Positions 1-64,000 of a stretch of DNA of 64,000 nucleotides are shown in pieces. The first letter of the stretch is position 1. Each line of letters starts with the position of its first letter. Below the pieces are notes generated by a model. It was not told the DNA's origin and searched no databases. It saw nothing but the letters and a program-made list of their open reading frames with translations. The stretch spans positions 186,001 through 250,000 of the forward strand of contig NZ_JALKBC010000006.1 of assembly GCF_023015865.1 (NCBI RefSeq), in the 5' to 3' direction. The stretch comes from Arenibacter sp. F26102 (GTDB lineage Bacteria; Bacteroidota; Bacteroidia; Flavobacteriales; Flavobacteriaceae). Position numbers and translations under genes: made by a program.

Positions 1-536
1 GACCTTGTACGAGAAAAGCATATTCCTTTCTAAAAATCCAATTCTGAATTTAGGAGATTTATAGAGACCTAGAGAGTCTCAATTTCGTCTATTAAAAAAC
101 TATTGAATCCTTTGAACACTCATTGAAACTCAAACCCAGATGAACATGGGCCAATAATATTTTTATGGAGTTATTTACGGGAGGAACTAAATAATTTTGG
201 AAAACAAACGATTGCCATAGATATTCTATATTACATTACTTCCATAAATACCTTTGCCCCTACAGGAACCATAATGATCGTTACCCTGTCCATTATATTG
301 GGATTTCAACTTATCCTTCAAGCTATCCAATACGACATTATAAATGCGCCAAAAGCGCAATAAAAAACCGCCAAGTATCTTAAAAAATACTTGTTCACAT
401 TTGTGCGCAAGAAAGGGAAAAACACTAATATTGATATAGGAGTTTTCACACTTATCAATCGCTTTGTTCCGTTCATTATCGACCTGGAACAAATTCATCG
501 GTTAGTTAGGCCATCAACCTATAAAATTCAATAAGA
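1..536. other. Left-edge stretch without a confident gene
   Basis: No protein of recognisable family is encoded on either strand. A 90-codon reading frame on the minus strand (226-498) has no hydrophobic, motif or compositional signature of a real protein. A short inverted repeat, GAGAC at 64-68 and GTCTC at 76-80, could be a weak hairpin. The promoter of the following hutG gene must lie in the last 100 bp, but no clear TAnnTTTG element was identified. Confidence 0.4.
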
Positions 537-1508
537 ATGCACACCTATTCCAAAACCGACTCATTGCTCTGGACAGGCCGCAAGTCTGGTCAACAATTCT
601 ACCTACATGAAAAAGTTGTTTTCATAGAACTTAATTATGATAAATTTCCCAGTATCAATACACCGGCTTGGGCAATATTGGGTTATGCCTGCGATGAGGG
701 CGTTAAAAGGAATGAAGGGCGAATTGGTGCCGTCCTTGGCCCAGATGCCATAAGAAAGCAACTGGCCAAGCTGCCCAATCACCTGTCAGAAAGCACTTTA
801 TTAATGGATGTGGGAACCATAGATTGTAAAGACGGGGATTTAAAAAAAACACAAACGGTTTTGGCGCGTACCGTTACACAAATACTAATGCAAAATACAT
901 TCCCAATTGTTATTGGAGGCGGACATGATATTGCCTTTGGCCATTACAACGGAATAAAAAAATATCTAGAAGCGGAAGGCGGGAAAAAAACCATTGGCAT
1001 CATCAATTTTGATGCCCATTTTGACCTTCGTCAAAACGAATCCAACAATAATTCCGGAACACCTTTTTATCAAATTGCCCAAGAATGCAAACTGGACAAG
1101 TCCAGATTTAAATATATGTGTTTGGGGATTCGTGAAGATGCCAATAGTAAAATCCTATTTGAAACCGCAAAGGAATTGGGGGTTTCCTTTATTGAAAAAA
1201 AACACTTCAATCTTTTACATTTCAATAAAATAAAGAAGGGGATAGAGGATTTTATAGCAGACGTAGACCACATCTATACAACTATTGATATGGACGGGTT
1301 TTCTTCGGCCTATGCTCCTGGTGTTAGTGCTGCCTCTCCAATGGGCTTTTCCCCGGAAATGGTTTTGGAATGCTTGAAAATTATTATCGATTCCAAAAAG
1401 ATGATAAGTCTGGATATTGCTGAAATGAATCCTACTTATGACATTGACCAACAAACGGCAAAATTGGCAGCCTCGTTAATTCATTTTGTAATCCACAACT
1501 ACCACTAA
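537..1508 (+). CDS. hutG: Formimidoylglutamase (arginase/ureohydrolase family)
   Basis: Predicted cytosolic enzyme that hydrolyses N-formimidoyl-L-glutamate to glutamate and formamide in histidine degradation. The binuclear manganese site of the ureohydrolase family is visible: GGGHD at residues 127-131, FDAHFD at 158-163 and TIDMDG at 249-254, followed by the family loop SSAYAPGVSAASP. The length of 323 residues is normal. The ATG at 537 is the first in frame. The other hut genes are not in the window, so the assignment to HutG over agmatinase or arginase rests on general resemblance to Bacteroidota formimidoylglutamases. It is convergent with hmgA, which fits an amino-acid catabolism locus. 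Confidence 0.8.
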   Translation: MHTYSKTDSLLWTGRKSGQQFYLHEKVVFIELNYDKFPSINTPAWAILGYACDEGVKRNEGRIGAVLGPDAIRKQLAKLPNHLSESTLLMDVGTIDCKDGDLKKTQTVLARTVTQILMQNTFPIVIGGGHDIAFGHYNGIKKYLEAEGGKKTIGIINFDAHFDLRQNESNNNSGTPFYQIAQECKLDKSRFKYMCLGIREDANSKILFETAKELGVSFIEKKHFNLLHFNKIKKGIEDFIADVDHIYTTIDMDGFSSAYAPGVSAASPMGFSPEMVLECLKIIIDSKKMISLDIAEMNPTYDIDQQTAKLAASLIHFVIHNYH

Positions 1509-1555
1509 TACCCAAATTTTTAGAATTTATTTCTAATTTCAACATAGCAACGGCA

Positions 1556-2713
1556 TTATTCCAACCATGATCGGTAATACTTGCCATCATCAATATCCAT
1601 AGCTGCCTTGGTTATTTGCAAAGGTCTAAAAGTGTCTATCATTACAGCCAACTCCTCAGTTTTGGATTTTCCTATACTAGCCTCATAAGTCCCTGGATGT
1701 GGCCCGTGGGGAATACCCGCCGGATGCAATGAAATATATCCCTTATCTATATTCTTACGGCTCATAAAATCGCCATCCACATAATATAACACCTCATCGG
1801 AATCTATATTGGAATGATTATATGGGGCAGGTATGGACTGGGGGTGATAGTCGTACAAGCGCGGAACGAAGGAACAGACTACAAAGGCGGTAGTTTCAAA
1901 AGTCTGATGCACAGGAGGTGGTTGGTGTACGCGTCCTGTAATGGGTTCAAAATTATGTATGGAAAAGCCATAAGGATAATTGTACCCATCCCAACCTACC
2001 ACGTCAAAAGGGTGCGAGGCGTAAACCAAATGGTGCAATTGTCCCTGTTTTTTTACTTTGATCACAAAATCGCCCAACTCATCATGGGTTTGTAAATTCT
2101 GCGGAAGTTTGAAATCCCGCTCACAAAAAGGCGAATGTTCCAAGTGCTGTCCAAACCAGTTCCTATATCTTTTCGGCGTGTAAATTGGATGATATGATTC
2201 GGCAATCAACAACCTATTCTCCTCACTATCAAAGCTAATTTGGTAGATCATTCCGCGGGGAATAACAAGATAATCCCCATACTCGAACTTTATTTCCCCC
2301 AACATAGTTTTCAAAACTCCTGTGCCTTTGTGAATAAACATCAATTCATCGGCATCCGCATTTTTATAAAAATATTCGGTCATGGATTTTTTGGGTGCTG
2401 CAAGCGAGACATGTACATCCGAATTGAATAACATAACTGTTCTACTTTCCAAAAAATCGTTCATGGGCTTCACTTCAAAACCTTTGAACAATCTGGACTT
2501 TATATTATAGGATACCATAGCTTTAGGGGAAAAGTCAAAGAACTTGCCAACTTCCTTTACCATTGTAGGTCTATGCAGATGGTACAAAAGAGATGACATA
2601 CCGTCAAAGCCAATAGTTCCGAACAGTTGTTCATAATGTAAACTGCCGTCCTTTTTCTTAAAAATAGTATGTCTTTTGGGGGGAATTTTACCTAAATTAT
2701 GATATAAGGGCAT
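1556..2713 (-). CDS. hmgA: Homogentisate 1,2-dioxygenase
   Basis: Predicted Fe(II) ring-cleaving dioxygenase that converts homogentisate to maleylacetoacetate in tyrosine and phenylalanine catabolism. The 385-residue protein has the double cupin architecture of the family and the hallmark block RVHQPPPVHQTFETTAFVVC near residues 261-280. Likely iron ligands are H300, an acidic residue at 306-307, and H336 in the LHPAGIPHGPHPG segment; the H-H spacing of 36 matches that of the human enzyme. It is shorter than the eukaryotic enzyme (about 445), as usual for Bacteroidota homologues. It converges on hutG with a 47-bp gap. No partner genes (fahA, maiA, hppD) are present in the window. Confidence 0.88.
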   Translation of the reverse strand: MPLYHNLGKIPPKRHTIFKKKDGSLHYEQLFGTIGFDGMSSLLYHLHRPTMVKEVGKFFDFSPKAMVSYNIKSRLFKGFEVKPMNDFLESRTVMLFNSDVHVSLAAPKKSMTEYFYKNADADELMFIHKGTGVLKTMLGEIKFEYGDYLVIPRGMIYQISFDSEENRLLIAESYHPIYTPKRYRNWFGQHLEHSPFCERDFKLPQNLQTHDELGDFVIKVKKQGQLHHLVYASHPFDVVGWDGYNYPYGFSIHNFEPITGRVHQPPPVHQTFETTAFVVCSFVPRLYDYHPQSIPAPYNHSNIDSDEVLYYVDGDFMSRKNIDKGYISLHPAGIPHGPHPGTYEASIGKSKTEELAVMIDTFRPLQITKAAMDIDDGKYYRSWLE

Positions 2714-3109
2714 AACAGTAACGTTATTAATGATTCCTTACTAAAAATACGATAAAATAAGGAGTATCTAAAATTATAGCTTCAATTAAGGAGCGGATAA
2801 AGGATAGACAACAGCCGTGCTAAACAAATAGTTCTGAAAATAGGGCTGTTCTAAACGATGGTAAGGGAAGTAGAATGTTAAAAGGCTTTAACTCCAACAC
2901 TATGAAAACAAAAAAAGCCTCCCAATATGGAAAGCCTTTCATCGGTTCTTGTCGGTCCAAATTTACATCTGAACGGTTCGACAAATACAACCTTGCCCCA
3001 ATTTACATTGAGACACAACACAACACGACAAAGATAATAAAGGTTTTTAGATTTTCACTGTTTGGAAGATCTTATTTGGACAATCATCCCATCGCCTATT
3101 CTAATTTGG
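2714..3109. other. Intergenic stretch between hmgA and Nudix regulator
   Basis: About 396 bp with no supported gene. It should contain the hmgA promoter at its left end. AACAGCC (2810-2816) is repeated in inverted form as GGCTGTT (2844-2850), and AGGCTTT/AAAGCCT segments lie around 2880-2935. These could fold into weak hairpins but have no clear terminator structure. An 83-codon plus-strand frame at 2875-3126 runs into the end of the regulator gene and looks random. Confidence 0.4.
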
Positions 3110-3814
3110 TTAGAGTACAAAATTGAATCCTGATTCTTCCAGTCTTTTGTACTTTTCATAATCGAACCTATATAAAAAAGCTCCCTTTTTTGAGGTAGAT
3201 TTATCCTTTTCATCCAATTTTATAAGCAAATTGAAGGATAATAATTTCTTTCTAAAATTGCGATCATCCAATTTGTTCTGATAAATGGCCTCGTATAATG
3301 ATTGAAGCTGTGGAATAGTAAATTTTTCCGGTAGGAGTTCAAATCCGATAGGTCTAAGTGTGGTTTTCTGCTTTAATCGCTCCAAAGCATCAGCGATCAT
3401 TACGTTGTGGTCAAGGACCAAATCCGGGATATCTTCCAATGCAAACCATTTGGCACCATGCAATTCCACCTGCTCCCTATCATAATCGCTAATTCTTATC
3501 AGGGCGTATTGGGCAATGGAAATACATCTTGCCCCTGAATCCCTGTCAACATCGCTATACACCTTTAGCTCTTCCAAAAAAATATTTTCCAAGCCTGTAA
3601 ACTGGAGTAGCACACGCCTCGCAGCATCGGAAACACTCTCCTCCTCATCCACAAAACTGCCGATTAAGGACCATTCCCCCTTAAATGGGTCTATTCTTCT
3701 CCTAAAGACCAGAAGCTTCAATATGCCTTCATCAAAACCAAAAACAATGCAATCTGTTGCCACAAGTATTTTAGGCTGCGCAATATAAGTCCGTCTATTC
3801 TCCAAAGCCTTCAT
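3110..3814 (-). CDS. NrtR-like transcriptional regulator with degenerate Nudix domain
   Basis: A 234-residue protein with an N-terminal Nudix fold and a C-terminal winged-helix part (about residues 150-230), the layout of NrtR-type regulators such as the Bacteroides arabinose regulator. The Nudix box at residues 52-75 keeps the leading G, the first E and the R, but the catalytic REUxEE core reads RRVLLQ, so the metal-binding glutamates are lost. This suggests a ligand-sensing regulator rather than a hydrolase. The ligand is unknown; sugars or sugar phosphates are common for Bacteroidota members. It stands alone, so its targets cannot be inferred from an operon. Confidence 0.75.
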   Translation of the reverse strand: MKALENRRTYIAQPKILVATDCIVFGFDEGILKLLVFRRRIDPFKGEWSLIGSFVDEEESVSDAARRVLLQFTGLENIFLEELKVYSDVDRDSGARCISIAQYALIRISDYDREQVELHGAKWFALEDIPDLVLDHNVMIADALERLKQKTTLRPIGFELLPEKFTIPQLQSLYEAIYQNKLDDRNFRKKLLSFNLLIKLDEKDKSTSKKGAFLYRFDYEKYKRLEESGFNFVL

Positions 3815-4023
3815 TTCATCTATAATTCACTAAAATATCAAAAATAAATTTCATATCAACAAAAGCCCATATTTTATACCCCATAAACCTAAACATAAAA
3901 AACAATGATATGAGGCCATAGTCAAAAATGATTTTATTCAATAAAAACCAGTAATTACCTCAATATATTTAGCAGTCATTTAACATCAAATCTCCTTGAT
4001 TATAAATAACTTGTAATAAAAAT

Positions 4024-4251
4024 ATGAGAAATATAGCTATGTTTTGGGTGGCCGCAACAACGATGGTTTTAATTTCTCTTACCATCATGGCCGCAATGAA
4101 CTTTCCTTTTAATTGGATTTTTTATATTACAGTCCTAGGACAGATAATGCTTGTATATATGGTTTTTAAGGTACTTACGGACAATTATACCACGGACAAG
4201 ACCTTTGAGGACTTTTATGAAGATCATCCGATAAAAAATGAAATTAGTTAG
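4024..4251 (+). CDS. Small two-helix membrane protein of unknown function
   Basis: A 75-residue protein with two predicted transmembrane segments (about residues 5-25 and 30-50) and a charged, acidic C-terminal tail with FEDFYEDHP. No known domain is recognised. It overlaps the 3' end of the convergent stress-protein gene by 8 bp, which is compatible with a real compact gene pair. It sits beside the microaerobic regulon (usp, fnr, ccoI), but its own upstream region has no TGAY-N4-RTCA operator. Hydrophobicity and codon pattern support it as real; function is not assigned. Confidence 0.6.
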   Translation: MRNIAMFWVAATTMVLISLTIMAAMNFPFNWIFYITVLGQIMLVYMVFKVLTDNYTTDKTFEDFYEDHPIKNEIS

Positions 4252-5146
4252 AGGTTGATACTTCCCTGCCTTTTTTACTGTTGGGCGGAGTTCCCATACC
4301 CAATTCCGGTATTACCAATAATGGTATTTGGGTGTGAAAAGCCAAACGTTTAATGACAGGTTCACGGGTCATTTTCTCCATATAGCTGTGCTGATAATTG
4401 AGCATGGCCAACAAATGAATGTCCAATTCATTTGCAAAAACTTCCAAGGTCTGGGAAACGGAATTTAATTCTGAAATCGTATGAACGTAATGTTCTACCT
4501 CACCTATGTACTTCCTTAACATATTTAGGTTGAATTGCTGTACCTCCGTAAGGGATTTAATCTCGTATTGTACATGTACAATCCTAATGGCCGCCTTAAA
4601 GGATTTTGCCATTTCCAATAATGGCCTGAGTTCGGAAGTTGTATAAAAACGGTTAAAATCTGTTGCAAAAGCGATTTCCGAGGGAGTTCTAAACTTAAAA
4701 TGTTGTGGTATGGCGAGAACTGGGCAGTTCTTTATCGATTTTATTATTCTAACGGTATTGCTTCCCATGAACACCTCCTCCAATCCGGATGCGCCCTTGG
4801 TTCCTGTAACCACTAAATCTATTTGATGGGTTTCTATAATATTCTTTATTTCATCTACCAAGAGACTAAAGGAGGAAATGGTTACAAACCTATGTTTGGG
4901 ATTGTGATATGTTTTCTGAATCTGCTCCAATAGCTGCTCCAAACCTTTTTCAGAATTGGACTTTACTACATCCTCACAAGCTTTCCCAACGGCACCTGTC
5001 GCCATAAATCTACTATGGGCAATAGTGGGTGTATAAGTATTTAAAATATAGAACTCGCACTCCTGATGCTTATAAAGTGAAATTGCATATTTGGTTGCAT
5101 TCCAAGCATTGGGAGAAAAATCTGTAGGCAATAATATCTTTTTCAA
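4244..5146 (-). CDS. Universal stress protein, two tandem Usp domains
   Basis: A 300-residue cytosolic protein of two UspA-like domains. The first domain begins MKKILLPTDFSPNA and holds a textbook ATP-binding motif G-2x-G-9x-G-S (G115, G118, G128-S129). The second, about residues 150-285, is degenerate and lacks that motif. The promoter region has a TGACATTTATCA site at 5226-5237 with TAATTTTA centred 33 bp closer to the gene, the same geometry as the ccoI, ccoS and hemN promoters. Expression under low oxygen through the nearby Fnr-type regulator is therefore likely. Molecular role unknown. Confidence 0.85.
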   Translation of the reverse strand: MKKILLPTDFSPNAWNATKYAISLYKHQECEFYILNTYTPTIAHSRFMATGAVGKACEDVVKSNSEKGLEQLLEQIQKTYHNPKHRFVTISSFSLLVDEIKNIIETHQIDLVVTGTKGASGLEEVFMGSNTVRIIKSIKNCPVLAIPQHFKFRTPSEIAFATDFNRFYTTSELRPLLEMAKSFKAAIRIVHVQYEIKSLTEVQQFNLNMLRKYIGEVEHYVHTISELNSVSQTLEVFANELDIHLLAMLNYQHSYMEKMTREPVIKRLAFHTQIPLLVIPELGMGTPPNSKKGREVSTSN

Positions 5147-5194
5147 ACTGGTCTAAATTTTATAATTGCCTTTGTGGAGGCATAAACTACAGCG

Positions 5195-5237
5195 TAAAAT
5201 TATAGCAAGTTAAAAACCTGTACTATGACATTTATCA
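5195..5237 (-). promoter_or_regulatory. Fnr-type operator and -10 element upstream of usp
   Basis: The palindromic site TGACATTTATCA (5226-5237) fits TGAY-N4-RTCA. On the minus strand it is followed by TAATTTTA (5195-5202), a one-mismatch TAnnTTTG element. The centre-to-centre distance is 33 bp, as in the other Fnr-type promoters of this window. Likely activator position near -41.5. Confidence 0.65.
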
Positions 5238-5423
5238 GCTTTTGGGTATGGTAGCGAATAGTTGAAAAAAGCGGATATATGCAAGATAAAAAGCAGCTTA
5301 CAGTGGAATTACAACATAAAGAAGAATAATAAAAATGAAGAATTACCCAAATTCGGATATTAGTAGGTCCAGGTTACGCGGAATACCATTATGGCAACAG
5401 CTAGAAATATGGCAAAATTGGAA

Positions 5424-6110
5424 TCAAGCCCCTTTTGCAACATCATTAAGGCCCTGTCTATTGGCAATGGCCACTTTTTTTCCAGATGCCTTTATCAAAC
5501 CCAATTTTTTGAATTCAGAAATAATACGGATTGCAGATTCTGTCGCTGTACCAACTACATTGGCAATATCTTCCCTTGATAATGTTAGGGCCAAATAGCC
5601 ATTTTGATCCTCGCCAAAATTTGTCTCCAAATAAATAAAAGCTTCCGCTATCCTTTGTTTAACTGTTTTTTGGGACATATTAACTATAACATCATCTGCC
5701 TCCTTTAGATCATGGGCTATGTGTCTCAGAACTTCCACGGCAAAATTGGGATTGCTATTTAAGGTATCTACAATAGCATCCTTAGGAATAAAACATACCT
5801 CCATATCATTTACTGCAATGGCACTTAAGTTGGCCACTTCTTCGGTAATTACGGAACGCTGACCCAAAACGGCACCTTTTGTTGCCAGTTTTACTATTTG
5901 ATCTTTTCCGTTGGGGCTTAATTTGGATAATTTGGAAACTCCACCCTTTACACAATATACACCATTGAGCTTATCTCCTTCCCCGAAAATGATTTCCCCT
6001 TTTTTTAAAAATTTGGTAGTTTTAGTATCTGAAACCCTCTTCAACTCCTCCTTGTTCATTGCGCGTAAGGAATTGAATTGGCGAATAATACAATTTTCAC
6101 ATCTGCCCAT
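5424..6110 (-). CDS. Fnr/Crp-family transcriptional regulator
   Basis: A 228-residue regulator with an N-terminal cyclic-nucleotide-like sensor domain (about 20-130), a dimerisation helix and a C-terminal winged helix (about 150-220). In the recognition helix, E191 and R195 match the FNR residues that read the TGA half-site core; FNR Ser212 is replaced by Ile194. Cysteines lie at 4, 7, 53 and 106. C4, C7 and C106 align with E. coli FNR C20, C23 and C122, but the C29 equivalent is Asn13. The gene is divergent from ccoI across a perfect palindrome and so probably controls itself and the cbb3 genes. A redox or oxygen signal is inferred. Confidence 0.85.
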   Translation of the reverse strand: MGRCENCIIRQFNSLRAMNKEELKRVSDTKTTKFLKKGEIIFGEGDKLNGVYCVKGGVSKLSKLSPNGKDQIVKLATKGAVLGQRSVITEEVANLSAIAVNDMEVCFIPKDAIVDTLNSNPNFAVEVLRHIAHDLKEADDVIVNMSQKTVKQRIAEAFIYLETNFGEDQNGYLALTLSREDIANVVGTATESAIRIISEFKKLGLIKASGKKVAIANRQGLNDVAKGA

Positions 6111-6133
6111 TTATTTATTATTACCTGATGTGA

Positions 6134-6207
6134 CAAATTTAAAGGTTATATCTTGGGAAAAAACTGACAATTGTCATGTTTTAGATTGGCAATCATGGCC
6201 ATCTTTG
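6134..6207. promoter_or_regulatory. Bidirectional Fnr-type promoter between fnr-like gene and ccoI
   Basis: The perfect 12-bp palindrome TGACAATTGTCA lies at 6165-6176. Leftward, TAAATTTG (minus strand, 6134-6141) is a perfect TAnnTTTG element; rightward, CATCTTTG (6200-6207) is a one-mismatch version. Both boxes are centred exactly 33 bp from the palindrome centre. A single dimer site could thus serve both the regulator gene and ccoI. Confidence 0.7.
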
Positions 6208-6232
6208 CAACCAGGTATTAAGCAAATATTCT

Positions 6233-8614
6233 ATGGATAAAGAAACTTGCTATCATTGTGGTGACGATTGCGGGAGAACTCCCATAAATCACAATGATAA
6301 AAACTTCTGTTGTGTTGGCTGCAAAACTGTCTATGAGATTTTTGCCAATAACGACTTATCCTACTATTATGACCTACAGTCTGCAGCGGGCGCCTCACCA
6401 AAGGAAATTGAGGGTAAGTACGACTTTCTGGAATCCAAAAACATTATAGAAAAACTTATAGAGTTTAACGATAATGGGACCCAAATTATAAATCTATATA
6501 TACCGCATATACATTGTAGTTCCTGTATTTGGATATTGGAAAACTTAAATAAACTAAATACCGGCATCACCAGTTCTCAGGTAGACTTTCCTAAAAAGAC
6601 CGTAAGGGTTACCTATAATTCCGATAAGATTACCCTTAAGGAATTGGTGCTCCTAATGTCCAGAATTGGATATGAACCCTACATTTCGTTAGACGACTAC
6701 GACAAAAAGAAAAAAGGCACAGACCGTAGTTTATCCTATAAATTGGGAATTGCCGGCTTTGCCTTCGGAAACGTCATGTTTCTTTCCTTCCCTGAATATT
6801 TTGAGGTCGGGGAATTTTGGTTGGAACAATTTAAAGGTATTTTTAGATGGCTAATGTTTGCATTTTCCCTACCTGTGGTATTCTATGCCGCACAGGATTA
6901 TTTTATTTCTGCTTATAAGGGTTTAAGATCAAAATTTTTAAATATTGATATCCCCATTGCCCTAGGTATTCTGGTTTTATTCCTAAGGAGTACCGTTGAA
7001 ATTATTTTCGATTGGGGGTCCGGCTTTTTTGATAGCCTAACAGGATTGGTATTCTTTTTACTTCTAGGCAAATTTTTTCAGCAAAAAACATATTCCTACC
7101 TTTCTTTTGAACGGGATTATAAATCCTATTTCCCCATTGCGGTGACTAGAATTACCAGTAAAAACACCGAGGAGAACACTCAGGTATACGACATAAAAAG
7201 TGGGGATAGGCTCCTAATAAGAAGTGGGGAGTTAATTCCTGTGGATGCTATTTTGATAAATGGAAATGCAAGAATAGATTACAGTTTTGTTACCGGTGAA
7301 TCGGAACCTGTAGACAAAAAATCCGGCGATAAAGTTTATGCCGGTGGACGACAACTGAGTAGCGCTATTGAAATTGAGACCTTAAAATCTGTTTCCCAAA
7401 GCTACCTTACCCAACTTTGGAGCAATGCCGTTTTTCAACAGGATAAATCCGGAAGTTTTCAAACCTTGACCGATAGCATAGGCAAAAGATTTACTATTGC
7501 CGTCTTGACGATAGCCTTTGTCTCAGCATTTATTTGGTTAATTATAGACCCCAGCAAAACCGTAAATGTCTTTACCGCAGTACTCATTATTGCATGTCCT
7601 TGCGCCATTGCCTTGGCAGCCCCTTTTACCTTGGGCAATATGCTGCGGATTTTTGGGCGGAATAGATTTTATTTAAGAGATACACAGACTATTGAACAAT
7701 TGGCGCAGATCGATACTGCTATTTTCGACAAAACAGGTACTATTACTACTGCTGAAAAGGGACATGTATACTATGAAGGGGTGGAATTGACCAGCGAAGA
7801 AGAATCTCTGTTAAAAAATACCTTACGTTCATCCAACCACCCGTTGAGCAGAAAGCTTTATGAAATGTTGGCGGAACAAAACATTGTGCCCTTAGAAGAA
7901 TATGAAGAATATTTAGGACAGGGAATTAAAGGTTCAACCATTTCGGATAGCGTTAAAATTGGTTCGGCTGCCTTTGTCGGCAATACTCAAACAGACAATA
8001 CCGAAAACACCTCGGTACACTTTAGCTCCAACGACCAATACAAGGGCTGTTTTATTTTTCAGAACCAATATCGGGATGGGGTGGCGGAAACCTTCCAAAC
8101 AATGTCCCAAGATCTGGAATTGGCGATCCTATCAGGCGACAACGCTGGTGAAAAATCCAACCTTACTAAATTATTACCCCAGGGAACACCACTATATTTT
8201 AATCAAAAACCGGACAGCAAGCTCCAATTCATTAAGTCGCTCCAAGATCAAAATAAAAAGGTGATGATGGTAGGTGACGGACTAAACGATGCCGGAGCTT
8301 TGGCACAAAGCAATGTAGGCATAGCCATATCAGAAAACGTGAATGTTTTTTCACCCGCTTGTGATGGTATTCTGGATGCTAAAAATTTCAAATTCCTATA
8401 CCAGTATATTTTAGCCTCAAGGAAAGCCATTAAGATCATAAAACTAAGTTTTATCCTTTCTTTATTGTACAATGTAGTGGGGTTATATTTTGCAGTTACC
8501 GGACAATTGGAGCCCGTTATCGCAGCCATTCTAATGCCGCTAAGTTCCATCACTATTGTACTTTTTACCACACTTGCCACAAACAGATTGGGAAGTAAGC
8601 TGGGAAGGGATTAA
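6233..8614 (+). CDS. ccoI: Cu(+)-translocating P1B-type ATPase CcoI/FixI
   Basis: A 793-residue membrane ATPase that supplies copper to the cbb3 oxidase. The cysteine-rich N-terminus (C6, C9, C13, CCVGC at 26-30) is the CcoI signature, followed by a heavy-metal-associated domain with HCSSC at 94-98. Core motifs are TGES (354-357), the copper-channel CPC (455-457), DKTGT phosphorylation site (499-503), HP (536-537) and GDGLND (681-686). About eight membrane helices are expected. It is separated from the ccoS-H operon by the broken cytochrome gene on the other strand and shares its Fnr-type promoter geometry. A terminator follows at 8671. Confidence 0.93.
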   Translation: MDKETCYHCGDDCGRTPINHNDKNFCCVGCKTVYEIFANNDLSYYYDLQSAAGASPKEIEGKYDFLESKNIIEKLIEFNDNGTQIINLYIPHIHCSSCIWILENLNKLNTGITSSQVDFPKKTVRVTYNSDKITLKELVLLMSRIGYEPYISLDDYDKKKKGTDRSLSYKLGIAGFAFGNVMFLSFPEYFEVGEFWLEQFKGIFRWLMFAFSLPVVFYAAQDYFISAYKGLRSKFLNIDIPIALGILVLFLRSTVEIIFDWGSGFFDSLTGLVFFLLLGKFFQQKTYSYLSFERDYKSYFPIAVTRITSKNTEENTQVYDIKSGDRLLIRSGELIPVDAILINGNARIDYSFVTGESEPVDKKSGDKVYAGGRQLSSAIEIETLKSVSQSYLTQLWSNAVFQQDKSGSFQTLTDSIGKRFTIAVLTIAFVSAFIWLIIDPSKTVNVFTAVLIIACPCAIALAAPFTLGNMLRIFGRNRFYLRDTQTIEQLAQIDTAIFDKTGTITTAEKGHVYYEGVELTSEEESLLKNTLRSSNHPLSRKLYEMLAEQNIVPLEEYEEYLGQGIKGSTISDSVKIGSAAFVGNTQTDNTENTSVHFSSNDQYKGCFIFQNQYRDGVAETFQTMSQDLELAILSGDNAGEKSNLTKLLPQGTPLYFNQKPDSKLQFIKSLQDQNKKVMMVGDGLNDAGALAQSNVGIAISENVNVFSPACDGILDAKNFKFLYQYILASRKAIKIIKLSFILSLLYNVVGLYFAVTGQLEPVIAAILMPLSSITIVLFTTLATNRLGSKLGRD

Positions 8615-8670
8615 TCCACGGGCGAACCGTGGCAGACTGAACACAGTTTATAAACAAACCTCAACAAATA

Positions 8671-8701
8671 AAAAGGCAACTGTTTTAAACAGTTGCCTTT
8701 T
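8671..8701. terminator. Bidirectional intrinsic terminator
   Basis: A 15-bp perfect inverted repeat, AAAAGGCAACTGTTT and its complement, separated by one T. The flanking A and T runs let it terminate both ccoI from the left and the convergent cytochrome gene from the right. Confidence 0.85.
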
Positions 8702-8748
8702 ACTTATACATTATCCGTAATGCATTAGGTTAAAGAAAGCTTCCTCCC

Positions 8749-11433
8749 TTATTTCTGTTGCTCCAAATACGCTACCAACGAAGCCATTTCCTCGTAACTT
8801 AGGGCATTTACCAGCCCAGATGGCATCATAGAGGATTCAAGTTCCTTTCTTTCAGCGATATCGGATTTGTTAAGTTGGGTTGCCGTACCTACAATATTTC
8901 TTAGGGTGAGATCGGAAGCGGATTCCTGGGTTACAAACCCAACATAATTATCGCCTCCCTTGGTCTGCATCTGCACTGTTGAAAACCCTTGGGAAATGGA
9001 AGCATTTGGTTTCAGAATAGATTCGGCGATCTGCTCCCTGTTCATTATAGAACCTATTTGCCCCATAAACGGACCTTTCATTACCTCACCTGAAGCTACG
9101 CTATGACAAGTAAAACATGCCTGTGTTTTAAATATTTGCTTGCCTTTTTCCGGATCACCCTTAATATTTTTAAGTGCGATCATAATATCCTCAATGGAAG
9201 CCTCACCAATCTGTCCTTTTTTATTTTTGATCTTTTCAAGGTCTACCGCCGGCATATCTTCCTTGGGAGCGGTTATTTCCACTGTACCAAAATCATCAAT
9301 CGCCAATCGGTACTTGCTGTTAAGTTCTGCATATAATTCCTTTTCTTCTTCTGAAGTTTTTTCCCATTCACCTTTTAAAAAGGAACGGATTACAGGCGTA
9401 TAATCCCATTCTACCGTTTTATAGTATGGACCATGGGTATCCGGACGGGTACTCCACCACCAAGAAGTATCGTAAGGCGCCTCTTTGTGATAAGCACGCG
9501 CCAAGGTATTTATGATCTTATTCTTAAAAAGGGAATCATCTGTTTTTTCATAAGCCTTTATCAAACCATCCACGGCTTCTGGACTATGCATATATCGCAA
9601 TGCCCACAAGGCCAAATCCTTTCGATCGGTATTTAAAGCGCTTACGCATGCATCCACTGCATTTAATTTAACCAAGGTTTTCACCGCCAAATGTGGAACA
9701 ATAATTTCCGCATTTGGTCTTGCATGAGGTCCTTCTGTACCCATCCCAGGGGCTTGAAAGGAATTTGGAACCGCAATTTCCATTAAAGACTTGGCTACTT
9801 CCTTTTTACCCAATCTTCCCAAACCAACAATTGCTGCCGCCCTTACTCGGTCAGAATTGGATTTCAGTGCATTTAAGAATGGTTCTGTAGGCACTTTCTC
9901 AATTGTACCCAACCGATCTGATAATGCCCTTAGGGCAAATTCCTGAACTAGTGAATCTTCTGTCAGGGACACCAAACGGTTTATTCCACCCGCACTCGCT
10001 AATTGGGCAAAAGTGAATATAGCCGCGGAACGTACTTCCAATGGCAAAGTACTGTCTTCCACCAATTGCCATACTTTATCGGCCCCTTTACCTCTTTTCA
10101 GCAATTCGTATTGGGCACTTAGACGTGTCTTGGCATTATCTGCCTTTAATAAATCTACCAAACTACCAGTCCAGAAAAAATCCGCTATATTCGGAAATGG
10201 CTCGTAATTATAGTCTTCAGGTGTAACTCTTACCACATAGCCTTTATCAGGACTTCCAGAATAACCTGCGCCATCCCAAGCCGATAGATACATAGCTCCG
10301 GCCGCATCTACATCCACATCGGTTATTTGTGGCAGTTGTATAAACTCCTCTTCATCCTGAACAAAACTGGCCTTATTTTCAGTAAGCCTATGAAACTACA
10401 AATAGCTTCTACCCCAATCAGCCATCATTGGAACATTATTATATTTTTCCGGCCAACGGTTGTCGTTCATATAAAGTGATCCGGTCCCCGAACCTCCACC
10501 GACATCTACCAATGCGGGAAGAATCTCTTCGGTAAAATGCTTAAAGAGAACAGGGTATCCATATTCCCCGGATTGTATCTGATGGATGAATCTTATGTTC
10601 CATCCACCACCATCATTGGTATTGCCCCTAGTGTAGATATTCATGAACGGGTCAATGGCCACGTCGTAAATATTTCGTAATCCATGGGTATAAACTTCCA
10701 TTTCGGTTCCATCCGGACGAACCCTAACAACTCCTCCGCCCAACATGGTCAATTGGGTTCCATCGCGATCTGTAGCATTATGGAAACCAAAATCACCTAC
10801 GGCAATATATATCCATCCGTCTATTCCCATTTGAATACCGTTGGTGGCATGATCCGTTCCTCTCTCCTGTAGATATTTGGAATTACTTAGGTTCTTTATT
10901 AAAACTTTGGCGGGGCCATCGGCCACCCCATCCTTGTCCAAATCCTCAAACACCACCAAATCCATATTAAAGGCTTTTCCAGTTTCTGGAGAAAAGGTAG
11001 TGTGCAACACAAAAACTTGATCACCTATTGCCAAAATACCACGCGGGTTATCTACCTGAGCAAATTCAGTGTGGGAATCCATAATACCATCATGGTTACA
11101 ATCTACCAACCGCTTTATAAACCCCTTGTTTATTTCCTTGCCTAGGGAGCCCATCATATCTACCCCTACAAAGACCTCCCCTGTGGCAGCTACGGCCATA
11201 CAGGCAGGACTTGGAGTTAGGTCAGAACCGGAGAACCCAGTTATTTTCAAATCCTTTGGCCAATTTAAAACCTGAGCCAAAGAATCCGATGAAGGATAAT
11301 TTATTGCCTGAGCCAAAGAATCCGATGAAGGATAATTTATTGCCTCGGTACTTGGAGTACATGGGGCCTCCTCATGTTTACAACTTAAAACAATCAAACT
11401 TGAAAATAAAATTAAGCCTGCCTTTTTAAACAT
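8749..11433 (-). pseudogene. NHL/HEAT/cytochrome c lipoprotein broken by an in-frame amber codon
   Basis: One reading frame of 894 codons is split by a TAG at 10396-10398. The N-terminal 345 residues have a lipoprotein signal with lipobox ending LSC (about residue 18) and a glucose/sorbosone-dehydrogenase-like beta-propeller. The remainder continues in the same frame with HEAT-like repeats and a C-terminal putative haem-binding domain with ACFTCH (CxxCH). Translation across the TAG is coherent: DWGRSYL-stop-FHRLTENKASF, where homologues usually continue WGRS..xHRL. So a single nonsense change, a sequencing error or readthrough explains the break. The N-terminal linker also has a 12-residue tandem duplication. 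The family is probably periplasmic and sugar- or alcohol-oxidising; the substrate is unknown. Confidence 0.8.
11271..11342. repeat. 36-bp exact tandem duplication
   Basis: Two identical 36-bp units, 11271-11306 and 11307-11342, lie in frame in the cytochrome lipoprotein gene just after the lipobox. Each encodes a 12-residue copy of the AINYPSSDSLAQ linker. A third start of the unit (CCT) follows and diverges. Confidence 0.95.
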
Positions 11434-11814
11434 ATTCTATGAAGTTAAAATTTATTATTACGCTCTAGATTGAAAATTTTGGCCAAGGATTGCCGAATTT
11501 TCAACAGAGCTGGGCAAAACTAAAAATCTTTCACATAATTCCTTGTTTAAAATGAATTATTAGGGCCTAAAACACAAAATTTTGGATTAATCCCATTTTA
11601 TTGGCTTCCTCACTAAAACAAACCTATTAATTATGAAATCCCTTCTTAAATGAATCATGCGATGAATTCACCACAAAAAGTTGAGGATATTGAAGAAAAT
11701 GTAAAATTAATATGCTCTGGACGAGAAGAACTTTCAATATTTTATCAAAACCTGACAAATGTCATATTATACCATAATCCCCATGTTTAGTTTTACGCCC
11801 AAATTCAGGTAGGT
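11434..11814. promoter_or_regulatory. Divergent intergenic region with Fnr-type promoter of ccoS-ccoNO operon
   Basis: This 381-bp spacer separates the broken cytochrome gene from the cbb3 operon. Near the operon, TGACAAATGTCA (11753-11764) is an Fnr-type operator and TAGTTTTA (11788-11795) a one-mismatch TAnnTTTG box, centred exactly 33 bp downstream. The rest (11434-11740) holds no recognisable gene or RNA; the promoter of the leftward gene should lie there. Confidence 0.7.
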
Positions 11815-12021
11815 ATGAGTGTAATTTATTTATTGTTGTCATTGAGTATTATTGTAGCCGTCATATTTTTTGCGGCTTTTATTATTGCCACTAAGAATGG
11901 TCAATATGATGATTCCTATACCCCATCCGTTCGCATGCTTTTTGAAGATGAACTCGTAAAAAGTACTACTGCGGACACCGAAAAAATATCTAACCAAAAA
12001 AGTGAAAGTCAAAAATTGTAA
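11815..12021 (+). CDS. ccoS: Cbb3-type cytochrome oxidase assembly protein CcoS
   Basis: A 68-residue protein with one N-terminal membrane helix (about 4-26) and the CcoS signature QYDDSYTPSVRMLFEDE. CcoS is needed for cofactor insertion into the cbb3 oxidase catalytic subunit. It is the first gene of the operon and its stop is two bases from the ccoNO start, so translation is probably coupled. The ATG is 51 bp after the operator at 11753-11764. Confidence 0.9.
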   Translation: MSVIYLLLSLSIIVAVIFFAAFIIATKNGQYDDSYTPSVRMLFEDELVKSTTADTEKISNQKSESQKL

Positions 12022-12023
12022 TT

Positions 12024-14225
12024 ATGGAAGTACAACAGTTTTATTACGATAACAAAATCGTAAAAAAATTCCTTTATGCAACTATGTTTTGGGGAATTGT
12101 AGGAATGTCGGTAGGTTTATTGCTTGCCTTTATGTTTCTTTTTCCAAATTTAACCGATGGAATATCTTGGTTGAGTTTTGGCCGTTTAAGGCCCTTACAT
12201 ACCAACGCAGTTATTTTTGCCTTTGTGGGAAATGCCATTTTTGCTGGCGTTTATTATTCTACCCAACGTTTATTAAAGGCGAGAATGTTCAGCGATGCCC
12301 TAAGTAATTTTAATTTCTGGGGATGGCAAGCTATCATAGTTGCAGCGGCAATTACCCTGCCTTTGGGATACTCTTCATCCAAAGAATATGCAGAGCTGGA
12401 ATGGCCTATAGATTTAGCCATTGCCGTGGTCTGGGTGGCCTTTGGCTGGAACCTCATCGGCACAATGTTAAAGAGAAGACAGCGTCATTTATACGTGGCA
12501 ATTTGGTTTTATCTGGCAACATTTGTAACAGTTGCAGTACTTCATATCTTTAATAGTCTTGCCCTTCCCGTTAGTGCCTTCAAAAGTTATTCGGTATATG
12601 CAGGCGTACAGGATGCCTTGGTGCAATGGTGGTACGGACACAATGCCGTGGCATTCTTCCTCACCACACCTTTCTTGGGATTAATGTATTACTTTGTACC
12701 CAAAGCGGCCAATAGGCCTGTATACTCCTATAGATTATCTATCGTACATTTTTGGTCCTTGATATTTATTTACATCTGGGCCGGACCTCACCACTTATTA
12801 TATTCCACTTTACCTGAATGGGCCCAAAATTTAGGGGTAGCCTTTTCAATAATGCTGATCGCACCATCCTGGGGAGGTATGATCAATGGACTACTGACTT
12901 TGCGTGGAGCCTGGGATAAGGTAAGAACAGACCCGGTTTTAAAGTTTATGGTGGTTGCCATTACAGGTTACGGTATGGCCACTTTTGAAGGTCCAATGCT
13001 ATCCCTTAAAAATGTAAATGCCATAGCACATTTTAGCGACTGGATCATTGCCCACGTTCACGTGGGAGCCTTAGCTTGGAACGGATTCTTGACTTTCGGG
13101 ATGATCTACTGGATGGTTCCAAAAATGTTCAAGACAAGATTACACTCAATACCCATGGCCAATTTCCATTTCTGGATAGGTACCCTAGGAATTATACTAT
13201 ATGCACTTCCAATGTATGTTGCAGGCTTTACCCAAGCCTTAATGTGGAAAGAATTTAACCCAGACGGCACCCTGGCTTACGGTAACTTCTTGGAGACAGT
13301 AAATGAAATTATCCCCATGTACTGGATGCGTGCCATTGGAGGTACCATGTACATTATTGGAGCAATAGTCATGATTTACAACGTAGTTGTTACAATTAAA
13401 CAAGGTACCCAAGTAGAGGATGAATTGGCCGAAGCTGCTGCCTTGACCACTGTATCCAAAAAAAGAACAGTTGGAGAAACTTTCCACACTTGGTTGGAGC
13501 GCAAACCTATTCAATTGACCATATTGGCTACAATAGCCATTTTGATCGGGGGAATAATCCAAATAGTACCCACCATTCTGGTAAAATCGAACATTCCGAC
13601 AATAACAAGCGTTAAACCCTATACCCCTCTTGAATTGGAAGGGAGAGATCTTTATATAAGGGAGGGCTGTGTTGGCTGTCACTCCCAAATGATCAGGCCT
13701 TTCCGAAGTGAGGTGGAGCGTTATGGCGAGTACTCCAAAGCTGGAGAATATGTATATGACCATCCCTTCCTATGGGGAAGCAAACGCACAGGTCCAGATC
13801 TTATGAGGATAGGTGGAAAATATTCGGACAACTGGCACTTGAACCATATGTACGACCCACAAAGCACCTCATCAGGCTCTATTATGCCCTCCTATTCATG
13901 GTTGGTGCGCAATAGGCACGATAGAGGTAACATTCAGACCAAAATGGAGACCATGGTTACCCTGGGAGTACCATATTCCGAGGAGGAGATCTCAAATGCC
14001 CCACAATCGATGGATAATCAAGCGGCCAAAATAGAAAAAAATCTATATTCCGACCCCGATTTTGCCAAAGGGTATGAAGAGGACAAAAAATATGCCGCCG
14101 AAAACGGGGAAGAATTCATAGAAATGAAGGATAGGGAAATTGTAGCTATGATTGCCTATCTGCAACGTTTGGGTACGGACATAAAAATAAAGGAAACCGA
14201 CGAAATAATTTCACAAAACAAATAA
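12024..14225 (+). CDS. ccoNO: Cbb3-type cytochrome c oxidase, fused CcoN-CcoO
   Basis: A 733-residue fusion of the catalytic haem-copper subunit (about 1-490) and the monohaem cytochrome c subunit (about 495-733). Expected metal ligands are visible: H59 for the low-spin haem, H206 and H256-H257 for CuB, and H344 and H346 for the haems. The CcoO part has one membrane anchor (500-520) and CVGCH at 549-553. It reduces oxygen to water with high affinity and pumps protons in the inner membrane. The fusion is common in Bacteroidota, so it is not an assembly artefact. It is followed closely by ccoQ and ccoP. Confidence 0.95.
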   Translation: MEVQQFYYDNKIVKKFLYATMFWGIVGMSVGLLLAFMFLFPNLTDGISWLSFGRLRPLHTNAVIFAFVGNAIFAGVYYSTQRLLKARMFSDALSNFNFWGWQAIIVAAAITLPLGYSSSKEYAELEWPIDLAIAVVWVAFGWNLIGTMLKRRQRHLYVAIWFYLATFVTVAVLHIFNSLALPVSAFKSYSVYAGVQDALVQWWYGHNAVAFFLTTPFLGLMYYFVPKAANRPVYSYRLSIVHFWSLIFIYIWAGPHHLLYSTLPEWAQNLGVAFSIMLIAPSWGGMINGLLTLRGAWDKVRTDPVLKFMVVAITGYGMATFEGPMLSLKNVNAIAHFSDWIIAHVHVGALAWNGFLTFGMIYWMVPKMFKTRLHSIPMANFHFWIGTLGIILYALPMYVAGFTQALMWKEFNPDGTLAYGNFLETVNEIIPMYWMRAIGGTMYIIGAIVMIYNVVVTIKQGTQVEDELAEAAALTTVSKKRTVGETFHTWLERKPIQLTILATIAILIGGIIQIVPTILVKSNIPTITSVKPYTPLELEGRDLYIREGCVGCHSQMIRPFRSEVERYGEYSKAGEYVYDHPFLWGSKRTGPDLMRIGGKYSDNWHLNHMYDPQSTSSGSIMPSYSWLVRNRHDRGNIQTKMETMVTLGVPYSEEEISNAPQSMDNQAAKIEKNLYSDPDFAKGYEEDKKYAAENGEEFIEMKDREIVAMIAYLQRLGTDIKIKETDEIISQNK

Positions 14226-14228
14226 GTC

Positions 14229-14423
14229 ATGCTAAAATTTGTAAAAGGCTATATGGAAAGTATAGATGGCGTTGCCACCTACCCCATGATATCGCTGCTA
14301 ATCTTCTTTTTGTTTTTCACCATTCTTTTCTGGTGGGTATTTACTGCCTCTAAAGAACATATCAAGGAAGTAAGCGAAATACCATTAGAAACAGAAAACC
14401 AAACTAAAGAAGAATTATTATGA
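14229..14423 (+). CDS. ccoQ: Cbb3-type oxidase small subunit CcoQ
   Basis: A 64-residue protein with one membrane helix (about 22-41) and a charged tail, in the normal position between ccoO and ccoP. CcoQ stabilises the oxidase complex. Its TGA overlaps the ccoP ATG (ATGA at 14420-14423). Identification is mostly by position, size and topology, because sequence conservation of CcoQ is low. Confidence 0.8.
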   Translation: MLKFVKGYMESIDGVATYPMISLLIFFLFFTILFWWVFTASKEHIKEVSEIPLETENQTKEELL

Positions 14424-15298
14424 AAAATATGTCACCTTGGTGGATAAGAATCCCGGTAATCTTTTTCCTAATCTTCGGATTGATGGAGTATTTTATTGAC
14501 TCCGGGGACAAACCAGCATTTATTGAATACCCTATCACCCTTCTTTTTATGTTGATGGTGTTGTTCATTTTGATAGGAATTGAATTGATTCTTAAATCTG
14601 TGGAAAACGTAATGTTCCAAACATTATCCCCTGAAGCACAAAATCGCTATTTAGAAACCAAATCGAAGCAATGGGAGTGGAAATGGGGTAAGGAATTCTG
14701 GGAAAAAATGACCGGAAACAAACCTATAGAGGAAGAAAAGGAAATTATCCTAGACCACAATTACGACGGTATCCGCGAATTGGACAACAATCTTCCACCT
14801 TGGTGGGTGTATATGTTCTATGCCACCATAATTTTCGGTGTGGTTTACCTCGCCCGTTTCCACGTATTTAATGATTACACCCAGAACATGGAATATGAAC
14901 AGGAAGTAGCTGAAGCCATGATTGCCATTGAAGAATACAAAAAAACGGCCAAGGGCTTGGTTGACGCCAGCACCGTGGAACTTTTGACCGAGGCTTCCGA
15001 CATTAAGGCCGGGGCTATTATATATAGCTCCAGTTGTGTAGCCTGCCATATGCCGGATGGCGGTGGAGGCATAGGCCCTAATCTTACGGACGAACATTGG
15101 ATCTTGGGCGGTGGAATCAAAAACGTTTTCCATACCATTTCTGAAGGCGGTAGGGACGGTAAGGGAATGATAGCTTGGAAACAGACCCTTAAACCAGTCG
15201 AAATAGCGCAAGTGGCCAGCTTTATACTTAGTGAAATAAACGGCAAGGAACCTGCCAATCCAAAGGCCGCTGAGGGAAAAATCTGGTCCGGGGAGTAG
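14420..15298 (+). CDS. ccoP: Cbb3-type oxidase subunit CcoP with a single haem c
   Basis: A 292-residue membrane-anchored cytochrome c that passes electrons to CcoO/CcoN. It has two N-terminal helices (about 8-25 and 38-60), a third near 128-148 with the CcoP N-terminal motif LPPWWVYMFY, and one CVACH haem site at 206-210. Proteobacterial CcoP carries two haem sites; the second is absent here, as in other Bacteroidota. An in-frame ATG three codons downstream is an alternative start. It overlaps ccoQ by 4 bp. Confidence 0.92.
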   Translation: MKNMSPWWIRIPVIFFLIFGLMEYFIDSGDKPAFIEYPITLLFMLMVLFILIGIELILKSVENVMFQTLSPEAQNRYLETKSKQWEWKWGKEFWEKMTGNKPIEEEKEIILDHNYDGIRELDNNLPPWWVYMFYATIIFGVVYLARFHVFNDYTQNMEYEQEVAEAMIAIEEYKKTAKGLVDASTVELLTEASDIKAGAIIYSSSCVACHMPDGGGGIGPNLTDEHWILGGGIKNVFHTISEGGRDGKGMIAWKQTLKPVEIAQVASFILSEINGKEPANPKAAEGKIWSGE

Positions 15299-15366
15299 AT
15301 TCCTAACACACCTTATTGAACACATTTTAACGCATACCCAAAATTCCAAAAAAGCATTACATATAA

Positions 15367-16785
15367 ATGGCACAGGACCAGGACAATTTTAGGGATTCCA
15401 TAGGAACTATAAATGAGGATGGGAAAAGGGCTTGGATTTTTCCAAAAAAACCAAGTGGAAAGTTTTATGAATATCGCAAATATGTAAGTTATGTTCTTTT
15501 GGCCTTTCTTTTTCTGGCGCCATTTTTAAAAATAAATGGAAATCAGTTCTTAATGTTCAATGTTCTCGAAAGGCGTTTCAACATATTTGGATTTCCATTT
15601 TGGCCACAGGATTTTCATCTTTTTGTAATTTCGATGATAATCGGGGTAATATTCATAGCCCTGTTTACCGTTGCTTTTGGGCGTATTTTTTGCGGTTGGA
15701 TGTGCCCCCAAACCATCTTCATGGAAATGGTCTTTAGGAGGATAGAATTTTGGATCGATGGCGACCGAGGTGCCCAAATACGCCTAAGTAAACAACCTTG
15801 GAATGCTGAAAAAATTAGAAAACGAGGCCTTAAATTAATTGTTTTCTTCATTATTTCCTTTTTGATCGCCAATGTTTTCTTGGCTTATTTAATAGGCAGT
15901 GACCGCTTAATGCAATACATCACGGATGGACCCTTACAACATGTAAGCACTCTAGTATCCCTTTTAATTTTTACTGCGGTATTCTATTTTGTATTTGCCT
16001 GGTTCAGGGAACAAGTATGTATCATAGCTTGCCCATATGGGAGGATGCAAGGAGTACTACTCGACAATAAATCTATTGTGGTTGCATATGACCATAAACG
16101 TGGGGAAGCGGAAAATGGAAGGAAAAAGTTTAGAAAAGGAGAGGATAGAAATGCGCTCGGAAATGGCGACTGTATTGATTGTTTTCAATGCGTAAACGTC
16201 TGCCCAACTGGTATAGATATAAGAAATGGAACTCAACTGGAATGCATCAATTGTACCGCGTGTATTGATGAATGCGATACCATAATGGAAAAGGTAAACC
16301 TTCCCAAAGGACTTATACGTTATGCCAGTGAAGACAACATTGAAAAAAAGTCAAAGTTTACATTTACCCCTAGGCTCAAAGGGTATACCGCAGTACTTGT
16401 TATACTCACTGGAATATTGATTGGCATGTTGTTTTTGAGAAATGAGGTAGAAGCCAATATCTTAAGACTGCCTGGACAATTATACGAGCACAAGGAAGGC
16501 AATATTATTAGCAATGTTTACACTTATAAGTTAGTAAATAAAACTACCAAGGTCATTAACGACGTGAGTTTTAAACTGTTGTCGCACAAAGGGACAATCA
16601 ACTTAGTTAGGCATGAACATTTTATAGTGCCTGCACAAGAAATGGCGGAAGGAACCTTATTTGTTGAAATAAATAATTCGGCTTTGGAAGGTGACAAGAA
16701 CAAATTAAGGATTGGAGTCTATAGTGGGGAAGAATTAATTGAAACGGCCACCGCCAGATTTTTAGCCCCCAGAAGCTATAAGTAA
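15367..16785 (+). CDS. ccoG: Cbb3 oxidase accessory polyferredoxin CcoG (RdxA/FixG)
   Basis: A 472-residue membrane protein with about five transmembrane helices, conserved GWMCPQTIF and IIACPYGRMQG segments near residues 115 and 225, and two [4Fe-4S] ferredoxin motifs (CIDCFQCVNVCPTG and CINCTACIDEC, about 274-310). A C-terminal Ig-like domain follows a last helix near 340-360. CcoG is thought to reduce Cu(II) for delivery to the oxidase. It lies 68 bp after ccoP and probably belongs to the same transcript. Confidence 0.93.
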   Translation: MAQDQDNFRDSIGTINEDGKRAWIFPKKPSGKFYEYRKYVSYVLLAFLFLAPFLKINGNQFLMFNVLERRFNIFGFPFWPQDFHLFVISMIIGVIFIALFTVAFGRIFCGWMCPQTIFMEMVFRRIEFWIDGDRGAQIRLSKQPWNAEKIRKRGLKLIVFFIISFLIANVFLAYLIGSDRLMQYITDGPLQHVSTLVSLLIFTAVFYFVFAWFREQVCIIACPYGRMQGVLLDNKSIVVAYDHKRGEAENGRKKFRKGEDRNALGNGDCIDCFQCVNVCPTGIDIRNGTQLECINCTACIDECDTIMEKVNLPKGLIRYASEDNIEKKSKFTFTPRLKGYTAVLVILTGILIGMLFLRNEVEANILRLPGQLYEHKEGNIISNVYTYKLVNKTTKVINDVSFKLLSHKGTINLVRHEHFIVPAQEMAEGTLFVEINNSALEGDKNKLRIGVYSGEELIETATARFLAPRSYK

Positions 16786-16866
16786 ATTAAAACACTGGGA
16801 CAATGGTCATAAAAGATCAAATCCAATTGGATTTTCCTTTGGAAACCAAAACTAAAAACATTAGCT

Positions 16867-17325
16867 ATGAAAATTAATTGGGGAACTGGAATAGTACTAG
16901 CCTTCATCGGATTTATAAGTTTTATCTTATTTTTTGTAGTCCGCATGAGCATGGACCACAAAGCCAATCATGATCTGGTAACCGAGAATTATTACAGAGC
17001 GGAATTGGGATATCAGAATGAAATTGATGCCGAAAATAATGCCCATGCCAAAGAAGTTGATCTTAAATTGGAAACAACGGACAAAGGTTTAAAATTAGTA
17101 TTCCCAAAAAACTTGGATCTAGAAAATATTAAAGGTACAGTGTCCCTTTACAGGCCATCTAACAAGCACGTGGATTTTGACTTACCTGTAAGTTTATCCC
17201 AAGACTATTTGCTCATACCTGACAAACGTTTGTTGGATGGTCGCTGGGACATTAAAGTATACTGGGAATACAAAGGCGAAATCTACTTGTTCAAGAAAAA
17301 AATAACCTATCACGATAATAAATAA
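16867..17325 (+). CDS. ccoH: CcoH/FixH family cbb3 assembly protein
   Basis: A 152-residue protein with one N-terminal membrane helix (about 8-30) and a periplasmic domain starting with the FixH motif DLVTENYYRAELGYQ. FixH/CcoH contributes to assembly and stability of the oxidase together with CcoG and CcoI. It is 81 bp downstream of ccoG and 23 bp upstream of the TauE-like gene, in the same operon. Confidence 0.88.
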   Translation: MKINWGTGIVLAFIGFISFILFFVVRMSMDHKANHDLVTENYYRAELGYQNEIDAENNAHAKEVDLKLETTDKGLKLVFPKNLDLENIKGTVSLYRPSNKHVDFDLPVSLSQDYLLIPDKRLLDGRWDIKVYWEYKGEIYLFKKKITYHDNK

Positions 17326-17348
17326 AAACAAAAGTACTACCCAAAACT

Positions 17349-18050
17349 ATGTTGTTATCTGCCTTTATTATGGGACTAATGGGAAGCTTTCACTGCGTAG
17401 GAATGTGCGGTCCTATTGCCTTTATGTTACCGGTAGACCACAATAACCCCGCTAAAAAATTATTGCAGGTTTTTCTATACCATTTGGGCAGGCTTACTTC
17501 CTACAGTATTCTTGGTCTAATTTTTGGATTTTTGGGCAAAGGACTTTATGTATTTGGAATACAGCAAAGGCTTTCGATCATAATTGGGGTCCTGATGATT
17601 ACTGTAATACTTATTCCCTATAAAACTTTTAGCAAGTACAATTTCTCCAAACCTATATATTCCCTTTTGTCCAAAGTAAAAAGCCGACTTGGAAAAGAAT
17701 TAAAGAAAAAGAGTCCAGATACATTTTTAACCATTGGCCTCCTTAACGGACTACTTCCTTGTGGGTTGGTTTATATGGCCCTCTTTGGTAGTATCGCCAC
17801 GGCCAGCCCATGGCTCGGAGTGCTATTCATGTTCTTATTTGGAGTGGGAACCATTCCCTTGATGACCTCTGCTGTTTACTTTGGCAGTGTATTGAAAGGC
17901 CGTGCCAAAAAATCCGTTCAACAACTGATTCCTGTTTTCGTAGTCCTAATAGGGCTATTGTTTATATTAAGGGGTATGGGACTTGGAATTCCCTATATTT
18001 CTCCGGAGCCCGTTATAGAGATGGCTACCAGTACTCTGGATTGCCATTAA
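17349..18050 (+). CDS. Sulfite exporter TauE/SafE-like membrane protein (DsbD_2 type)
   Basis: A 233-residue protein with six predicted membrane helices. The first has the GSFHCVGMCGP motif with two cysteines and a histidine; a second conserved segment is LLPCGLVY. Members next to cco genes are thought to take part in copper or haem-related oxidase maturation, not sulfite export. It is the last gene of the cbb3 operon. The metal or redox role is inferred from position and the Cys/His motif. Confidence 0.8.
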   Translation: MLLSAFIMGLMGSFHCVGMCGPIAFMLPVDHNNPAKKLLQVFLYHLGRLTSYSILGLIFGFLGKGLYVFGIQQRLSIIIGVLMITVILIPYKTFSKYNFSKPIYSLLSKVKSRLGKELKKKSPDTFLTIGLLNGLLPCGLVYMALFGSIATASPWLGVLFMFLFGVGTIPLMTSAVYFGSVLKGRAKKSVQQLIPVFVVLIGLLFILRGMGLGIPYISPEPVIEMATSTLDCH

Positions 18051-18193
18051 AAGCCCCTTCCACTAATCTTAAATCAGATTTGTAGTACTTGTAAAAATAG
18101 TGTAATTTTCTAGTGCATTGGAATCCCTGTTCCTAAACATTTGGGATTAAATTGGACAATGTACAAGTGCAACCGGACCTTAAGCAACAACCA

Positions 18194-19063
18194 ATGAAAA
18201 GAGTTATACTTATCTGTTATCTTATTTTAAATGCAACCTTATTATTTTCCCAAGGGGAAAAGGTCAACATAATAGTCTTTGGTGCCCATCCTGATGATTG
18301 TGATATTGACACAGGTGGCACAGCCATTTTACTTGCAAAACTGGGCCACAATGTAAAATTTGTTTCCCTCACCAATGGTGACGCCGGTCATTATGCCATG
18401 GGCGGTGGGGAACTTGCCAAAATAAGGATTGCAGAGGCCAAGGAAGCAGGTAAACGATTTGGGGTGGAATATACGGTATTGGACAACCATGATGGGGAAT
18501 TGATGCCAACTTTGGAAAATCGTCTAAAGGTGATACGTGAAATTAGAAAATGGAATGCCGATGTGGTCATTGCCCCACGACCCAATGACTACCATCCGGA
18601 CCACAGGTATACGGGTGTTTTGGTGCAAGACGCAGCTTATATGGTCATAGTACCCAATGTGGCCCCCGAAGTACCACCTCTCCAAAAAAATCCGGTCTTC
18701 CTATACTCTGAAGATGGTTTTCAAAAACCTAGTCCTTTTAAACCTGATATCCCCGTAATTATCGATGCTGTTTTTGATCCAAAAATTTACGCCATGTCGG
18801 CACACAAATCCCAGTTCTTTGAATGGCTTCCCTGGACCGCCGGCAATTTGGAAAAAGTACCCAAGGATGATAAGGGCAGATTGGAAATGTTGGCCAATTG
18901 GAGGTCTCAAGCTCCCAATGAAGCCCTATTGAAATGCGCTGAAAAATGGTACGGCAATAAAGCTTCCTACGCTAAACATATAGAGGGATTTGAAATATGC
19001 GAGTACGGTAAGCAACCCACAGATCAGGAAATAATGATGCTATTCCCCATGCTTATAAGATAG
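18194..19063 (+). CDS. Secreted PIG-L (LmbE-like) family deacetylase
   Basis: A roughly 289-residue zinc-dependent N-deacetylase of the GlcNAc-PI de-N-acetylase fold. The zinc motif AHPDD follows shortly after the signal, and the second metal/catalytic segment PNDYHPDHR is present. I place the start at the ATG at 18194, which gives a clean signal peptide (MKRVILICYLILNATLLFSQ); the frame upstream begins only with a TTG. The protein is therefore exported. Substrate is probably an N-acetylated sugar or glycoside. It is convergent with the amidohydrolase gene. Confidence 0.85.
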   Translation: MKRVILICYLILNATLLFSQGEKVNIIVFGAHPDDCDIDTGGTAILLAKLGHNVKFVSLTNGDAGHYAMGGGELAKIRIAEAKEAGKRFGVEYTVLDNHDGELMPTLENRLKVIREIRKWNADVVIAPRPNDYHPDHRYTGVLVQDAAYMVIVPNVAPEVPPLQKNPVFLYSEDGFQKPSPFKPDIPVIIDAVFDPKIYAMSAHKSQFFEWLPWTAGNLEKVPKDDKGRLEMLANWRSQAPNEALLKCAEKWYGNKASYAKHIEGFEICEYGKQPTDQEIMMLFPMLIR

Positions 19064-19091
19064 TATGGAATGCAGTTTTATGGATGTTTGA

Positions 19092-20159
19092 CTAGTCCAG
19101 TATCTTTTTGGCATTTTCGTTATACACCTTTTTCAAAACTTCATCACTAAGTCCCAAACCGTTAAAGGACCAGTGATAAGATGAGATATTTTTATCGTAA
19201 AAATGCTCGTCCTCGGTTTCTAAAATTCGAAATGTCAATTCGTACATTTCTGGGTCATTGCCCATATCCGTACCATAAACTAATTTGTCCTGATACTTTT
19301 CATAAAAACGTTTTGTATAACGGGGAACGGCAGCAGTTTCAGCAAATCTGGCCGATATATCGGCGTACATATTATCATATTTACCCAACAACCTTCCAAG
19401 AATTTCCAAATCATGGCTACAATTAGCAAAGTGACAAGCTATAAAAGTAGTCTTCGGATTTTCCCTAACCGCATTTTCTAGGGTAGCAATTAATTGCCCG
19501 TGGGTCAACAACCCCTCCTTTTGAGTATCTATGCGCCATTTGTAAGCGTTCATCAGCCCATCATTATGAACATCCATGGGTTCGTACATCCACATGGGAT
19601 CAGCAACATGAATGCTAACAGGCATGCCAAGTTCCCCACATTTTTCCCACAGAGCCTTCATCCTCTCATCATCTGCATGCATTCCTTTTGTCGGAGTGGG
19701 TTTGGAGTAAAAGAAACCAAGACCTTTATCGCCCAATTCGCCAACTCCCCTAGCTCCCATCTTGTAGCATCTTTCCAATTCCTTTACAGCGTTTTTACTC
19801 CATCCCTTTTCATTGTAACCCGTAAAATCGAAACCGCACCAAAGTTCAAATCTGTCCCCATATTTGGAGTAAAGGTTTACAATACTATCAAAGGACTTCC
19901 CGGTTTGGTAGGTAAGTATAATGGATTTTGCAATCCCAAATTTGTCCATTGTCTTTACCCATTCCCTTATTTCCAGTTCTGATTTGGGATTGGGATGCGA
20001 ATGAAAATCCACCACAGGAAATTTAGCTTTGGCTATTTTGGTCTTTGGAATATTGTAAATGGATACAGGGTCGTAATCCTTTAATAACATATCTTCCTGC
20101 GCTCTAACAGTATTGGAAATAAAAACAACCGAAAAAAAAATGATGGCATAAACTTTCAT
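19092..20159 (-). CDS. Secreted metal-dependent amidohydrolase (Amidohydro_2 family)
   Basis: A 355-residue protein with an N-terminal signal peptide (to about residue 21, ending VRAQ) and a TIM-barrel amidohydrolase fold. The metal motif VDFHSH is present near residue 50, a conserved HFANCSHD near 240, and YGTDMGND near 300. Family members hydrolyse or decarboxylate cyclic and aromatic acids, or lactones. The substrate is unknown. It is not in an operon with a recognisable pathway. Gene ends are 29 bp from the convergent PIG-L gene. Confidence 0.75.
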   Translation of the reverse strand: MKVYAIIFFSVVFISNTVRAQEDMLLKDYDPVSIYNIPKTKIAKAKFPVVDFHSHPNPKSELEIREWVKTMDKFGIAKSIILTYQTGKSFDSIVNLYSKYGDRFELWCGFDFTGYNEKGWSKNAVKELERCYKMGARGVGELGDKGLGFFYSKPTPTKGMHADDERMKALWEKCGELGMPVSIHVADPMWMYEPMDVHNDGLMNAYKWRIDTQKEGLLTHGQLIATLENAVRENPKTTFIACHFANCSHDLEILGRLLGKYDNMYADISARFAETAAVPRYTKRFYEKYQDKLVYGTDMGNDPEMYELTFRILETEDEHFYDKNISSYHWSFNGLGLSDEVLKKVYNENAKKILD

Positions 20160-20323
20160 ATTGAGGATTTTTTGGTATAAGTTGATAATGACAAACCCAT
20201 ATCGCTCAAATATAACGATTTAAGCCATACTTGGTACCACTAATTCAACACGACAAAAATCAAAACCAAGGTAATTAAATTAGGTTCAAAGTTTCATTAA
20301 CCCTAATACTTTTACCGAAGTCG

Positions 20324-21145
20324 TTAAATTTTAAAAGTGATAACAGGTATTTTGGAATGATTGGTCACATCCTCCCCTATACTACCCATAAGAAAGTGGG
20401 AAAGTCCTTTTCTTCCATGTGTGGGCAAACCTATTAAATCGGCATTCCTACCTTCACTAAAACTAAGTATTCCCCTTTCTACGGTATAGTCATTATATAT
20501 CTCGACCTCCAAACTCGCTTTCGCCAAATGTAGAAACTTATTAATTTTTTTGAAGGCATCTTTTGTGCTCAAGAAATTATCTCCTGGAGTATTAATATTT
20601 ACCAAAATCAATTCTGCATCAAGCTTATCTGCCAATTTTTTTGCCTTATGAAAGGCTTCCAGGTTTTCCTCCTCAAAATCACAGGCAAATACAAATCTCT
20701 TCACCTCGAAACCCTCAATATAATCCTTGATTACTAGGACCGGAATATTGGAATTTCTTACCATTTTTTCAGCATTGGAACCCACAAAAATTTCTTTGAT
20801 TCCATCGGTCCCTTGAGAACCCATTACAATTAGATCAGCATCATGCTTTTCTGCAATGGCATTCACTTCGCTATACACCTTATGGTGTTTAACAATAGGC
20901 GTAGTCTTGATGCCCTTTAAGTATGGTTTATCCAAAAATGATTCAAACCTTTTTTCTGCCAGTTTTATTAAAAAAACAGCTTGTTCGTAATGCGCCTGCT
21001 CATTGGATGAAACAAGAGCCGCCGACAATTCCAGCATATGCAGAACGAAAATCTCAGAGCCATATTTTGTAGCGATGGAAGCTGCGGTTTTTAATGCATT
21101 TTCGGATTGTTCTGAAAAATCTACGGGTACTATAATTTTTTTCAT
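20324..21145 (-). CDS. Universal stress protein, two tandem Usp domains
   Basis: A 273-residue protein with two UspA domains. The first has the nucleotide-binding pattern G-S-Q-G followed by nine residues and GS (around residues 105-120). The second ends with a similar THGRKG...MGSIGE segment, so both domains may bind nucleotide, unlike the protein at 4244. It follows hemN by 84 bp on the same strand with no obvious own operator, so it is probably cotranscribed with hemN under the Fnr-type regulator. Confidence 0.85.
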   Translation of the reverse strand: MKKIIVPVDFSEQSENALKTAASIATKYGSEIFVLHMLELSAALVSSNEQAHYEQAVFLIKLAEKRFESFLDKPYLKGIKTTPIVKHHKVYSEVNAIAEKHDADLIVMGSQGTDGIKEIFVGSNAEKMVRNSNIPVLVIKDYIEGFEVKRFVFACDFEEENLEAFHKAKKLADKLDAELILVNINTPGDNFLSTKDAFKKINKFLHLAKASLEVEIYNDYTVERGILSFSEGRNADLIGLPTHGRKGLSHFLMGSIGEDVTNHSKIPVITFKI

Positions 21146-21229
21146 CTGTTTATATTTATTAATAATTTTAAACTAGAAATTAAATATTGAGCCCGAACCT
21201 TAGATTACCTAAACAGGCGTATGAAACAG

Positions 21230-22591
21230 CTAGATAGTCATTGAAAACAATCTTGTATCAGGCGCTTTACGATGCAGGAACAAATCGAATGCCATACATA
21301 CATTACGCACAAAGGGCCTTCCCTTTTCGGTAACATAAATACTGTCTGAAGATATTTCCACCAACCCATCCAAAGCCATTTCACTTAGCTTATCCCTTAC
21401 GACATCCAACTCGCTGAACACTTCATGTTGATTTTCCCAACTAGTCTTAAATCTACACATTAAATTTAAGATATGCTTCCGAATAATCTTGTCTTCCTTG
21501 GTTAAAATATGTCCTCTATAAATTGGAATAATATTATTTTCAACAAGATGGCTGTACTCTTCCAGGTTTTTTACATTTTGGGCAAAGCTATCCCAACTAT
21601 CACTAATACTGGAAACTCCCAAACCGATCATTACACGTGTTTTAGAAGCAGTATAGCCCATAAAATTTCTATGTAACGTCCCATTATCCATGGCTTTATA
21701 GAGCGTATCCGTCTTTAGTGAAAAATGATCCATCCCTATTTCGGAATAACCAACCTCACCCAACAACGCCTTTCCCATTTCATACTGCTCCCGCTTTTCC
21801 TCAGCAGTAGGCAGGTCTGAATCTTTATACCCTCTTTGTCCATTTCCCTTCAACCAAGGGACATGTGCATAACTATAGAAGGCCAAACGGTCTGGCATTA
21901 ACTCCTTGGTCTTTAAGATTGTTTGGGCAACATCGTCTTTGGATTGGAAGGGCAAACCAAAAATAATATCATGTCCTACCGAAGTATACCCAATTTCCCT
22001 AGCCCATTCGGTAACATTTTTTACGTTGGCAAAAGGTTGCAACCTATGAATGGCAAGCTGAACTTTTTTATTATAATCCTGAACTCCATAACTCACTCTT
22101 CTAAAACCTACATTGTAAAGGGCCTGCAGGTGTTCCTTGGTGGTGTTGTTTGGATGTCCTTCAAAGCTAAATTCATAATTCTCCGCACGGGCGGCAGTTT
22201 TAAAAATGCCATTAACAAGTCGGGTTAAATTTTCAGGGGAGAAAAATGTTGGGGTTCCCCCTCCCAGATGGAGTTCCTTTATTCTTGGTTTTGTATTGAA
22301 CAAATCGCAATAAAGCTTCCACTCCTTTAAGACATTGCTTATATATGGATTTTCAACTTCATGTCTCTTGGTTATTCTTTTATGGCAGCCACAAAATGTA
22401 CAAAGGCTTTCACAGAAAGGCAAATGAATGTAGAGACTAATTCCTTGGTCCTCATTACTTTCATTAAAACTATCGATTAAAGTAGATTTCCATTGAAGAC
22501 CAGAAAAAGATTCCAAATCCCAATAGGGAACAGTAGGGTAACTGGTATAACGGGGGCCAGGAATATTATATTTTTGGACCAAATTGGACAT
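21230..22591 (-). CDS. hemN: Oxygen-independent coproporphyrinogen III oxidase
   Basis: A 453-residue radical SAM enzyme that decarboxylates coproporphyrinogen III to protoporphyrinogen IX without oxygen. The CxxxCxxC cluster motif with the HemN-type trailing cysteine is seen in CESLCTFCGCHK near residues 59-70, followed by LHLGGGTPTFF. The length is typical of true HemN (about 455), longer than HemW. The promoter carries TGACACTTATCA, which fits induction at low oxygen together with the cbb3 oxidase that needs haem. Confidence 0.93.
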   Translation of the reverse strand: MSNLVQKYNIPGPRYTSYPTVPYWDLESFSGLQWKSTLIDSFNESNEDQGISLYIHLPFCESLCTFCGCHKRITKRHEVENPYISNVLKEWKLYCDLFNTKPRIKELHLGGGTPTFFSPENLTRLVNGIFKTAARAENYEFSFEGHPNNTTKEHLQALYNVGFRRVSYGVQDYNKKVQLAIHRLQPFANVKNVTEWAREIGYTSVGHDIIFGLPFQSKDDVAQTILKTKELMPDRLAFYSYAHVPWLKGNGQRGYKDSDLPTAEEKREQYEMGKALLGEVGYSEIGMDHFSLKTDTLYKAMDNGTLHRNFMGYTASKTRVMIGLGVSSISDSWDSFAQNVKNLEEYSHLVENNIIPIYRGHILTKEDKIIRKHILNLMCRFKTSWENQHEVFSELDVVRDKLSEMALDGLVEISSDSIYVTEKGRPFVRNVCMAFDLFLHRKAPDTRLFSMTI

Positions 22592-22616
22592 AAGCAGTTT
22601 TTGTATGAGATTGCAA

Positions 22617-22659
22617 CAAAAATACCATGATGGGGATTATTAAAATATGACACTTATCA
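22617..22659 (-). promoter_or_regulatory. Fnr-type operator and -10 element of hemN
   Basis: TGACACTTATCA lies at 22648-22659. On the minus strand TATTTTTG (22617-22624), a perfect TAnnTTTG element, is centred exactly 33 bp closer to the gene, 26 bp before the ATG. Confidence 0.75.
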
Positions 22660-22836
22660 GGTTTCCTCATAGGTCATAAAAGTTTTGTCCCGCTTTCACT
22701 CAATATAAAAACCTAAATACTCTTCTTCCCTTCATAAAATAGAATGTCCGAATACGAGAAAACCGTTAAAATCCATACAATTCAAAACTAATATTTTAAA
22801 TAATGCGTTCTAGAAGTCACTTTATGATAAAAACTA

Positions 22837-22844
22837 TATTTTTG
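22837..22844 (+). promoter_or_regulatory. TAnnTTTG -10 element upstream of nucleotidyltransferase
   Basis: TATTTTTG, a perfect match to the Bacteroidota -10 element, lies 22 bp before the ATG at 22866. No clear TTG was seen at the usual upstream distance, so the promoter is only tentative. Confidence 0.4.
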
Positions 22845-22865
22845 TAAACTTAAAAACAACCAATT

Positions 22866-23765
22866 ATGACATTACTTTTAATGGCCGCCGGTAGCGGTAG
22901 CCGATATGGAAAACTTAAACAATTTGATGATTTGGGCCCAAAGGAAGAATTTCTAATGGAATTTAGTCTATATGATGCCCTTAAAAATGGTTTTGACCAT
23001 ATAGTTGCCATTACTAAAAAAGAAAATGTTGACTACTTAAGGGATCATTTATCCAGCAGATTGCCTAAAAATGTAAAATTGGATGTTTTGGCCCAAGAAA
23101 TCACCGATCTTCCAGAAGGAGTAAGTTTTACTGGAGACAGGGCAAAACCATGGGGTACAGCACATGCTGTTTGGACAGCAAGAAATGTAATTGACAAACC
23201 CTTTGCCATAATTAATGCCGATGATTACTACGGAAAAAACGCCTTTGAAAGTGCAGCCAGCTTTATTAAAAACAATGGAAGCCAAGAGACCTTTGGTCTT
23301 ATTGCCTACATTCTAAAAAATACATTATCGGAACACGGTTCAGTTTCCAGAGGTGTCTGCAAGTCAGAAAATGGAAAACTTACCTCCATAAACGAACATA
23401 CTAAAATAGAAGCCCAAGATAATGTGATTATAGATACGGATTCAGACACCAAATTTACTGGGGAAGAATTGGTAAGCATGAACTTTTGGGTTTGTCAACC
23501 TTCCATTTTTCCATTTATTACGGAATACCTGAAAGAATTTATCGGAAATGAGGACAATATTGCCAAAGGAGAAATATACCTTCCATTCGCCATAAAAGAA
23601 ATGATCAATAGCAACCTGATAGATGTGGATGTAATTCCTTCAGCCAGTCAATGGTTTGGAGTCACTTACGCCAGCGATAAGGAAATGGCAGTTTCCGAAT
23701 TACAGCGCATGACAGATAATAAAGAATATACCTCACCTCTTTGGGACAATGTTCAGATCAACTAA
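22866..23765 (+). CDS. Sugar-1-phosphate nucleotidyltransferase
   Basis: A 299-residue enzyme of the NTP-transferase fold. The N-terminal LLMAAGSGSRYGKLKQ is a variant of the nucleotide-binding signature GxGxRxxxxxxK, and a WGTAHAVW segment and INADDYYG metal site follow (about residues 97-125). It couples a sugar 1-phosphate to a nucleoside triphosphate. The kinase gene starts three bases after its stop, so the pair probably forms a salvage route from free sugar to nucleotide sugar. UDP-N-acetylhexosamine is the likely product by analogy with the lacto-N-biose pathway, but this is inference. Confidence 0.8.
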   Translation: MTLLLMAAGSGSRYGKLKQFDDLGPKEEFLMEFSLYDALKNGFDHIVAITKKENVDYLRDHLSSRLPKNVKLDVLAQEITDLPEGVSFTGDRAKPWGTAHAVWTARNVIDKPFAIINADDYYGKNAFESAASFIKNNGSQETFGLIAYILKNTLSEHGSVSRGVCKSENGKLTSINEHTKIEAQDNVIIDTDSDTKFTGEELVSMNFWVCQPSIFPFITEYLKEFIGNEDNIAKGEIYLPFAIKEMINSNLIDVDVIPSASQWFGVTYASDKEMAVSELQRMTDNKEYTSPLWDNVQIN

Positions 23766-23768
23766 TTC

Positions 23769-24842
23769 ATGATTAAAGAAAAAACAGTTGAGCTCAACGA
23801 GCTTTTGGAAAATTTCTCCATAGAAAAGAAAACCTATCAGTTCCAAGGGATTAACCAGGGTTACATTAATGACACCTATTTAGTATTGGACAACAATTAC
23901 CCGTTGTATATTCTTCAACGGGTAAACCACAATGTTTTTAAGGATGTACATGGTCTAATGGGCAATATTGCAAATGCTTTTGAATTTCTACAGGACAAAG
24001 ACTATACCGCCATTGATCTATTAAAAACCGAAACGGGAAGTTCATATTACAAACAGGAAAAAACAGGCTATTGGAGGTTAATGACCTATATTAACAACAC
24101 CACCGCCTATGACAATGCCACCAACACAGCTATTGCGTTCCAAGCCGGTAAGGTGGTCGGAAAATTCCATCAATTGTTAGCAGATGCACCATTAGAAAGT
24201 TATGTGGATACCATACCACAATTCCATGATCTTTCCTTACGGCACAATCAATTCGAGGAATCCCTTATATCCGCAAAAAAGGAAAAATTGGAAACATCGG
24301 AAGCAGCCATCGTTTTTGCCAAGGAAACACTGGAAAAACTAAAAATATTGGACAATTCCAAGTTACCAGAACGAGTTTGCCACAACGACACCAAATTAAA
24401 CAACATCCTTTTCTCCAAGGAAGATAATACGGCTCTCTGCCTTATAGACTTGGACACTATTATGAAAGGGTATTTTTATTTTGATTTTGGCGATGCCATA
24501 AGAACAGTTGCCAATACGGCAGCTGAAGATGAACAAGATCATGACAAAATTACTTTTGAGAGGCCATTGTTTGAAGCCTTCGTAAAGGGCTTGGAGAGCA
24601 ACGGTGCCTTTTTATACAAGGAAGAAATAGACCTACTTGCCTGGGGAGCCGTATTTATGCCCTTTATACATGGTTTAAGGGCCCTAACAGACTACTTGAA
24701 CGACAATATTTATTACAAGGTATCTTACGAAAACCAAAATCTGGACCGCTGTCTTAGTTTGTTCGATTTTTCCAATAAGGCACTTCAGGAAATAGAATAC
24801 ATGACCCAAGTGGTAAAGGAGGGCTTAACACCCATAGATTAA
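23769..24842 (+). CDS. NahK-like anomeric sugar kinase (phosphotransferase/APH family)
   Basis: A 357-residue kinase of the aminoglycoside phosphotransferase fold. The catalytic loop VCHNDTKLNNILF (near residue 204) and the metal segment LIDLDTIMKGYFYFDFGDAIR (near 225) closely match the pattern of N-acetylhexosamine 1-kinase. It probably phosphorylates the anomeric carbon of GlcNAc or GalNAc. Its start is three bases after the nucleotidyltransferase stop, which would consume the sugar 1-phosphate. It converges on the LacI gene with a 23-bp gap. Exact sugar unproven. Confidence 0.75.
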   Translation: MIKEKTVELNELLENFSIEKKTYQFQGINQGYINDTYLVLDNNYPLYILQRVNHNVFKDVHGLMGNIANAFEFLQDKDYTAIDLLKTETGSSYYKQEKTGYWRLMTYINNTTAYDNATNTAIAFQAGKVVGKFHQLLADAPLESYVDTIPQFHDLSLRHNQFEESLISAKKEKLETSEAAIVFAKETLEKLKILDNSKLPERVCHNDTKLNNILFSKEDNTALCLIDLDTIMKGYFYFDFGDAIRTVANTAAEDEQDHDKITFERPLFEAFVKGLESNGAFLYKEEIDLLAWGAVFMPFIHGLRALTDYLNDNIYYKVSYENQNLDRCLSLFDFSNKALQEIEYMTQVVKEGLTPID

Positions 24843-24865
24843 TTTTATTTGGACACAGGGAACAA

Positions 24866-25882
24866 TTAAACGCTCTTGGTGGAATCCCTCACGATTAAAC
24901 TGGTTTTAATGACCTTTGTAATATTAGCGGTGTTTTTATTGTTCTCAATCCTTTCAATGAGCACTTTAGCCGCCGTTTCACCAATAAAGGTTCCATGCTG
25001 ACTCACCGCAGTGAGTGCTGGTGTTACGTAACGCGACAATTTGCCATTGGTAAATCCAACCACGGAAATGTCTTCCGGTACTCTATATCCCCTCGCTTTG
25101 ACCAATCTCAGGACCTCTACCGCCGTAATTTCATCCAAAGCCATTATACCGTCAATAGGCTTATAATTCAGCATGAAGGTCAAGAGGACCTCAAGATCGT
25201 CTTTCTTGCCAACCCTTAGAATTAATTTGTCATCATAAGGGATTCCGGCTTCCCTCAAGGCTTTTTTATATCCATCTACCCTTAATCCACCAACGCTTGA
25301 ATGGTCGATTGCCGTAACCAATGCAACCGTTTTGCAACCGAGATTTAAAAAATATTTAGTGGTTTTATAGCCCGCCTCAAAATCATCTACTATAACCTTA
25401 TCACATAAGATCTCATCAGAAACCCGATCGAACATAACCAAGGGAACCTGTTCATCCAATATATTCTGGAAATGTCCTAGCTTATTTTTAAACTGAGTTT
25501 CCTCTGCCATGGACACTATTAGACCATCAACCGTACCCCCTCCTAGGAATTCCAAAGTTGCCACTTCCTTTTCATAGGACTCATCACTGATGCAGCTAAG
25601 TAGAATATAGCCACGTTCGTTAGCTACTTTTTCTATCCCTGAAAACACTTGTGTAAAAAAATAATTGAGAATATTGGGCACCACTACCCCAATGGTTTTG
25701 GTCTTCTTTTGCAGTAGACTTAAGGCTACCTTATTGGGCCTATATTTATGTTCCTTAGCGTAGGTTTGAATCTTAAACTTCAACTCCTGGCTAATTTCAT
25801 GGCTATCATTGATAGCCTTGGAAACCGTTGAAATGGAAACATCAAAAAATTGGGCAATCTCCTTTAGGGTTATTTTTTTCAT
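24866..25882 (-). CDS. LacI-family transcriptional regulator, possibly of xylose genes
   Basis: A 338-residue regulator with an N-terminal LacI helix-turn-helix (ITLKEIAQFFDVSISTVSKA, residues 3-22) and a periplasmic-binding-protein-like effector domain. It lies downstream of xylB and xylA on the same strand, separated by the DUF559 element. A LacI-type dyad with central CG (GAAAACGATTTC) lies upstream of xylB, so regulation of xylose use is a reasonable inference. It could instead control the adjacent amino-sugar salvage pair. Confidence 0.85.
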   Translation of the reverse strand: MKKITLKEIAQFFDVSISTVSKAINDSHEISQELKFKIQTYAKEHKYRPNKVALSLLQKKTKTIGVVVPNILNYFFTQVFSGIEKVANERGYILLSCISDESYEKEVATLEFLGGGTVDGLIVSMAEETQFKNKLGHFQNILDEQVPLVMFDRVSDEILCDKVIVDDFEAGYKTTKYFLNLGCKTVALVTAIDHSSVGGLRVDGYKKALREAGIPYDDKLILRVGKKDDLEVLLTFMLNYKPIDGIMALDEITAVEVLRLVKARGYRVPEDISVVGFTNGKLSRYVTPALTAVSQHGTFIGETAAKVLIERIENNKNTANITKVIKTSLIVRDSTKSV

Positions 25883-26031
25883 AAATCTAAAATATGGCCA
25901 GAATTATGGTAATGTTATCCAAGGACCGAAAAATGCCTTTTAAATTATATCAATAACTTGAGTAAAATTTTGGGGCTTTAACAACTCCATATTCCGCAAG
26001 AAGAATCATCTGCCTTTAATATTACAATTAT

Positions 26032-26400
26032 CTACTTTTCTTTAAAATTTCCTCTTATTTCCGACAAAACGGATTGTAGGTTTTCAAACACCATTTTATT
26101 CTCGAATCTAATGACTGAAAAACCCAATTCGATTAAATATACAGTTCTTTTTTCATCATATTCCATAGCGCTAGGATTTTGATGTACACCACCATCAACC
26201 TCTATGATCAATTTATCTGATGCCAAATAAAAATCCACAATATAGTTTCCAATACTATGCTGCTTAACAAATTTTTTATCATCAAGTTGTTTTGCCCTGA
26301 TATGCTTCCAAAGAAATGCCTCTGCCGGCGTTAGGTTCTTTCTTAACTCCTTTCTAGATTCAAGTAGCTCTTTCCTGTTATGGATACACATCTTCTTCAT
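26032..26400 (-). CDS. DUF559 endonuclease-domain protein
   Basis: A 122-residue protein of the DUF559 (VSR/restriction-endonuclease-like) family. The core features are visible: LTPAEAFLWKHIRAK near residue 22, a VKQHSIGNYIVDFYL strand, IIEVDGGVH near residue 74 (the expected D-E metal site) and VIRFEN near the C-terminus. The function of the family is unproven; nicking or repair of DNA is suspected. It sits directly beside a 165-bp cluster of hairpins at 26405-26570, an arrangement often noticed in Flavobacteriaceae, which suggests the two spread together. Confidence 0.85.
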   Translation of the reverse strand: MKKMCIHNRKELLESRKELRKNLTPAEAFLWKHIRAKQLDDKKFVKQHSIGNYIVDFYLASDKLIIEVDGGVHQNPSAMEYDEKRTVYLIELGFSVIRFENKMVFENLQSVLSEIRGNFKEK

Positions 26401-26404
26401 TGTT

Positions 26405-26570
26405 GGCTCTTATTAAAGCTCCCCTCTTTACTAAAGAGGGGTGTCCAACGTGTTGGACGGGGAGATTTAGCCTGAAAATTAAATTCAGGTTTATTTACTA
26501 AAACATAATATCTTGATCCCTCCGTCTTCGCTAAAGCGAATCCACCTCCCTTTACATAAAGGGAGGAGCC
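26405..26570. mobile_element. Hairpin-rich intergenic element beside DUF559 gene
   Basis: About 165 bp made almost entirely of inverted repeats: CCCCTCTTTA-c-TAAAGAGGGG (26421-26441), GTCCAAC-gt-GTTGGAC (26443-26458), CCTGAA/TTCAGG (26471-26489), TTCGCT-aa-AGCGAA (26527-26540) and CCTCCCTTTA-ca-TAAAGGGAGG (26545-26566). The ends GGCTC (26405-26409) and GAGCC (26566-26570) are complementary, and CTCCCC (26419) can also pair with GGGGAG (26459). No coding function is seen. I read it as a small non-coding mobile or repeat element. Confidence 0.7.
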
Positions 26571-26655
26571 AAAAATCAACTAAATGATTATATCTGCAAA
26601 ATATATATTTTTACTTCAAATTCAAATATAATAGTTGTTGAACTAGCTTATATTA

Positions 26656-27981
26656 TTATATGTATTGATTGATGATGTTCTCGAACAACTCTTGTTTCCC
26701 ACTCTGTAATTGCAATTCCCCATTTTCTTGGGCCATTTTATACAGTGCCTCCAAATTAAGTTTTCCGTTCTCGAAGTCTTTTCCTTTTCCGGAATCGAAA
26801 GAGCTATATCTTTCCGCCAGCATTTTTTCATAAGCAGAGGAAGAAATAATTTTATCAGCGGTAATCAACGCCCTTGCAAAGGTATCGGCCCCTCCAATAT
26901 GTGCATGGAAAACATCGTCCATATCCGTAGAGTTTCTTCTTATTTTGGCATCAAAATTTACTCCACCACCTTGCAGTCCTCCTGCTTTTAAGAAAACCAA
27001 CATGGCTTCGGTAGTTTCTTGAATATTATTTGGAAACTGATCCGTATCCCATCCATTTTGGTAATCCCCCCGATTGGCATCTATACTGCCCAACATTCCA
27101 GCTTTGGCTGCTACAGCCAATTCGTGCTGAAAAGTGTGCTGTGCCAAAGTAGCATGATTTACCTCTATGTTTATTTTAAAATCCTTTTCCAAGCCATATT
27201 CACGAAGGAACCCTATGGCAGTGGCCGTATCAAAATCGTATTGGTGTTTGGATGGTTCCATAGGCTTGGGCTCTATAAAAAAGGTCCCTTTAAAACCTTG
27301 GGCCCTTGCATAATCCCTAGCCATTCCCAAGAATTGGGCCATATGGTCCAGTTCGCGGCCCATATCTGTATTTAGTAGAGACATATAACCTTCCCTTCCT
27401 CCCCAGAAAACATAATTCTCCCCGCCTAGGGCAATGGTAGCATCCAAGGCCAATTTTATCTGACCCCCTGCTCTTGCCACAACATTAAAATCCGGGTTGG
27501 TAGCAGCACCGTTCATATAGCGCGGATTGGAAAAACAATTTGCTGTACCCCAAAGCACCTTGATGCCGGAATCCGCTTTCTTCTCCTTTAGGTAATCCGT
27601 GATTATGGATAAACGCTTTTCCGATTCAGCAAAAGTAGCCCCCTCTTGAATAAGATCAAAATCATGGAAACAAAAATAATCAAAACCCATTTTGCTGATA
27701 AATTCAAAAGCGGCATCCGCCTTATCTTTTGCTGCCTGTACTGGATCTGATGCTTGGTCCCATGCAAAATTTTGAGTCCCAGGTCCAAAAGGATCTGCTC
27801 CTTGTCCACAGAAGGTATGCCAATAGGCAATGGCGAACCTAAAATGTTCCCGCATAGTTTTACCAGCAACTACCTGATCTGGATTGTAATATTTAAATGC
27901 CAAAGGATTATCAGATTCCTTTCCTTCAAATTTAATGTCTCCGATACCTTTAAAATATTCCTTGTTTCCTATTATTGCCAT
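26656..27981 (-). CDS. xylA: Xylose isomerase
   Basis: A 441-residue TIM-barrel metalloenzyme that interconverts D-xylose and D-xylulose in the cytosol. Signatures include [12 protein letters not shown] with the catalytic His near residue 103, the [14 protein letters not shown] block near 195, the metal-binding [16 protein letters not shown] block near 238, and GSIDANRGD near 305. The length is typical of class II enzymes. It follows xylB with a 14-bp gap, so both form an operon on the minus strand. Confidence 0.96.
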
Positions 27982-27995
27982 CTCTTTATTTTTTA

Positions 27996-29474
27996 TTATT
28001 TAATGATTAGTTCCAATTCTTTTTTCCAATTTTCATATGCCTTTTGATAAGCGCTTTTATCCTTCAACGGACTAAAGGTCCTAACATGGTCGTTATTGGT
28101 TATATACCTTCCAAATTTTTCAAATCCCCCTTCTTGGATTCCAGCGGCACGTGCTGCACCAATTGCCCCTGTAGTATTGTAAATTTCAATTTCCTGTGAT
28201 ACTAGAGTTGCTACGGTATTGGAGAAAATTTCAGATCGAAATAAATTGTCATTTCCAGCTCGCATTACCTGAATGGATATTCCGTCCGATTTCAGAATTT
28301 CCATGCCATAGACAAAGGAGAAGGCAATGCCTTCCAGAGCGGCCCTACAAATATGTGCCTTGTTATGATTATTTAGATTTATGTTCACAAGTCTGGTTCC
28401 TACCTCCCTATTATTCAACATGCGCTCTGCCCCGTTACCAAAAGGAATTAAACACACTCCGTCCGAGCCAACCGAAATTTCGGCTGCCAAAGTATTCATT
28501 GCCTCATATGAGTCCACATCCAAATTATTCAACAGCCAACGGTATTGGATTCCAGCTCCATTGATGTTTAATAATTTACCAACTCTTGGCGTTTTTTGGG
28601 AATAGTTTACGTGTGCAAAATTGTTCACCCTAGTACTCTCCTTACCAGAAAGATTATCCGTAACAGCGTATACCACCCCTGACGTACCGCCAGTTGCAGC
28701 TACCTCTCCGGGATTGAATACGTTCAAAGCCAAGGCATTATTGGGCTGATCCCCCGCCCTATAAAGTATAGGAGTACCAGGGGCCAAGCCGCTTTCTTCA
28801 GCACCTTGCTCATCGATTTTCGATTGAAGGCCAAAAGTATCTACAATATCCGGAATAAAAGACTTGGGAATACCATAATGCTCCAACAACAGATCGGCCA
28901 CTGAATCCTGCTCAAAATCCCATAGGATTCCTTCCGATAACCCAGAAATAGTGGTATTTATAATATTTGAAAAACGATAGGCTATATAATCACCTGGCAA
29001 CATCAACTTATCCGCCAACCGGTAGAGATCAGGTTCGTTTTCCTTTACCCATTTTAATTTGGAAGCCGTAAAGTTTGCTGGCGAATTCAACAAATGAGCC
29101 TTACATATTTCCTCTCCTATTTCGCTATAAGCTTTTCGACCTATTTCAACAGCACGACTATCGCACCAAATAATGGACTTCCGAACGGGCTCTCCCTGCT
29201 TATCCACCAATACCAAACCATGCATCTGGTAGGCAATACCAACTCCCTTTATTTGTTCTTCCCCTACTCGGTACTTTTGTTTAATTTTTTTAATGCCGCT
29301 ACAGACATATCCCCACCACTCTTTGGGATCTTGTTCTGCCCAGCCATTTTTTAAGGCAATCATTTCCATTTCCGTTTCCGGTTCCTGCACCACCCCAATA
29401 CTTTTTCCTGTAGCCACCTCCACTAAGGCCACCTTAATTGAAGAGCTGCCAATATCCAAACCCAAATAATACAT
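27996..29474 (-). CDS. xylB: Xylulokinase (FGGY family)
   Basis: A 492-residue carbohydrate kinase that phosphorylates D-xylulose for entry into the pentose phosphate pathway. The N-terminus [19 protein letters not shown] carries the first phosphate loop, and the [14 protein letters not shown] and GGTSGVVY segments are typical of FGGY kinases. I choose the ATG at 29474; the longer frame begins three codons earlier with TTG. It is first in the xylBA operon. A promoter-like TTG-N21-TATACTTG lies about 140 bp upstream, with two palindromes further up. Confidence 0.95.
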
Positions 29475-29616
29475 ATGTCTCAAAATTTTATAGGATATAT
29501 TCCCAATATGGAAATCCTAGAAGATATAATCAAATATATTAAAATCTATATCATGACTAACATGTTGACTTACCGATAATGTAAAAAGGAAAGTAGGGAC
29601 CTATAAAAATATTAAA

Positions 29617-29648
29617 CAAGTATAATGTGCTAACTATTTAAAATTCAA
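29617..29648 (-). promoter_or_regulatory. Putative promoter of xylBA
   Basis: On the minus strand, TTG (29646-29648) and TATACTTG (29617-29624) are separated by 21 bp, within the 17-23 bp range of Bacteroidota promoters; the -10 has one mismatch. A second candidate -10, TATATTTG, lies at 29531-29538 without a good upstream TTG. Confidence 0.5.
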
Positions 29649-29661
29649 TTAGTTATAAATA

Positions 29662-29697
29662 TTTCGTGACATCACGAAACTTTTCGAAAACGATTTC
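29662..29697. promoter_or_regulatory. Two palindromic operators upstream of xylBA
   Basis: TTTCGTGACATCACGAAA (29662-29679) is a perfect 8-2-8 inverted repeat. GAAAACGATTTC (29686-29697) is a LacI-type dyad with central CG. Both lie just upstream of the putative -33 element, a position compatible with activation or with repression by looping. Confidence 0.6.
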
Positions 29698-29769
29698 GTA
29701 GAATTAGGGAATCAAAGTTGACCTTCACCAAACAATCCTATGTGATTATTTTTCAGACTATTGGCAAAT

Positions 29770-30354
29770 TTATTCCTTTTTCTTACTTACCAGACCTTTG
29801 GTGAACTCGTTCAATGTTTCTACTTTTTCCTCGAAGTCACCTTTTATGGTTTTTCGGAATTCGTTTAAATTCTGCACCAGATCATCTATATTCTCGGGTA
29901 TTACGTCTTCAAAGAATTGCCGTAAGCGTTTGGCAGTAGTGGGCGATTTCCCGTTGGTGGAGATGGCTACTTTTACATTGCCCTTGGTTACTATCCCGCC
30001 CATATAAAAATCACAAAAAGGAGGATTATCGGCAACGTTCACAAGGATATGCCTTTCCCGGCAATCGTGATAGACCTGTTCGTTTACAATAACTTTATCG
30101 GTGGTGGCAATAACCATATGGCGCCCTTCCAAATAACTTTTGTCATACACATCCTTGGTTATCTTAACCTGATGTTTTTTAGCTAGTTCCAATGTTTCAG
30201 GTAAAAATTCCGGTGCCAACATTTCTACTTGGGCATTAGGGCTGGATTTAAGCATAAAAGTCAATTTTTCCAGACCAACATTTCCTCCCCCTACAATCAA
30301 AATATTGAGCTGGGATACTTTTAAAAAAACGGGGTACAATTCATTCCTTTCCAT
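29770..30354 (-). CDS. Siroheme-synthase-type NAD-dependent dehydrogenase (precorrin-2 dehydrogenase)
   Basis: A 194-residue protein similar to the N-terminal part of CysG and to Met8: a Rossmann fold with LNILIVGGGNVGLEKL near residue 20, and the VNVADNPPFCDFYMGGIVTKGNVKVAISTNGKSP segment with the catalytic-site Asp and the CDF motif. It likely oxidises precorrin-2 to sirohydrochlorin and may chelate iron. The methyltransferase half of CysG is absent. I start at the ATG at 30354, preceded by AGAGG; the longer frame opens with GTG. No sulfite or nitrite reductase gene is nearby in the window. Confidence 0.82.
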   Translation of the reverse strand: MERNELYPVFLKVSQLNILIVGGGNVGLEKLTFMLKSSPNAQVEMLAPEFLPETLELAKKHQVKITKDVYDKSYLEGRHMVIATTDKVIVNEQVYHDCRERHILVNVADNPPFCDFYMGGIVTKGNVKVAISTNGKSPTTAKRLRQFFEDVIPENIDDLVQNLNEFRKTIKGDFEEKVETLNEFTKGLVSKKKE

Positions 30355-30684
30355 ATTGCCTCTTGTTTTATTCCAATACACTTACACTTTACCTCATTTG
30401 CTTTTCCCAATAAAAAAAGCCATCCATTCAAAGATAAGACACAAAATGATAGACCCTCTTTCATTTTGGTTAGATTTTACAATACATCAAGGTCATTTTG
30501 TTAATTCAACGGAATATCATGTTCATTTTTTTATTGCCATGTTTAAAAGTGCCACTATGACACCCTAGTTTATGTTACATAAATTTATTTCCTAAATCAA
30601 AAACGGCAGCCCCAATAAAGCAAATTATTGCTTCAGGACCGCCGCACCGATATTCCAATCCCATATGGGACTATAGTTTTTCTA
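30355..30684. other. Intergenic stretch with terminator of pro operon
   Basis: About 330 bp without a gene. Its right part carries the proA terminator described separately. A half-site TGACA occurs near 30558 but the partner half is missing, so I do not call an Fnr-type operator. The promoter of the siroheme-type gene is expected in the left part. Confidence 0.4.
30604..30644 (-). terminator. Intrinsic terminator of the proCBA operon
   Basis: On the minus strand a two-tier stem is seen: CGGC pairs with GCCG at the ends (30604-30607, 30641-30644), and AAGCAA-ATTA-TTGCTT (30618-30633) forms the inner hairpin. The transcript then reads TTTTTG. Located 41 bp after proA. Confidence 0.65.
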
Positions 30685-31884
30685 TTACACTCTTATTTGC
30701 CCATTGCCATGGACATAATATTTATTGGTTACCAATTGCTCCAAGCCCAATGGGCCCCTATGATGTAATTTATCCGTACTAATGGCCAGTTCGGCTCCAA
30801 CACCCATTTGTCCGCCATCGGTAAACCTAGTGGAGGCATTGTGGTATACGGCAGCACTGTCTACCTGATCCATAAACTCTTTGGCCACATCACTGTTTTG
30901 GGTCATTATGGTAGCCGAATGCCCTCCTGAATATTTGTTGATCATTTGAACTGCCCCTTCCAAATCCTCTGCAGCCCCTAAAACACACTTCATTGCCAAA
31001 AACTCTTCATACCAAATATCTTCGTCCTCTATTTTAGAGCTTTCTGGTAGCACCCCAGCTACCTTATTATCCACTAAAACAGAAACTCCACGCTCACTTA
31101 GGATGGTCTTAAGCTCATTAATTCTACTAGAGAAATCATCAATATTAACATCGACCAAAATTTTATCCAGCGCATTGCAGGCCGAAATCTTATCGGTTTT
31201 AGCGTTGAGGATTACCTCCAAGCTTTGTGCCCAATCCGCATCTTTGTCTACATATAGAAAATTATTCCCCCTTCCACTGACCAATACAGCACATTTGGCA
31301 TGTTCCTTTACAAAGGCGATCAATCGCTCTCCTCCTCGGGGTACTATTAGGTCCAGCTTTTCGGTAGGATTCCTTAAAAATTCCTGAGTTTCTTCCCTGT
31401 TCATATGAAGCAATTGGATCCAGTCGTTATCCAAATTATTTTCTTCAAGTGCCTGATGCCAGCATTTTTCCAATACAACATTACTGTGGACAGCTTCCTT
31501 TCCTCCTTTCAACAAAATCTTATTATTGGCCTTAAAGGCCAATACAGCAGCTTCAATAGTGACATCCGGTCTAGATTCATAAATGATCATAATGGTTCCA
31601 AAAGGTGCTGTTTTGTTTTCAATTTTCAATCCGTTATCAAGTACTTGTTCGGATTTTATTTTACCCACTGGATCTTCCTGTTGAAGGACCTCTGAAATGG
31701 CCCCGATCATTCCGTCCACTTTTTTTTCATCTACAATGAGTCTATCGTACATTGCCCTGTCCTCTTTATCAAAAAGATCAAGGTCTTTTTTATTTGCTGC
31801 TATAATTTCAGGTTTTTTGCTTTCCAAAATGTCCATCATGGATCGCAACACCTTATTTTTTATTTCTGTATCTAATAATTTCAT
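30685..31884 (-). CDS. proA: Gamma-glutamyl phosphate reductase
   Basis: A 399-residue NADPH-dependent enzyme that reduces gamma-glutamyl phosphate to glutamate semialdehyde in proline synthesis. The ALDH-like fold shows IYESRPDVTIEAA near residue 100, LKGGKEA near 125, and the catalytic cysteine region KTDKISACNALDK near residue 235. It is the last gene of the pro operon, 24 bp after proB. Length is normal. Confidence 0.95.
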   Translation of the reverse strand: MKLLDTEIKNKVLRSMMDILESKKPEIIAANKKDLDLFDKEDRAMYDRLIVDEKKVDGMIGAISEVLQQEDPVGKIKSEQVLDNGLKIENKTAPFGTIMIIYESRPDVTIEAAVLAFKANNKILLKGGKEAVHSNVVLEKCWHQALEENNLDNDWIQLLHMNREETQEFLRNPTEKLDLIVPRGGERLIAFVKEHAKCAVLVSGRGNNFLYVDKDADWAQSLEVILNAKTDKISACNALDKILVDVNIDDFSSRINELKTILSERGVSVLVDNKVAGVLPESSKIEDEDIWYEEFLAMKCVLGAAEDLEGAVQMINKYSGGHSATIMTQNSDVAKEFMDQVDSAAVYHNASTRFTDGGQMGVGAELAISTDKLHHRGPLGLEQLVTNKYYVHGNGQIRV

Positions 31885-31908
31885 TCTTTTTAATTTTTTT
31901 TGCCAATG

Positions 31909-32679
31909 TTATACCGAAATCTTGGTACCCACGCTTTTCCCTTCCACGATATCCAGTATAACCCGCTTTCTTTTACCATTGGCTATATAAGTTGGAATAT
32001 TCTTGGAAGCGGTCTGTTTAGCGATATGAAGTTTGGACCCCATGCCCCCTCTACCTTCGGCTTCTCCTTTATCAATGGATTTTATATATTGTTCCACATT
32101 CTGATCTACGCTAACATTCTTTATCACTTCCGTATCCTTATCATCCGGATGTCCGGTATACAGTCCCTCCGTATCTGTCAGGATAATTAATTTATCAGCC
32201 TTTGTCAGTTCTGCAACCAGGCTGGCCAACTCATCGTTGTCCGAAAACATAGAATTGGTAAGTGTAACGGCATCATCCTCATTGGCAATTGGCACAACTC
32301 CTTCTGCCAACAAACCCTCATAACAATTGATCATATTATCACGATGGTTTCCCGGGTTAAAATCCCGTTTTGTAGCCAATACTTGGGCACATTTCATTCC
32401 ATAATCTTGAAATATGTTATAGTAATGCCGCATCATCCTAGGTTGCCCTATAGCCGAATAAACCTGTCGCCTAGTTGCCTTATCCGTAATTTGGCTTTCG
32501 CCCATCACCTCCATTCCGGCAATGACCGATCCTGAAGAGACCAAAACAGACATTATATTGCGTTCATACAATTCAGCTATCTGTTGAACCAAATGATCAA
32601 GAACAGGCTTAACGATCCTGTTGTCCTTGTTGGTCATAACATTGGTTCCTACTTTTATAACTACTCTCTGTTTATACAT
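31909..32679 (-). CDS. proB: Glutamate 5-kinase without PUA domain
   Basis: A 256-residue amino-acid kinase that phosphorylates L-glutamate. The N-terminal VVIKVGTNVM, the SSGSVIAGM loop and the nucleotide site ILTDTEGLYTGHP (near residue 170) and GRGGMGSKL (near 210) are typical. It ends before the C-terminal PUA domain present in the E. coli enzyme (367 residues), a short form that is common in this phylum. Starts three bases after the proC stop. Confidence 0.94.
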   Translation of the reverse strand: MYKQRVVIKVGTNVMTNKDNRIVKPVLDHLVQQIAELYERNIMSVLVSSGSVIAGMEVMGESQITDKATRRQVYSAIGQPRMMRHYYNIFQDYGMKCAQVLATKRDFNPGNHRDNMINCYEGLLAEGVVPIANEDDAVTLTNSMFSDNDELASLVAELTKADKLIILTDTEGLYTGHPDDKDTEVIKNVSVDQNVEQYIKSIDKGEAEGRGGMGSKLHIAKQTASKNIPTYIANGKRKRVILDIVEGKSVGTKISV

Positions 32680-32682
32680 ATC

Positions 32683-33489
32683 TTATTTTTCATTTCCCAG
32701 CTCCACTGCCCGGTTAAAGGCGGAATAGGCTGCTTCTTTTATAAGTTCCTTTACATTATTGTCTTCCATAGAATCCAATGCTGCCCTAGTTGTCCCTCCT
32801 TTAGACGCAACTCTTTCCATCCAGGAATTGGGAGAAAGATCGGATTGATTGAATAGTTCTACGGCTCCTTCGAAGGTGTGACTTACCAACATCTTGCTAT
32901 CATTGCCCGAAAAGCCCATTTTTAAGGCCGCTTCCATCATACTTTGCATAAAATAGAAAACATATGCAGGTCCACTTCCTGAAATTCCAGTGGAGGCATC
33001 AATAAAATTTTCGGAACTCACTAAAATGGATTTCCCAGTGGTATCCAATAAATTTTCAATAGTCAATAATTCTATTCTAGATACCTCTTCAGAAGCCGTA
33101 TACGATGTAACACCCTTCCCTATCTGCGCAGGCAAGTTCGGCATTGCCCGGACAATTTTATGAATCCCTAGACCTTCTTGAATCGATTTTATGGTTACCC
33201 CGGCCATAATTGAAATAACAATTTGTCCTTCATTGACAAGGTCTTTCATCTTCCTAAATAAATCCCCACTGTGGTAAGGTTTCACGGCTATGAAAATAAG
33301 ATCTGCCTTAGGTACACAATCCTCTAAATTTTCGTGTACTTCAAAATGTAAAATCTTCTTTAAGGACAAGGTCTTTTCTTGGGAACTGTCCAAAATCATT
33401 AAATTTCTTTTTTTAAGTAGTTTTGATTTTGACATGGCCTCTGCGTAGGTCAATCCCATGTTCCCCGCCCCAATTACTAATACTTTCAT
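32683..33489 (-). CDS. proC: Pyrroline-5-carboxylate reductase
   Basis: A 268-residue NAD(P)H enzyme that makes L-proline from pyrroline-5-carboxylate. The Rossmann signature VLVIGAGNMG begins at residue 3, IFIAVKPYHSGD and MPNLPAQIGKGVT are present, and the family block SGSGPAYVFYFMQSM lies near residue 165 with KGGTTRAALD near 230. First gene of the operon, so the whole ProC-ProB-ProA set is made from one transcript. Confidence 0.95.
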   Translation of the reverse strand: MKVLVIGAGNMGLTYAEAMSKSKLLKKRNLMILDSSQEKTLSLKKILHFEVHENLEDCVPKADLIFIAVKPYHSGDLFRKMKDLVNEGQIVISIMAGVTIKSIQEGLGIHKIVRAMPNLPAQIGKGVTSYTASEEVSRIELLTIENLLDTTGKSILVSSENFIDASTGISGSGPAYVFYFMQSMMEAALKMGFSGNDSKMLVSHTFEGAVELFNQSDLSPNSWMERVASKGGTTRAALDSMEDNNVKELIKEAAYSAFNRAVELGNEK

Positions 33490-33868
33490 GTATTGTTTTT
33501 AAGTTATACTTTATTTACACCCTATTTGGAACAATAACCGTGCGATTACCCTTTTAACGATATAGAGTTTAACTGTTGATATGGTATTATCATAGTTAAA
33601 ACTTATACCCAGGCGCGAGCCTCTGCTATAGCTAGGATGGAAGCATTTAAAATAAATTGGATAAATATCGGTTTTGGCCACTGGACATGCTTTATGCCAT
33701 TTTTAGTACCTGACAAAATGGTGCAATTGAGCAGAAACACAATTGAAAACCAACCAAATAGTGGAATTGGCATGTCTAAAAAACCTTAACTCGTGAACGA
33801 CTTAATTCTAGATGATATAATAATGTAGTCATCCCCAAGCCTAGGAAACAGTCCAAGGATAAAAATAT
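33490..33868. other. Intergenic stretch between XRE-cupin gene and proC
   Basis: About 379 bp. Promoter of proC is expected at its left end. A short GGC-GCGA-GCC palindrome occurs near 33613. I see no gene, RNA or repeat of confidence. Confidence 0.35.
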
Positions 33869-34426
33869 TTAGTGCAAAAAGTAAATCTTTAACATGGTGA
33901 CCTCCTCATTGAATTCATTGGAAACTCCGTGAGGTATTGATCCGTCAAAATACAAAAGATCACCTTTTTCCAATAGGACCTTATCTTTCTTAAGCAAGTA
34001 ATTAACCTTTCCGCCGAGAACATAGATCAATTCATTGGCATTCGTAGAAATGGGTTTCCGATATGCTCCAGCGGCTACATTAACAATATAGACCCTAATA
34101 CTACTATCGGAAGAAGTACTGGAGAGTAAATGGGTATATTCCAGATTAACGGAATCTTCCCGATCTTCCTTGGTCCCCATACCATTTTTGATTACTATAT
34201 AATCTCCGGAAACACTGGATGACAGGTCCAGCTCTGACAGATCTATGCTAAGAGTCTGCATTATTTTTAAGAGTACTGGGAGGGATGGTGTAGTTCTTAA
34301 ATTTTCGATCTTGGAAATAAGCCCAGCACTAACGCCGGTCCTTTTCGCGACTTGTTGCAATGTTAAATCTCTTTTTTGACGGGCCAATTTTAATTGTCTG
34401 CCAATATTTATAAGAATATCATCCAT
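33869..34426 (-). CDS. XRE-family regulator with C-terminal cupin domain
   Basis: A 185-residue regulator. An XRE helix-turn-helix occupies about residues 9-62 (LARQKRDLTLQQVAKRTGVS), and a small cupin domain about 105-183 with VLGGKVNYLL, GDLLYFDGSIPHGV. Proteins of this design sense a small molecule through the cupin. It lies downstream of the phosphonate genes on the same strand and may control them; this is inferred from position only. Confidence 0.85.
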   Translation of the reverse strand: MDDILINIGRQLKLARQKRDLTLQQVAKRTGVSAGLISKIENLRTTPSLPVLLKIMQTLSIDLSELDLSSSVSGDYIVIKNGMGTKEDREDSVNLEYTHLLSSTSSDSSIRVYIVNVAAGAYRKPISTNANELIYVLGGKVNYLLKKDKVLLEKGDLLYFDGSIPHGVSNEFNEEVTMLKIYFLH

Positions 34427-34666
34427 TTAGCTGCTGTTGGTCATTGGCCAGCAAAGCACTAGCCGTAATATGTATTTCAATGCAAAAATAAGCAATTATT
34501 TTAGGCAAAACCATGCGCGAAATTTTAATTGATAATAGCTGCCATTGGATTGAGAACTATTCTTTCAACCTGATAATAGTGCACCGATACTTTTCCAAAA
34601 CACTTTAAATTTGTAGTTGGAACAAAATGATTTTGGAAATAATAGTTGTTATTGCCCTCGATAGGC

Positions 34667-35967
34667 TTAATCCGTACTTTGCTGGTGCCACTTTATAGCT
34701 GCCAATCCACCTCCAATGAAGGACATGATAACGAAAAAGTAAAATAGATTGTCCCAACCGTAATATTCGTTAATTGCCACTACTATAAAGCCTGAGAACA
34801 TCTTTCCCACAGACCCCATACCATTAATGATACCGGCAGCCATTGCGGCTCCTTTGGTACCGCCAACATCCATTGACCCCGCAGTGCAAATAAGGGAATC
34901 GGGCCCGTAAGTGGCAATCCCAATAAGGGCTATACTGATTATTGTCGCTATTTTTCCGTATGGTACCATATAGGGATGGGCTAGGCATGCAAGGCCCAAT
35001 CCTATCATCATAACGGCTACTGTACTGAATCTATTTGATTTAAAAATCTTGTCCGAGCTGTAGCCCGCTAGGATGACCCCAAAAAAGCCTATCAGCTCAT
35101 ATACCGAAGACATATAACCAGCATCACTTACATCATAATGCAACGCCTTCTCCAAATACACGAGCAACCAGAAAAGAAAAGCATATCTGGTCATTTTAAG
35201 GATCATATAGCAACTGGAATAGACCCATAGGGTACTTTTCCTTAGCAACAGCCCGAATATTTTAAGCTTCTATGCCTTGGCACCATCATCAAATTCATAC
35301 TTATTTTCAACGATTTTGGGCAGGCCAACATCTTCCGGATTGCTTCTGGCAAAAAGAAGGTACAGAATGGCAATTATAACAAGTATTAGAGAAGGGAAAA
35401 TAAAACCTCTTTTCCAGCCCAGATATGATAGGAAATCCATATCGAATGCAACATAAGTGGCAAAAAAAATGGTAGCTAGAAAGCCCCTGGTAACGTAACA
35501 GGTAGACCACCACCACATGGCTATTCCGCGTTCCGTTCTTCTAAACCAAGGGGTCATATTCTTTATTAATCCCCTCCAACCCGTGGATTGGCCATAACCA
35601 TTGGCCGCTATCAAGAAAACAATCACACCTGCGGAAAAGGTCATCTATAGAAATAAGTTTCCAATTGCAGCCAAAAACAATCCAAAAGTGACCACTTTTC
35701 TGGGTCCAAAAGTATCCGATAAGTACCCCTTTACAAATTGCCCAATGGTATAAATTAAACTGTACACAAAATTATAGAAGCGTAATCGGAGTTGTCCAGG
35801 CCCAGACCCTTTTCCATGGAACTCCAGGTGACCGACAAGTTTTTCCTCCCGAAATAAAATCCGGCATAGACGAGCCAGGTGAGGACAAATATTCTTTTCC
35901 TCGAATACTTCTGATTAGCCGTTAAACCCAAGGTTCGACTTTAAACTTTATTATTGATCGTAGACAT
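34667..35967 (-). pseudogene. Decayed MFS organophosphate/phosphonate transporter (GlpT-like)
   Basis: The stretch reads as one MFS transporter of about 430 residues, but with several lesions. The first ATG (35967) meets a TAA at codon 9 (35941-35943). The frame continues SRTLGLTANQ...YAGFYFGRKNLSVTW, then shifts frame near 35761-35768. The second frame gives YTIGQFVKGYLSDTFGPRKV, then TAG at 35645-35647, then the central part, then TAG at 35270-35272, and finally the C-terminal half with about five helices. WxxYxxFYFxRKNLSV and GYLSDxFGPRK are typical of the GlpT/UhpT family. It directly follows phnW, so it was probably the 2-aminoethylphosphonate importer. Confidence 0.82.
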
Positions 35968-35994
35968 TTAAGAAACTATAATCTGTTATTGGAA

Positions 35995-37107
35995 TTAGGC
36001 TTTAATAAAACCTATATTCACAAGGTATTCCTTTAAGACCTTTAGAAAATTTTGAATATCGGTATAATCTATTTGCCCAATATTGGATATCCTGAAAGTG
36101 TCATAATTATTAACCTTACCTGGGTATATGGTAAATCCTCTTTCGAAGAAAAAATCGTGCATTTCCTCAAAATCATATTTATCATTCTTAGGTTCTATGA
36201 TGGAAGTGATTATTTTTGAATGATGTTCCTTATCTATTAAATATTCCAACCCCATTTCCCCTATACCACTAAGTAATGTTTCCCAAGATTTGGCATATCT
36301 GGCATAACGTTTCTCAATAGTTTCTTCCTTGGTTTCTATTATGGCTTGTTTTAAGGCATAAAACGTTTGAACTGGAGGGGTAAATCTTGTTTGATGTGTT
36401 TTTTCGAAATAGGCGTATTGCGCATATAAGTTAAGATATAAGTTCCGCATTGGAATGGATTCCGTTGCCGACAAAGCCTTTTTATTACATATGGCGAATC
36501 CTATTCCGGCCATTCCCTGAATATTCTTATTGGAGCTTGCGGCCAAATAATCTATATTCATAGCTGTCATGTTTACCGGTATAGCGGCAAAACCGCTCAT
36601 GGAATCCACAATGAAGCTTATATTATAGGTGCCACATAATTTTCCTACCGTCGTAATATCATTCAGTAGACCTGTAGTGGTTTCATGGTGGATTATGGCC
36701 AAATGGGTCAATCCCTTTTCCGCCTTAATCACCTCCTCAAGGGCATTAAGATCTATTGGCTCTATCGATGAGGATTCAAAAACCACGGTATCCAATTTAT
36801 AGATCTTGGTGATCTGACACATGCGCTTGCCATAGGCGCCATTATCTATGATTAGAATACGCCCATTTTCAGGCACTACAGAACTCAATATGGCCTCAAC
36901 AGTTGCCGTGCCCGAACCGCCAAACATTACTGTGGCATATTCCTTGGGATCACCCACAAATTTGGTTATTTCAGTGGCACAATATTCCATTAGATCACCG
37001 AACTCTTTTTCCCTGGGACAAATATCGGTAACTACCTGAGCCATTTTTACGGTGTCCGTTGTTGTTGCAGGACCTGGGTTCAGCAACACATTTCTTTTAA
37101 TTTGCAT
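35995..37107 (-). CDS. phnW: 2-aminoethylphosphonate:pyruvate aminotransferase
   Basis: A 370-residue PLP enzyme of the class V aminotransferase fold. It converts 2-aminoethylphosphonate and pyruvate to phosphonoacetaldehyde and alanine. LLNPGPATTT near the start, FGGSGTATVEA at 62-72, HHETTTGLLND at 140-150, VDSMSGF at 167-173 and the PLP lysine K194 in SSNKNIQG agree with the characterised PhnW, including the lysine number of the Salmonella enzyme. It is 67 bp after phnY on the same strand. Confidence 0.94.
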   Translation of the reverse strand: MQIKRNVLLNPGPATTTDTVKMAQVVTDICPREKEFGDLMEYCATEITKFVGDPKEYATVMFGGSGTATVEAILSSVVPENGRILIIDNGAYGKRMCQITKIYKLDTVVFESSSIEPIDLNALEEVIKAEKGLTHLAIIHHETTTGLLNDITTVGKLCGTYNISFIVDSMSGFAAIPVNMTAMNIDYLAASSNKNIQGMAGIGFAICNKKALSATESIPMRNLYLNLYAQYAYFEKTHQTRFTPPVQTFYALKQAIIETKEETIEKRYARYAKSWETLLSGIGEMGLEYLIDKEHHSKIITSIIEPKNDKYDFEEMHDFFFERGFTIYPGKVNNYDTFRISNIGQIDYTDIQNFLKVLKEYLVNIGFIKA

Positions 37108-37174
37108 TTAGTTATTTTTTCAATTAAGATTTAGACTTACTTAAATAATGTTTTGAAAATTTTAAAATATAATC

Positions 37175-38602
37175 CTAGGCAATATCCCATGGCAAGGAAT
37201 AGGTCTTAACATAGGTATATCCTTTCATTGTCTCGATAACCCCTTCCTTATACCCTAAGCCGGAATCCTTAACTCCTCCAAAAGGTGTCCATTCCAATCG
37301 ATAACTGGGCGCTTCGTTTACATTAACCGTACCCGTATCCAACTCGGTAATTACCCGTTGAATGGATGGCCAATGGTTACTTACTACACCCCCCGATAGG
37401 CCATATGGAGTATCATTTGCGATTTCTATAGCCTCGTCCAAAGTTTTAAACCGAATTATTGGAGCAACGGGACCAAAGGTCTCTTTAGCAACCACTTCGT
37501 GGGCATTTTTCACATGATCCAATACAGTAGGGGCATAAAGTGCACCTTCCCGCTTATGTCCCGCCAATAATACGGCACCATTATCTATTGCGTTTTGGAC
37601 ACGGGCCTGCATTTCCATGGCAGATTCTTCAGTGATAACAGTACCCATGTCATTATCGGCATTATAGGGATCACCATATTTTAAGGCTTTTACCCTTGTA
37701 GCCAATTTGGAGGCATAGGTATCCGCAATACTTTCATGAACCAAAATCCTTCTAATGGCCGTACAGCGCTGAGCCGAATTCTTAAAAGTCCCGGACATGG
37801 TTACCTCTACTGCCTCATCTATATCGGCATCTTCGAGAATTAACAAAGCTGAACTTCCTCCAAGTTCCAACACCAGTTTTTTGTACCCGGCTTTGGAGGC
37901 TATTATTTTCCCCACTTTACTACCTCCTGTAAAAGATACCATAGTAATTTCCGGATGTATTGTCATCATTTCAGCTGTTGCCTGTACATCGGCACCATTG
38001 ACCACATTCAACATATTTGGCGGAAGACCACAATCCAACGCCAGTTGGGCAAAATAATATGCGGAAAGCGGGGTTTTTTCAGAAGGTTTTAACACCACTG
38101 TATTATTCGTAGCGATTGCGGGAGCTATTTTATGAACTACCTGGTTCATGGGATGATTAAAGGGCGTAATACAGCTGATCAACCCCAAGGGAACACGAGT
38201 CGTATAAATTCTTCTAGGTTTACCGTTTTTTGAAACATCGCATGGAAACACTTGAGAGTCATCGTCCAATGCCTTCATAGCAGAAAATCGCAACACATCT
38301 GAAACCCTACTGGCTTCATAACGGGTATCCTTTAAACAAAGTCCCGTTTCATCAGTAATCATGTTGCTAACCTCATCAACCAGTTCTTCAAGGGCATTTG
38401 CAATTTTATTCAATATATCATAGCGCTCATAACGCGTAAGGGTCATCTTGGTATTTTTGGTATCCGTTAAAACCTTATCCAAGGTTTTAGTATCTATGGA
38501 TGACACCCTACCCACCTGTTTCCTGGTAAATGGATTATAAATATCGATCCATTCACCACTTTTCACCTGTTTTCCATTGATTATACTTCCAAATTCGATC
38601 AT
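37175..38602 (-). CDS. phnY: Phosphonoacetaldehyde dehydrogenase
   Basis: A 475-residue ALDH-family enzyme predicted to oxidise phosphonoacetaldehyde to phosphonoacetate. Conserved ALDH elements are ITPFNHP near 145-151, LKPSEKTP near 171-178, FTGGSKVG near 224-231, catalytic Glu in LELGGSS near 247, and nucleophile C280 in SAQRCTAIRR. Identification as PhnY rests on its position between phnA and phnW and on the phosphonate-family QRCTAIRR motif. The gap to phnA is 18 bp. Confidence 0.9.
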   Translation of the reverse strand: MIEFGSIINGKQVKSGEWIDIYNPFTRKQVGRVSSIDTKTLDKVLTDTKNTKMTLTRYERYDILNKIANALEELVDEVSNMITDETGLCLKDTRYEASRVSDVLRFSAMKALDDDSQVFPCDVSKNGKPRRIYTTRVPLGLISCITPFNHPMNQVVHKIAPAIATNNTVVLKPSEKTPLSAYYFAQLALDCGLPPNMLNVVNGADVQATAEMMTIHPEITMVSFTGGSKVGKIIASKAGYKKLVLELGGSSALLILEDADIDEAVEVTMSGTFKNSAQRCTAIRRILVHESIADTYASKLATRVKALKYGDPYNADNDMGTVITEESAMEMQARVQNAIDNGAVLLAGHKREGALYAPTVLDHVKNAHEVVAKETFGPVAPIIRFKTLDEAIEIANDTPYGLSGGVVSNHWPSIQRVITELDTGTVNVNEAPSYRLEWTPFGGVKDSGLGYKEGVIETMKGYTYVKTYSLPWDIA

Positions 38603-38620
38603 AGCAGTGTTTTAAATGGT

Positions 38621-39838
38621 TTAATTAGAAAATCCGTTACTCAAAAAGTGGAACAGATCAAAGTTTCTACTGGTACCGGATGCCAATTTATCACTGTATT
38701 CGGCGTTCAATTTCTTGTTGAATATCATTGGAACCTCTTGACAGTGCTCCCCACCATGTGAGCGCAAACCTTCCTTCACCTTGTCCAGTTCGTGCCAATC
38801 GGGGGTTCTTCCAATAGTAGTGGCAGAATCTGCCAATACTACCAAATCTCCTATTCGATCACCGGGTAATTCAAATTCTTCCACAGCCTCCTTATTGGTC
38901 AGCACTTTTTCAATTCCGTCTAGAGACAACAAATATTCTTTGGCCGCCTTTAACTGTGATTTATCCTCCAAATACAGCGTACCATAGCCACCCAAGGCCC
39001 CGTGATGTACTACATAAGGATCTGTGATAGGTAAAATTACCCTCGATTTAATATTTTGCGCATCCAGAAGTTGTTCTATAAACTGAACTTTGGGACTGCC
39101 ATCCGGATTGGTCTTGGCTTGCATTCCATGATCGGCGGTTACACCGATAATAGCTCCCAACTTATCCAACTCGCCCAGCCAAAGGTCAATTTTCGATAAA
39201 AAATCGTTGGCATCAGCACTTCCAGGGGCATATTTATGTTGCACAAAATCTGTTGTAGTCAGATACATAACATCAAAATGCTCCCTCTTCAACAACTTGG
39301 CTCCGGCCTCAATACAATAAACAGAAATATAAGGGTCATAGATTCCAGGTCTTTCCTTCCCCATTAGGCCATCCTCGACATTTTCTATGCCGTTTTCCTG
39401 TAAGGTTGCCTGATTGGCAAATTCCGCAGAAAAGCAAATGCCGTCCAGATTATGGGCCAGCATCTTCCGTAATTTATCCTTAGCGGTAACCACGGCAACC
39501 TTTCTACCATTTTTACTCAGTTCAGATAGGATTGTAGGTACTTTTAGATACTTTGGGTCGTTCATCATAACCTCCTCTTGCAGCTCTGTATCCCAATAAA
39601 AATTTCCACAAATTCCGTTGACTTTTGGGGTAACCCCAGTTACAATAGCCATATTATTTGGGTTGGTAAAAGATGGGATTACACTTTTCACCATTCCCAT
39701 AGAACCATCCTTTATAAAACGTTGCAAATTAGGCATCACTTCTTTGGCGCCTTCATAATACGGATAAGAGGTTCCATCCATACATATTCCAATAATGGTC
39801 TGCTTTTGTTTTGGGTAACTTCTGTCGTTAATGTTCAT
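38621..39838 (-). CDS. phnA: Phosphonoacetate hydrolase
   Basis: A 405-residue alkaline-phosphatase-superfamily C-P hydrolase that splits phosphonoacetate to acetate and phosphate. The catalytic Thr is in PSFTNPNNMAIVTG, and the two-zinc site is indicated by GICMDGTSY, TTTDFVQHKYAPG, VTADHGMQAK and RSHGGEHCQEVPM. I start at the ATG at 39838 (MNINDRSYPKQ), because the longer frame opens with GTG and adds 13 unconserved residues. It is the first gene of phnA-phnY-phnW. Confidence 0.93.
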   Translation of the reverse strand: MNINDRSYPKQKQTIIGICMDGTSYPYYEGAKEVMPNLQRFIKDGSMGMVKSVIPSFTNPNNMAIVTGVTPKVNGICGNFYWDTELQEEVMMNDPKYLKVPTILSELSKNGRKVAVVTAKDKLRKMLAHNLDGICFSAEFANQATLQENGIENVEDGLMGKERPGIYDPYISVYCIEAGAKLLKREHFDVMYLTTTDFVQHKYAPGSADANDFLSKIDLWLGELDKLGAIIGVTADHGMQAKTNPDGSPKVQFIEQLLDAQNIKSRVILPITDPYVVHHGALGGYGTLYLEDKSQLKAAKEYLLSLDGIEKVLTNKEAVEEFELPGDRIGDLVVLADSATTIGRTPDWHELDKVKEGLRSHGGEHCQEVPMIFNKKLNAEYSDKLASGTSRNFDLFHFLSNGFSN

Positions 39839-40094
39839 GTTTAAGAATAACTTTTGTGTTGAATATATATTTTTCACTAAAGTACAAAAATTTTACATAT
39901 AGTATAATTATTGAAAATAGATTTAATGAATGTTTTAATAGAAGTATAAAACACAAATAACCATCATAAATCAACTAAATCACAAAACGAGCAGATAACT
40001 ATGTATTAAATTAAGGTCAATAAAAATGACACAAGGTCCTATATTACTGGGCCCACGAATTAGCAACTGAAAAGCCCATAACGTTAAATACAAA

Positions 40095-40126
40095 AAGTCC
40101 CCATCACAAAAGAGCAACAGGGACTT
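40095..40126 (-). terminator. Intrinsic terminator of the TRAP operon
   Basis: AAGTCCC (40095-40101) and GGGACTT (40120-40126) form a 7-bp stem. Read on the minus strand the stem is followed by TTTTTGTAT. It lies 25 bp after the dctM stop and separates the TRAP genes from phnA. Confidence 0.75.
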
Positions 40127-40150
40127 GGAGAAATTAGATAATTATGGTTC

Positions 40151-41461
40151 TTAATCGATCAAGCCGAATACTCTTGGCAGCCACAAAGACAGTTCCGGCA
40201 CAAAGGTTAGCATCAACAATACGGCAGTCATCGCCGCCAATAAGGGCAATAAAGGCTTAATCACTTTCGTCACCGGCACTTTTGCGACACCACTACCCAC
40301 AAAGAGCAGCGTACCCACGGGAGGGGTACATATACCAATACATAAATTAAGAACGATTACCATTCCAAATTGAACTGGATGCATCCCCAAAGCCATTACT
40401 ACAGGCAAAAATATAGGTGTGAAAATAAGTACCGCCGGGGTCATATCCATAAAGGTACCCACAACCAGTAAGGTGATATTAATAAACAGTAGCACCAACA
40501 ACGGGTTCTTAACAGATTCCAAAAGGAAGCCTGTTAATGACTGCGGAATTGATTCGAAAGAGAACAACCAGGACATGGCCATGGAAGTTGAAATCAAAAA
40601 CATAACAATAGCTGTGGTCTTGGCACTCCTTAGCAGGATTGGCTTAAAATCACTAAACTTCAACTCCTTGTTTACAAATCCGAGTAAAACGGCGTAAACA
40701 ACAGCTATGGCCGCTGCTTCTGTGGCCGTAAAAATTCCGGCTACAATTCCACCAACTACGATTACCAATAGGGTAAGACTAAGAATAGCGTTTTTAAAAT
40801 CGTGGAACAGCTTTTTAAAGCTCACTCTTTCTTCCTTTGGCAAACCTTTTTTTCTGGCATACAAATAGACCATAAACATAATGGCCAGTCCCACCAATAA
40901 TCCTGGTATATAACCTGCAATAAATAATGCAGCTACCGAAGCGGTACCTCCACTGGCCAAGGCAAAAATTATTAATACATTACTGGGTGGAATTAAAAGC
41001 CCGGTGGTTGATGCACTTATATTTACAGCAGCACTAAACTCCCTGGGATACCCATCCTTTGCCATTTTCTCTGTCAAGGTACTCCCAATGGCAGAGGCAG
41101 CCGCAATGGCAGACCCGGATATGGCCCCGAACAACATAGCGGAAATTATATTAACGTATGCCAATCCACCGGGCAAACTTCCGATAAGTGATTTTGCAAA
41201 GTCGATCAAACGATTGGCAATGCCTCCCCGGTTCATAATTTCCCCGGCCAAAATAAAGAAGGGGATGGCCAACAATGCAAAATTATCGATGCCTGTTGTC
41301 ATTCTCTGACTAACAGTGGTCGTAGCTGGCATATAAGCTATATTGATCAGTAGGGTAATCGTTGTCGATATACCGATAGCATATGCCACAGGTACTCCAT
41401 AGGCCAACAAGCCCATAAAACTAATAAACAATACTATAATACTTATGGTTTCAATACTCAT
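40151..41461 (-). CDS. dctM: TRAP transporter large permease (DctM-like)
   Basis: A 436-residue inner-membrane protein with about twelve hydrophobic segments, the TRAP DctM/SiaM layout. Typical stretches are FFILAGEIMNRGGIANRL, IPPSNVLIIFALASGG and CIGICTPPVGTLLFVG. It uses the ion gradient to move substrate handed over by the DctP lipoprotein. It overlaps dctQ by 11 bp. The hexuronate enzymes upstream suggest uronate as substrate. Confidence 0.92.
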   Translation of the reverse strand: MSIETISIIVLFISFMGLLAYGVPVAYAIGISTTITLLINIAYMPATTTVSQRMTTGIDNFALLAIPFFILAGEIMNRGGIANRLIDFAKSLIGSLPGGLAYVNIISAMLFGAISGSAIAAASAIGSTLTEKMAKDGYPREFSAAVNISASTTGLLIPPSNVLIIFALASGGTASVAALFIAGYIPGLLVGLAIMFMVYLYARKKGLPKEERVSFKKLFHDFKNAILSLTLLVIVVGGIVAGIFTATEAAAIAVVYAVLLGFVNKELKFSDFKPILLRSAKTTAIVMFLISTSMAMSWLFSFESIPQSLTGFLLESVKNPLLVLLFINITLLVVGTFMDMTPAVLIFTPIFLPVVMALGMHPVQFGMVIVLNLCIGICTPPVGTLLFVGSGVAKVPVTKVIKPLLPLLAAMTAVLLMLTFVPELSLWLPRVFGLID

Positions 41462-41939
41462 TGTTGTTGGCGTTAAAGGTTATTTTAATGTGATAAACGG
41501 AAAAGAAAATGATCATAAGGCCGCTAATTGGCACTATGGCATAAACATACCCAAGTGGCACTAACAATGCCGGGGACAACTGTCCCAACTTTAAGGTGGT
41601 GTAAACCAAATTACCTCCTCCAATAACCATAATGATCAAAGCAAAAACCGCCATTACCACCTGTATTATCCTATGTCTCCTTTTTTGTTTGTCAACGGGA
41701 AGTTTGGACAATAAAAAATCCATGGATAGATGTCCTTCCTTCTGTCCATTAATATAGGCAGCACCCAATACCGTTAACCAGATCAAAGAAAATCTGGCGA
41801 ATTCCTCCGTGAACGAGCTGGATTGACCCACTACATACCTGGAGACAACCTGCCATACCACGTCAAGCACCAATAAACTAAAAATAAGCACTAAAAATCC
41901 CTCAATGGCCTTATTCAATATTCTATATGTAGTTTGCAT
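41451..41939 (-). CDS. dctQ: TRAP transporter small permease (DctQ-like)
   Basis: A 162-residue protein with four predicted membrane helices, the DctQ family, including SSSFTEEFARFSLIWLTVLGAA near residue 40, a typical family block. It forms the membrane complex with DctM. Its ATG overlaps the dctP stop (TAATG), and its end overlaps dctM, so translation of the three genes is coupled. Confidence 0.9.
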   Translation of the reverse strand: MQTTYRILNKAIEGFLVLIFSLLVLDVVWQVVSRYVVGQSSSFTEEFARFSLIWLTVLGAAYINGQKEGHLSMDFLLSKLPVDKQKRRHRIIQVVMAVFALIIMVIGGGNLVYTTLKLGQLSPALLVPLGYVYAIVPISGLMIIFFSVYHIKITFNANNNEY

Positions 41940-42940
41940 TATTGATTGTTAATTTGGTCGATTATTTTTTTCATCTTTGGATCCTTCATCAATTCTTCCA
42001 AAATTGGCTTCGTCTTTTCAACAAAAGGACTTTTATCTGGATTATAGATTTCAACATTGGCCTCTTTTAAGATTTTTAAACCCTCCTCCACGTTTTCTTT
42101 CCAATATACTTTTTGTTTCTTCACACTTTCATCTGCCGCCTCCTGCAACCATTTTTTTTCAGTATCGCTAAAGGTTTCCCAAAACTTGGTACCCACTACT
42201 ACTACGTCCGGTACCATACTATGTTCGTCCAGCGTATAGAATTTGCACACCTCATAGTGATTGGAAGTTACAAAGGAAGGAATATTGTTCTCCGCACCAT
42301 CTACTACCCTTTGTTGAAGAGCGGTATAGAGTTCCCCATAGGCCATTGGAGTAGCGGAACCACCAAGATCGTTTACCATGTTTACGGCCATTTGATCGTT
42401 CATAACCCTGATCTTTTTTCCCTTTAAATCCTCAGGGGTTTTTATAAAACCGTCCAAAGTATAAAAGCTTCTACTACCAGCATCATAAAAACAGAGGCCA
42501 CGAAGCAGAAATTCACTGCCGCCTTCCAAAAGTTCCTGTCCTATATGACCCTCCAATACATTGAACATATGCTCGCTGTCCCTAAATAAATAAGGCACCC
42601 CCAAGACTCTATATTCCGGTGCAAAGCTGGACATGGCGGCCGCACTTACTTTTGTCATGGCCACACTACCGATCTGCAGCAATTCCAAAACTTCCCTCTC
42701 CGTACCCAATTGGCCATCTGGAAATATTTTGATCTGCAACTTCCCGCCTGATTTTTCATTAAGGGCCTCTTGCATGGCCACGATCCCTTTATGGACAGGA
42801 TGGGTGATAGGCAAGGAATGGGCAAAAAATAAAGTTTTGTGATTTGTTATATCAGAACAAGAGTATAAACCTAAACACGCCAAAATTCCAATGGCAACAA
42901 TAAATTTTCTTCCTAGGGTTTTATAATCCCGCATATACAT
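41939..42940 (-). CDS. dctP: TRAP transporter substrate-binding lipoprotein (DctP-like)
   Basis: A 333-residue exported binding protein. The signal has a lipobox ending LYSC near residue 28, unusual among Gram-negative TRAP binding proteins but common in Bacteroidota. The DctP core is clear: FAHSLPITHPVHKG, the GVPYLFRD segment, KIRVMNDQ with the conserved carboxylate-binding arginine, and AENNIPSF. Its closest relatives in my recollection bind hexuronates. The operator CGTTAACGTTAACG lies 15 bp before the start. Confidence 0.9.
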   Translation of the reverse strand: MYMRDYKTLGRKFIVAIGILACLGLYSCSDITNHKTLFFAHSLPITHPVHKGIVAMQEALNEKSGGKLQIKIFPDGQLGTEREVLELLQIGSVAMTKVSAAAMSSFAPEYRVLGVPYLFRDSEHMFNVLEGHIGQELLEGGSEFLLRGLCFYDAGSRSFYTLDGFIKTPEDLKGKKIRVMNDQMAVNMVNDLGGSATPMAYGELYTALQQRVVDGAENNIPSFVTSNHYEVCKFYTLDEHSMVPDVVVVGTKFWETFSDTEKKWLQEAADESVKKQKVYWKENVEEGLKILKEANVEIYNPDKSPFVEKTKPILEELMKDPKMKKIIDQINNQ

Positions 42941-42954
42941 TTTATTTATTTGGA

Positions 42955-42968
42955 CGTTAACGTTAACG
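42955..42968. promoter_or_regulatory. LacI-type operator of the TRAP operon
   Basis: CGTTAACGTTAACG is a perfect 14-bp palindrome with a central CG at 42961-42962, the form expected of a LacI-family operator. It lies 25-38 bp downstream of the likely transcription start, where a bound repressor would block elongation or initiation. Confidence 0.7.
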
Positions 42969-42999
42969 CAATTATCATTTATTTTTAATTTCCAAACCT

Positions 43000-43029
43000 T
43001 AAAAATACTCTTTTTTTGAACTTTAGCAA
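43000..43029 (-). promoter_or_regulatory. Promoter of the TRAP operon
   Basis: On the minus strand, TTG (43027-43029) and TATTTTTA (43000-43007) are separated by 19 bp, matching the Bacteroidota TTG-N17-23-TAnnTTTG promoter with one mismatch at the last base. Confidence 0.6.
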
Positions 43030-43099
43030 CAATTCCTTACAATTCTAGCCAAATGATTGCGCCTTCCATAAATAACGCCCCCTCTATTTTAGATATTCA

Positions 43100-44302
43100 T
43101 TATATAGCCTTTGTAAGCATTTCCCTAATCCCCTTTTCCAGGCCATAGAGCTGGGCCATACCTATGGCTCTGCCAATGAGGGAGTATCCAGAGTAGAACT
43201 CATCCTTTCTTTTCTTATCATCCAACAATACATGGCCATGATCCGGCCTAATGGGAATTGCCACCTCTCCAAGACCACTATTTTGCCTTCTAAGTTGCTC
43301 CTTAACAATAGCCTCCATCAACTTGGGCATGGGTATGGATCCGTCTAAATGTGCCGCTTCATAAAACCTACCATCCTTCTCCCTAGAAACATTTCTTATA
43401 TGCAAAAAGTGAATTTGTGGCCCAAAATCACGAATGATCCCCACAAGGTCGTTGGTATCAACAGCCCCTAAAGATCCTGAGCAAAATGTTAATCCATTAC
43501 TCGGAGACGGGACACAAGCCAGTATAAATTTTAAATCTTCGTAGGTCGAAGCAATACGAGGAATCCCAAATACAGGAAATGGCGGATCATCTGGATGCAA
43601 TGCCAATTTTACACCCAACTTTTCGGCCTCCGGAATAACTGCTTTTAAAAAATATGCTAGATTTTCCCTAAGGTCCGATTTTTCAATCTTACTGACTTCC
43701 TCTAGGGTAGACCTAAAATCAGCTAGGGCAATGGCCTCTTTAGAACCAGGCATCCCGGCCAAGATGGCACTTTTTAGCCGTTCCCGCTCTTGCTGGCCCA
43801 GTGTATTATAATAATGTTCGGCCTTTTGGACCATTGCCTCGCCATATACTACTGCCGCCCTGTTCCTTTTTAGGGCGAACAAATCAAAAGCGGCAATGGC
43901 AACTGGATCATACAACAAACTTATGGCCCCGGTCGGAAGCTCATAATTTAAATTGGTACGGGTCCAATCTATCAATTGCATAAAATTATAGCAGACCACC
44001 TTAATGTTGTTTTCTGCCAAATTGCGGAGGGTCTCAATATAATTCTGTATATAGATATCCCTTTCCGGAAGACCATATTTAATAGCCTTATGGACATTAA
44101 CACTCTCCACTACGGACCATTCCAAGCCGTTGGACTCTATTTCCTTTTGGACTCCCCTTATAACTTCAGAAGACCAAACCTCTCCAATGGACACTTGGTG
44201 GCATGCCGTAACTACGCCATCCACTCCCAGCTCCTTGATATCCTTTAAGGATACTCCAAAACCAGGTCCGAACCACCGCAGTGTCTTCTTTAAGTATTGC
44301 AT
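43100..44302 (-). CDS. uxuA: D-mannonate dehydratase
   Basis: A 400-residue TIM-barrel enzyme that dehydrates D-mannonate to 2-keto-3-deoxygluconate in glucuronate breakdown. The UxuA signatures RWFGPGFGVSLKDI, GVDGVVTACHQVS, LALHPDDPPFPVFGIPRI with metal ligands, and FCSGSLGA are present, with RPDHGHVLLDD near the end. It begins three bases after the reductase stop and is followed by the TRAP genes after 159 bp. Confidence 0.94.
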   Translation of the reverse strand: MQYLKKTLRWFGPGFGVSLKDIKELGVDGVVTACHQVSIGEVWSSEVIRGVQKEIESNGLEWSVVESVNVHKAIKYGLPERDIYIQNYIETLRNLAENNIKVVCYNFMQLIDWTRTNLNYELPTGAISLLYDPVAIAAFDLFALKRNRAAVVYGEAMVQKAEHYYNTLGQQERERLKSAILAGMPGSKEAIALADFRSTLEEVSKIEKSDLRENLAYFLKAVIPEAEKLGVKLALHPDDPPFPVFGIPRIASTYEDLKFILACVPSPSNGLTFCSGSLGAVDTNDLVGIIRDFGPQIHFLHIRNVSREKDGRFYEAAHLDGSIPMPKLMEAIVKEQLRRQNSGLGEVAIPIRPDHGHVLLDDKKRKDEFYSGYSLIGRAIGMAQLYGLEKGIREMLTKAI

Positions 44303-44305
44303 GGG

Positions 44306-45124
44306 TTATACTCCGGAAAAGGAACTAAATCCGCCGTCGATTTCATAGATACTTCCAGTAACAAATGAGGAAGCATCACTAAGTAGATAGTGTACCATTC
44401 CGTTAAGTTCGGAGGCGTCACCAAAACGTCCCATGGGGGTGTTAGTGATGATTTTTTCTCCCCTATCCGTGAAGGAACCATCTTCATTGGTCAAAAGTCT
44501 TTTATTTTGATTTCCGATGAAAAACCCCGGAGCAATGGCATTTACCCTAATCTTATCACTAAATTTTGAGGAAAGTTCATTGGCCATCCACTTGGTGAAA
44601 ATATCCACCCCAGCCTTGGCCATGGAATACCCCAACACTCGTGAAATGGTCTGTTTGGCCGCCATAGATGATACATTTACTATGGACCCAAATCCTTGTT
44701 TTGCCATAATTTCACTTAATACTATTGTAGGAATTACGGTACCGAACAAATTTATATCAACTACTTTTTGGGTATCGCCAAGTTCAATATCGTAAATGGT
44801 TTGATCTGGTTTCAAAGTGGCTCCGGGAATGTTACCTCCTGCCAAATTAACCAAACCGTCCAATCTCTTAAACTGAGTGATTATAGTGTTCTTCAATTCG
44901 GTTAATTGCTTTTCATTCATTACATCCAAAACGAACAAATGAGCACTATTAGGACGAATTTCATTTAATTCCTTGCATTTTTCTTCCAGCTTGTCCAAAG
45001 ATCTGCCCAAGAGCAATACCTCAGCTCCATTTTCTACAAGATATTTGGCAATTGACCCTCCTAAAGTTCCAGTTGCCCCGGATAAGGCATAAATTTTATT
45101 TTCAATCGAAAAAAGTTTACTCAT
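44306..45124 (-). CDS. SDR-family oxidoreductase, probable D-fructuronate (mannonate) reductase
   Basis: A 272-residue short-chain dehydrogenase. The dinucleotide site is ALSGATGTLGGSIA near residue 13, NLAGGNIPG follows near 95, and the catalytic tetrad includes SS(MAAKQTISRVLG)YSMAKAG near residues 155-175. Immediate coupling to uxuA (3-bp gap) argues that it reduces D-fructuronate to D-mannonate, replacing the longer UxuB of enterobacteria. The ATG at 45124 follows a TTG that would add one residue. Confidence 0.85.
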   Translation of the reverse strand: MSKLFSIENKIYALSGATGTLGGSIAKYLVENGAEVLLLGRSLDKLEEKCKELNEIRPNSAHLFVLDVMNEKQLTELKNTIITQFKRLDGLVNLAGGNIPGATLKPDQTIYDIELGDTQKVVDINLFGTVIPTIVLSEIMAKQGFGSIVNVSSMAAKQTISRVLGYSMAKAGVDIFTKWMANELSSKFSDKIRVNAIAPGFFIGNQNKRLLTNEDGSFTDRGEKIITNTPMGRFGDASELNGMVHYLLSDASSFVTGSIYEIDGGFSSFSGV

Positions 45125-45275
45125 CAATTCTATTTTTTATAATTCTATTTTATCAAAACCCAAATATAACATAAGGGCACAATAATAAACATAATATCCA
45201 ATATTTACCCTCGGCCACTTACTCAAAGGTTTACAAAACTCACCCCCCCCTAGGTCCTATTGAAAATGCAGGGTC

Positions 45276-46652
45276 TCACTTTTTCGCCATGTTTAAACCT
45301 TCTATGGTCGTGTAATATTTGGTAATCATATTGGGTATCTCCCAATTTGGCAATTTACCTTCTTCCAAATACCGTAAATAATTTTGGGTTACTTGGGCAA
45401 AATGTGCCTCATGCCCAATTTTAAATTCATCGGGAATATTAATTTTCCACACATCCTCCGATACTTTCTCAGCTTTCGTTCCTGGAAATTTAGGGCTTAT
45501 AGTCTGCTCAAGCGCATTGGAAATAAGATTATCAAAATTTTCAACGTCCTTGGATTTAATATATAAGGTGGGCTTATAATTTTCTTCCTTACCCTGTTTA
45601 ATAATAAGATCACTTTTTGTACCCCTCATTATGCTATAATGGGTATCCCCGGTACCCTCGGGAGCTTCATAATTCCATATCACAGATACCTTGGCGTACT
45701 TACCCTTAATTTTATAAAGCATTTCCCCATTGCAATACACCTTAAGCTTATCACCATCGATGTCCTTTTTAAGATAATCGGGAAAACTATCCAATCCTGT
45801 TACCCTTCTAAATTCATCCAGAGTCAAAACTGTTGGCCAACGCTTGGCTTTAACCATCTCTATGTCTGTACGATCAATAATCTGATCCGGAAAAAGTTCC
45901 CATTGCACCAAATCCACCAAGTGGGTGGTTACATCCACAATTCCTTCACCTTCTTCATTCACATCAAAAAACCACGCCGGTCTTACCAATGGCTGGCCAG
46001 AAACATACTTAAAGAAGTGATGTACACTTTCTTTAATTATGGCAGGCTCCTCAGGACTTCCTTCCACAACTTGGCCAAATACTTCGGGCAACATGGAAAA
46101 CTGTCTTTGCATACCGGTAGTAACTTCAAAACGCTCGGTCATTATATCATAAATCATGACCCCATTTTCTTCAGCTATTTTGAAGGCCTCTTCCAGTTTC
46201 TGGAACCCTTCCGAATTAATTACCAATGGCTTGTCCGCATAAACGTTCAATCCAGCTTTTACTGCGGCCAAAATATAATCAATCTTTTTAGAGTTTTTCC
46301 CTGCCACCACCATGACGTTACCGGGTTTATTGGCAATCATTTTTTCCAAATAATCATCCCCAAAATAACTATTCACTTTCCAATGGGTGGGGCTTTCCGA
46401 CCTTGAATTATAGGCTTCAATTTTACTCAAAAAATCGCTTACCTCCGGCCCTTCGGGCGCAAAAACATAAATGGTGGAATCTACCGCATTATACATTGTT
46501 TTTTGAACTAGGGCGGCATGAAAATGCCCTGGATCCAATGTCATTAAACTTACTTTCTCGGCAGCACTATCAGCAGTTGCTTTCACTTCTTCTTTTTTTT
46601 GACCACAGCTAAGAAATAATACCAAAAGAAAGGTCGAAATACTATACTTCAT
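45276..46652 (-). CDS. Gfo/Idh/MocA-like lipoprotein with putative oxidoreductase C-terminal domain
   Basis: A roughly 458-residue protein. From the ATG at 46652 it has a signal with lipobox LFLSC, so it is probably a lipoprotein, which is unusual for a NAD(P)-dependent fold. The N-terminal nucleotide domain is degenerate (LMTLDPGHFHAALVQ), but the VMVVAGKN, YADKPLVI (EKP-like) and C-terminal HHFFKYVSG... segments are conserved in this subgroup. It follows the Gfo/Idh gene at 46756 and precedes the SDR gene. The frame can extend to 46736 but that adds 28 residues before the signal. Its reaction is unknown. Confidence 0.75.
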   Translation of the reverse strand: MKYSISTFLLVLFLSCGQKKEEVKATADSAAEKVSLMTLDPGHFHAALVQKTMYNAVDSTIYVFAPEGPEVSDFLSKIEAYNSRSESPTHWKVNSYFGDDYLEKMIANKPGNVMVVAGKNSKKIDYILAAVKAGLNVYADKPLVINSEGFQKLEEAFKIAEENGVMIYDIMTERFEVTTGMQRQFSMLPEVFGQVVEGSPEEPAIIKESVHHFFKYVSGQPLVRPAWFFDVNEEGEGIVDVTTHLVDLVQWELFPDQIIDRTDIEMVKAKRWPTVLTLDEFRRVTGLDSFPDYLKKDIDGDKLKVYCNGEMLYKIKGKYAKVSVIWNYEAPEGTGDTHYSIMRGTKSDLIIKQGKEENYKPTLYIKSKDVENFDNLISNALEQTISPKFPGTKAEKVSEDVWKINIPDEFKIGHEAHFAQVTQNYLRYLEEGKLPNWEIPNMITKYYTTIEGLNMAKK

Positions 46653-46755
46653 TTGTTGATTTTTTTGTGAATAATTACAAATCCTACCCTGGCTAAAGGT
46701 CTTTTGACCAAAGGAAGGATGATTTTTTTGCATCATTAAATATATAACATGTTTC

Positions 46756-48132
46756 CTAAACTTTCACAAAGTCGGTCCCATAAGGTTTTCTTTGGTTCCT
46801 GTACAACATGGCATTGGCTTTGTCATCATTAATAAACATTTCTTTCTCGTTGTCCCATTCCAATTTTCCATCGAATTGCATGGCAATATCACTGATCAGA
46901 CAGGTTACACATGCCTTGTGCCCTTTTTCAATAGGTGAAATTGGGGCTTTTCTTGTTTTAATGCAGTCCAACCAGTTCCCGTGCTGATCATCGATCTTCT
47001 CCAATTGGGTTTCGTTCTCACCAATTACCGATTCCAATATTTTTGGATCGGAAGCATTAAGAGCCTTACTGCTCTTTTCCTGATCCACGGGGTCGGAGGC
47101 TGAAGCCTGATAATCCCCTCGGGACACAAATATCCATCCGTCCGTACCCTCATAACGTATTCCGTTGGTATAACCGCCACTGGTGTAGACCGTAATTCCG
47201 TTGTCATATTCATGTTTTACAAAGAAATCTCCATGCACATTCCACAGTCCGGATTTCGGGAATTCCGCCAAAGCCTCTACAGATTTCGGCCCAGTTAATT
47301 CGGTATCCATTCCCCATGCCGCGGAATCGTAATGGTGTTGTCCCCAACCCGTGATCATTCCTGCACCGTAACTCCTTAGGCGAAGCCAACCCGGCCTACT
47401 GTAATCGTTCTGCGGGTGAACGCCAATTTCAGTGTACGGAACCTCTGGTGTTGACCCCAACCACATATCAAAATTCAAATTTTTGGGCACTGGCATTGCA
47501 GGTGCATCCGGTCCGGCCGGATCACCGGGAAGACCTATCTTAACGGTATGTATTTTACCAATGCGCCCATTTCTGACCAACTCGGCAGCGACCCTGAATT
47601 GGGGCATTGCCCTTTGCTGTGTTCCTACCTGAAGTATAACTCCCGTTTTTTGAACGGCATCACGTAACTGCTGCCCTTCCCTTACCGTAAGCGATGTTGG
47701 TTTTTGAAGGTATATATCCTTTCCAGCTAAAGCCGCTTCCATGGCAGGCTGGGAATGCCAGTGGTCCGGAGTACTGATTACCACGGCATCTATGTCCTTA
47801 TTTAGTAACATTTCGCGATAGTCATCATAGATTTTAGTATTCATGTATTTTTCCTTCCCCGTTTTCTCCTTGTAGAATTTGTCTACCAAAACCTTTGCAT
47901 CGGCAGCCCTTTTGGAATCCAGGTCACAGACCGCGACATATCGGGATTGATCAAACCTAATAGTATCGTGAATATCATGGTCACGGGCAATACGTCCACA
48001 ACCAATTTGCCCAATATTAATCTTGTTGCTAGGTGCATTTTTGCCAAATACACTTGCAGGAACTATGGTCGGAAATCCAACTACGGCCGCAGTGGTCAAT
48101 AAAGAGTTATTAATGAATTTTCTTCTTTGCAT
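46756..48132 (-). CDS. Gfo/Idh/MocA family oxidoreductase with twin-arginine-like leader
   Basis: A 458-residue protein. The leader MQRRKFINNSLLTTAAVVG resembles a Tat signal, then INIGQIGCGRIARDHD gives the NAD(P) site. DAVVISTPDHWHSQPAMEAA and KDIYLQKPTSLTVREG (the EKP-type motif) are typical of the family, as is the HHYDSAAWGMDTELTGP segment. Tat export with bound cofactor to the periplasm is plausible. It forms a set with the downstream lipoprotein at 45276 and the DUF6807 gene upstream. The substrate is probably a sugar or glycoside; unproven. Confidence 0.8.
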   Translation of the reverse strand: MQRRKFINNSLLTTAAVVGFPTIVPASVFGKNAPSNKINIGQIGCGRIARDHDIHDTIRFDQSRYVAVCDLDSKRAADAKVLVDKFYKEKTGKEKYMNTKIYDDYREMLLNKDIDAVVISTPDHWHSQPAMEAALAGKDIYLQKPTSLTVREGQQLRDAVQKTGVILQVGTQQRAMPQFRVAAELVRNGRIGKIHTVKIGLPGDPAGPDAPAMPVPKNLNFDMWLGSTPEVPYTEIGVHPQNDYSRPGWLRLRSYGAGMITGWGQHHYDSAAWGMDTELTGPKSVEALAEFPKSGLWNVHGDFFVKHEYDNGITVYTSGGYTNGIRYEGTDGWIFVSRGDYQASASDPVDQEKSSKALNASDPKILESVIGENETQLEKIDDQHGNWLDCIKTRKAPISPIEKGHKACVTCLISDIAMQFDGKLEWDNEKEMFINDDKANAMLYRNQRKPYGTDFVKV

Positions 48133-48201
48133 CTTTTTTGATTTTAAATTAATTCACAAATTATTTAGTTGAAAACATGGGTATCCCCCCTGCCCCTTTG
48201 T

Positions 48202-49428
48202 TTAATTATTAACAATTTTGGGCATTTCCGCAAAACTCTTCCAATAAGATTCCGCTTCCTCAACTGTAAGTTTGCCATCGAAAACCACCATCCTATATTT
48301 TAGACTATAATCTTTATTGGGCTCAATTTTCCATTCCTCGTGACGTATCGGGCAAAACTCAAAAAACATATCCCCCCTGCCCCCATTTCCATCAATGGGC
48401 CATATACCCATTGGTTCTGGGTGGGACCTATTTTCCGGATAACTTAAAAACAGGACACCATTGGTCCCCGCACCATCCACGGATTCCCCTGTTACCATAC
48501 ACCAGCGGGCGTTGGTGCCATCTGCAGTTAGGCGATCGTTGCCTTCCGAAGTAAGCACCGTACAATTATCCTTATGCCAGCGCTCTGTAAACCTCATCCC
48601 TAAACCTCCTCCATATCGATAGGCTTCAAATAGAATACCATTTCCTAAAGGGGAATTAAAATTAGATGTGTAATCTACCATATATCTATCTGGGCGACCC
48701 AAGTCCCAAACCTTAACGTCCAAATCTTCGTTCAAGGCTATTCGTTTATCCGCGGAAGCTTTTAGGTTAATATGTTCTTGACGGGCGTTGAAACCCCCAT
48801 ACACGGCCCCGGAATATGTATCATTAAAATCCTTAAAAAGCACCGTTCCTTGTCGCTCCACCAAATTCCAAAAATCGACCCGCTCCCCTTCAATCTGGGT
48901 ATGCGTCCACGGCCCCCATATGCCATAATGATGGTAATGGTCTGGAGGTTGAATTCGGCTAAGGGTATCTCCCGAGGGAGCAAGCAAAGGATGGAGGTAT
49001 CCGGATTTCCGAAAGATGGAATCCACACCTTCTGGAGGATAGGTCATTCCATATCTATACGTTAGCAAGGGTATGGAGCCTTTTGACAATTGTAGGTTTC
49101 CATTGCTTTTATTCAATGTTATTCCAGCAGAATCCGCTGTATTACCATCGGCTTTTTCAAGTTTATAATCGGCAATATTTTCAGGGGCATGTAAAAACCA
49201 AAGGGATTTCCCATTTTGATCAATTTGGAAAGGAACTTTACTACCTTCATAGGTCAAAGCCATACTATTCAAATCACCCCAGTCAAAATTGTTCAGGCTA
49301 TCCAGCTCTAAGGAGACTGGCGAGGTTTGCGAAACCCCGTCATTAATCACCATTCTAAATCCATTCTCGGTCTCACTGTTACATGATAGCAGCAAAATTA
49401 TACAACATCCGAAGAATATACGTTTCAT
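48202..49428 (-). CDS. DUF6807 (PmoA-like) lipoprotein
   Basis: A 408-residue secreted protein with a lipobox ending LLSC near residue 16. It belongs to the family once named methane oxygenase PmoA, now DUF6807, recognised by LLTYRYGMTYPPEG, PPDHYHHYGIWGPWTHTQIEG and NARWCMVTGES...GVLFLSYPENRSHPEPMG. No catalytic function is established for the family; it often co-occurs with Gfo/Idh/MocA and ThuA-like genes, as here. First gene of the minus-strand set 49428-45276. Confidence 0.75.
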   Translation of the reverse strand: MKRIFFGCCIILLLSCNSETENGFRMVINDGVSQTSPVSLELDSLNNFDWGDLNSMALTYEGSKVPFQIDQNGKSLWFLHAPENIADYKLEKADGNTADSAGITLNKSNGNLQLSKGSIPLLTYRYGMTYPPEGVDSIFRKSGYLHPLLAPSGDTLSRIQPPDHYHHYGIWGPWTHTQIEGERVDFWNLVERQGTVLFKDFNDTYSGAVYGGFNARQEHINLKASADKRIALNEDLDVKVWDLGRPDRYMVDYTSNFNSPLGNGILFEAYRYGGGLGMRFTERWHKDNCTVLTSEGNDRLTADGTNARWCMVTGESVDGAGTNGVLFLSYPENRSHPEPMGIWPIDGNGGRGDMFFEFCPIRHEEWKIEPNKDYSLKYRMVVFDGKLTVEEAESYWKSFAEMPKIVNN

Positions 49429-49890
49429 TATTATGGTTTTAAGGATGGAAATTACAAAATCAAATTAACTCATATCAATTAGATATTGCGGAAAGGACTT
49501 TGGGTGAACCCGACTTCCTGAAACCCCATTTCAATTTCCGGTTATACATCTTAAATATACTTTGGTTTTAATCGCATATAAAGCCCTAATCCAACCTGCT
49601 CCCTATTTTCCAATACAGCAATTTCCGAAATTGGCTGTACATTTTATCATAGCAATAAGCGGTAAACCGATACCATGGTTCCAATTCCAACAAATCTAAA
49701 TAATAGCAAGTTATTACGCAACCGATTGCATAAATATAATGATGCTTTTTAACGAAAAAAATAAATTATGTTCAACTTTTTTCTTTTAATATCTATTATT
49801 GCACATAATATTATTCCAATTTCTTCCAAGTGATTTGATAACTATATTTTATTCGTATTATTGTTGCGATTTAGGGCAACAATTAATGCT
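49429..49890. promoter_or_regulatory. Divergent control region with LacI-type operator
   Basis: A 462-bp spacer between the DUF6807 gene and the LacI gene. GCAACCGATTGC (49718-49729) is a LacI-type dyad of form GCAAnCGnTTGC with central CG. It could be the autoregulatory operator of the LacI gene and control the divergent set. No gene is seen in the spacer. Confidence 0.5.
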
Positions 49891-50904
49891 ATGGATAAAA
49901 GAATAACCATTTACGATTTGGCCAAAACACTGGGTGTTTCAGCCGGAACCGTAAGCAGGAGTCTTAACGACCATCCATCCATAAGTAAAAAAACCAAGGA
50001 TCGTGTAATTTCCAAGGCGAATGAACTGGGCTACAAAACCAATAAATTTGCAGTTAACCTGAGCAAACAAAAGTCGAACACCATCGGGGTCATAGTCCCC
50101 AAACTCAATTCCATCTTCATGTCGACCGTACTGGCAGGAATCGAAAAAATAGCCAATGAGGCCGGCTATAATCTGATTATCAGTCAGTCTTTGGAGTCTA
50201 TGGAAAAAGAGAAATTAAATGCAAAAACGCTCTACGACAGTGGAGTTGATGCCCTTTTGGTATCCTTGGCCTACGACACTACCGACTTTGATCATTTTAC
50301 AAACTACATTAGAAACAAAATACCGCTAATCTTCATTGATAGGGTACACAATTTGCCCAATTGTTCCACTATAATAATCGATAACAGATTGGCAGGATTT
50401 GAGGCCACCGAGCATTTGATAACACAGGGCTGCAAAAATCTCCTGTATATTAGCGGAAACCTTAAGCAAAATGTTTATTCAGAGCGATTGAAAGGGTTTC
50501 AGGAAGCGATGGCCAAGCACAATTTAGCATTTAACGATAACAATTTACTGGAATCTGACCTTAGTCTAGATAGTGTTAAACATGCTATGGCTCATATCAA
50601 CGATCTCAACGTACCATTTGATGGCCTGTTCGTGGCAAACGATTCCTTTGCGGCACACTGTTTAAAGGAGTTAAGAAAAGAAAAATATAAAATCCCACAG
50701 GACATAAAAGTAATCGGTTTTAATAACGATCCTATTTCGGAACTTGTTACCCCAACTTTAACAACCATTAATTACCCAGGTTACGAAATGGGAATCTTGG
50801 CTGGACAAAGTGTAATAAGTCAGTTGAATGGAAGTATCGACTTACAGGCTGCCAATTCCATTACCCTTAGACATAAATTGATAATAAGAGAATCTACACT
50901 TTAA
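49891..50904 (+). CDS. LacI-family transcriptional regulator of the hexuronate region
   Basis: A 337-residue regulator with LacI helix-turn-helix ITIYDLAKTLGVSAGTVSRSLNDH at the N-terminus and a sugar-binding-type effector domain. I start at the ATG at 49891, because the frame upstream opens with TTG and adds ten unconserved residues. Its position within the uronate genes and two LacI-type palindromes (42955 and 49718) suggest it controls them; the two palindromes differ in sequence, so it may recognise only one. The ThuA-like gene follows 12 bp later. Confidence 0.85.
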   Translation: MDKRITIYDLAKTLGVSAGTVSRSLNDHPSISKKTKDRVISKANELGYKTNKFAVNLSKQKSNTIGVIVPKLNSIFMSTVLAGIEKIANEAGYNLIISQSLESMEKEKLNAKTLYDSGVDALLVSLAYDTTDFDHFTNYIRNKIPLIFIDRVHNLPNCSTIIIDNRLAGFEATEHLITQGCKNLLYISGNLKQNVYSERLKGFQEAMAKHNLAFNDNNLLESDLSLDSVKHAMAHINDLNVPFDGLFVANDSFAAHCLKELRKEKYKIPQDIKVIGFNNDPISELVTPTLTTINYPGYEMGILAGQSVISQLNGSIDLQAANSITLRHKLIIRESTL

Positions 50905-50916
50905 TAAATATCTAAA

Positions 50917-51834
50917 ATGAACAAAACAGTTTACTCCTTAATTACATTCCTTTTTGTTGGAACGATCTTCGCCCAAAGCCCAGAAGAATTGCCAATAGAT
51001 GACCAATGGCTCGCCAAAATTGAATCACTTGCCCCTTCTGCACCCAGAGTTGCAGCGGAAACAAAAAAAATATTGGTTTTTTCGCAGCATACTGGATTCT
51101 ACCATTGGACCATTCCACACAACGACGAAATACTGAAAATCCTAGCAAGGAAATCGGGAGCATTTGAGATTACTATTGCCCATGACGTAGATAGTTTTGA
51201 TAAAAAAAATCTAAAGCAATACGATGCCATCATTTTAAACAATTCCAATCCCGCCGGACCTAAACGGGATTTGTTCTGGGATCTACTAAAAAAGAACACC
51301 ACCTTAAACGACATCACCATTGCCAAAATGGCGGCCGAATACGAAAAGAATTTAATGGATTACGTGGCCAAGGGCGGTGGCTTAATGATCATGCACGGTG
51401 CAATCACCGTACAGAACAATTCCAAGGAATTCAGTAAAATGACAGGAGGTAGCTTTGACTACCACCCTAAACAACAGGAAATGCACCTTAAAGAGGTTGA
51501 CCCCAATCATCCCATGGTTCAGGCCTTTAAAGGGAAGGGATTTACCCACGTGGATGAACCTTATTTTTTCAATAATGCTTATTCCGACTACAACTTTAGA
51601 CCTTTACTGTATATAGAAGCTGACAAATTGGAAGGTTTACGCAAAGAAGTTACCAACAACACTATCTACGTGTCCTGGATAAAAAGACATGGCAAAGGCA
51701 AGGTGTTTTACAGCTCCCCTTCCCATAACGCCCAGAGCATGGATAATCCGGAATTGCTTCAATTCTTTTTAGACGGCATGCAATACGTGGTGGGCGATTT
51801 AAAATGTGATGATAGCCCTATAGGAAAACCTTGA
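50917..51834 (+). CDS. Secreted ThuA-like domain protein
   Basis: A 305-residue protein with a signal peptide (MNKTVYSLITFLFVGTIFAQ) and a ThuA-like class-I-glutamine-amidotransferase-like fold: ILVFSQHTGFYHWTIPHN, GGGLMIMHGA and WIKRHGKGKVFYSSPSHNAQS. ThuA proteins take part in disaccharide or keto-sugar metabolism but their reaction is unresolved. It follows the LacI gene by 12 bp and ends in a strong terminator. Its neighbours make a role in sugar acid or glycoside turnover likely. Confidence 0.8.
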   Translation: MNKTVYSLITFLFVGTIFAQSPEELPIDDQWLAKIESLAPSAPRVAAETKKILVFSQHTGFYHWTIPHNDEILKILARKSGAFEITIAHDVDSFDKKNLKQYDAIILNNSNPAGPKRDLFWDLLKKNTTLNDITIAKMAAEYEKNLMDYVAKGGGLMIMHGAITVQNNSKEFSKMTGGSFDYHPKQQEMHLKEVDPNHPMVQAFKGKGFTHVDEPYFFNNAYSDYNFRPLLYIEADKLEGLRKEVTNNTIYVSWIKRHGKGKVFYSSPSHNAQSMDNPELLQFFLDGMQYVVGDLKCDDSPIGKP

Positions 51835-51864
51835 CCCAATCCCTTATCACTCAATAATATCATT

Positions 51865-51899
51865 AAAAAATGCGCACTCTAAAGGGGTGCGCATTTTTT
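51865..51899. terminator. Bidirectional intrinsic terminator
   Basis: AAAAAATGCGCAC (51865-51877) pairs with GTGCGCATTTTTT (51887-51899) across a 9-nt loop. It serves the ThuA-like gene on the plus strand and the convergent uxaC gene on the minus strand. Confidence 0.9.
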
Positions 51900-51946
51900 A
51901 TTTCGTGCTCTAAGCAGTCGCCCTATATGACCACTATTAAAAAGTA

Positions 51947-53353
51947 CTATTTATTAAAATCGAAAAAGTTTTTGGCGTTATAATAGGAGATATCCGATAC
52001 GATTCTTCCCAGCAATTTTTCATCGGCAGGCAATTCTCCATTTACTACATCTTTACCTATTAGATTACATAAGATTCTTCTAAAATATTCGTGTCTTGGA
52101 AAAGACAAAAAGCTTCTGGAATCGGTCAACATTCCTACAAAACAACTTAGAAGTCCCATATTGGAAAGCACATTCATTTGTTTTTCCATTCCGTCTTTCT
52201 GATCTAAAAACCACCATCCTGAGCCAAACTGCACCTTTCCCCTAACACTGCCGTCATTAAAATTACCAACCATGGTAGCTATAACTTCATTATCGGAGGG
52301 GTTAAGATTGTAGATTATAGTTTTGGCCAATTGATCTGTTCCGTCCAATTCATTTAAGAAACCGCTCAATGCACTAGCCTGTGAATAATCCCCAATAGAA
52401 TCGAAACCGGTATCCGGCCCCAATTTGGACAATAGCCTTTTATTATTGTCCCGGATGGCTCCTATATGGAATTGTTGCACCCATCCTTTTTTATGATAAG
52501 TCCTTCCTAAAAATAGTAACACCTGAGCCTTAAAATATTGTACTTCATCTACAGTTAGCGCCTTACCATCCATAACTTTTTTAAATAGACTTCCTGCATC
52601 ATAAGTCCCTTCCTTGAAATGATACAATTGCTCCAAACCATGGTCGGCCAGTCTTCCGCCCTGTTCATGGAAGTAATTAATTCTATTTTCCAAAGCAGCC
52701 AATAAATCATTGAAAGTTGTAATGTTGATATTGGAAGCCTCTCCCAATTTCTCCATATAGGCAACATATGAAGCTCCCTGCTCTATGGCAAATGTCTTAT
52801 CTGGACGGAAGGTTGGAAAAACTTTTGGCGTAATTCCTTTTTTCTTTATGCTCTTATGAAATTGAAGGGAGTCTATAGATTCATCCGTAGTACACAATGA
52901 CTCCACTTTTTGCTGCTGCAAAAGCCCAATGGTATTGTGGGAAGGTTGCTGCAACATGGCAGATGCTTTCTCATAAATTTCCTCGGCATTATCCGGCCCC
53001 AACAACTCTTGAATCCCAAAATAACGCTGCAATTCAAGATGTGTCCAATGGTATAAAGGATTCCTTACCGTATAGGGCACTGTCTCCGCCCATTTGAGAA
53101 ACTTTTCCTTATCTGTGGCATCTCCTGTTATGTAGCGTTCGTTTATCCCAAAAGCACGCATAGCACGCCATTTATAATGATCACCTGCCAACCAAGCCTG
53201 ACTTATATTTCCAAAAACCCGGTTATTGTCAATTTCTTGTGGAGGAAGATGATTGTGATAATCTATAATGGGCAACTCTTTTGCATAATTGTGGTATAAA
53301 GTTTTAGCAAAGTCGCTTTGCAAAAGAAAATCATCATTTATAAAAGTCTTCAT
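51947..53353 (-). CDS. uxaC: Uronate isomerase
   Basis: A 468-residue TIM-barrel enzyme that isomerises D-glucuronate to D-fructuronate and galacturonate to tagaturonate. The metal-binding IIDYHNHLPP is near residue 31, and the RAMRAFGINE, TDSRSFLSFPRHEYFRRILCNLIGKDV blocks are diagnostic of UxaC. The length is standard. It lies 71 bp after the cytochrome lipoprotein gene on the same strand. It supplies the substrate of the SDR and uxuA at 43-45 kb. Confidence 0.95.
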   Translation of the reverse strand: MKTFINDDFLLQSDFAKTLYHNYAKELPIIDYHNHLPPQEIDNNRVFGNISQAWLAGDHYKWRAMRAFGINERYITGDATDKEKFLKWAETVPYTVRNPLYHWTHLELQRYFGIQELLGPDNAEEIYEKASAMLQQPSHNTIGLLQQQKVESLCTTDESIDSLQFHKSIKKKGITPKVFPTFRPDKTFAIEQGASYVAYMEKLGEASNINITTFNDLLAALENRINYFHEQGGRLADHGLEQLYHFKEGTYDAGSLFKKVMDGKALTVDEVQYFKAQVLLFLGRTYHKKGWVQQFHIGAIRDNNKRLLSKLGPDTGFDSIGDYSQASALSGFLNELDGTDQLAKTIIYNLNPSDNEVIATMVGNFNDGSVRGKVQFGSGWWFLDQKDGMEKQMNVLSNMGLLSCFVGMLTDSRSFLSFPRHEYFRRILCNLIGKDVVNGELPADEKLLGRIVSDISYYNAKNFFDFNK

Positions 53354-53423
53354 CTTTATCCGGATTTAATTTTATTTCTTAATCTACGATCTTTTTCACT
53401 AAATGTCGCTCTACCCTTTAAGG

Positions 53424-55664
53424 CTATTTTCCAATGTGCTCATACAATTCCTCTGCTGTATACTCCATCCCGTCTTTAGACTTGACATCGCGAAGTTCCT
53501 TTATTTTTTCAGGCTTTAAACCCTTAGGGTTAACAGAGAATGCATTGGTCACATAGGATATTATATCCGATATATCCTTATCGGAAAGATTCTTATTGTA
53601 CTTAAGGCCTGGCATTTGATGGTTCTCATCATATAATTCCCCTCTAATTTTGAGGGGACCTTTTAGACCATGTAGAATAATAAGCCCCAATTGTTCCAAA
53701 TGCGTAGAAATATACTCTGACCCTACCAGTGGTGGTGCCAATCCGTTGATACCCTCCCCACTGGACGAATGACAGGAAGCACATATTTGACGGAACAGGA
53801 TGGCTCCATTAGTCCTGGAATCGGCTCTTGCAATTTTTGTTGAATAAATATAATTAGGTTTGTCGTTTCCTTTTCGTTCCACGCTTTCGGTTGTTAGACT
53901 GGCGAGGTCCGAATCCTTAAGCTTATTAAATTGCCCGAGTTGGGAGTCAAGGGCAGTAAGAACATCTTCCGACCCACTGACAATTGCCTCCTGATAAATT
54001 TTCTTATCACTGTATTTATTCGCCAAATCGTAAATTATGGGAAAAAATACTTCCTGATCGTATTTGGCCCAAATCCCTAGTGTTGTTGAAAGGTACAGAT
54101 CCAACATGGGGTCATTCCTTTTCAATAGTTCGGCAAAAAGAACTTTAGCTTTGGGAACATTTTTGTCAGAGGCATACTCTTCCATTAGGACTATGGCATG
54201 TGATGCAGCTTCGGGACCACCACTTTGAGCTAACTCTTGCAGGAAGTCGAAAGAAAGTGCATTAAGTCCCTTTAACACATAAAGGGCGTGCAGTTGGGAC
54301 AATGGACTATTATTGCCCAAAGCCATTTCTCTTAGTTCTGGGAGGGTTTCCTTATTATTTTTATGTATCAGATATTGTTGGGCACGATCACGTACCCACC
54401 CATTGGTATCCTTAAGTGATGCAACCAACTTGGATCCCGAAAAAGTCGCAAGATCGGGAATGCTCCTGGCTGGTATATTTTTGCTTCGTACCCTTAAGAT
54501 CCGACCATAATCCAGTATGGTATCCAATTTTTTCTGGGCCGATATCTTTTTTAAGTAAGGGCTCAAAAATGCATAATGCTGAATTACACCGCGGTGCATA
54601 TCTACCACATACATATTCCCATCTGGGCCAGTGGCCAGATTTACAGGGCGGAACCCTTCATCCGTAGAAGCCAAAAACTCCTTTCCCTGCCACGCTTGCT
54701 TGGCCTCAACCCTATCCCCGTAAAAAGATAGAATATTTCTTTTGATCAAATTGACTTCGGGCACACATACAAAAACATTCTGGTCGTAATCTTCAGGAAA
54801 CATCCCTCCCCTATATACCAATGGACCACAAGCAGCCGTAACATTAACCAATAGACTATCCTGGTCCAAAACTCCTTCTTCGTATCCCCGGTTTACAGAG
54901 GCGGCATGAAGGGGATAAACACGTTGATCTTTGGTCAAGGTCTCATCCACGCCTTTTTTGGGAACAAAATATTTATTACGGACCAATCTATTGGGCAGTA
55001 TATGATCGCCCAATAATTGAGTGGAATTGTTATTGTAATAAAGTCGCCCAAAATTATCATGGGAAATACCCCATTGCCCTCTCTGGGTAGTAGGTTCCTT
55101 TTTCCACACTCCATTCTTACGCTGATATCTGAAATTAGATTTGGCATTGTAGATCCAGTTGTCCAAATTCATCATTAAACCATTGGGCTGGTGTTCCGGA
55201 TTACCCACGGTAGCATAAAGTGAATCTACAAGAACCCGGTTTACCGGTTTATCATTCTCAATTTCCACAAACCACAGGTTAGGGGATTCTGCATACAAAA
55301 GTCCCCCGTACACCAAGGCCAAAGCTCTAGGCATTACCAAACTATCCAAAAATACCTTGGCATGGTCCATTATCCCATCCTCGTCAAGATCCTCAAGAAT
55401 TTTAATAGATCCACTTGGCAAATCTTCCCCATCACCCTCTAAATTGACCATAAACCCAGCCATTTCGGCTACCCAAATCCGTCCCTTAGAATCGAAATCT
55501 ATGGCAACGGGTGCTGTCAAAAGAGGTTCGGACGCCACCATTTCCAACTCAAAACCTTCTTCCACCGTATAATCCTCCAGTGAAATGCGAGGTTCATCAT
55601 AGGAAGGTTTACATGAAATAATGGTAAATGAAAGGGAAAGAAAAAAACAAAATAATAACCTCAT
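53424..55664 (-). CDS. PVC-type haem-binding dehydrogenase lipoprotein (beta-propeller, HEAT, cytochrome c)
   Basis: A 746-residue lipoprotein with lipobox ending IISC near residue 18. It has an N-terminal propeller (IDFDSKGRIWVAEMAGF, GPDGNMYVVDMHRGVIQH), HEAT-like repeats at about 400-590, and a C-terminal monohaem domain with ICASCHSSSGEG (CxxCH). It resembles the broken gene at 8749-11433 in overall design. Such proteins may oxidise sugars or alcohols at the cell surface and pass electrons to a cytochrome, but no substrate is known. Adjacent to uxaC, so a uronate-linked role is possible. Confidence 0.8.
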   Translation of the reverse strand: MRLLFCFFLSLSFTIISCKPSYDEPRISLEDYTVEEGFELEMVASEPLLTAPVAIDFDSKGRIWVAEMAGFMVNLEGDGEDLPSGSIKILEDLDEDGIMDHAKVFLDSLVMPRALALVYGGLLYAESPNLWFVEIENDKPVNRVLVDSLYATVGNPEHQPNGLMMNLDNWIYNAKSNFRYQRKNGVWKKEPTTQRGQWGISHDNFGRLYYNNNSTQLLGDHILPNRLVRNKYFVPKKGVDETLTKDQRVYPLHAASVNRGYEEGVLDQDSLLVNVTAACGPLVYRGGMFPEDYDQNVFVCVPEVNLIKRNILSFYGDRVEAKQAWQGKEFLASTDEGFRPVNLATGPDGNMYVVDMHRGVIQHYAFLSPYLKKISAQKKLDTILDYGRILRVRSKNIPARSIPDLATFSGSKLVASLKDTNGWVRDRAQQYLIHKNNKETLPELREMALGNNSPLSQLHALYVLKGLNALSFDFLQELAQSGGPEAASHAIVLMEEYASDKNVPKAKVLFAELLKRNDPMLDLYLSTTLGIWAKYDQEVFFPIIYDLANKYSDKKIYQEAIVSGSEDVLTALDSQLGQFNKLKDSDLASLTTESVERKGNDKPNYIYSTKIARADSRTNGAILFRQICASCHSSSGEGINGLAPPLVGSEYISTHLEQLGLIILHGLKGPLKIRGELYDENHQMPGLKYNKNLSDKDISDIISYVTNAFSVNPKGLKPEKIKELRDVKSKDGMEYTAEELYEHIGK

Positions 55665-55868
55665 TAATTAAGTAGTTTGTAGTCTGTATGTATACTTGAA
55701 AAGGCCACTAAAATAATGCAGTGGCAATTAAAATACTAATGGATTAATATATATTTGGCAAAATGCAGACAAATAGGAGCTATATGCTCTTAATTTGGCT
55801 TTTATCCATTAATAATTAGCACTTTTCCCAAGGAAAGTTTTCCTTCAACATACTATGACAAAGCTGTT

Positions 55869-56264
55869 TTAGCCCTGTATTTTTTTAATCAACTCACTTA
55901 TTTTGCTATCCGTTAAGGGCTTGGCAATAAAATCATTGACTATACCATATTGTTTGGCCTTCTCAATATCCCTGGAATCTATGGATGAACTTAAAATATA
56001 GACTTTAATGTTCTGCACATTGGAAAGTTTACTGAATTCATCCAAAAACTCCCATCCGTCCATTATGGGCATATTAAGGTCTAAAAAAATAACCTCAGGC
56101 AAACCCTCGTCAGATTCGAGCATAGTCACTATCATGTCCAAGGCTTCTTTCCCATTTTGAAAGACAATTATATTTGAAGCGAAACCATTATTCTTCAATA
56201 AAACTTTTGAGCCAAAAACAAAAATAGGATCATCATCAATGATACAGGTAGTATTAATTCCCAT
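55869..56264 (-). CDS. Single-domain response regulator (CheY-like)
   Basis: A 131-residue receiver domain without an output domain. The acidic pocket is D10-D11, the phospho-acceptor is D62 in IFLDLNMPIMDG, the Ser/Thr switch is in YILSSSID near residue 93, and the conserved lysine is in FIAKPL near 113. It lies 204 bp downstream of the multi-PAS kinase on the same strand and is its probable phosphorelay partner. Confidence 0.9.
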   Translation of the reverse strand: MGINTTCIIDDDPIFVFGSKVLLKNNGFASNIIVFQNGKEALDMIVTMLESDEGLPEVIFLDLNMPIMDGWEFLDEFSKLSNVQNIKVYILSSSIDSRDIEKAKQYGIVNDFIAKPLTDSKISELIKKIQG

Positions 56265-56468
56265 TCACTTTATAAATTATTATATTTTTTTCAATTCAAA
56301 AAAACCCATAGTCTTTTTAATCTATAGAATATGTTGGTTACCAATATCAGTAATATTTATTCATTTGGACATTAAGCACTTATTAAATAATTGTTAAAAT
56401 ATCAAACGGAATAATTTCCGGACATTTTCAAAAGTATTGCGAACATTATCCAGGGCTGTGATACCCAA

Positions 56469-59400
56469 TTAAAGAATTTTAAAATATGTTGTGAATTTTG
56501 TCCCCTTATCCAATTCACTTTCCACCTCAATTTTACCACCCATAGCTTCAATTTGATTTTTACTGATAAAAAGCCCTATGCCACGAGCTTCTGGATGACT
56601 ATGAAATGTTTTGTACATCCCAAAAAGCTTGGATCCATGTCGGTCCAAATCGATCCCAAGACCATTATCGGAAATACTTAAAAAAGCATAATCCCCAGCG
56701 CTTCCACTGTTTATATTTAGCACGACCGGCCGATCTGGAGATTGATATTTTATGGCGTTGGTAATTAGATTAAGTATAATACTCTCCAAATAGGCATGTA
56801 CGGCGAGTACATTAATATCCTCATCAACCTCCAATTCTATTTGTGCATTGTTTTTCTTAATTAAGGAATCAACCGTTTTTAAGGCTTTCTTAACATTTTC
56901 CAATAAATTTTGGGTGGTTAAAGTCGAGCTTACCTTGGAATTTATTTCAACAATCTCATTCAGCTGGTAAATGGTCTCGTTCATGTTATCCGAAACTACC
57001 TTAATATTACGGTAGTATTCATTTTTATTTATTTTGGGATCATCTTGAACGGCCAAATCCAACAACATGGAAATATTGCTGGTATGTGATCTTAAATTAT
57101 GAGAAACGATATGGGCAAAATTGGTGAGGCGGTTATTGTGCTCGGTAAGATTTTCGGTCAATTGCTTTTTATCCGAAATATCCTGTATCTGGGCCACCAA
57201 ATGGGTAAATCTGCCTGCATCGTTCTTAACGGCAGATATAGCAGCATTTACCCAAACATAACTCCCATTTTTATGCACACAACGTTTCTCAAATTTAAAC
57301 ACCCCTTTGCCCCCACTTTCAATTTCTTTCAACATAGCTTCCAGCACCTCCATATCCTCTGGATGTGCCAAATCGAATATTGTTTTTCTAAGTACTTCGG
57401 CTTGGTTATATCCAAGTATTTCACATATTCTAGGGTTAACCTCTCGTAGCCTTCCCTGCAAATCTATGACCAACATTCCAATCGCTGCATGCTCAAAAGT
57501 TGTCCTAAATATTTCTTCACTAAATGAAAGCTCCAATTTCAATCTCTTTTCATGGTCAATATCTTGCATAAGCCCAGATATCCGAATGCATTTCCCATCT
57601 TTAAATTCTGGTACTCCTATATGACGAGCCCAAAACATTCCTTTTGACTTAGTTAATATTTCAACTTCAAAATCGAAACTTTTTCCATCCACTACAGCCG
57701 AATTTAAAATTTCGGCAATACGGGCCTGATCCTTTTTTCGCGCGTAATTGGCAATCGAGAATTCTAGCTTATGTGGTTCATAGTCATAGGCCTCTAGCAT
57801 TCTTATTAGATTTTCACTCCAGACCACCTTATTCTCCACGGGTAAATATACCCATGAGCCAATTTTACCAATTTCATGGGATTGCTCCAGGAGGTTTTTA
57901 TTTTCTATAAGGAGTAATTCGTTTTTCTTACGATCGGTAATGTCCTCTACCTGCGACAATAGGTGCATATACTCTCCCTTATCGTTTTTAATAGCTGACA
58001 AAGAGTGATTTACCCAAATAATATCACCATTTTTATGAATGAACCGCTTTTCCACTTTATAAGAATCCCTTTTTTGATCCATTACTTCGGACAATAAGGC
58101 CTGAGATTTTGCATAATCGTCGGGGTAAGTAATATTTACTAAGGATAATTTACGTAATTCTACCCTAGAGTAGCCAATAATACGACTGAGATTGTGGTTG
58201 GATTTCTGTAGATTTCCTTTTAAATCGATAAAGGCCATACCGTGCTGGGTATGTTCAAAGGTTTGCCTCAATTCCTCTTCCTTGACCGCTAAATCCCTCG
58301 TTGCCCTTGTCTTTTCATCTATATCCTGAAAAAACCCATATAACCTGGTACATACTCCATCCACCATTTCCGCAATTCCAATCGTTCTGGACCAAAATGA
58401 CGTTTGGTCAGCTGTAACTACCTGTAGATCAATATCAAAGCCTTCTCCTTCTTCAGTGGCTGTTTTTATGGCCTGGATTAGGACCGCTCTGTGCTCTCCT
58501 TCCTGAAAAAAGAGATATACTTCTTCTAAGGTTGGGACATAATCCTCAGACACCTTTACCATTTTTTTAATTGTTGGGCTCCAATAAACTGTATTGGTTA
58601 CAAAATCCAACTCCCAAATACCAATTTTCGCTGCTTCATTGATACGCTTCATTATGTCCGTGTTATGGGCCAATAGAAGTTCATTCTTTTTGCGTTCTGT
58701 TATATCTTGTACTTGGGACACAAAATGTATAAGGTCTCCCTGATCATTATGTATTGCGGACATGGATATATTAGCCCAAATAACAGATCCGTCCTTGTGT
58801 ATAAACCTATGCTCTAACCTTATATATTTATGCTTACCATGAAACAATTCTTCTATAAAAGTTCGATTTATTTTTAAGTCGTCCGGATATGCAATTCGCT
58901 CCAGATCCATCTGCTGTAATTCAGCCTCGGTATAACCGAAAATATGGCAAAATCTTTTGTTGGCTTTTATCAATATATTTTGACCATCTATCAAAGCCAT
59001 TCCCACGGACGAATGGTTAAAGGTTTGCCTAAATTGCTCCTCCCTAAACCTAATTTCCAATTGCACCTTTTTAATTTCATCAATGTCCTGAATAAGTCCA
59101 TATAACTTAACACACTTATTTTCACTGTGTTCGGAGGCACCTATTACCCTTACCCATTTCAAATTTCCGTTCTGTGTTTTTAGCTGCAATTGCTCGTCAA
59201 ACTCCATAGGTTTTAACAGGGACTGGGAAACAACCTTCTTTATACGTTCACGATTTTCACCTTCCAAATAAAAATCCAAGCCTGCTTCCAAGGTAGGGGA
59301 ATAATCTTCCGACACCTCGTGTATTTGCTTATTGACTTTACTCCAGAAAATATTATTTTCCTCTTGATCAACTTCCCAATAACCGATTTTTGCAGCTTCA

Positions 59401-60266
59401 CTGGAACGTTCAAAAAGATTCTTATACTTTTCCAACAAGATTTCATTGGTTTTACGACTATTTATGTCGTAATGAATCCCAGATACAATTTCGGGAAGGC
59501 CATCTTCACCGTATTTGGTAATCTCTCCACGGCTTAAGACCCATACCCAATGCCCCATTTTATGTAGCATTCTAAATTCTACCTCGTAAATACCATTTTC
59601 TTTAACATGATTTTCCAAGGAAATATCAATAGCCTCAATATCCTCTGGGTGAACCAGCTGTATAAAAGTGCCGTAGGTTAATGGTTCCAGCTCGGTTAAG
59701 GTATATCCGAACATTTCTGCCCATCTTTCATTACAGACAACATTCCCCGTTTTTAAATTACCTTCCCATATCCCTATATTGGCCCCTTTTACAACATTTA
59801 TATAATGTTCTTTCCAAACCGTTAATTGTCTTTCATCTTCTTTGTATTTTTCAATACTGAAGGCAGAACCCAGAATGGCATGGGCAACCCCTGATTCATC
59901 CAATACCAAATTACCCCTTAAATTGAACCATAAGGAATCACCCTTTAAATGATTAAATCTTACATCTATGTTCAATGGATATTTTACAGAATTGCTGATA
60001 TGCCTTTCACAGGCCTCTTGAATAAGTACTAGATCTTCCTGATTGATCAATGACAGGAAATTGACCTTTATAACTTTATTGGCCGTTGACGAATAACCTA
60101 GTAGTTGTGACAGCTTATAACTAATACCTCCCCTTTCCGGATTTATTATATTCCAACACCATATGCCATCCGTAAAATTTTCTTGGACGAGATCTAAAAA
60201 ATCAGCTTCACTATTTAGTAGATCGCCAAATTCATTTTGTAAGGCAGTCATATTGCTTTTTGGCAT
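56469..60266 (-). CDS. Cytosolic multi-PAS sensor histidine kinase (eight PAS domains)
   Basis: A 1265-residue kinase without transmembrane segments. Eight PAS domains can be counted from about 20 to 1035, each of the PAS-PAC type. The HisKA helix has the phospho-accepting His in IVSHNLRSHTSN (about residue 1055), and the HATPase domain has NLITNAIKYQ, ISDNGLGIDL and GIGLFISKNQIEAMGG. PAS domains 3-8 form three pairs alternating between an AKIGxWE type and an HxxxGMxxID type, a sign of internal duplication. The signal is unknown. Likely pairs with the receiver at 55869. Confidence 0.9.
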   Translation of the reverse strand: MPKSNMTALQNEFGDLLNSEADFLDLVQENFTDGIWCWNIINPERGGISYKLSQLLGYSSTANKVIKVNFLSLINQEDLVLIQEACERHISNSVKYPLNIDVRFNHLKGDSLWFNLRGNLVLDESGVAHAILGSAFSIEKYKEDERQLTVWKEHYINVVKGANIGIWEGNLKTGNVVCNERWAEMFGYTLTELEPLTYGTFIQLVHPEDIEAIDISLENHVKENGIYEVEFRMLHKMGHWVWVLSRGEITKYGEDGLPEIVSGIHYDINSRKTNEILLEKYKNLFERSSEAAKIGYWEVDQEENNIFWSKVNKQIHEVSEDYSPTLEAGLDFYLEGENRERIKKVVSQSLLKPMEFDEQLQLKTQNGNLKWVRVIGASEHSENKCVKLYGLIQDIDEIKKVQLEIRFREEQFRQTFNHSSVGMALIDGQNILIKANKRFCHIFGYTEAELQQMDLERIAYPDDLKINRTFIEELFHGKHKYIRLEHRFIHKDGSVIWANISMSAIHNDQGDLIHFVSQVQDITERKKNELLLAHNTDIMKRINEAAKIGIWELDFVTNTVYWSPTIKKMVKVSEDYVPTLEEVYLFFQEGEHRAVLIQAIKTATEEGEGFDIDLQVVTADQTSFWSRTIGIAEMVDGVCTRLYGFFQDIDEKTRATRDLAVKEEELRQTFEHTQHGMAFIDLKGNLQKSNHNLSRIIGYSRVELRKLSLVNITYPDDYAKSQALLSEVMDQKRDSYKVEKRFIHKNGDIIWVNHSLSAIKNDKGEYMHLLSQVEDITDRKKNELLLIENKNLLEQSHEIGKIGSWVYLPVENKVVWSENLIRMLEAYDYEPHKLEFSIANYARKKDQARIAEILNSAVVDGKSFDFEVEILTKSKGMFWARHIGVPEFKDGKCIRISGLMQDIDHEKRLKLELSFSEEIFRTTFEHAAIGMLVIDLQGRLREVNPRICEILGYNQAEVLRKTIFDLAHPEDMEVLEAMLKEIESGGKGVFKFEKRCVHKNGSYVWVNAAISAVKNDAGRFTHLVAQIQDISDKKQLTENLTEHNNRLTNFAHIVSHNLRSHTSNISMLLDLAVQDDPKINKNEYYRNIKVVSDNMNETIYQLNEIVEINSKVSSTLTTQNLLENVKKALKTVDSLIKKNNAQIELEVDEDINVLAVHAYLESIILNLITNAIKYQSPDRPVVLNINSGSAGDYAFLSISDNGLGIDLDRHGSKLFGMYKTFHSHPEARGIGLFISKNQIEAMGGKIEVESELDKGTKFTTYFKIL

Positions 60267-60760
60267 AAAATCGTCCTATTTTAATTATAACGTTTCCTAA
60301 ACTTCCTATACACATTCACACTGGAATTAGATCCAAAATTATGGTATTAATATCCAACAGGATATACTAATCCCAACTTGAACCAGTATTTACAAAGCAA
60401 GGTTGTGCCGTGCAGTTGGTCCACCATTAAATGGTTACTTAAAAGGAGAGGGGGGAATACCTAGTAGTCGTAATATATTTCTCTATTGCTATTGACTTAA
60501 TATTATTCAGGTACAAACAGTGTATTTTCAAATATAAACAAAGAAATCGTTAACACTAAAACGATTTCAAAATTGTTAAATTATATCGGCCTTAAAATTT
60601 ATATAAATACAATCGGATATATTTTCGCCGACGTAAAAAAAAATAGGAAATGGCCACAAAAAAAGATAGGTTATTTGAAAAACTCTCAAAATTTCCAACA
60701 ATGTTGGACAGTCCTTTTTTATGGCCTATTAAGCTCTCCTATATACTTACATTGTCAGCA
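60267..60760. other. Intergenic stretch between kinase and ppc
   Basis: About 494 bp without a confident gene. A 63-codon frame at 60573-60764 is AT-rich and lacks support. The stretch holds the kinase promoter and the 3' end of the ppc transcript, and a 9-bp inverted repeat at 60543-60568 listed separately. Confidence 0.4.
60543..60568. repeat. Inverted repeat GAAATCGTT / AACGATTTC
   Basis: GAAATCGTT (60543-60551) is followed after 8 bp by its exact complement AACGATTTC (60560-60568). The 9-mer is also contained in the LacI-type dyad upstream of xylBA (29689-29697). It could be an operator or a weak hairpin. Confidence 0.55.
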
Positions 60761-63307
60761 TTAGGCAGAATTCCGACTTGCATTAATATTTCCATATAGG
60801 GACCTAATAACTATTTTCTCATATAAATCCTTATACTCGGTATCCTTACTCATTTGTTGAAGGGCAAATTGTTGGATGACCAATAAAGGCAACACAATAT
60901 TTTCCCTGATTTTAACCGACTCCCTTGAAACCGATTCTTTTTCCATCAAAATCTTGGAATCTGAAATAAGCAATAACATTTCTTTGGATAGCAAATATTC
61001 CTCATGTAGAATTGTCCAGAAATCGCCATATTCCTTATCGTCCTTCATATAGCTGGTCAACTCAAAATAACATTTGGCCAAGGACATCATACTATTGAGC
61101 ATAAGCGCCTTAAACAAAGGGACATCTTTGAACATTTTTTTCAAATCACCTAATCTCCCTTGATCCTTTAAAATCTTAATAGCAGTACCAATACCAAAAT
61201 AACCTGGAACATTCTGCTTAAGTTGACTCCAAGACCCTACAAAAGAAATAGCTCTTAAATCCGTCAGCTCCAGTTTTTTCTTATGGCCTCTTTTCCCCGG
61301 CCTACTACCTATATTCGCTTTTTGGTAGTATTTTAAAGTACTTTTATCTTCCAGGTACGAGATAAATTTATCATGATTCTTTAAATCATCATATTTTTTA
61401 AAACTTAAATCGGACAAGGATTCCAACAATTGTCTGGATTCTTTGGAAATAATATTTTCCTTACCGAAAAAATTATTGGAAAGACCTGCCGTTAATAATT
61501 GTTCACAGTTATGTATAAACTGTTCCTTGGTACCATAAGTACTTGTTATTGTCTGCCCCTGAATGGTTAGTTGAATTTCATTATTGGCAATGTCCTTTGT
61601 TTGTGCCGCGTAGAACCTATGGGTTTTTCCTCCGCCACGGGCCGGTGGTCCTCCACGACCGTCAAAAAATATAGCCTTAATATTATTTTGATCACAAACG
61701 GCAGACAATTTTTCTTTAGTCTTGAAAATTTCCCAATTTGCCTTTACATATCCTCCATCTTTGGTTCCATCGGAAAACCCGAGCATTATGGTCTGCTTAT
61801 TACTGCGCTGATCCAAATGCTTTATATAAGCAGGGAGATCAAACAATTGATTCATAGTATCTTCAGAACTTTCCATTCCTTTCATGGTCTCGAACAAAGG
61901 AATGATATCGAAGGTAATTTTATCAGAATCCCAACCACACCATCTAAATAGTCCAAAAACAAATAGAACAGAAAAGATATCCTCGGAATTACTAATAACA
62001 TAGCGATTGCAGCCTTCTTCCCCATTTTTTTCCTGAATCCCTCTTAACTGGAGTATATTCTGGATGGTTTCGCGGACAATATCTTCCTCAAAGCTCTGTT
62101 TTTGTAGGTTGATATCCTTATGGAGCAGGATATCTATTAATTCCTGTTTATCCAGTTCATCAATATTATCAGAAATATATCCGTTCTCTTTAAGAATTGC
62201 TTCTACCACTTGCCTATGAACACTATGGTCTTGCCTAATATCCAAAGTGGCAAAATGCGTTCTAAATATTTTTACCTTGTCTATAAGATAATCTAAATCC
62301 TTTAGGTATAACTTGTGGTATTTATTTATCAATATCGACCTAATTTCAAGAAGTGGTTCTATAATTTCATCGTAGCGCAACACTTTACTGGCGTCGAACA
62401 TGGTATTGTACAACCGTCCCCTTAAATTGGATATGACATCCTGCAGTTCCCTAAAAGTTAATTTTTGCTGCAAGTTTTTTACATCGTGATAATAACATTT
62501 CATTAGGGTGATACGAAGCTCATCGGCCACATCCTTGGTAATACTGGAAGTTACAAAAGGGTTTCCATCCCTATCCCCCCCAGGCCAAAACCCAAGTTTC
62601 ATAATATTGTGATTATTAAAATCCATATCACCAATATTATCCTTGATGTAGGCATAAAGGTCACCAACTGCATCATAATAGACATTTCGTAAAATGTATA
62701 TTATATTTTTGGCTTCATCCAAGGGAGTTGGTTTTTTAGCATTGATCAAGGAGGTTAGCCCCAATTGTTGGAGCACAAGATCAATGTCATTGATTTTATT
62801 TTCCAAAATCAGACTCCTTAAATTACTAATTATATCCAATACAGCCGGTGTATAAAATTGTGTAGGATGTGCCGTTAAAACGATACGAGCACTAAAAGTG
62901 GACAATTTTTCCGAAATCTGGTCCCAACTTTTATTTTTGTCCACAAGCTGAAAATAATCACCAATAGTCAATGAACTACTGTGTTTCTGAAGACTTGGAA
63001 AGGCTGCATCCTCAACACTGTCATACAACACAACTTGTCTTTCCACATACTGAATAATCCGGAACATAAAATCTATCCTGTCTTTTTCCGAATCTATCTT
63101 TGCATAGTTTTGAAAAAAAGTGTCCAAAATTTCCTGTGGATTTTTCCCTGACTTCAACCCCTTTTCGGCCTGATCCAATAATAATGGAATAAGCATTCCA
63201 ACATTTTCAATATTTCTATACGGCAAATTAAGAAACAAGCTGTTATAAATATTGAACTTGTTATGGACCGATTTTTTAAACTCGTCTAATCTCTCTGATT
63301 GATGCAT
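60761..63307 (-). CDS. ppc: Phosphoenolpyruvate carboxylase, Bacteroidota type
   Basis: An 848-residue enzyme that carboxylates PEP to oxaloacetate to refill the TCA cycle. Active-site segments are VLTAHPTQFYTP (the family TAHPTE has Gln here), DIRQDHSVHRQV, GFSDGTKDGGYVKANW (family GYSDSxKDxG), FFDGRGGPPARGGGKT and SRPGKRG. The C-terminus ends NINASRNSA, not the usual MRNTG, which is seen in other divergent forms. It is slightly shorter than the E. coli enzyme (883). Confidence 0.93.
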   Translation of the reverse strand: MHQSERLDEFKKSVHNKFNIYNSLFLNLPYRNIENVGMLIPLLLDQAEKGLKSGKNPQEILDTFFQNYAKIDSEKDRIDFMFRIIQYVERQVVLYDSVEDAAFPSLQKHSSSLTIGDYFQLVDKNKSWDQISEKLSTFSARIVLTAHPTQFYTPAVLDIISNLRSLILENKINDIDLVLQQLGLTSLINAKKPTPLDEAKNIIYILRNVYYDAVGDLYAYIKDNIGDMDFNNHNIMKLGFWPGGDRDGNPFVTSSITKDVADELRITLMKCYYHDVKNLQQKLTFRELQDVISNLRGRLYNTMFDASKVLRYDEIIEPLLEIRSILINKYHKLYLKDLDYLIDKVKIFRTHFATLDIRQDHSVHRQVVEAILKENGYISDNIDELDKQELIDILLHKDINLQKQSFEEDIVRETIQNILQLRGIQEKNGEEGCNRYVISNSEDIFSVLFVFGLFRWCGWDSDKITFDIIPLFETMKGMESSEDTMNQLFDLPAYIKHLDQRSNKQTIMLGFSDGTKDGGYVKANWEIFKTKEKLSAVCDQNNIKAIFFDGRGGPPARGGGKTHRFYAAQTKDIANNEIQLTIQGQTITSTYGTKEQFIHNCEQLLTAGLSNNFFGKENIISKESRQLLESLSDLSFKKYDDLKNHDKFISYLEDKSTLKYYQKANIGSRPGKRGHKKKLELTDLRAISFVGSWSQLKQNVPGYFGIGTAIKILKDQGRLGDLKKMFKDVPLFKALMLNSMMSLAKCYFELTSYMKDDKEYGDFWTILHEEYLLSKEMLLLISDSKILMEKESVSRESVKIRENIVLPLLVIQQFALQQMSKDTEYKDLYEKIVIRSLYGNINASRNSA

Positions 63308-63403
63308 ACATCTTTAATTACATTCTACATTATCAATTTCCACAAAATATGGAAACATGAATTTCAAAAATTAAATATCGGCATATTTTTAGATTTGAGG
63401 TAA

Positions 63404-63590
63404 GAATTATGCTCCAAACATCAAAATTTTATGGGGACACCTCAAAATCAATCCACTTCACAACAATAATTTTCCAAACGGATTACAACAGCTTACATTT
63501 ACATTGTAATAATAGAAAAGTAATTTTTTCATTTTCATATAGTGTTCTCGTAAAAGAGCTTTGTCTTAATGGCAAGGCTCTTTTTAGTTT
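63404..63590 (+). ncRNA. Candidate small RNA between TAnnTTTG box and terminator
   Basis: A perfect -10 element TAGATTTG (63390-63397) precedes about 185 bp that end in a terminator-like hairpin. No convincing upstream TTG was seen at 17-23 bp. No known RNA family was recognised; the call rests on promoter and terminator signals only. Confidence 0.3.
63552..63585 (+). terminator. Intrinsic terminator-like hairpin
   Basis: AAAAGAGC (63552-63559) with following TTTG pairs with CAAG plus GCTCTTTT (63573-63584), ending in TTTTT. No recognised gene ends here. Confidence 0.6.
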
Positions 63591-63768
63591 CTACCTATTT
63601 AAAGCCAGCTCTATTAAATTGCCTGGTTAAAAGGAAAATATAAGCGGATTATTCATTATTGTTATGTTTCTTAATTGCTAGTTTTATTAACCAGAAAAAA
63701 TTGAGTAAAACTAATAGTAGATTGTTCTTACATTTTACTCAAGTGGTTCTTATTGTTTTATTATCGGT

Positions 63769-63935
63769 TTTCGTGAATCTCCGATTTAGTTCATTGATTT
63801 CTGCTTGTTATGTCTTGGCATTCATGAACCTTCGGTTTCTTTACGGGCCAATGAAACCCAACTTAGGAGGTTCATGAATACCTTATTCCAAAATATGTAG
63901 GCCATGAATAAATGGAAACCGCAGGTTCACGAATT
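63769..63935. repeat. Degenerate inverted repeats of a TTCATGAACCT unit
   Basis: TTCATGAACCT at 63821-63831 has its exact complement AGGTTCATGAA at 63868-63878. Related units are TTCGTGAATCT near 63770 (plus strand) and a complement at 63914-63935 (GGAAACCGCAGGTTCACGAA). The spacing is irregular. Confidence 0.55.
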
Positions 63936-64000
63936 CATATTTAACAAAATATCAAGCCATGAGCTAAATTATTTCCAAGGCTTCAATAATTCTTTGCGGC

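Follow-up and report, generated by a model that had tools for sequence, protein, structure and literature searches.

A palindrome with a single fixed promoter spacing marks putative low-oxygen and survival genes in a marine Arenibacter and its relatives

We analysed a 64,000-nucleotide stretch of the Arenibacter sp. F26102 genome (the window), along with the whole genome and 149 genomes of the family. A Crp/Fnr-type palindrome was found at one fixed distance from the -7 box of genes for a cbb3 oxidase, its copper supply, haem synthesis and stress proteins. The spacing of these elements, their conservation and the regulators with which they occur make it quite likely that a single class-II operator drives a low-oxygen programme and has readers of two types, an Fnr-like protein and fusions of a receiver domain with a Crp/Fnr output.

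The initial annotation had proposed that five promoters in the window share one geometry, a TGAY-N4-RTCA palindrome centred exactly 33 bp from a TAnnTTTG box. Our scan bore this out, as a box with zero or one mismatch was present at this distance in all five directions (33 bp from centre to centre, equal to a gap of 23 bp), and all four palindromes were located where they had been placed (Table 1). According to PMC7366714, the Bacteroidetes sigma factor has the TAnnTTTG box as its -7 element. For the three other palindromes in the window (1022, 18379 and 51498), neither flank carried a box with zero or one mismatch within 26-41 bp. Downstream of hemN and on the same strand is a second universal stress protein (Usp) gene, which may be co-transcribed with hemN.

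Table 1. Promoter elements and genes of the five window promoters.
Feature	Coordinates	Strand	Evidence
Universal stress protein gene (usp), served by site 5226	4244..5146	-	Pfam Usp 7.7e-22
usp -7 box TAATTTTA, 1 mismatch	5195..5202	-	sequence scan
usp operator, - strand reading TGATAAATGTCA	5226..5237	-	sequence scan
Crp/Fnr regulator, Fnr-like (228 aa; Cys 4, 7, 53, 106)	5424..6110	-	Pfam cNMP_binding + HTH_Crp_2; residues invariant in 81/81 sequences
Regulator-gene -7 box TAAATTTG, exact	6134..6141	-	sequence scan
Divergent operator TGACAATTGTCA common to regulator and ccoI	6165..6176	.	palindrome kept in 73/80 loci
ccoI -7 box CATCTTTG, 1 mismatch	6200..6207	+	0-1-mismatch box here in 69/80 loci
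CcoI-like copper P-type ATPase	6233..8614	+	profile search
Operator of the cco genes TGACAAATGTCA	11753..11764	+	sequence scan
ccoS -7 box TAGTTTTA, 1 mismatch	11788..11795	+	sequence scan
CcoS (FixS) oxidase maturation protein	11815..12021	+	Pfam FixS 3.9e-19 over 11818-12018
CcoNO fusion, cbb3 oxidase subunits I/II	12024..14225	+	profile search
CcoP-like subunit III	14420..15298	+	ccoP model 2.6e-31, under model cut-off
CcoG accessory protein	15367..16785	+	profile search
Second Usp, downstream of hemN	20324..21145	-	Pfam Usp
HemN, oxygen-independent coproporphyrinogen III oxidase	21230..22591	-	TIGR00538 above cut-off
hemN -7 box TATTTTTG, exact	22617..22624	-	sequence scan
hemN operator, - strand reading TGATAAGTGTCA	22648..22659	-	sequence scan

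The number of palindromes alone is unremarkable. The window contains seven, against 4.06±2.24 in shuffled sequences, and 12 of 100 shuffles reached seven. Together with the 39% GC content of the window, this would fit a chance alignment of palindrome-like and TAnnTTTG-like words in AT-rich promoters. The non-random feature is the spacing between operator and box. The whole-genome scan suggested in the initial annotation gave 81 pairs with at most one mismatch (39 + 42), against 7 (1 + 6) with the reversed-pattern control, and when 31 spacings (gaps 8-38) were compared in the genome, 24 of 47 exact pairs fell at gap 23. The 149 family genomes held 1168 exact pairs and 21 control pairs. These genome and family counts are unbiased, whereas a closer count over 462.6 kb of the Arenibacter genome used a biased sample, the window plus 398.6 kb chosen for containing sites. 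There, 86 palindromes examined in both directions had 20 exact boxes and 54 boxes with at most one mismatch at gap 23. Any other gap from 5 to 49 had at most one exact box and at most five with one mismatch or fewer, the adjacent gaps 22 and 24 having 2 and 1. The reversed-pattern and other-gap controls speak strongly against chance or composition, and with the conservation across 80 regulator loci described below, a chance alignment is extremely improbable.

As only gap 23 was enriched among gaps 5-49, the operator occupies one fixed position overlapping the upstream promoter element, as class-II Crp/Fnr-dependent promoters require. None of the larger gaps, to a limit of 49 bp, was enriched in the 462.6 kb. 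We considered two other modes of action, a repressor at this site and an activator that answers carbon or general stress rather than oxygen. For CRP/FNR homologues of Flavobacteriales, PMC8510549 predicts a carbon-sensing role, and of the putative targets, those encoding Usp, Hsp20, DnaJ and FtsH would suit general stress. However, the sole enriched position among gaps of 5-49 bp is the place of a class-II activator and does not lie over the -7 box, and besides the cbb3 oxidase with its copper ATPase and HemN, the putative targets include fermentation enzymes and a protein resembling nitrite reductase. Genes of these kinds are classic low-oxygen genes. Binding by a repressor, or by an activator for carbon or stress, thus seems unlikely, and because of the gene content we predict that the signal is oxygen.

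The operator was defined from 39 promoters outside the window, which gave the consensus [A/C]TGAY-N4-RTCA-T, with the final T in 94%. The consensus of FNR-type operators is TTGAY-N4-RTCAA. It had been suggested from the window sites that the outer T/A is missing and that the core is shorter than usual. This did not hold, as the core is of full length and it is the outer base that differs ([A/C]...T).

The regulator encoded in the window was identified as a Crp/Fnr protein by Pfam (cNMP_binding, 5.8e-18; HTH_Crp_2, 5.1e-14), and FNR-type regulators are among its best matches of known structure. Its score against the NCBI FNR subfamily model NF008365, 104.1 bits, is under the cut-off of 228. In E. 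coli numbering, the cluster cysteines of FNR are C20, C23, C29 and C122. Three of the four align in the Fnr-like protein, the place of C29 being taken by Asn13 in 81 of 81 sequences, and a different cysteine, Cys53, is invariant in all 81. The protein is probably a redox or oxygen sensor that acts via its cysteines. Its predicted structure (mean pLDDT 61.6, pTM 0.43, 69 of 228 residues below pLDDT 50) was too poor to place Cys53 relative to Cys4, Cys7 and Cys106. In the Glu-x-x-Ser-Arg helix of FNR, Glu and Arg are retained and Ser is replaced by Ile194 in 81 of 81 Fnr-type sequences.

The divergent junction of the regulator gene and ccoI is conserved. In 79 of 80 orthologous loci the divergent neighbour is ccoI-like, and the exact palindrome was absent from only seven of the 80. 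Boxes at gap 23 were present on the ccoI side in 69 loci and on the regulator side in 53, the latter being absent from 20 of the 73 loci with the palindrome. The window promoters therefore look like targets of the Fnr-like protein, judged from sequence. The proposal in the initial annotation of a microaerobic regulon is upheld in this respect by the protein family, the class-II placement relative to the Bacteroidetes -7 box, the identity of the targets (cbb3 oxidase, copper ATPase, HemN and Usp) and the operator kept at the junction. As a regulon of the Fnr-like protein alone, it looks too narrow, as three islands of stress and fermentation genes hold 38 of the 81 genome pairs, and genomes that have a fusion and no Fnr orthologue still have the site at ccoNO and hemN.

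The largest of these islands encodes two regulators, each combining a receiver domain and a Crp/Fnr output in one chain (Response_reg, 8.8e-28 and 4.1e-28). The phospho-acceptor Asp was present in 22 of 22 fusions and a kinase homologue adjoined the fusion in 20 of 20 neighbourhoods; with receiver domain, Asp and adjacent kinase gene, the fusions have the make-up of two-component response regulators. The recognition-helix residues E191, [S/T]192, I194 and R195 are common to 81 of 81 Fnr-type proteins (Ser at 192) and 22 of 22 fusions. Two more Crp/Fnr proteins are encoded in this genome, and both differ at these residues. As for the neighbouring kinase, 13 of 15 PDB matches were FixL or DosP/YddU haem sensors, and the proximal His of FixL was found in 19 of 19 and the distal Arg in 15 of 19. 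PAS domains that bind no haem can have these residues as well, and the evidence for haem is suggestive only.

We compared site numbers with regulator content in the 149 genomes, using cuts (Fnr, 1e-45; fusion, 1e-60) set after viewing the match lists. For a class test, 20 genomes were hand-picked from the 32 others with a full-length match. Ignoring kinship, genomes with neither regulator had 0.50 exact pairs per Mb, those with Fnr only 1.92, with fusion only 2.70 and with both 3.68, while control pairs stayed at 0.01-0.06 per Mb across classes. Three genomes of the neither class had 5-9 exact pairs, G138 (99% complete), G147 (73%) and G048 (82%). A ccoNO match was found in only 3 of 29 neither-class genomes, one of them distant (34% identity); both close ones bear the exact site. 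G020 has a divergent Fnr at 1e-41, below the cut, on the same contig, and G048 is 82% complete, and this comparison, meant as a negative control, did not discriminate.

These counts bear on whether the Fnr-like protein is the sole reader in the genome, the fusions binding something else and merely residing in an Fnr-controlled island. The regulator gene itself bears the site, and the 54 Fnr-only genomes are also in excess, with 357 exact pairs, both of which would agree with a sole reader. The 30 fusion-only genomes speak against it, with 2.70 exact pairs per Mb. In 20 of them, taken in label order (G089, at a contig end, was skipped), 78 pairs lay near the fusions, against 0 in the control, and in genomes with a fusion and no Fnr orthologue the site was retained at ccoNO in 26 of 28 and at hemN in 22 of 23. 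The shared recognition-helix residues argue in the same direction, as does the larger number of sites with both regulators than with Fnr alone (p 9e-8, kinship ignored). Fnr as sole reader is thus improbable. As the site is kept at ccoNO and hemN where the Fnr orthologue is absent, and the helix residues are shared, the operator probably has two or more kinds of reader.

Operator subtype was also considered as a mark of the reader. The form TGAYA-NN-TRTCA accounted for 5 of 5 window sites and 9 of 43 sites in the stretches of C83, C84 and C44 (Fisher p 0.0012), and the GC content of N4 was 0.9% in 291 sites of the 80 regulator loci against 14% in 78 near-fusion sites. The 80 loci are repeats of a small set of orthologous promoters, and by an unscripted eye count of listed sites from five Fnr-only and four fusion-only genomes the difference was much smaller. 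We did not adopt this mark and regard it as a lead only.

From these patterns we infer that the palindrome is a class-II activator operator. Its centre precedes that of the -7 element by 33 bp, which puts it near -41 relative to the expected start, where a Crp/Fnr-fold dimer, once bound, could replace the -33 contact and recruit the polymerase. The Fnr-like protein is the most likely reader within the window, where it would act on ccoI, the cco genes, hemN, usp and its own gene. The survival and fermentation islands would most likely be read by the two receiver-Crp/Fnr response regulators, and the PAS kinases encoded next to these are their probable phosphate donors. In genomes without an Fnr orthologue, the fusions may plausibly drive the cco and hemN promoters as well. 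Points against this scheme are the cluster cysteine that the Fnr-like protein lacks, the two additional Crp/Fnr proteins of the genome, the neither-class genomes that nonetheless have sites, at ccoNO among other places, and the junction loci without the exact palindrome or the regulator-side box.

The class-II promoters of FNR and Anr in Proteobacteria combine a Crp/Fnr activator, a TGAY-N4-RTCA core, a site near -41 and cbb3, hemN and Usp targets. The Arenibacter promoters are alike in core, position and targets, but differ in the outer base (A/C...T, not T...A), in the Bacteroidetes -7 box and in an Fnr-like protein with one cluster cysteine replaced, another gained and the helix Ser changed to Ile. 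The abstract of PMC6588701 includes hemN among Anr targets. The Arenibacter genes also recall two two-component systems. In FixLJ-FixK of rhizobia, a PAS kinase, a receiver protein and a Crp/Fnr output feed cbb3 genes. The same elements recur here, but receiver and output are joined in a single chain. The mycobacterial DosRS(T) dormancy regulon is under two-component control and rich in Usp, Hsp20-like and PfkB-like genes. The fusions and their gene set are similar, but the output is Crp/Fnr and not LuxR/NarL-type, and operator and promoter differ. The rhizobial cascade is treated in the abstract of PMC7888657. The homologues in PMC8510549 belong to the same superfamily and order; the scan in that paper used a Bacteroides MalR matrix and not the Arenibacter operator.

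In the open literature searched, we found no account of how Flavobacteriaceae control the cbb3 oxidase and anaerobic haem synthesis. The operator and its spacing are defined exactly here, several dozen promoters form a candidate regulon, and there are two candidate classes of regulator. A wider scheme, on which we are evenly divided, is that across Bacteroidia one class-II box serves two unrelated sensing inputs, a cysteine-rearranged Fnr and a phosphorylation-gated receiver-Crp/Fnr fusion under a haem-PAS kinase (FixJ and FixK merged). Lineages would have swapped readers while the operators of the cbb3 oxidase and hemN remained unmoved, and the fusion would also command a DosR-like survival island. 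If true, a fixed operator whose readers can be exchanged would offer a clean example of regulator replacement in nature, and control of a Crp/Fnr output by phosphorylation, if true, would be an unusual gating of a well-known fold.

The four TGAY-N4-RTCA palindromes and five TAnnTTTG boxes that the initial annotation had assigned to usp, the Crp/Fnr regulator gene, ccoI, ccoS and hemN were found at the same positions in our analysis. The centre-to-centre distance, claimed to be fixed, was exactly 33 bp (a gap of 23 bp) in all five directions, with two perfect boxes and three with one mismatch. The palindrome alone was not above chance in the window (7 versus 4.06±2.24 in shuffled sequences; 12 of 100 shuffles reached 7). 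Unlike the palindrome alone, the spaced pair is commoner than expected by chance. Between ccoI and ccoS, two opposite-strand genes without a site of their own matched PVC-type haem-binding CxxCH models (TIGR02603, TIGR02604).

Features of the window and of other contigs (C83, C84, C44, C11) of the same genome
Feature	Position	Pairs
Usp gene	window 4244-5146	
Crp/Fnr regulator gene	window 5424-6110	
Copper P-ATPase gene	window 6233-8614	
Two PVC-type genes	window 8749-11433	
CcoS gene	window 11815-12021	
CcoNO fusion gene	window 12024-14225	
CcoP-like and CcoG genes	after the CcoNO fusion gene	
Second Usp gene	window 20324-21145	
HemN gene	window 21230-22591	
Island	C83:118-175 kb	22
Island	C84:165-192.5 kb	9
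Island	C44:180.5-192 kb	7
Valine-run ORF (L038)	C83:156365-156559	
Two similar adjoining genes (L046)	C44:183556-185479	
Copper-oxidase/cytochrome c and porin genes (L048)	C11:566459-569388	

Conservation of the junction between the regulator gene and ccoI was examined at 80 regulator loci from other genomes, with the palindrome sought in the 400 bp preceding the regulator gene. The exact palindrome was kept in 73 loci and absent in 7 within this range. The divergent gene was ccoI-like in 79 loci. A box at gap 23 with no more than one mismatch was present on the divergent side in 69 loci and on the regulator side in 53; 4 loci had the palindrome without any box, and 16 lacked only the regulator-side box. 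Boxes at other gaps numbered at most 1 on the divergent side and at most 3 on the regulator side, except for gap 9 with 15. In nearly all divergent boxes the initial T of TA was replaced, and most of these read CAnnTTTG.

A scan of the whole genome (5.44 Mb, window included), as the initial annotation had proposed, gave 39 + 42 pairs with at most one mismatch, versus 1 + 6 with the pattern read backwards as a control. When the gap was left free from 8 to 38, 24 of the 47 exact pairs fell at gap 23. We also used a 462.6-kb set consisting of the window and stretches of the same genome picked because sites occurred there. At gap 23 there were 20 exact boxes, or 54 when one mismatch was allowed, and at any other gap from 5 to 49 at most 1 and 5, respectively. 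The box was present at 45 of 61 intergenic palindromes versus 3 of 25 inside ORFs, as called by ourselves. Three islands held 38 of the 81 pairs and the window 5; the others were dispersed across the genome, some of them inside ORFs and likely to be chance matches. A logo of 39 promoters outside the window read [A/C]TGAY-N4-RTCA-T followed by TAnnTTTG, with G (66%) or A (33%) as the last box base. The outer T/A of the palindrome, which had been described as missing, is therefore not absent but replaced by a different base.

The primary sigma factor of Bacteroidetes has TAnnTTTG as its −7 element, as stated for Flavobacterium johnsoniae, where it was confirmed and a −33 element could not be identified (PMC7366714), and for Bacteroides (PMC10620806). 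The distance from the box to the next start codon was 20-60 bp at 29 of 50 sites. The palindrome centre, 33 bp 5′ of the −7 box, lies near −41, where class-II Crp/Fnr activators bind; more distant placement was not enriched at gaps up to 49 bp in the 462.6-kb set.

The window regulator (228 aa) is 97% and 96% identical to homologues from Arenibacter hampyeongensis and A. catalasegens, which makes an Arenibacter the most likely source of the genome. Its best match among solved structures was the Crp/Fnr regulator 2gau (4.6e-24), followed by FNR-type regulators (7.5e-23). In the alignment with an FNR-type structure, C4, C7, C106 and also N13 fell on cysteines, those of the FNR cluster, and C53 fell on an alanine. 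These five residues were each invariant in 81 of 81 sequences, as were E191, S192, I194 and R195 of the recognition helix, where I194 occupies the position of Ser in FNR. A structure model was too poor in quality to place C53. Judging from its sequence, the protein lacks some of the features that define FNR, and it probably works like FNR.

A search with this regulator revealed five Crp/Fnr proteins in the genome, including the query. Two, both inside the C83 island, were fusions of a receiver domain with cNMP and HTH_Crp domains (Response_reg 8.8e-28 and 4.1e-28); the helices of the other two paralogues read ETLAR and AVLNR. All 22 fusions compared, these two and 20 of other genomes, retained the phospho-acceptor Asp as well as E191, I194 and R195, with Ser or Thr at 192. 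Cysteines 4, 7 and 53 were absent in all 22 and cysteine 106 in 20. A PAS kinase adjoins each of the two fusions (one checked with Pfam, the other read by eye), and an exact site (C83:142200) heads one of the kinase-fusion pairs. The first PAS of one kinase matched FixL best (1.4e-13), and 13 of 15 known-structure matches were FixL or DosP/YddU haem sensors. Of 19 kinase homologues beside fusions, all had the aligned His and 15 the Arg; one of 20 neighbourhoods had no PAS match. This fits a possible role of the kinase in haem oxygen sensing. Behind sites near fusions, we also noticed proteins of ~100 aa (L138:15850, L140:8423, L149:16253, L151:3652, L152:15815, L155:15753) that resemble ribosome hibernation factors on visual inspection.

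The shared geometry holds far more extensively than first stated: this genome has 81 pairs, and 149 genomes of the family contained 1168 exact pairs (control 21), with at least one in 134. Exact pairs numbered 35 in the 29 genomes with neither regulator (0.50 per Mb), 357 in the 54 with Fnr only (1.92), 266 in the 30 with the fusion only (2.70) and 510 in the 36 with both (3.68). By Mann-Whitney tests uncorrected for relatedness, genomes with neither differed from Fnr only (p=7e-10) and fusion only (4e-9), and those with both from Fnr only (9e-8) and fusion only (0.003). All 120 genomes with a regulator had at least one exact pair, and 15 of the 29 with neither had none; among genomes with neither, the exceptions, with 5-9 pairs each, were G048 (9 pairs, 82% complete), G147 (7, 73%) and G138 (5, 99%).

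Fusion neighbourhoods totalling 383 kb, one from each of 20 among the 30 fusion-only genomes, contained 78 gap-23 pairs with at most one mismatch (control 0; 19 of 20 positive), and 12 other gaps gave at most 5 each. All 30 genomes were searched for ccoNO, found in 28, and hemN, found in 23. A pair with at most one mismatch lay within 600 bp upstream of ccoNO in 26 of 28 and within 400 bp upstream of hemN in 22 of 23, although one of the latter, 325 bp away, may serve another gene. At these genes the operator is thus retained in the absence of the Fnr orthologue. The negative control was uninformative, with a ccoNO match in only 3 of 29 neither-regulator genomes; the two close matches carry the site.

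Across the phylum, the exact pair was present in 51 of 118 genomes, most densely in the same family and order. Of 60 genomes from across the class, 33 had a full-length fusion; there were 34 matches, one of them limited to the receiver. Twenty out-of-family fusion neighbourhoods (374 kb) contained 26 gap-23 pairs versus 2 in the control and at most 4 at other gaps from 14 to 33; 13 of the 20 had pairs, and the genes behind them included ccoNO, ccoI, Usp and kinase genes. The association between fusion and site seems older than the family, yet weaker outside it. In G160 and G241, from another family of the same order, many of the exact pairs listed had the flank RTCATAAA rather than RTCATTTT, as if the flank differed by lineage.

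Among the titles and abstracts retrieved by searches of open-access papers, none described the operator, its spacing, or regulation through it by a receiver-Crp/Fnr fusion. The nearest paper found regards the CRP/FNR homologues of Flavobacteriales as carbon sensors resembling MalR (PMC8510549).

Inside and outside the islands, the genes preceded by sites include those for several Usp (three checked with Pfam), Hsp20, DnaJ, PfkB, phosphotransacetylase, a cation P-ATPase, an M50 protease with a CBS domain, a pyridoxamine-phosphate-oxidase-like protein, patatin, DeoC, FtsH, a BON protein and a cytochrome c. Another such gene encodes a nitrite-reductase-type copper-oxidase/cytochrome c protein. 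On C11, such a fusion and an alginate-export-like porin gene each follow a site. Two similar adjoining genes on C44, the first encoding a BON-domain protein, have one site each, and on C83 an exact site (C83:156325) is immediately followed by a low-complexity ORF with a long valine run, a simple repeat, which in turn precedes a Usp gene. Between the site-bearing genes are those for acetate kinase, a PPDK/PpsA-type enzyme, glucokinase and a phosphorylase. The gene set looks like a programme of survival, fermentation and respiration, for which we infer low oxygen as the trigger. The proposal of a microaerobic regulon of the Fnr-like protein holds in kind, as a low-oxygen regulon of Crp/Fnr type, but a single named reader is too narrow, given the fusions and the sites in fusion-only genomes.
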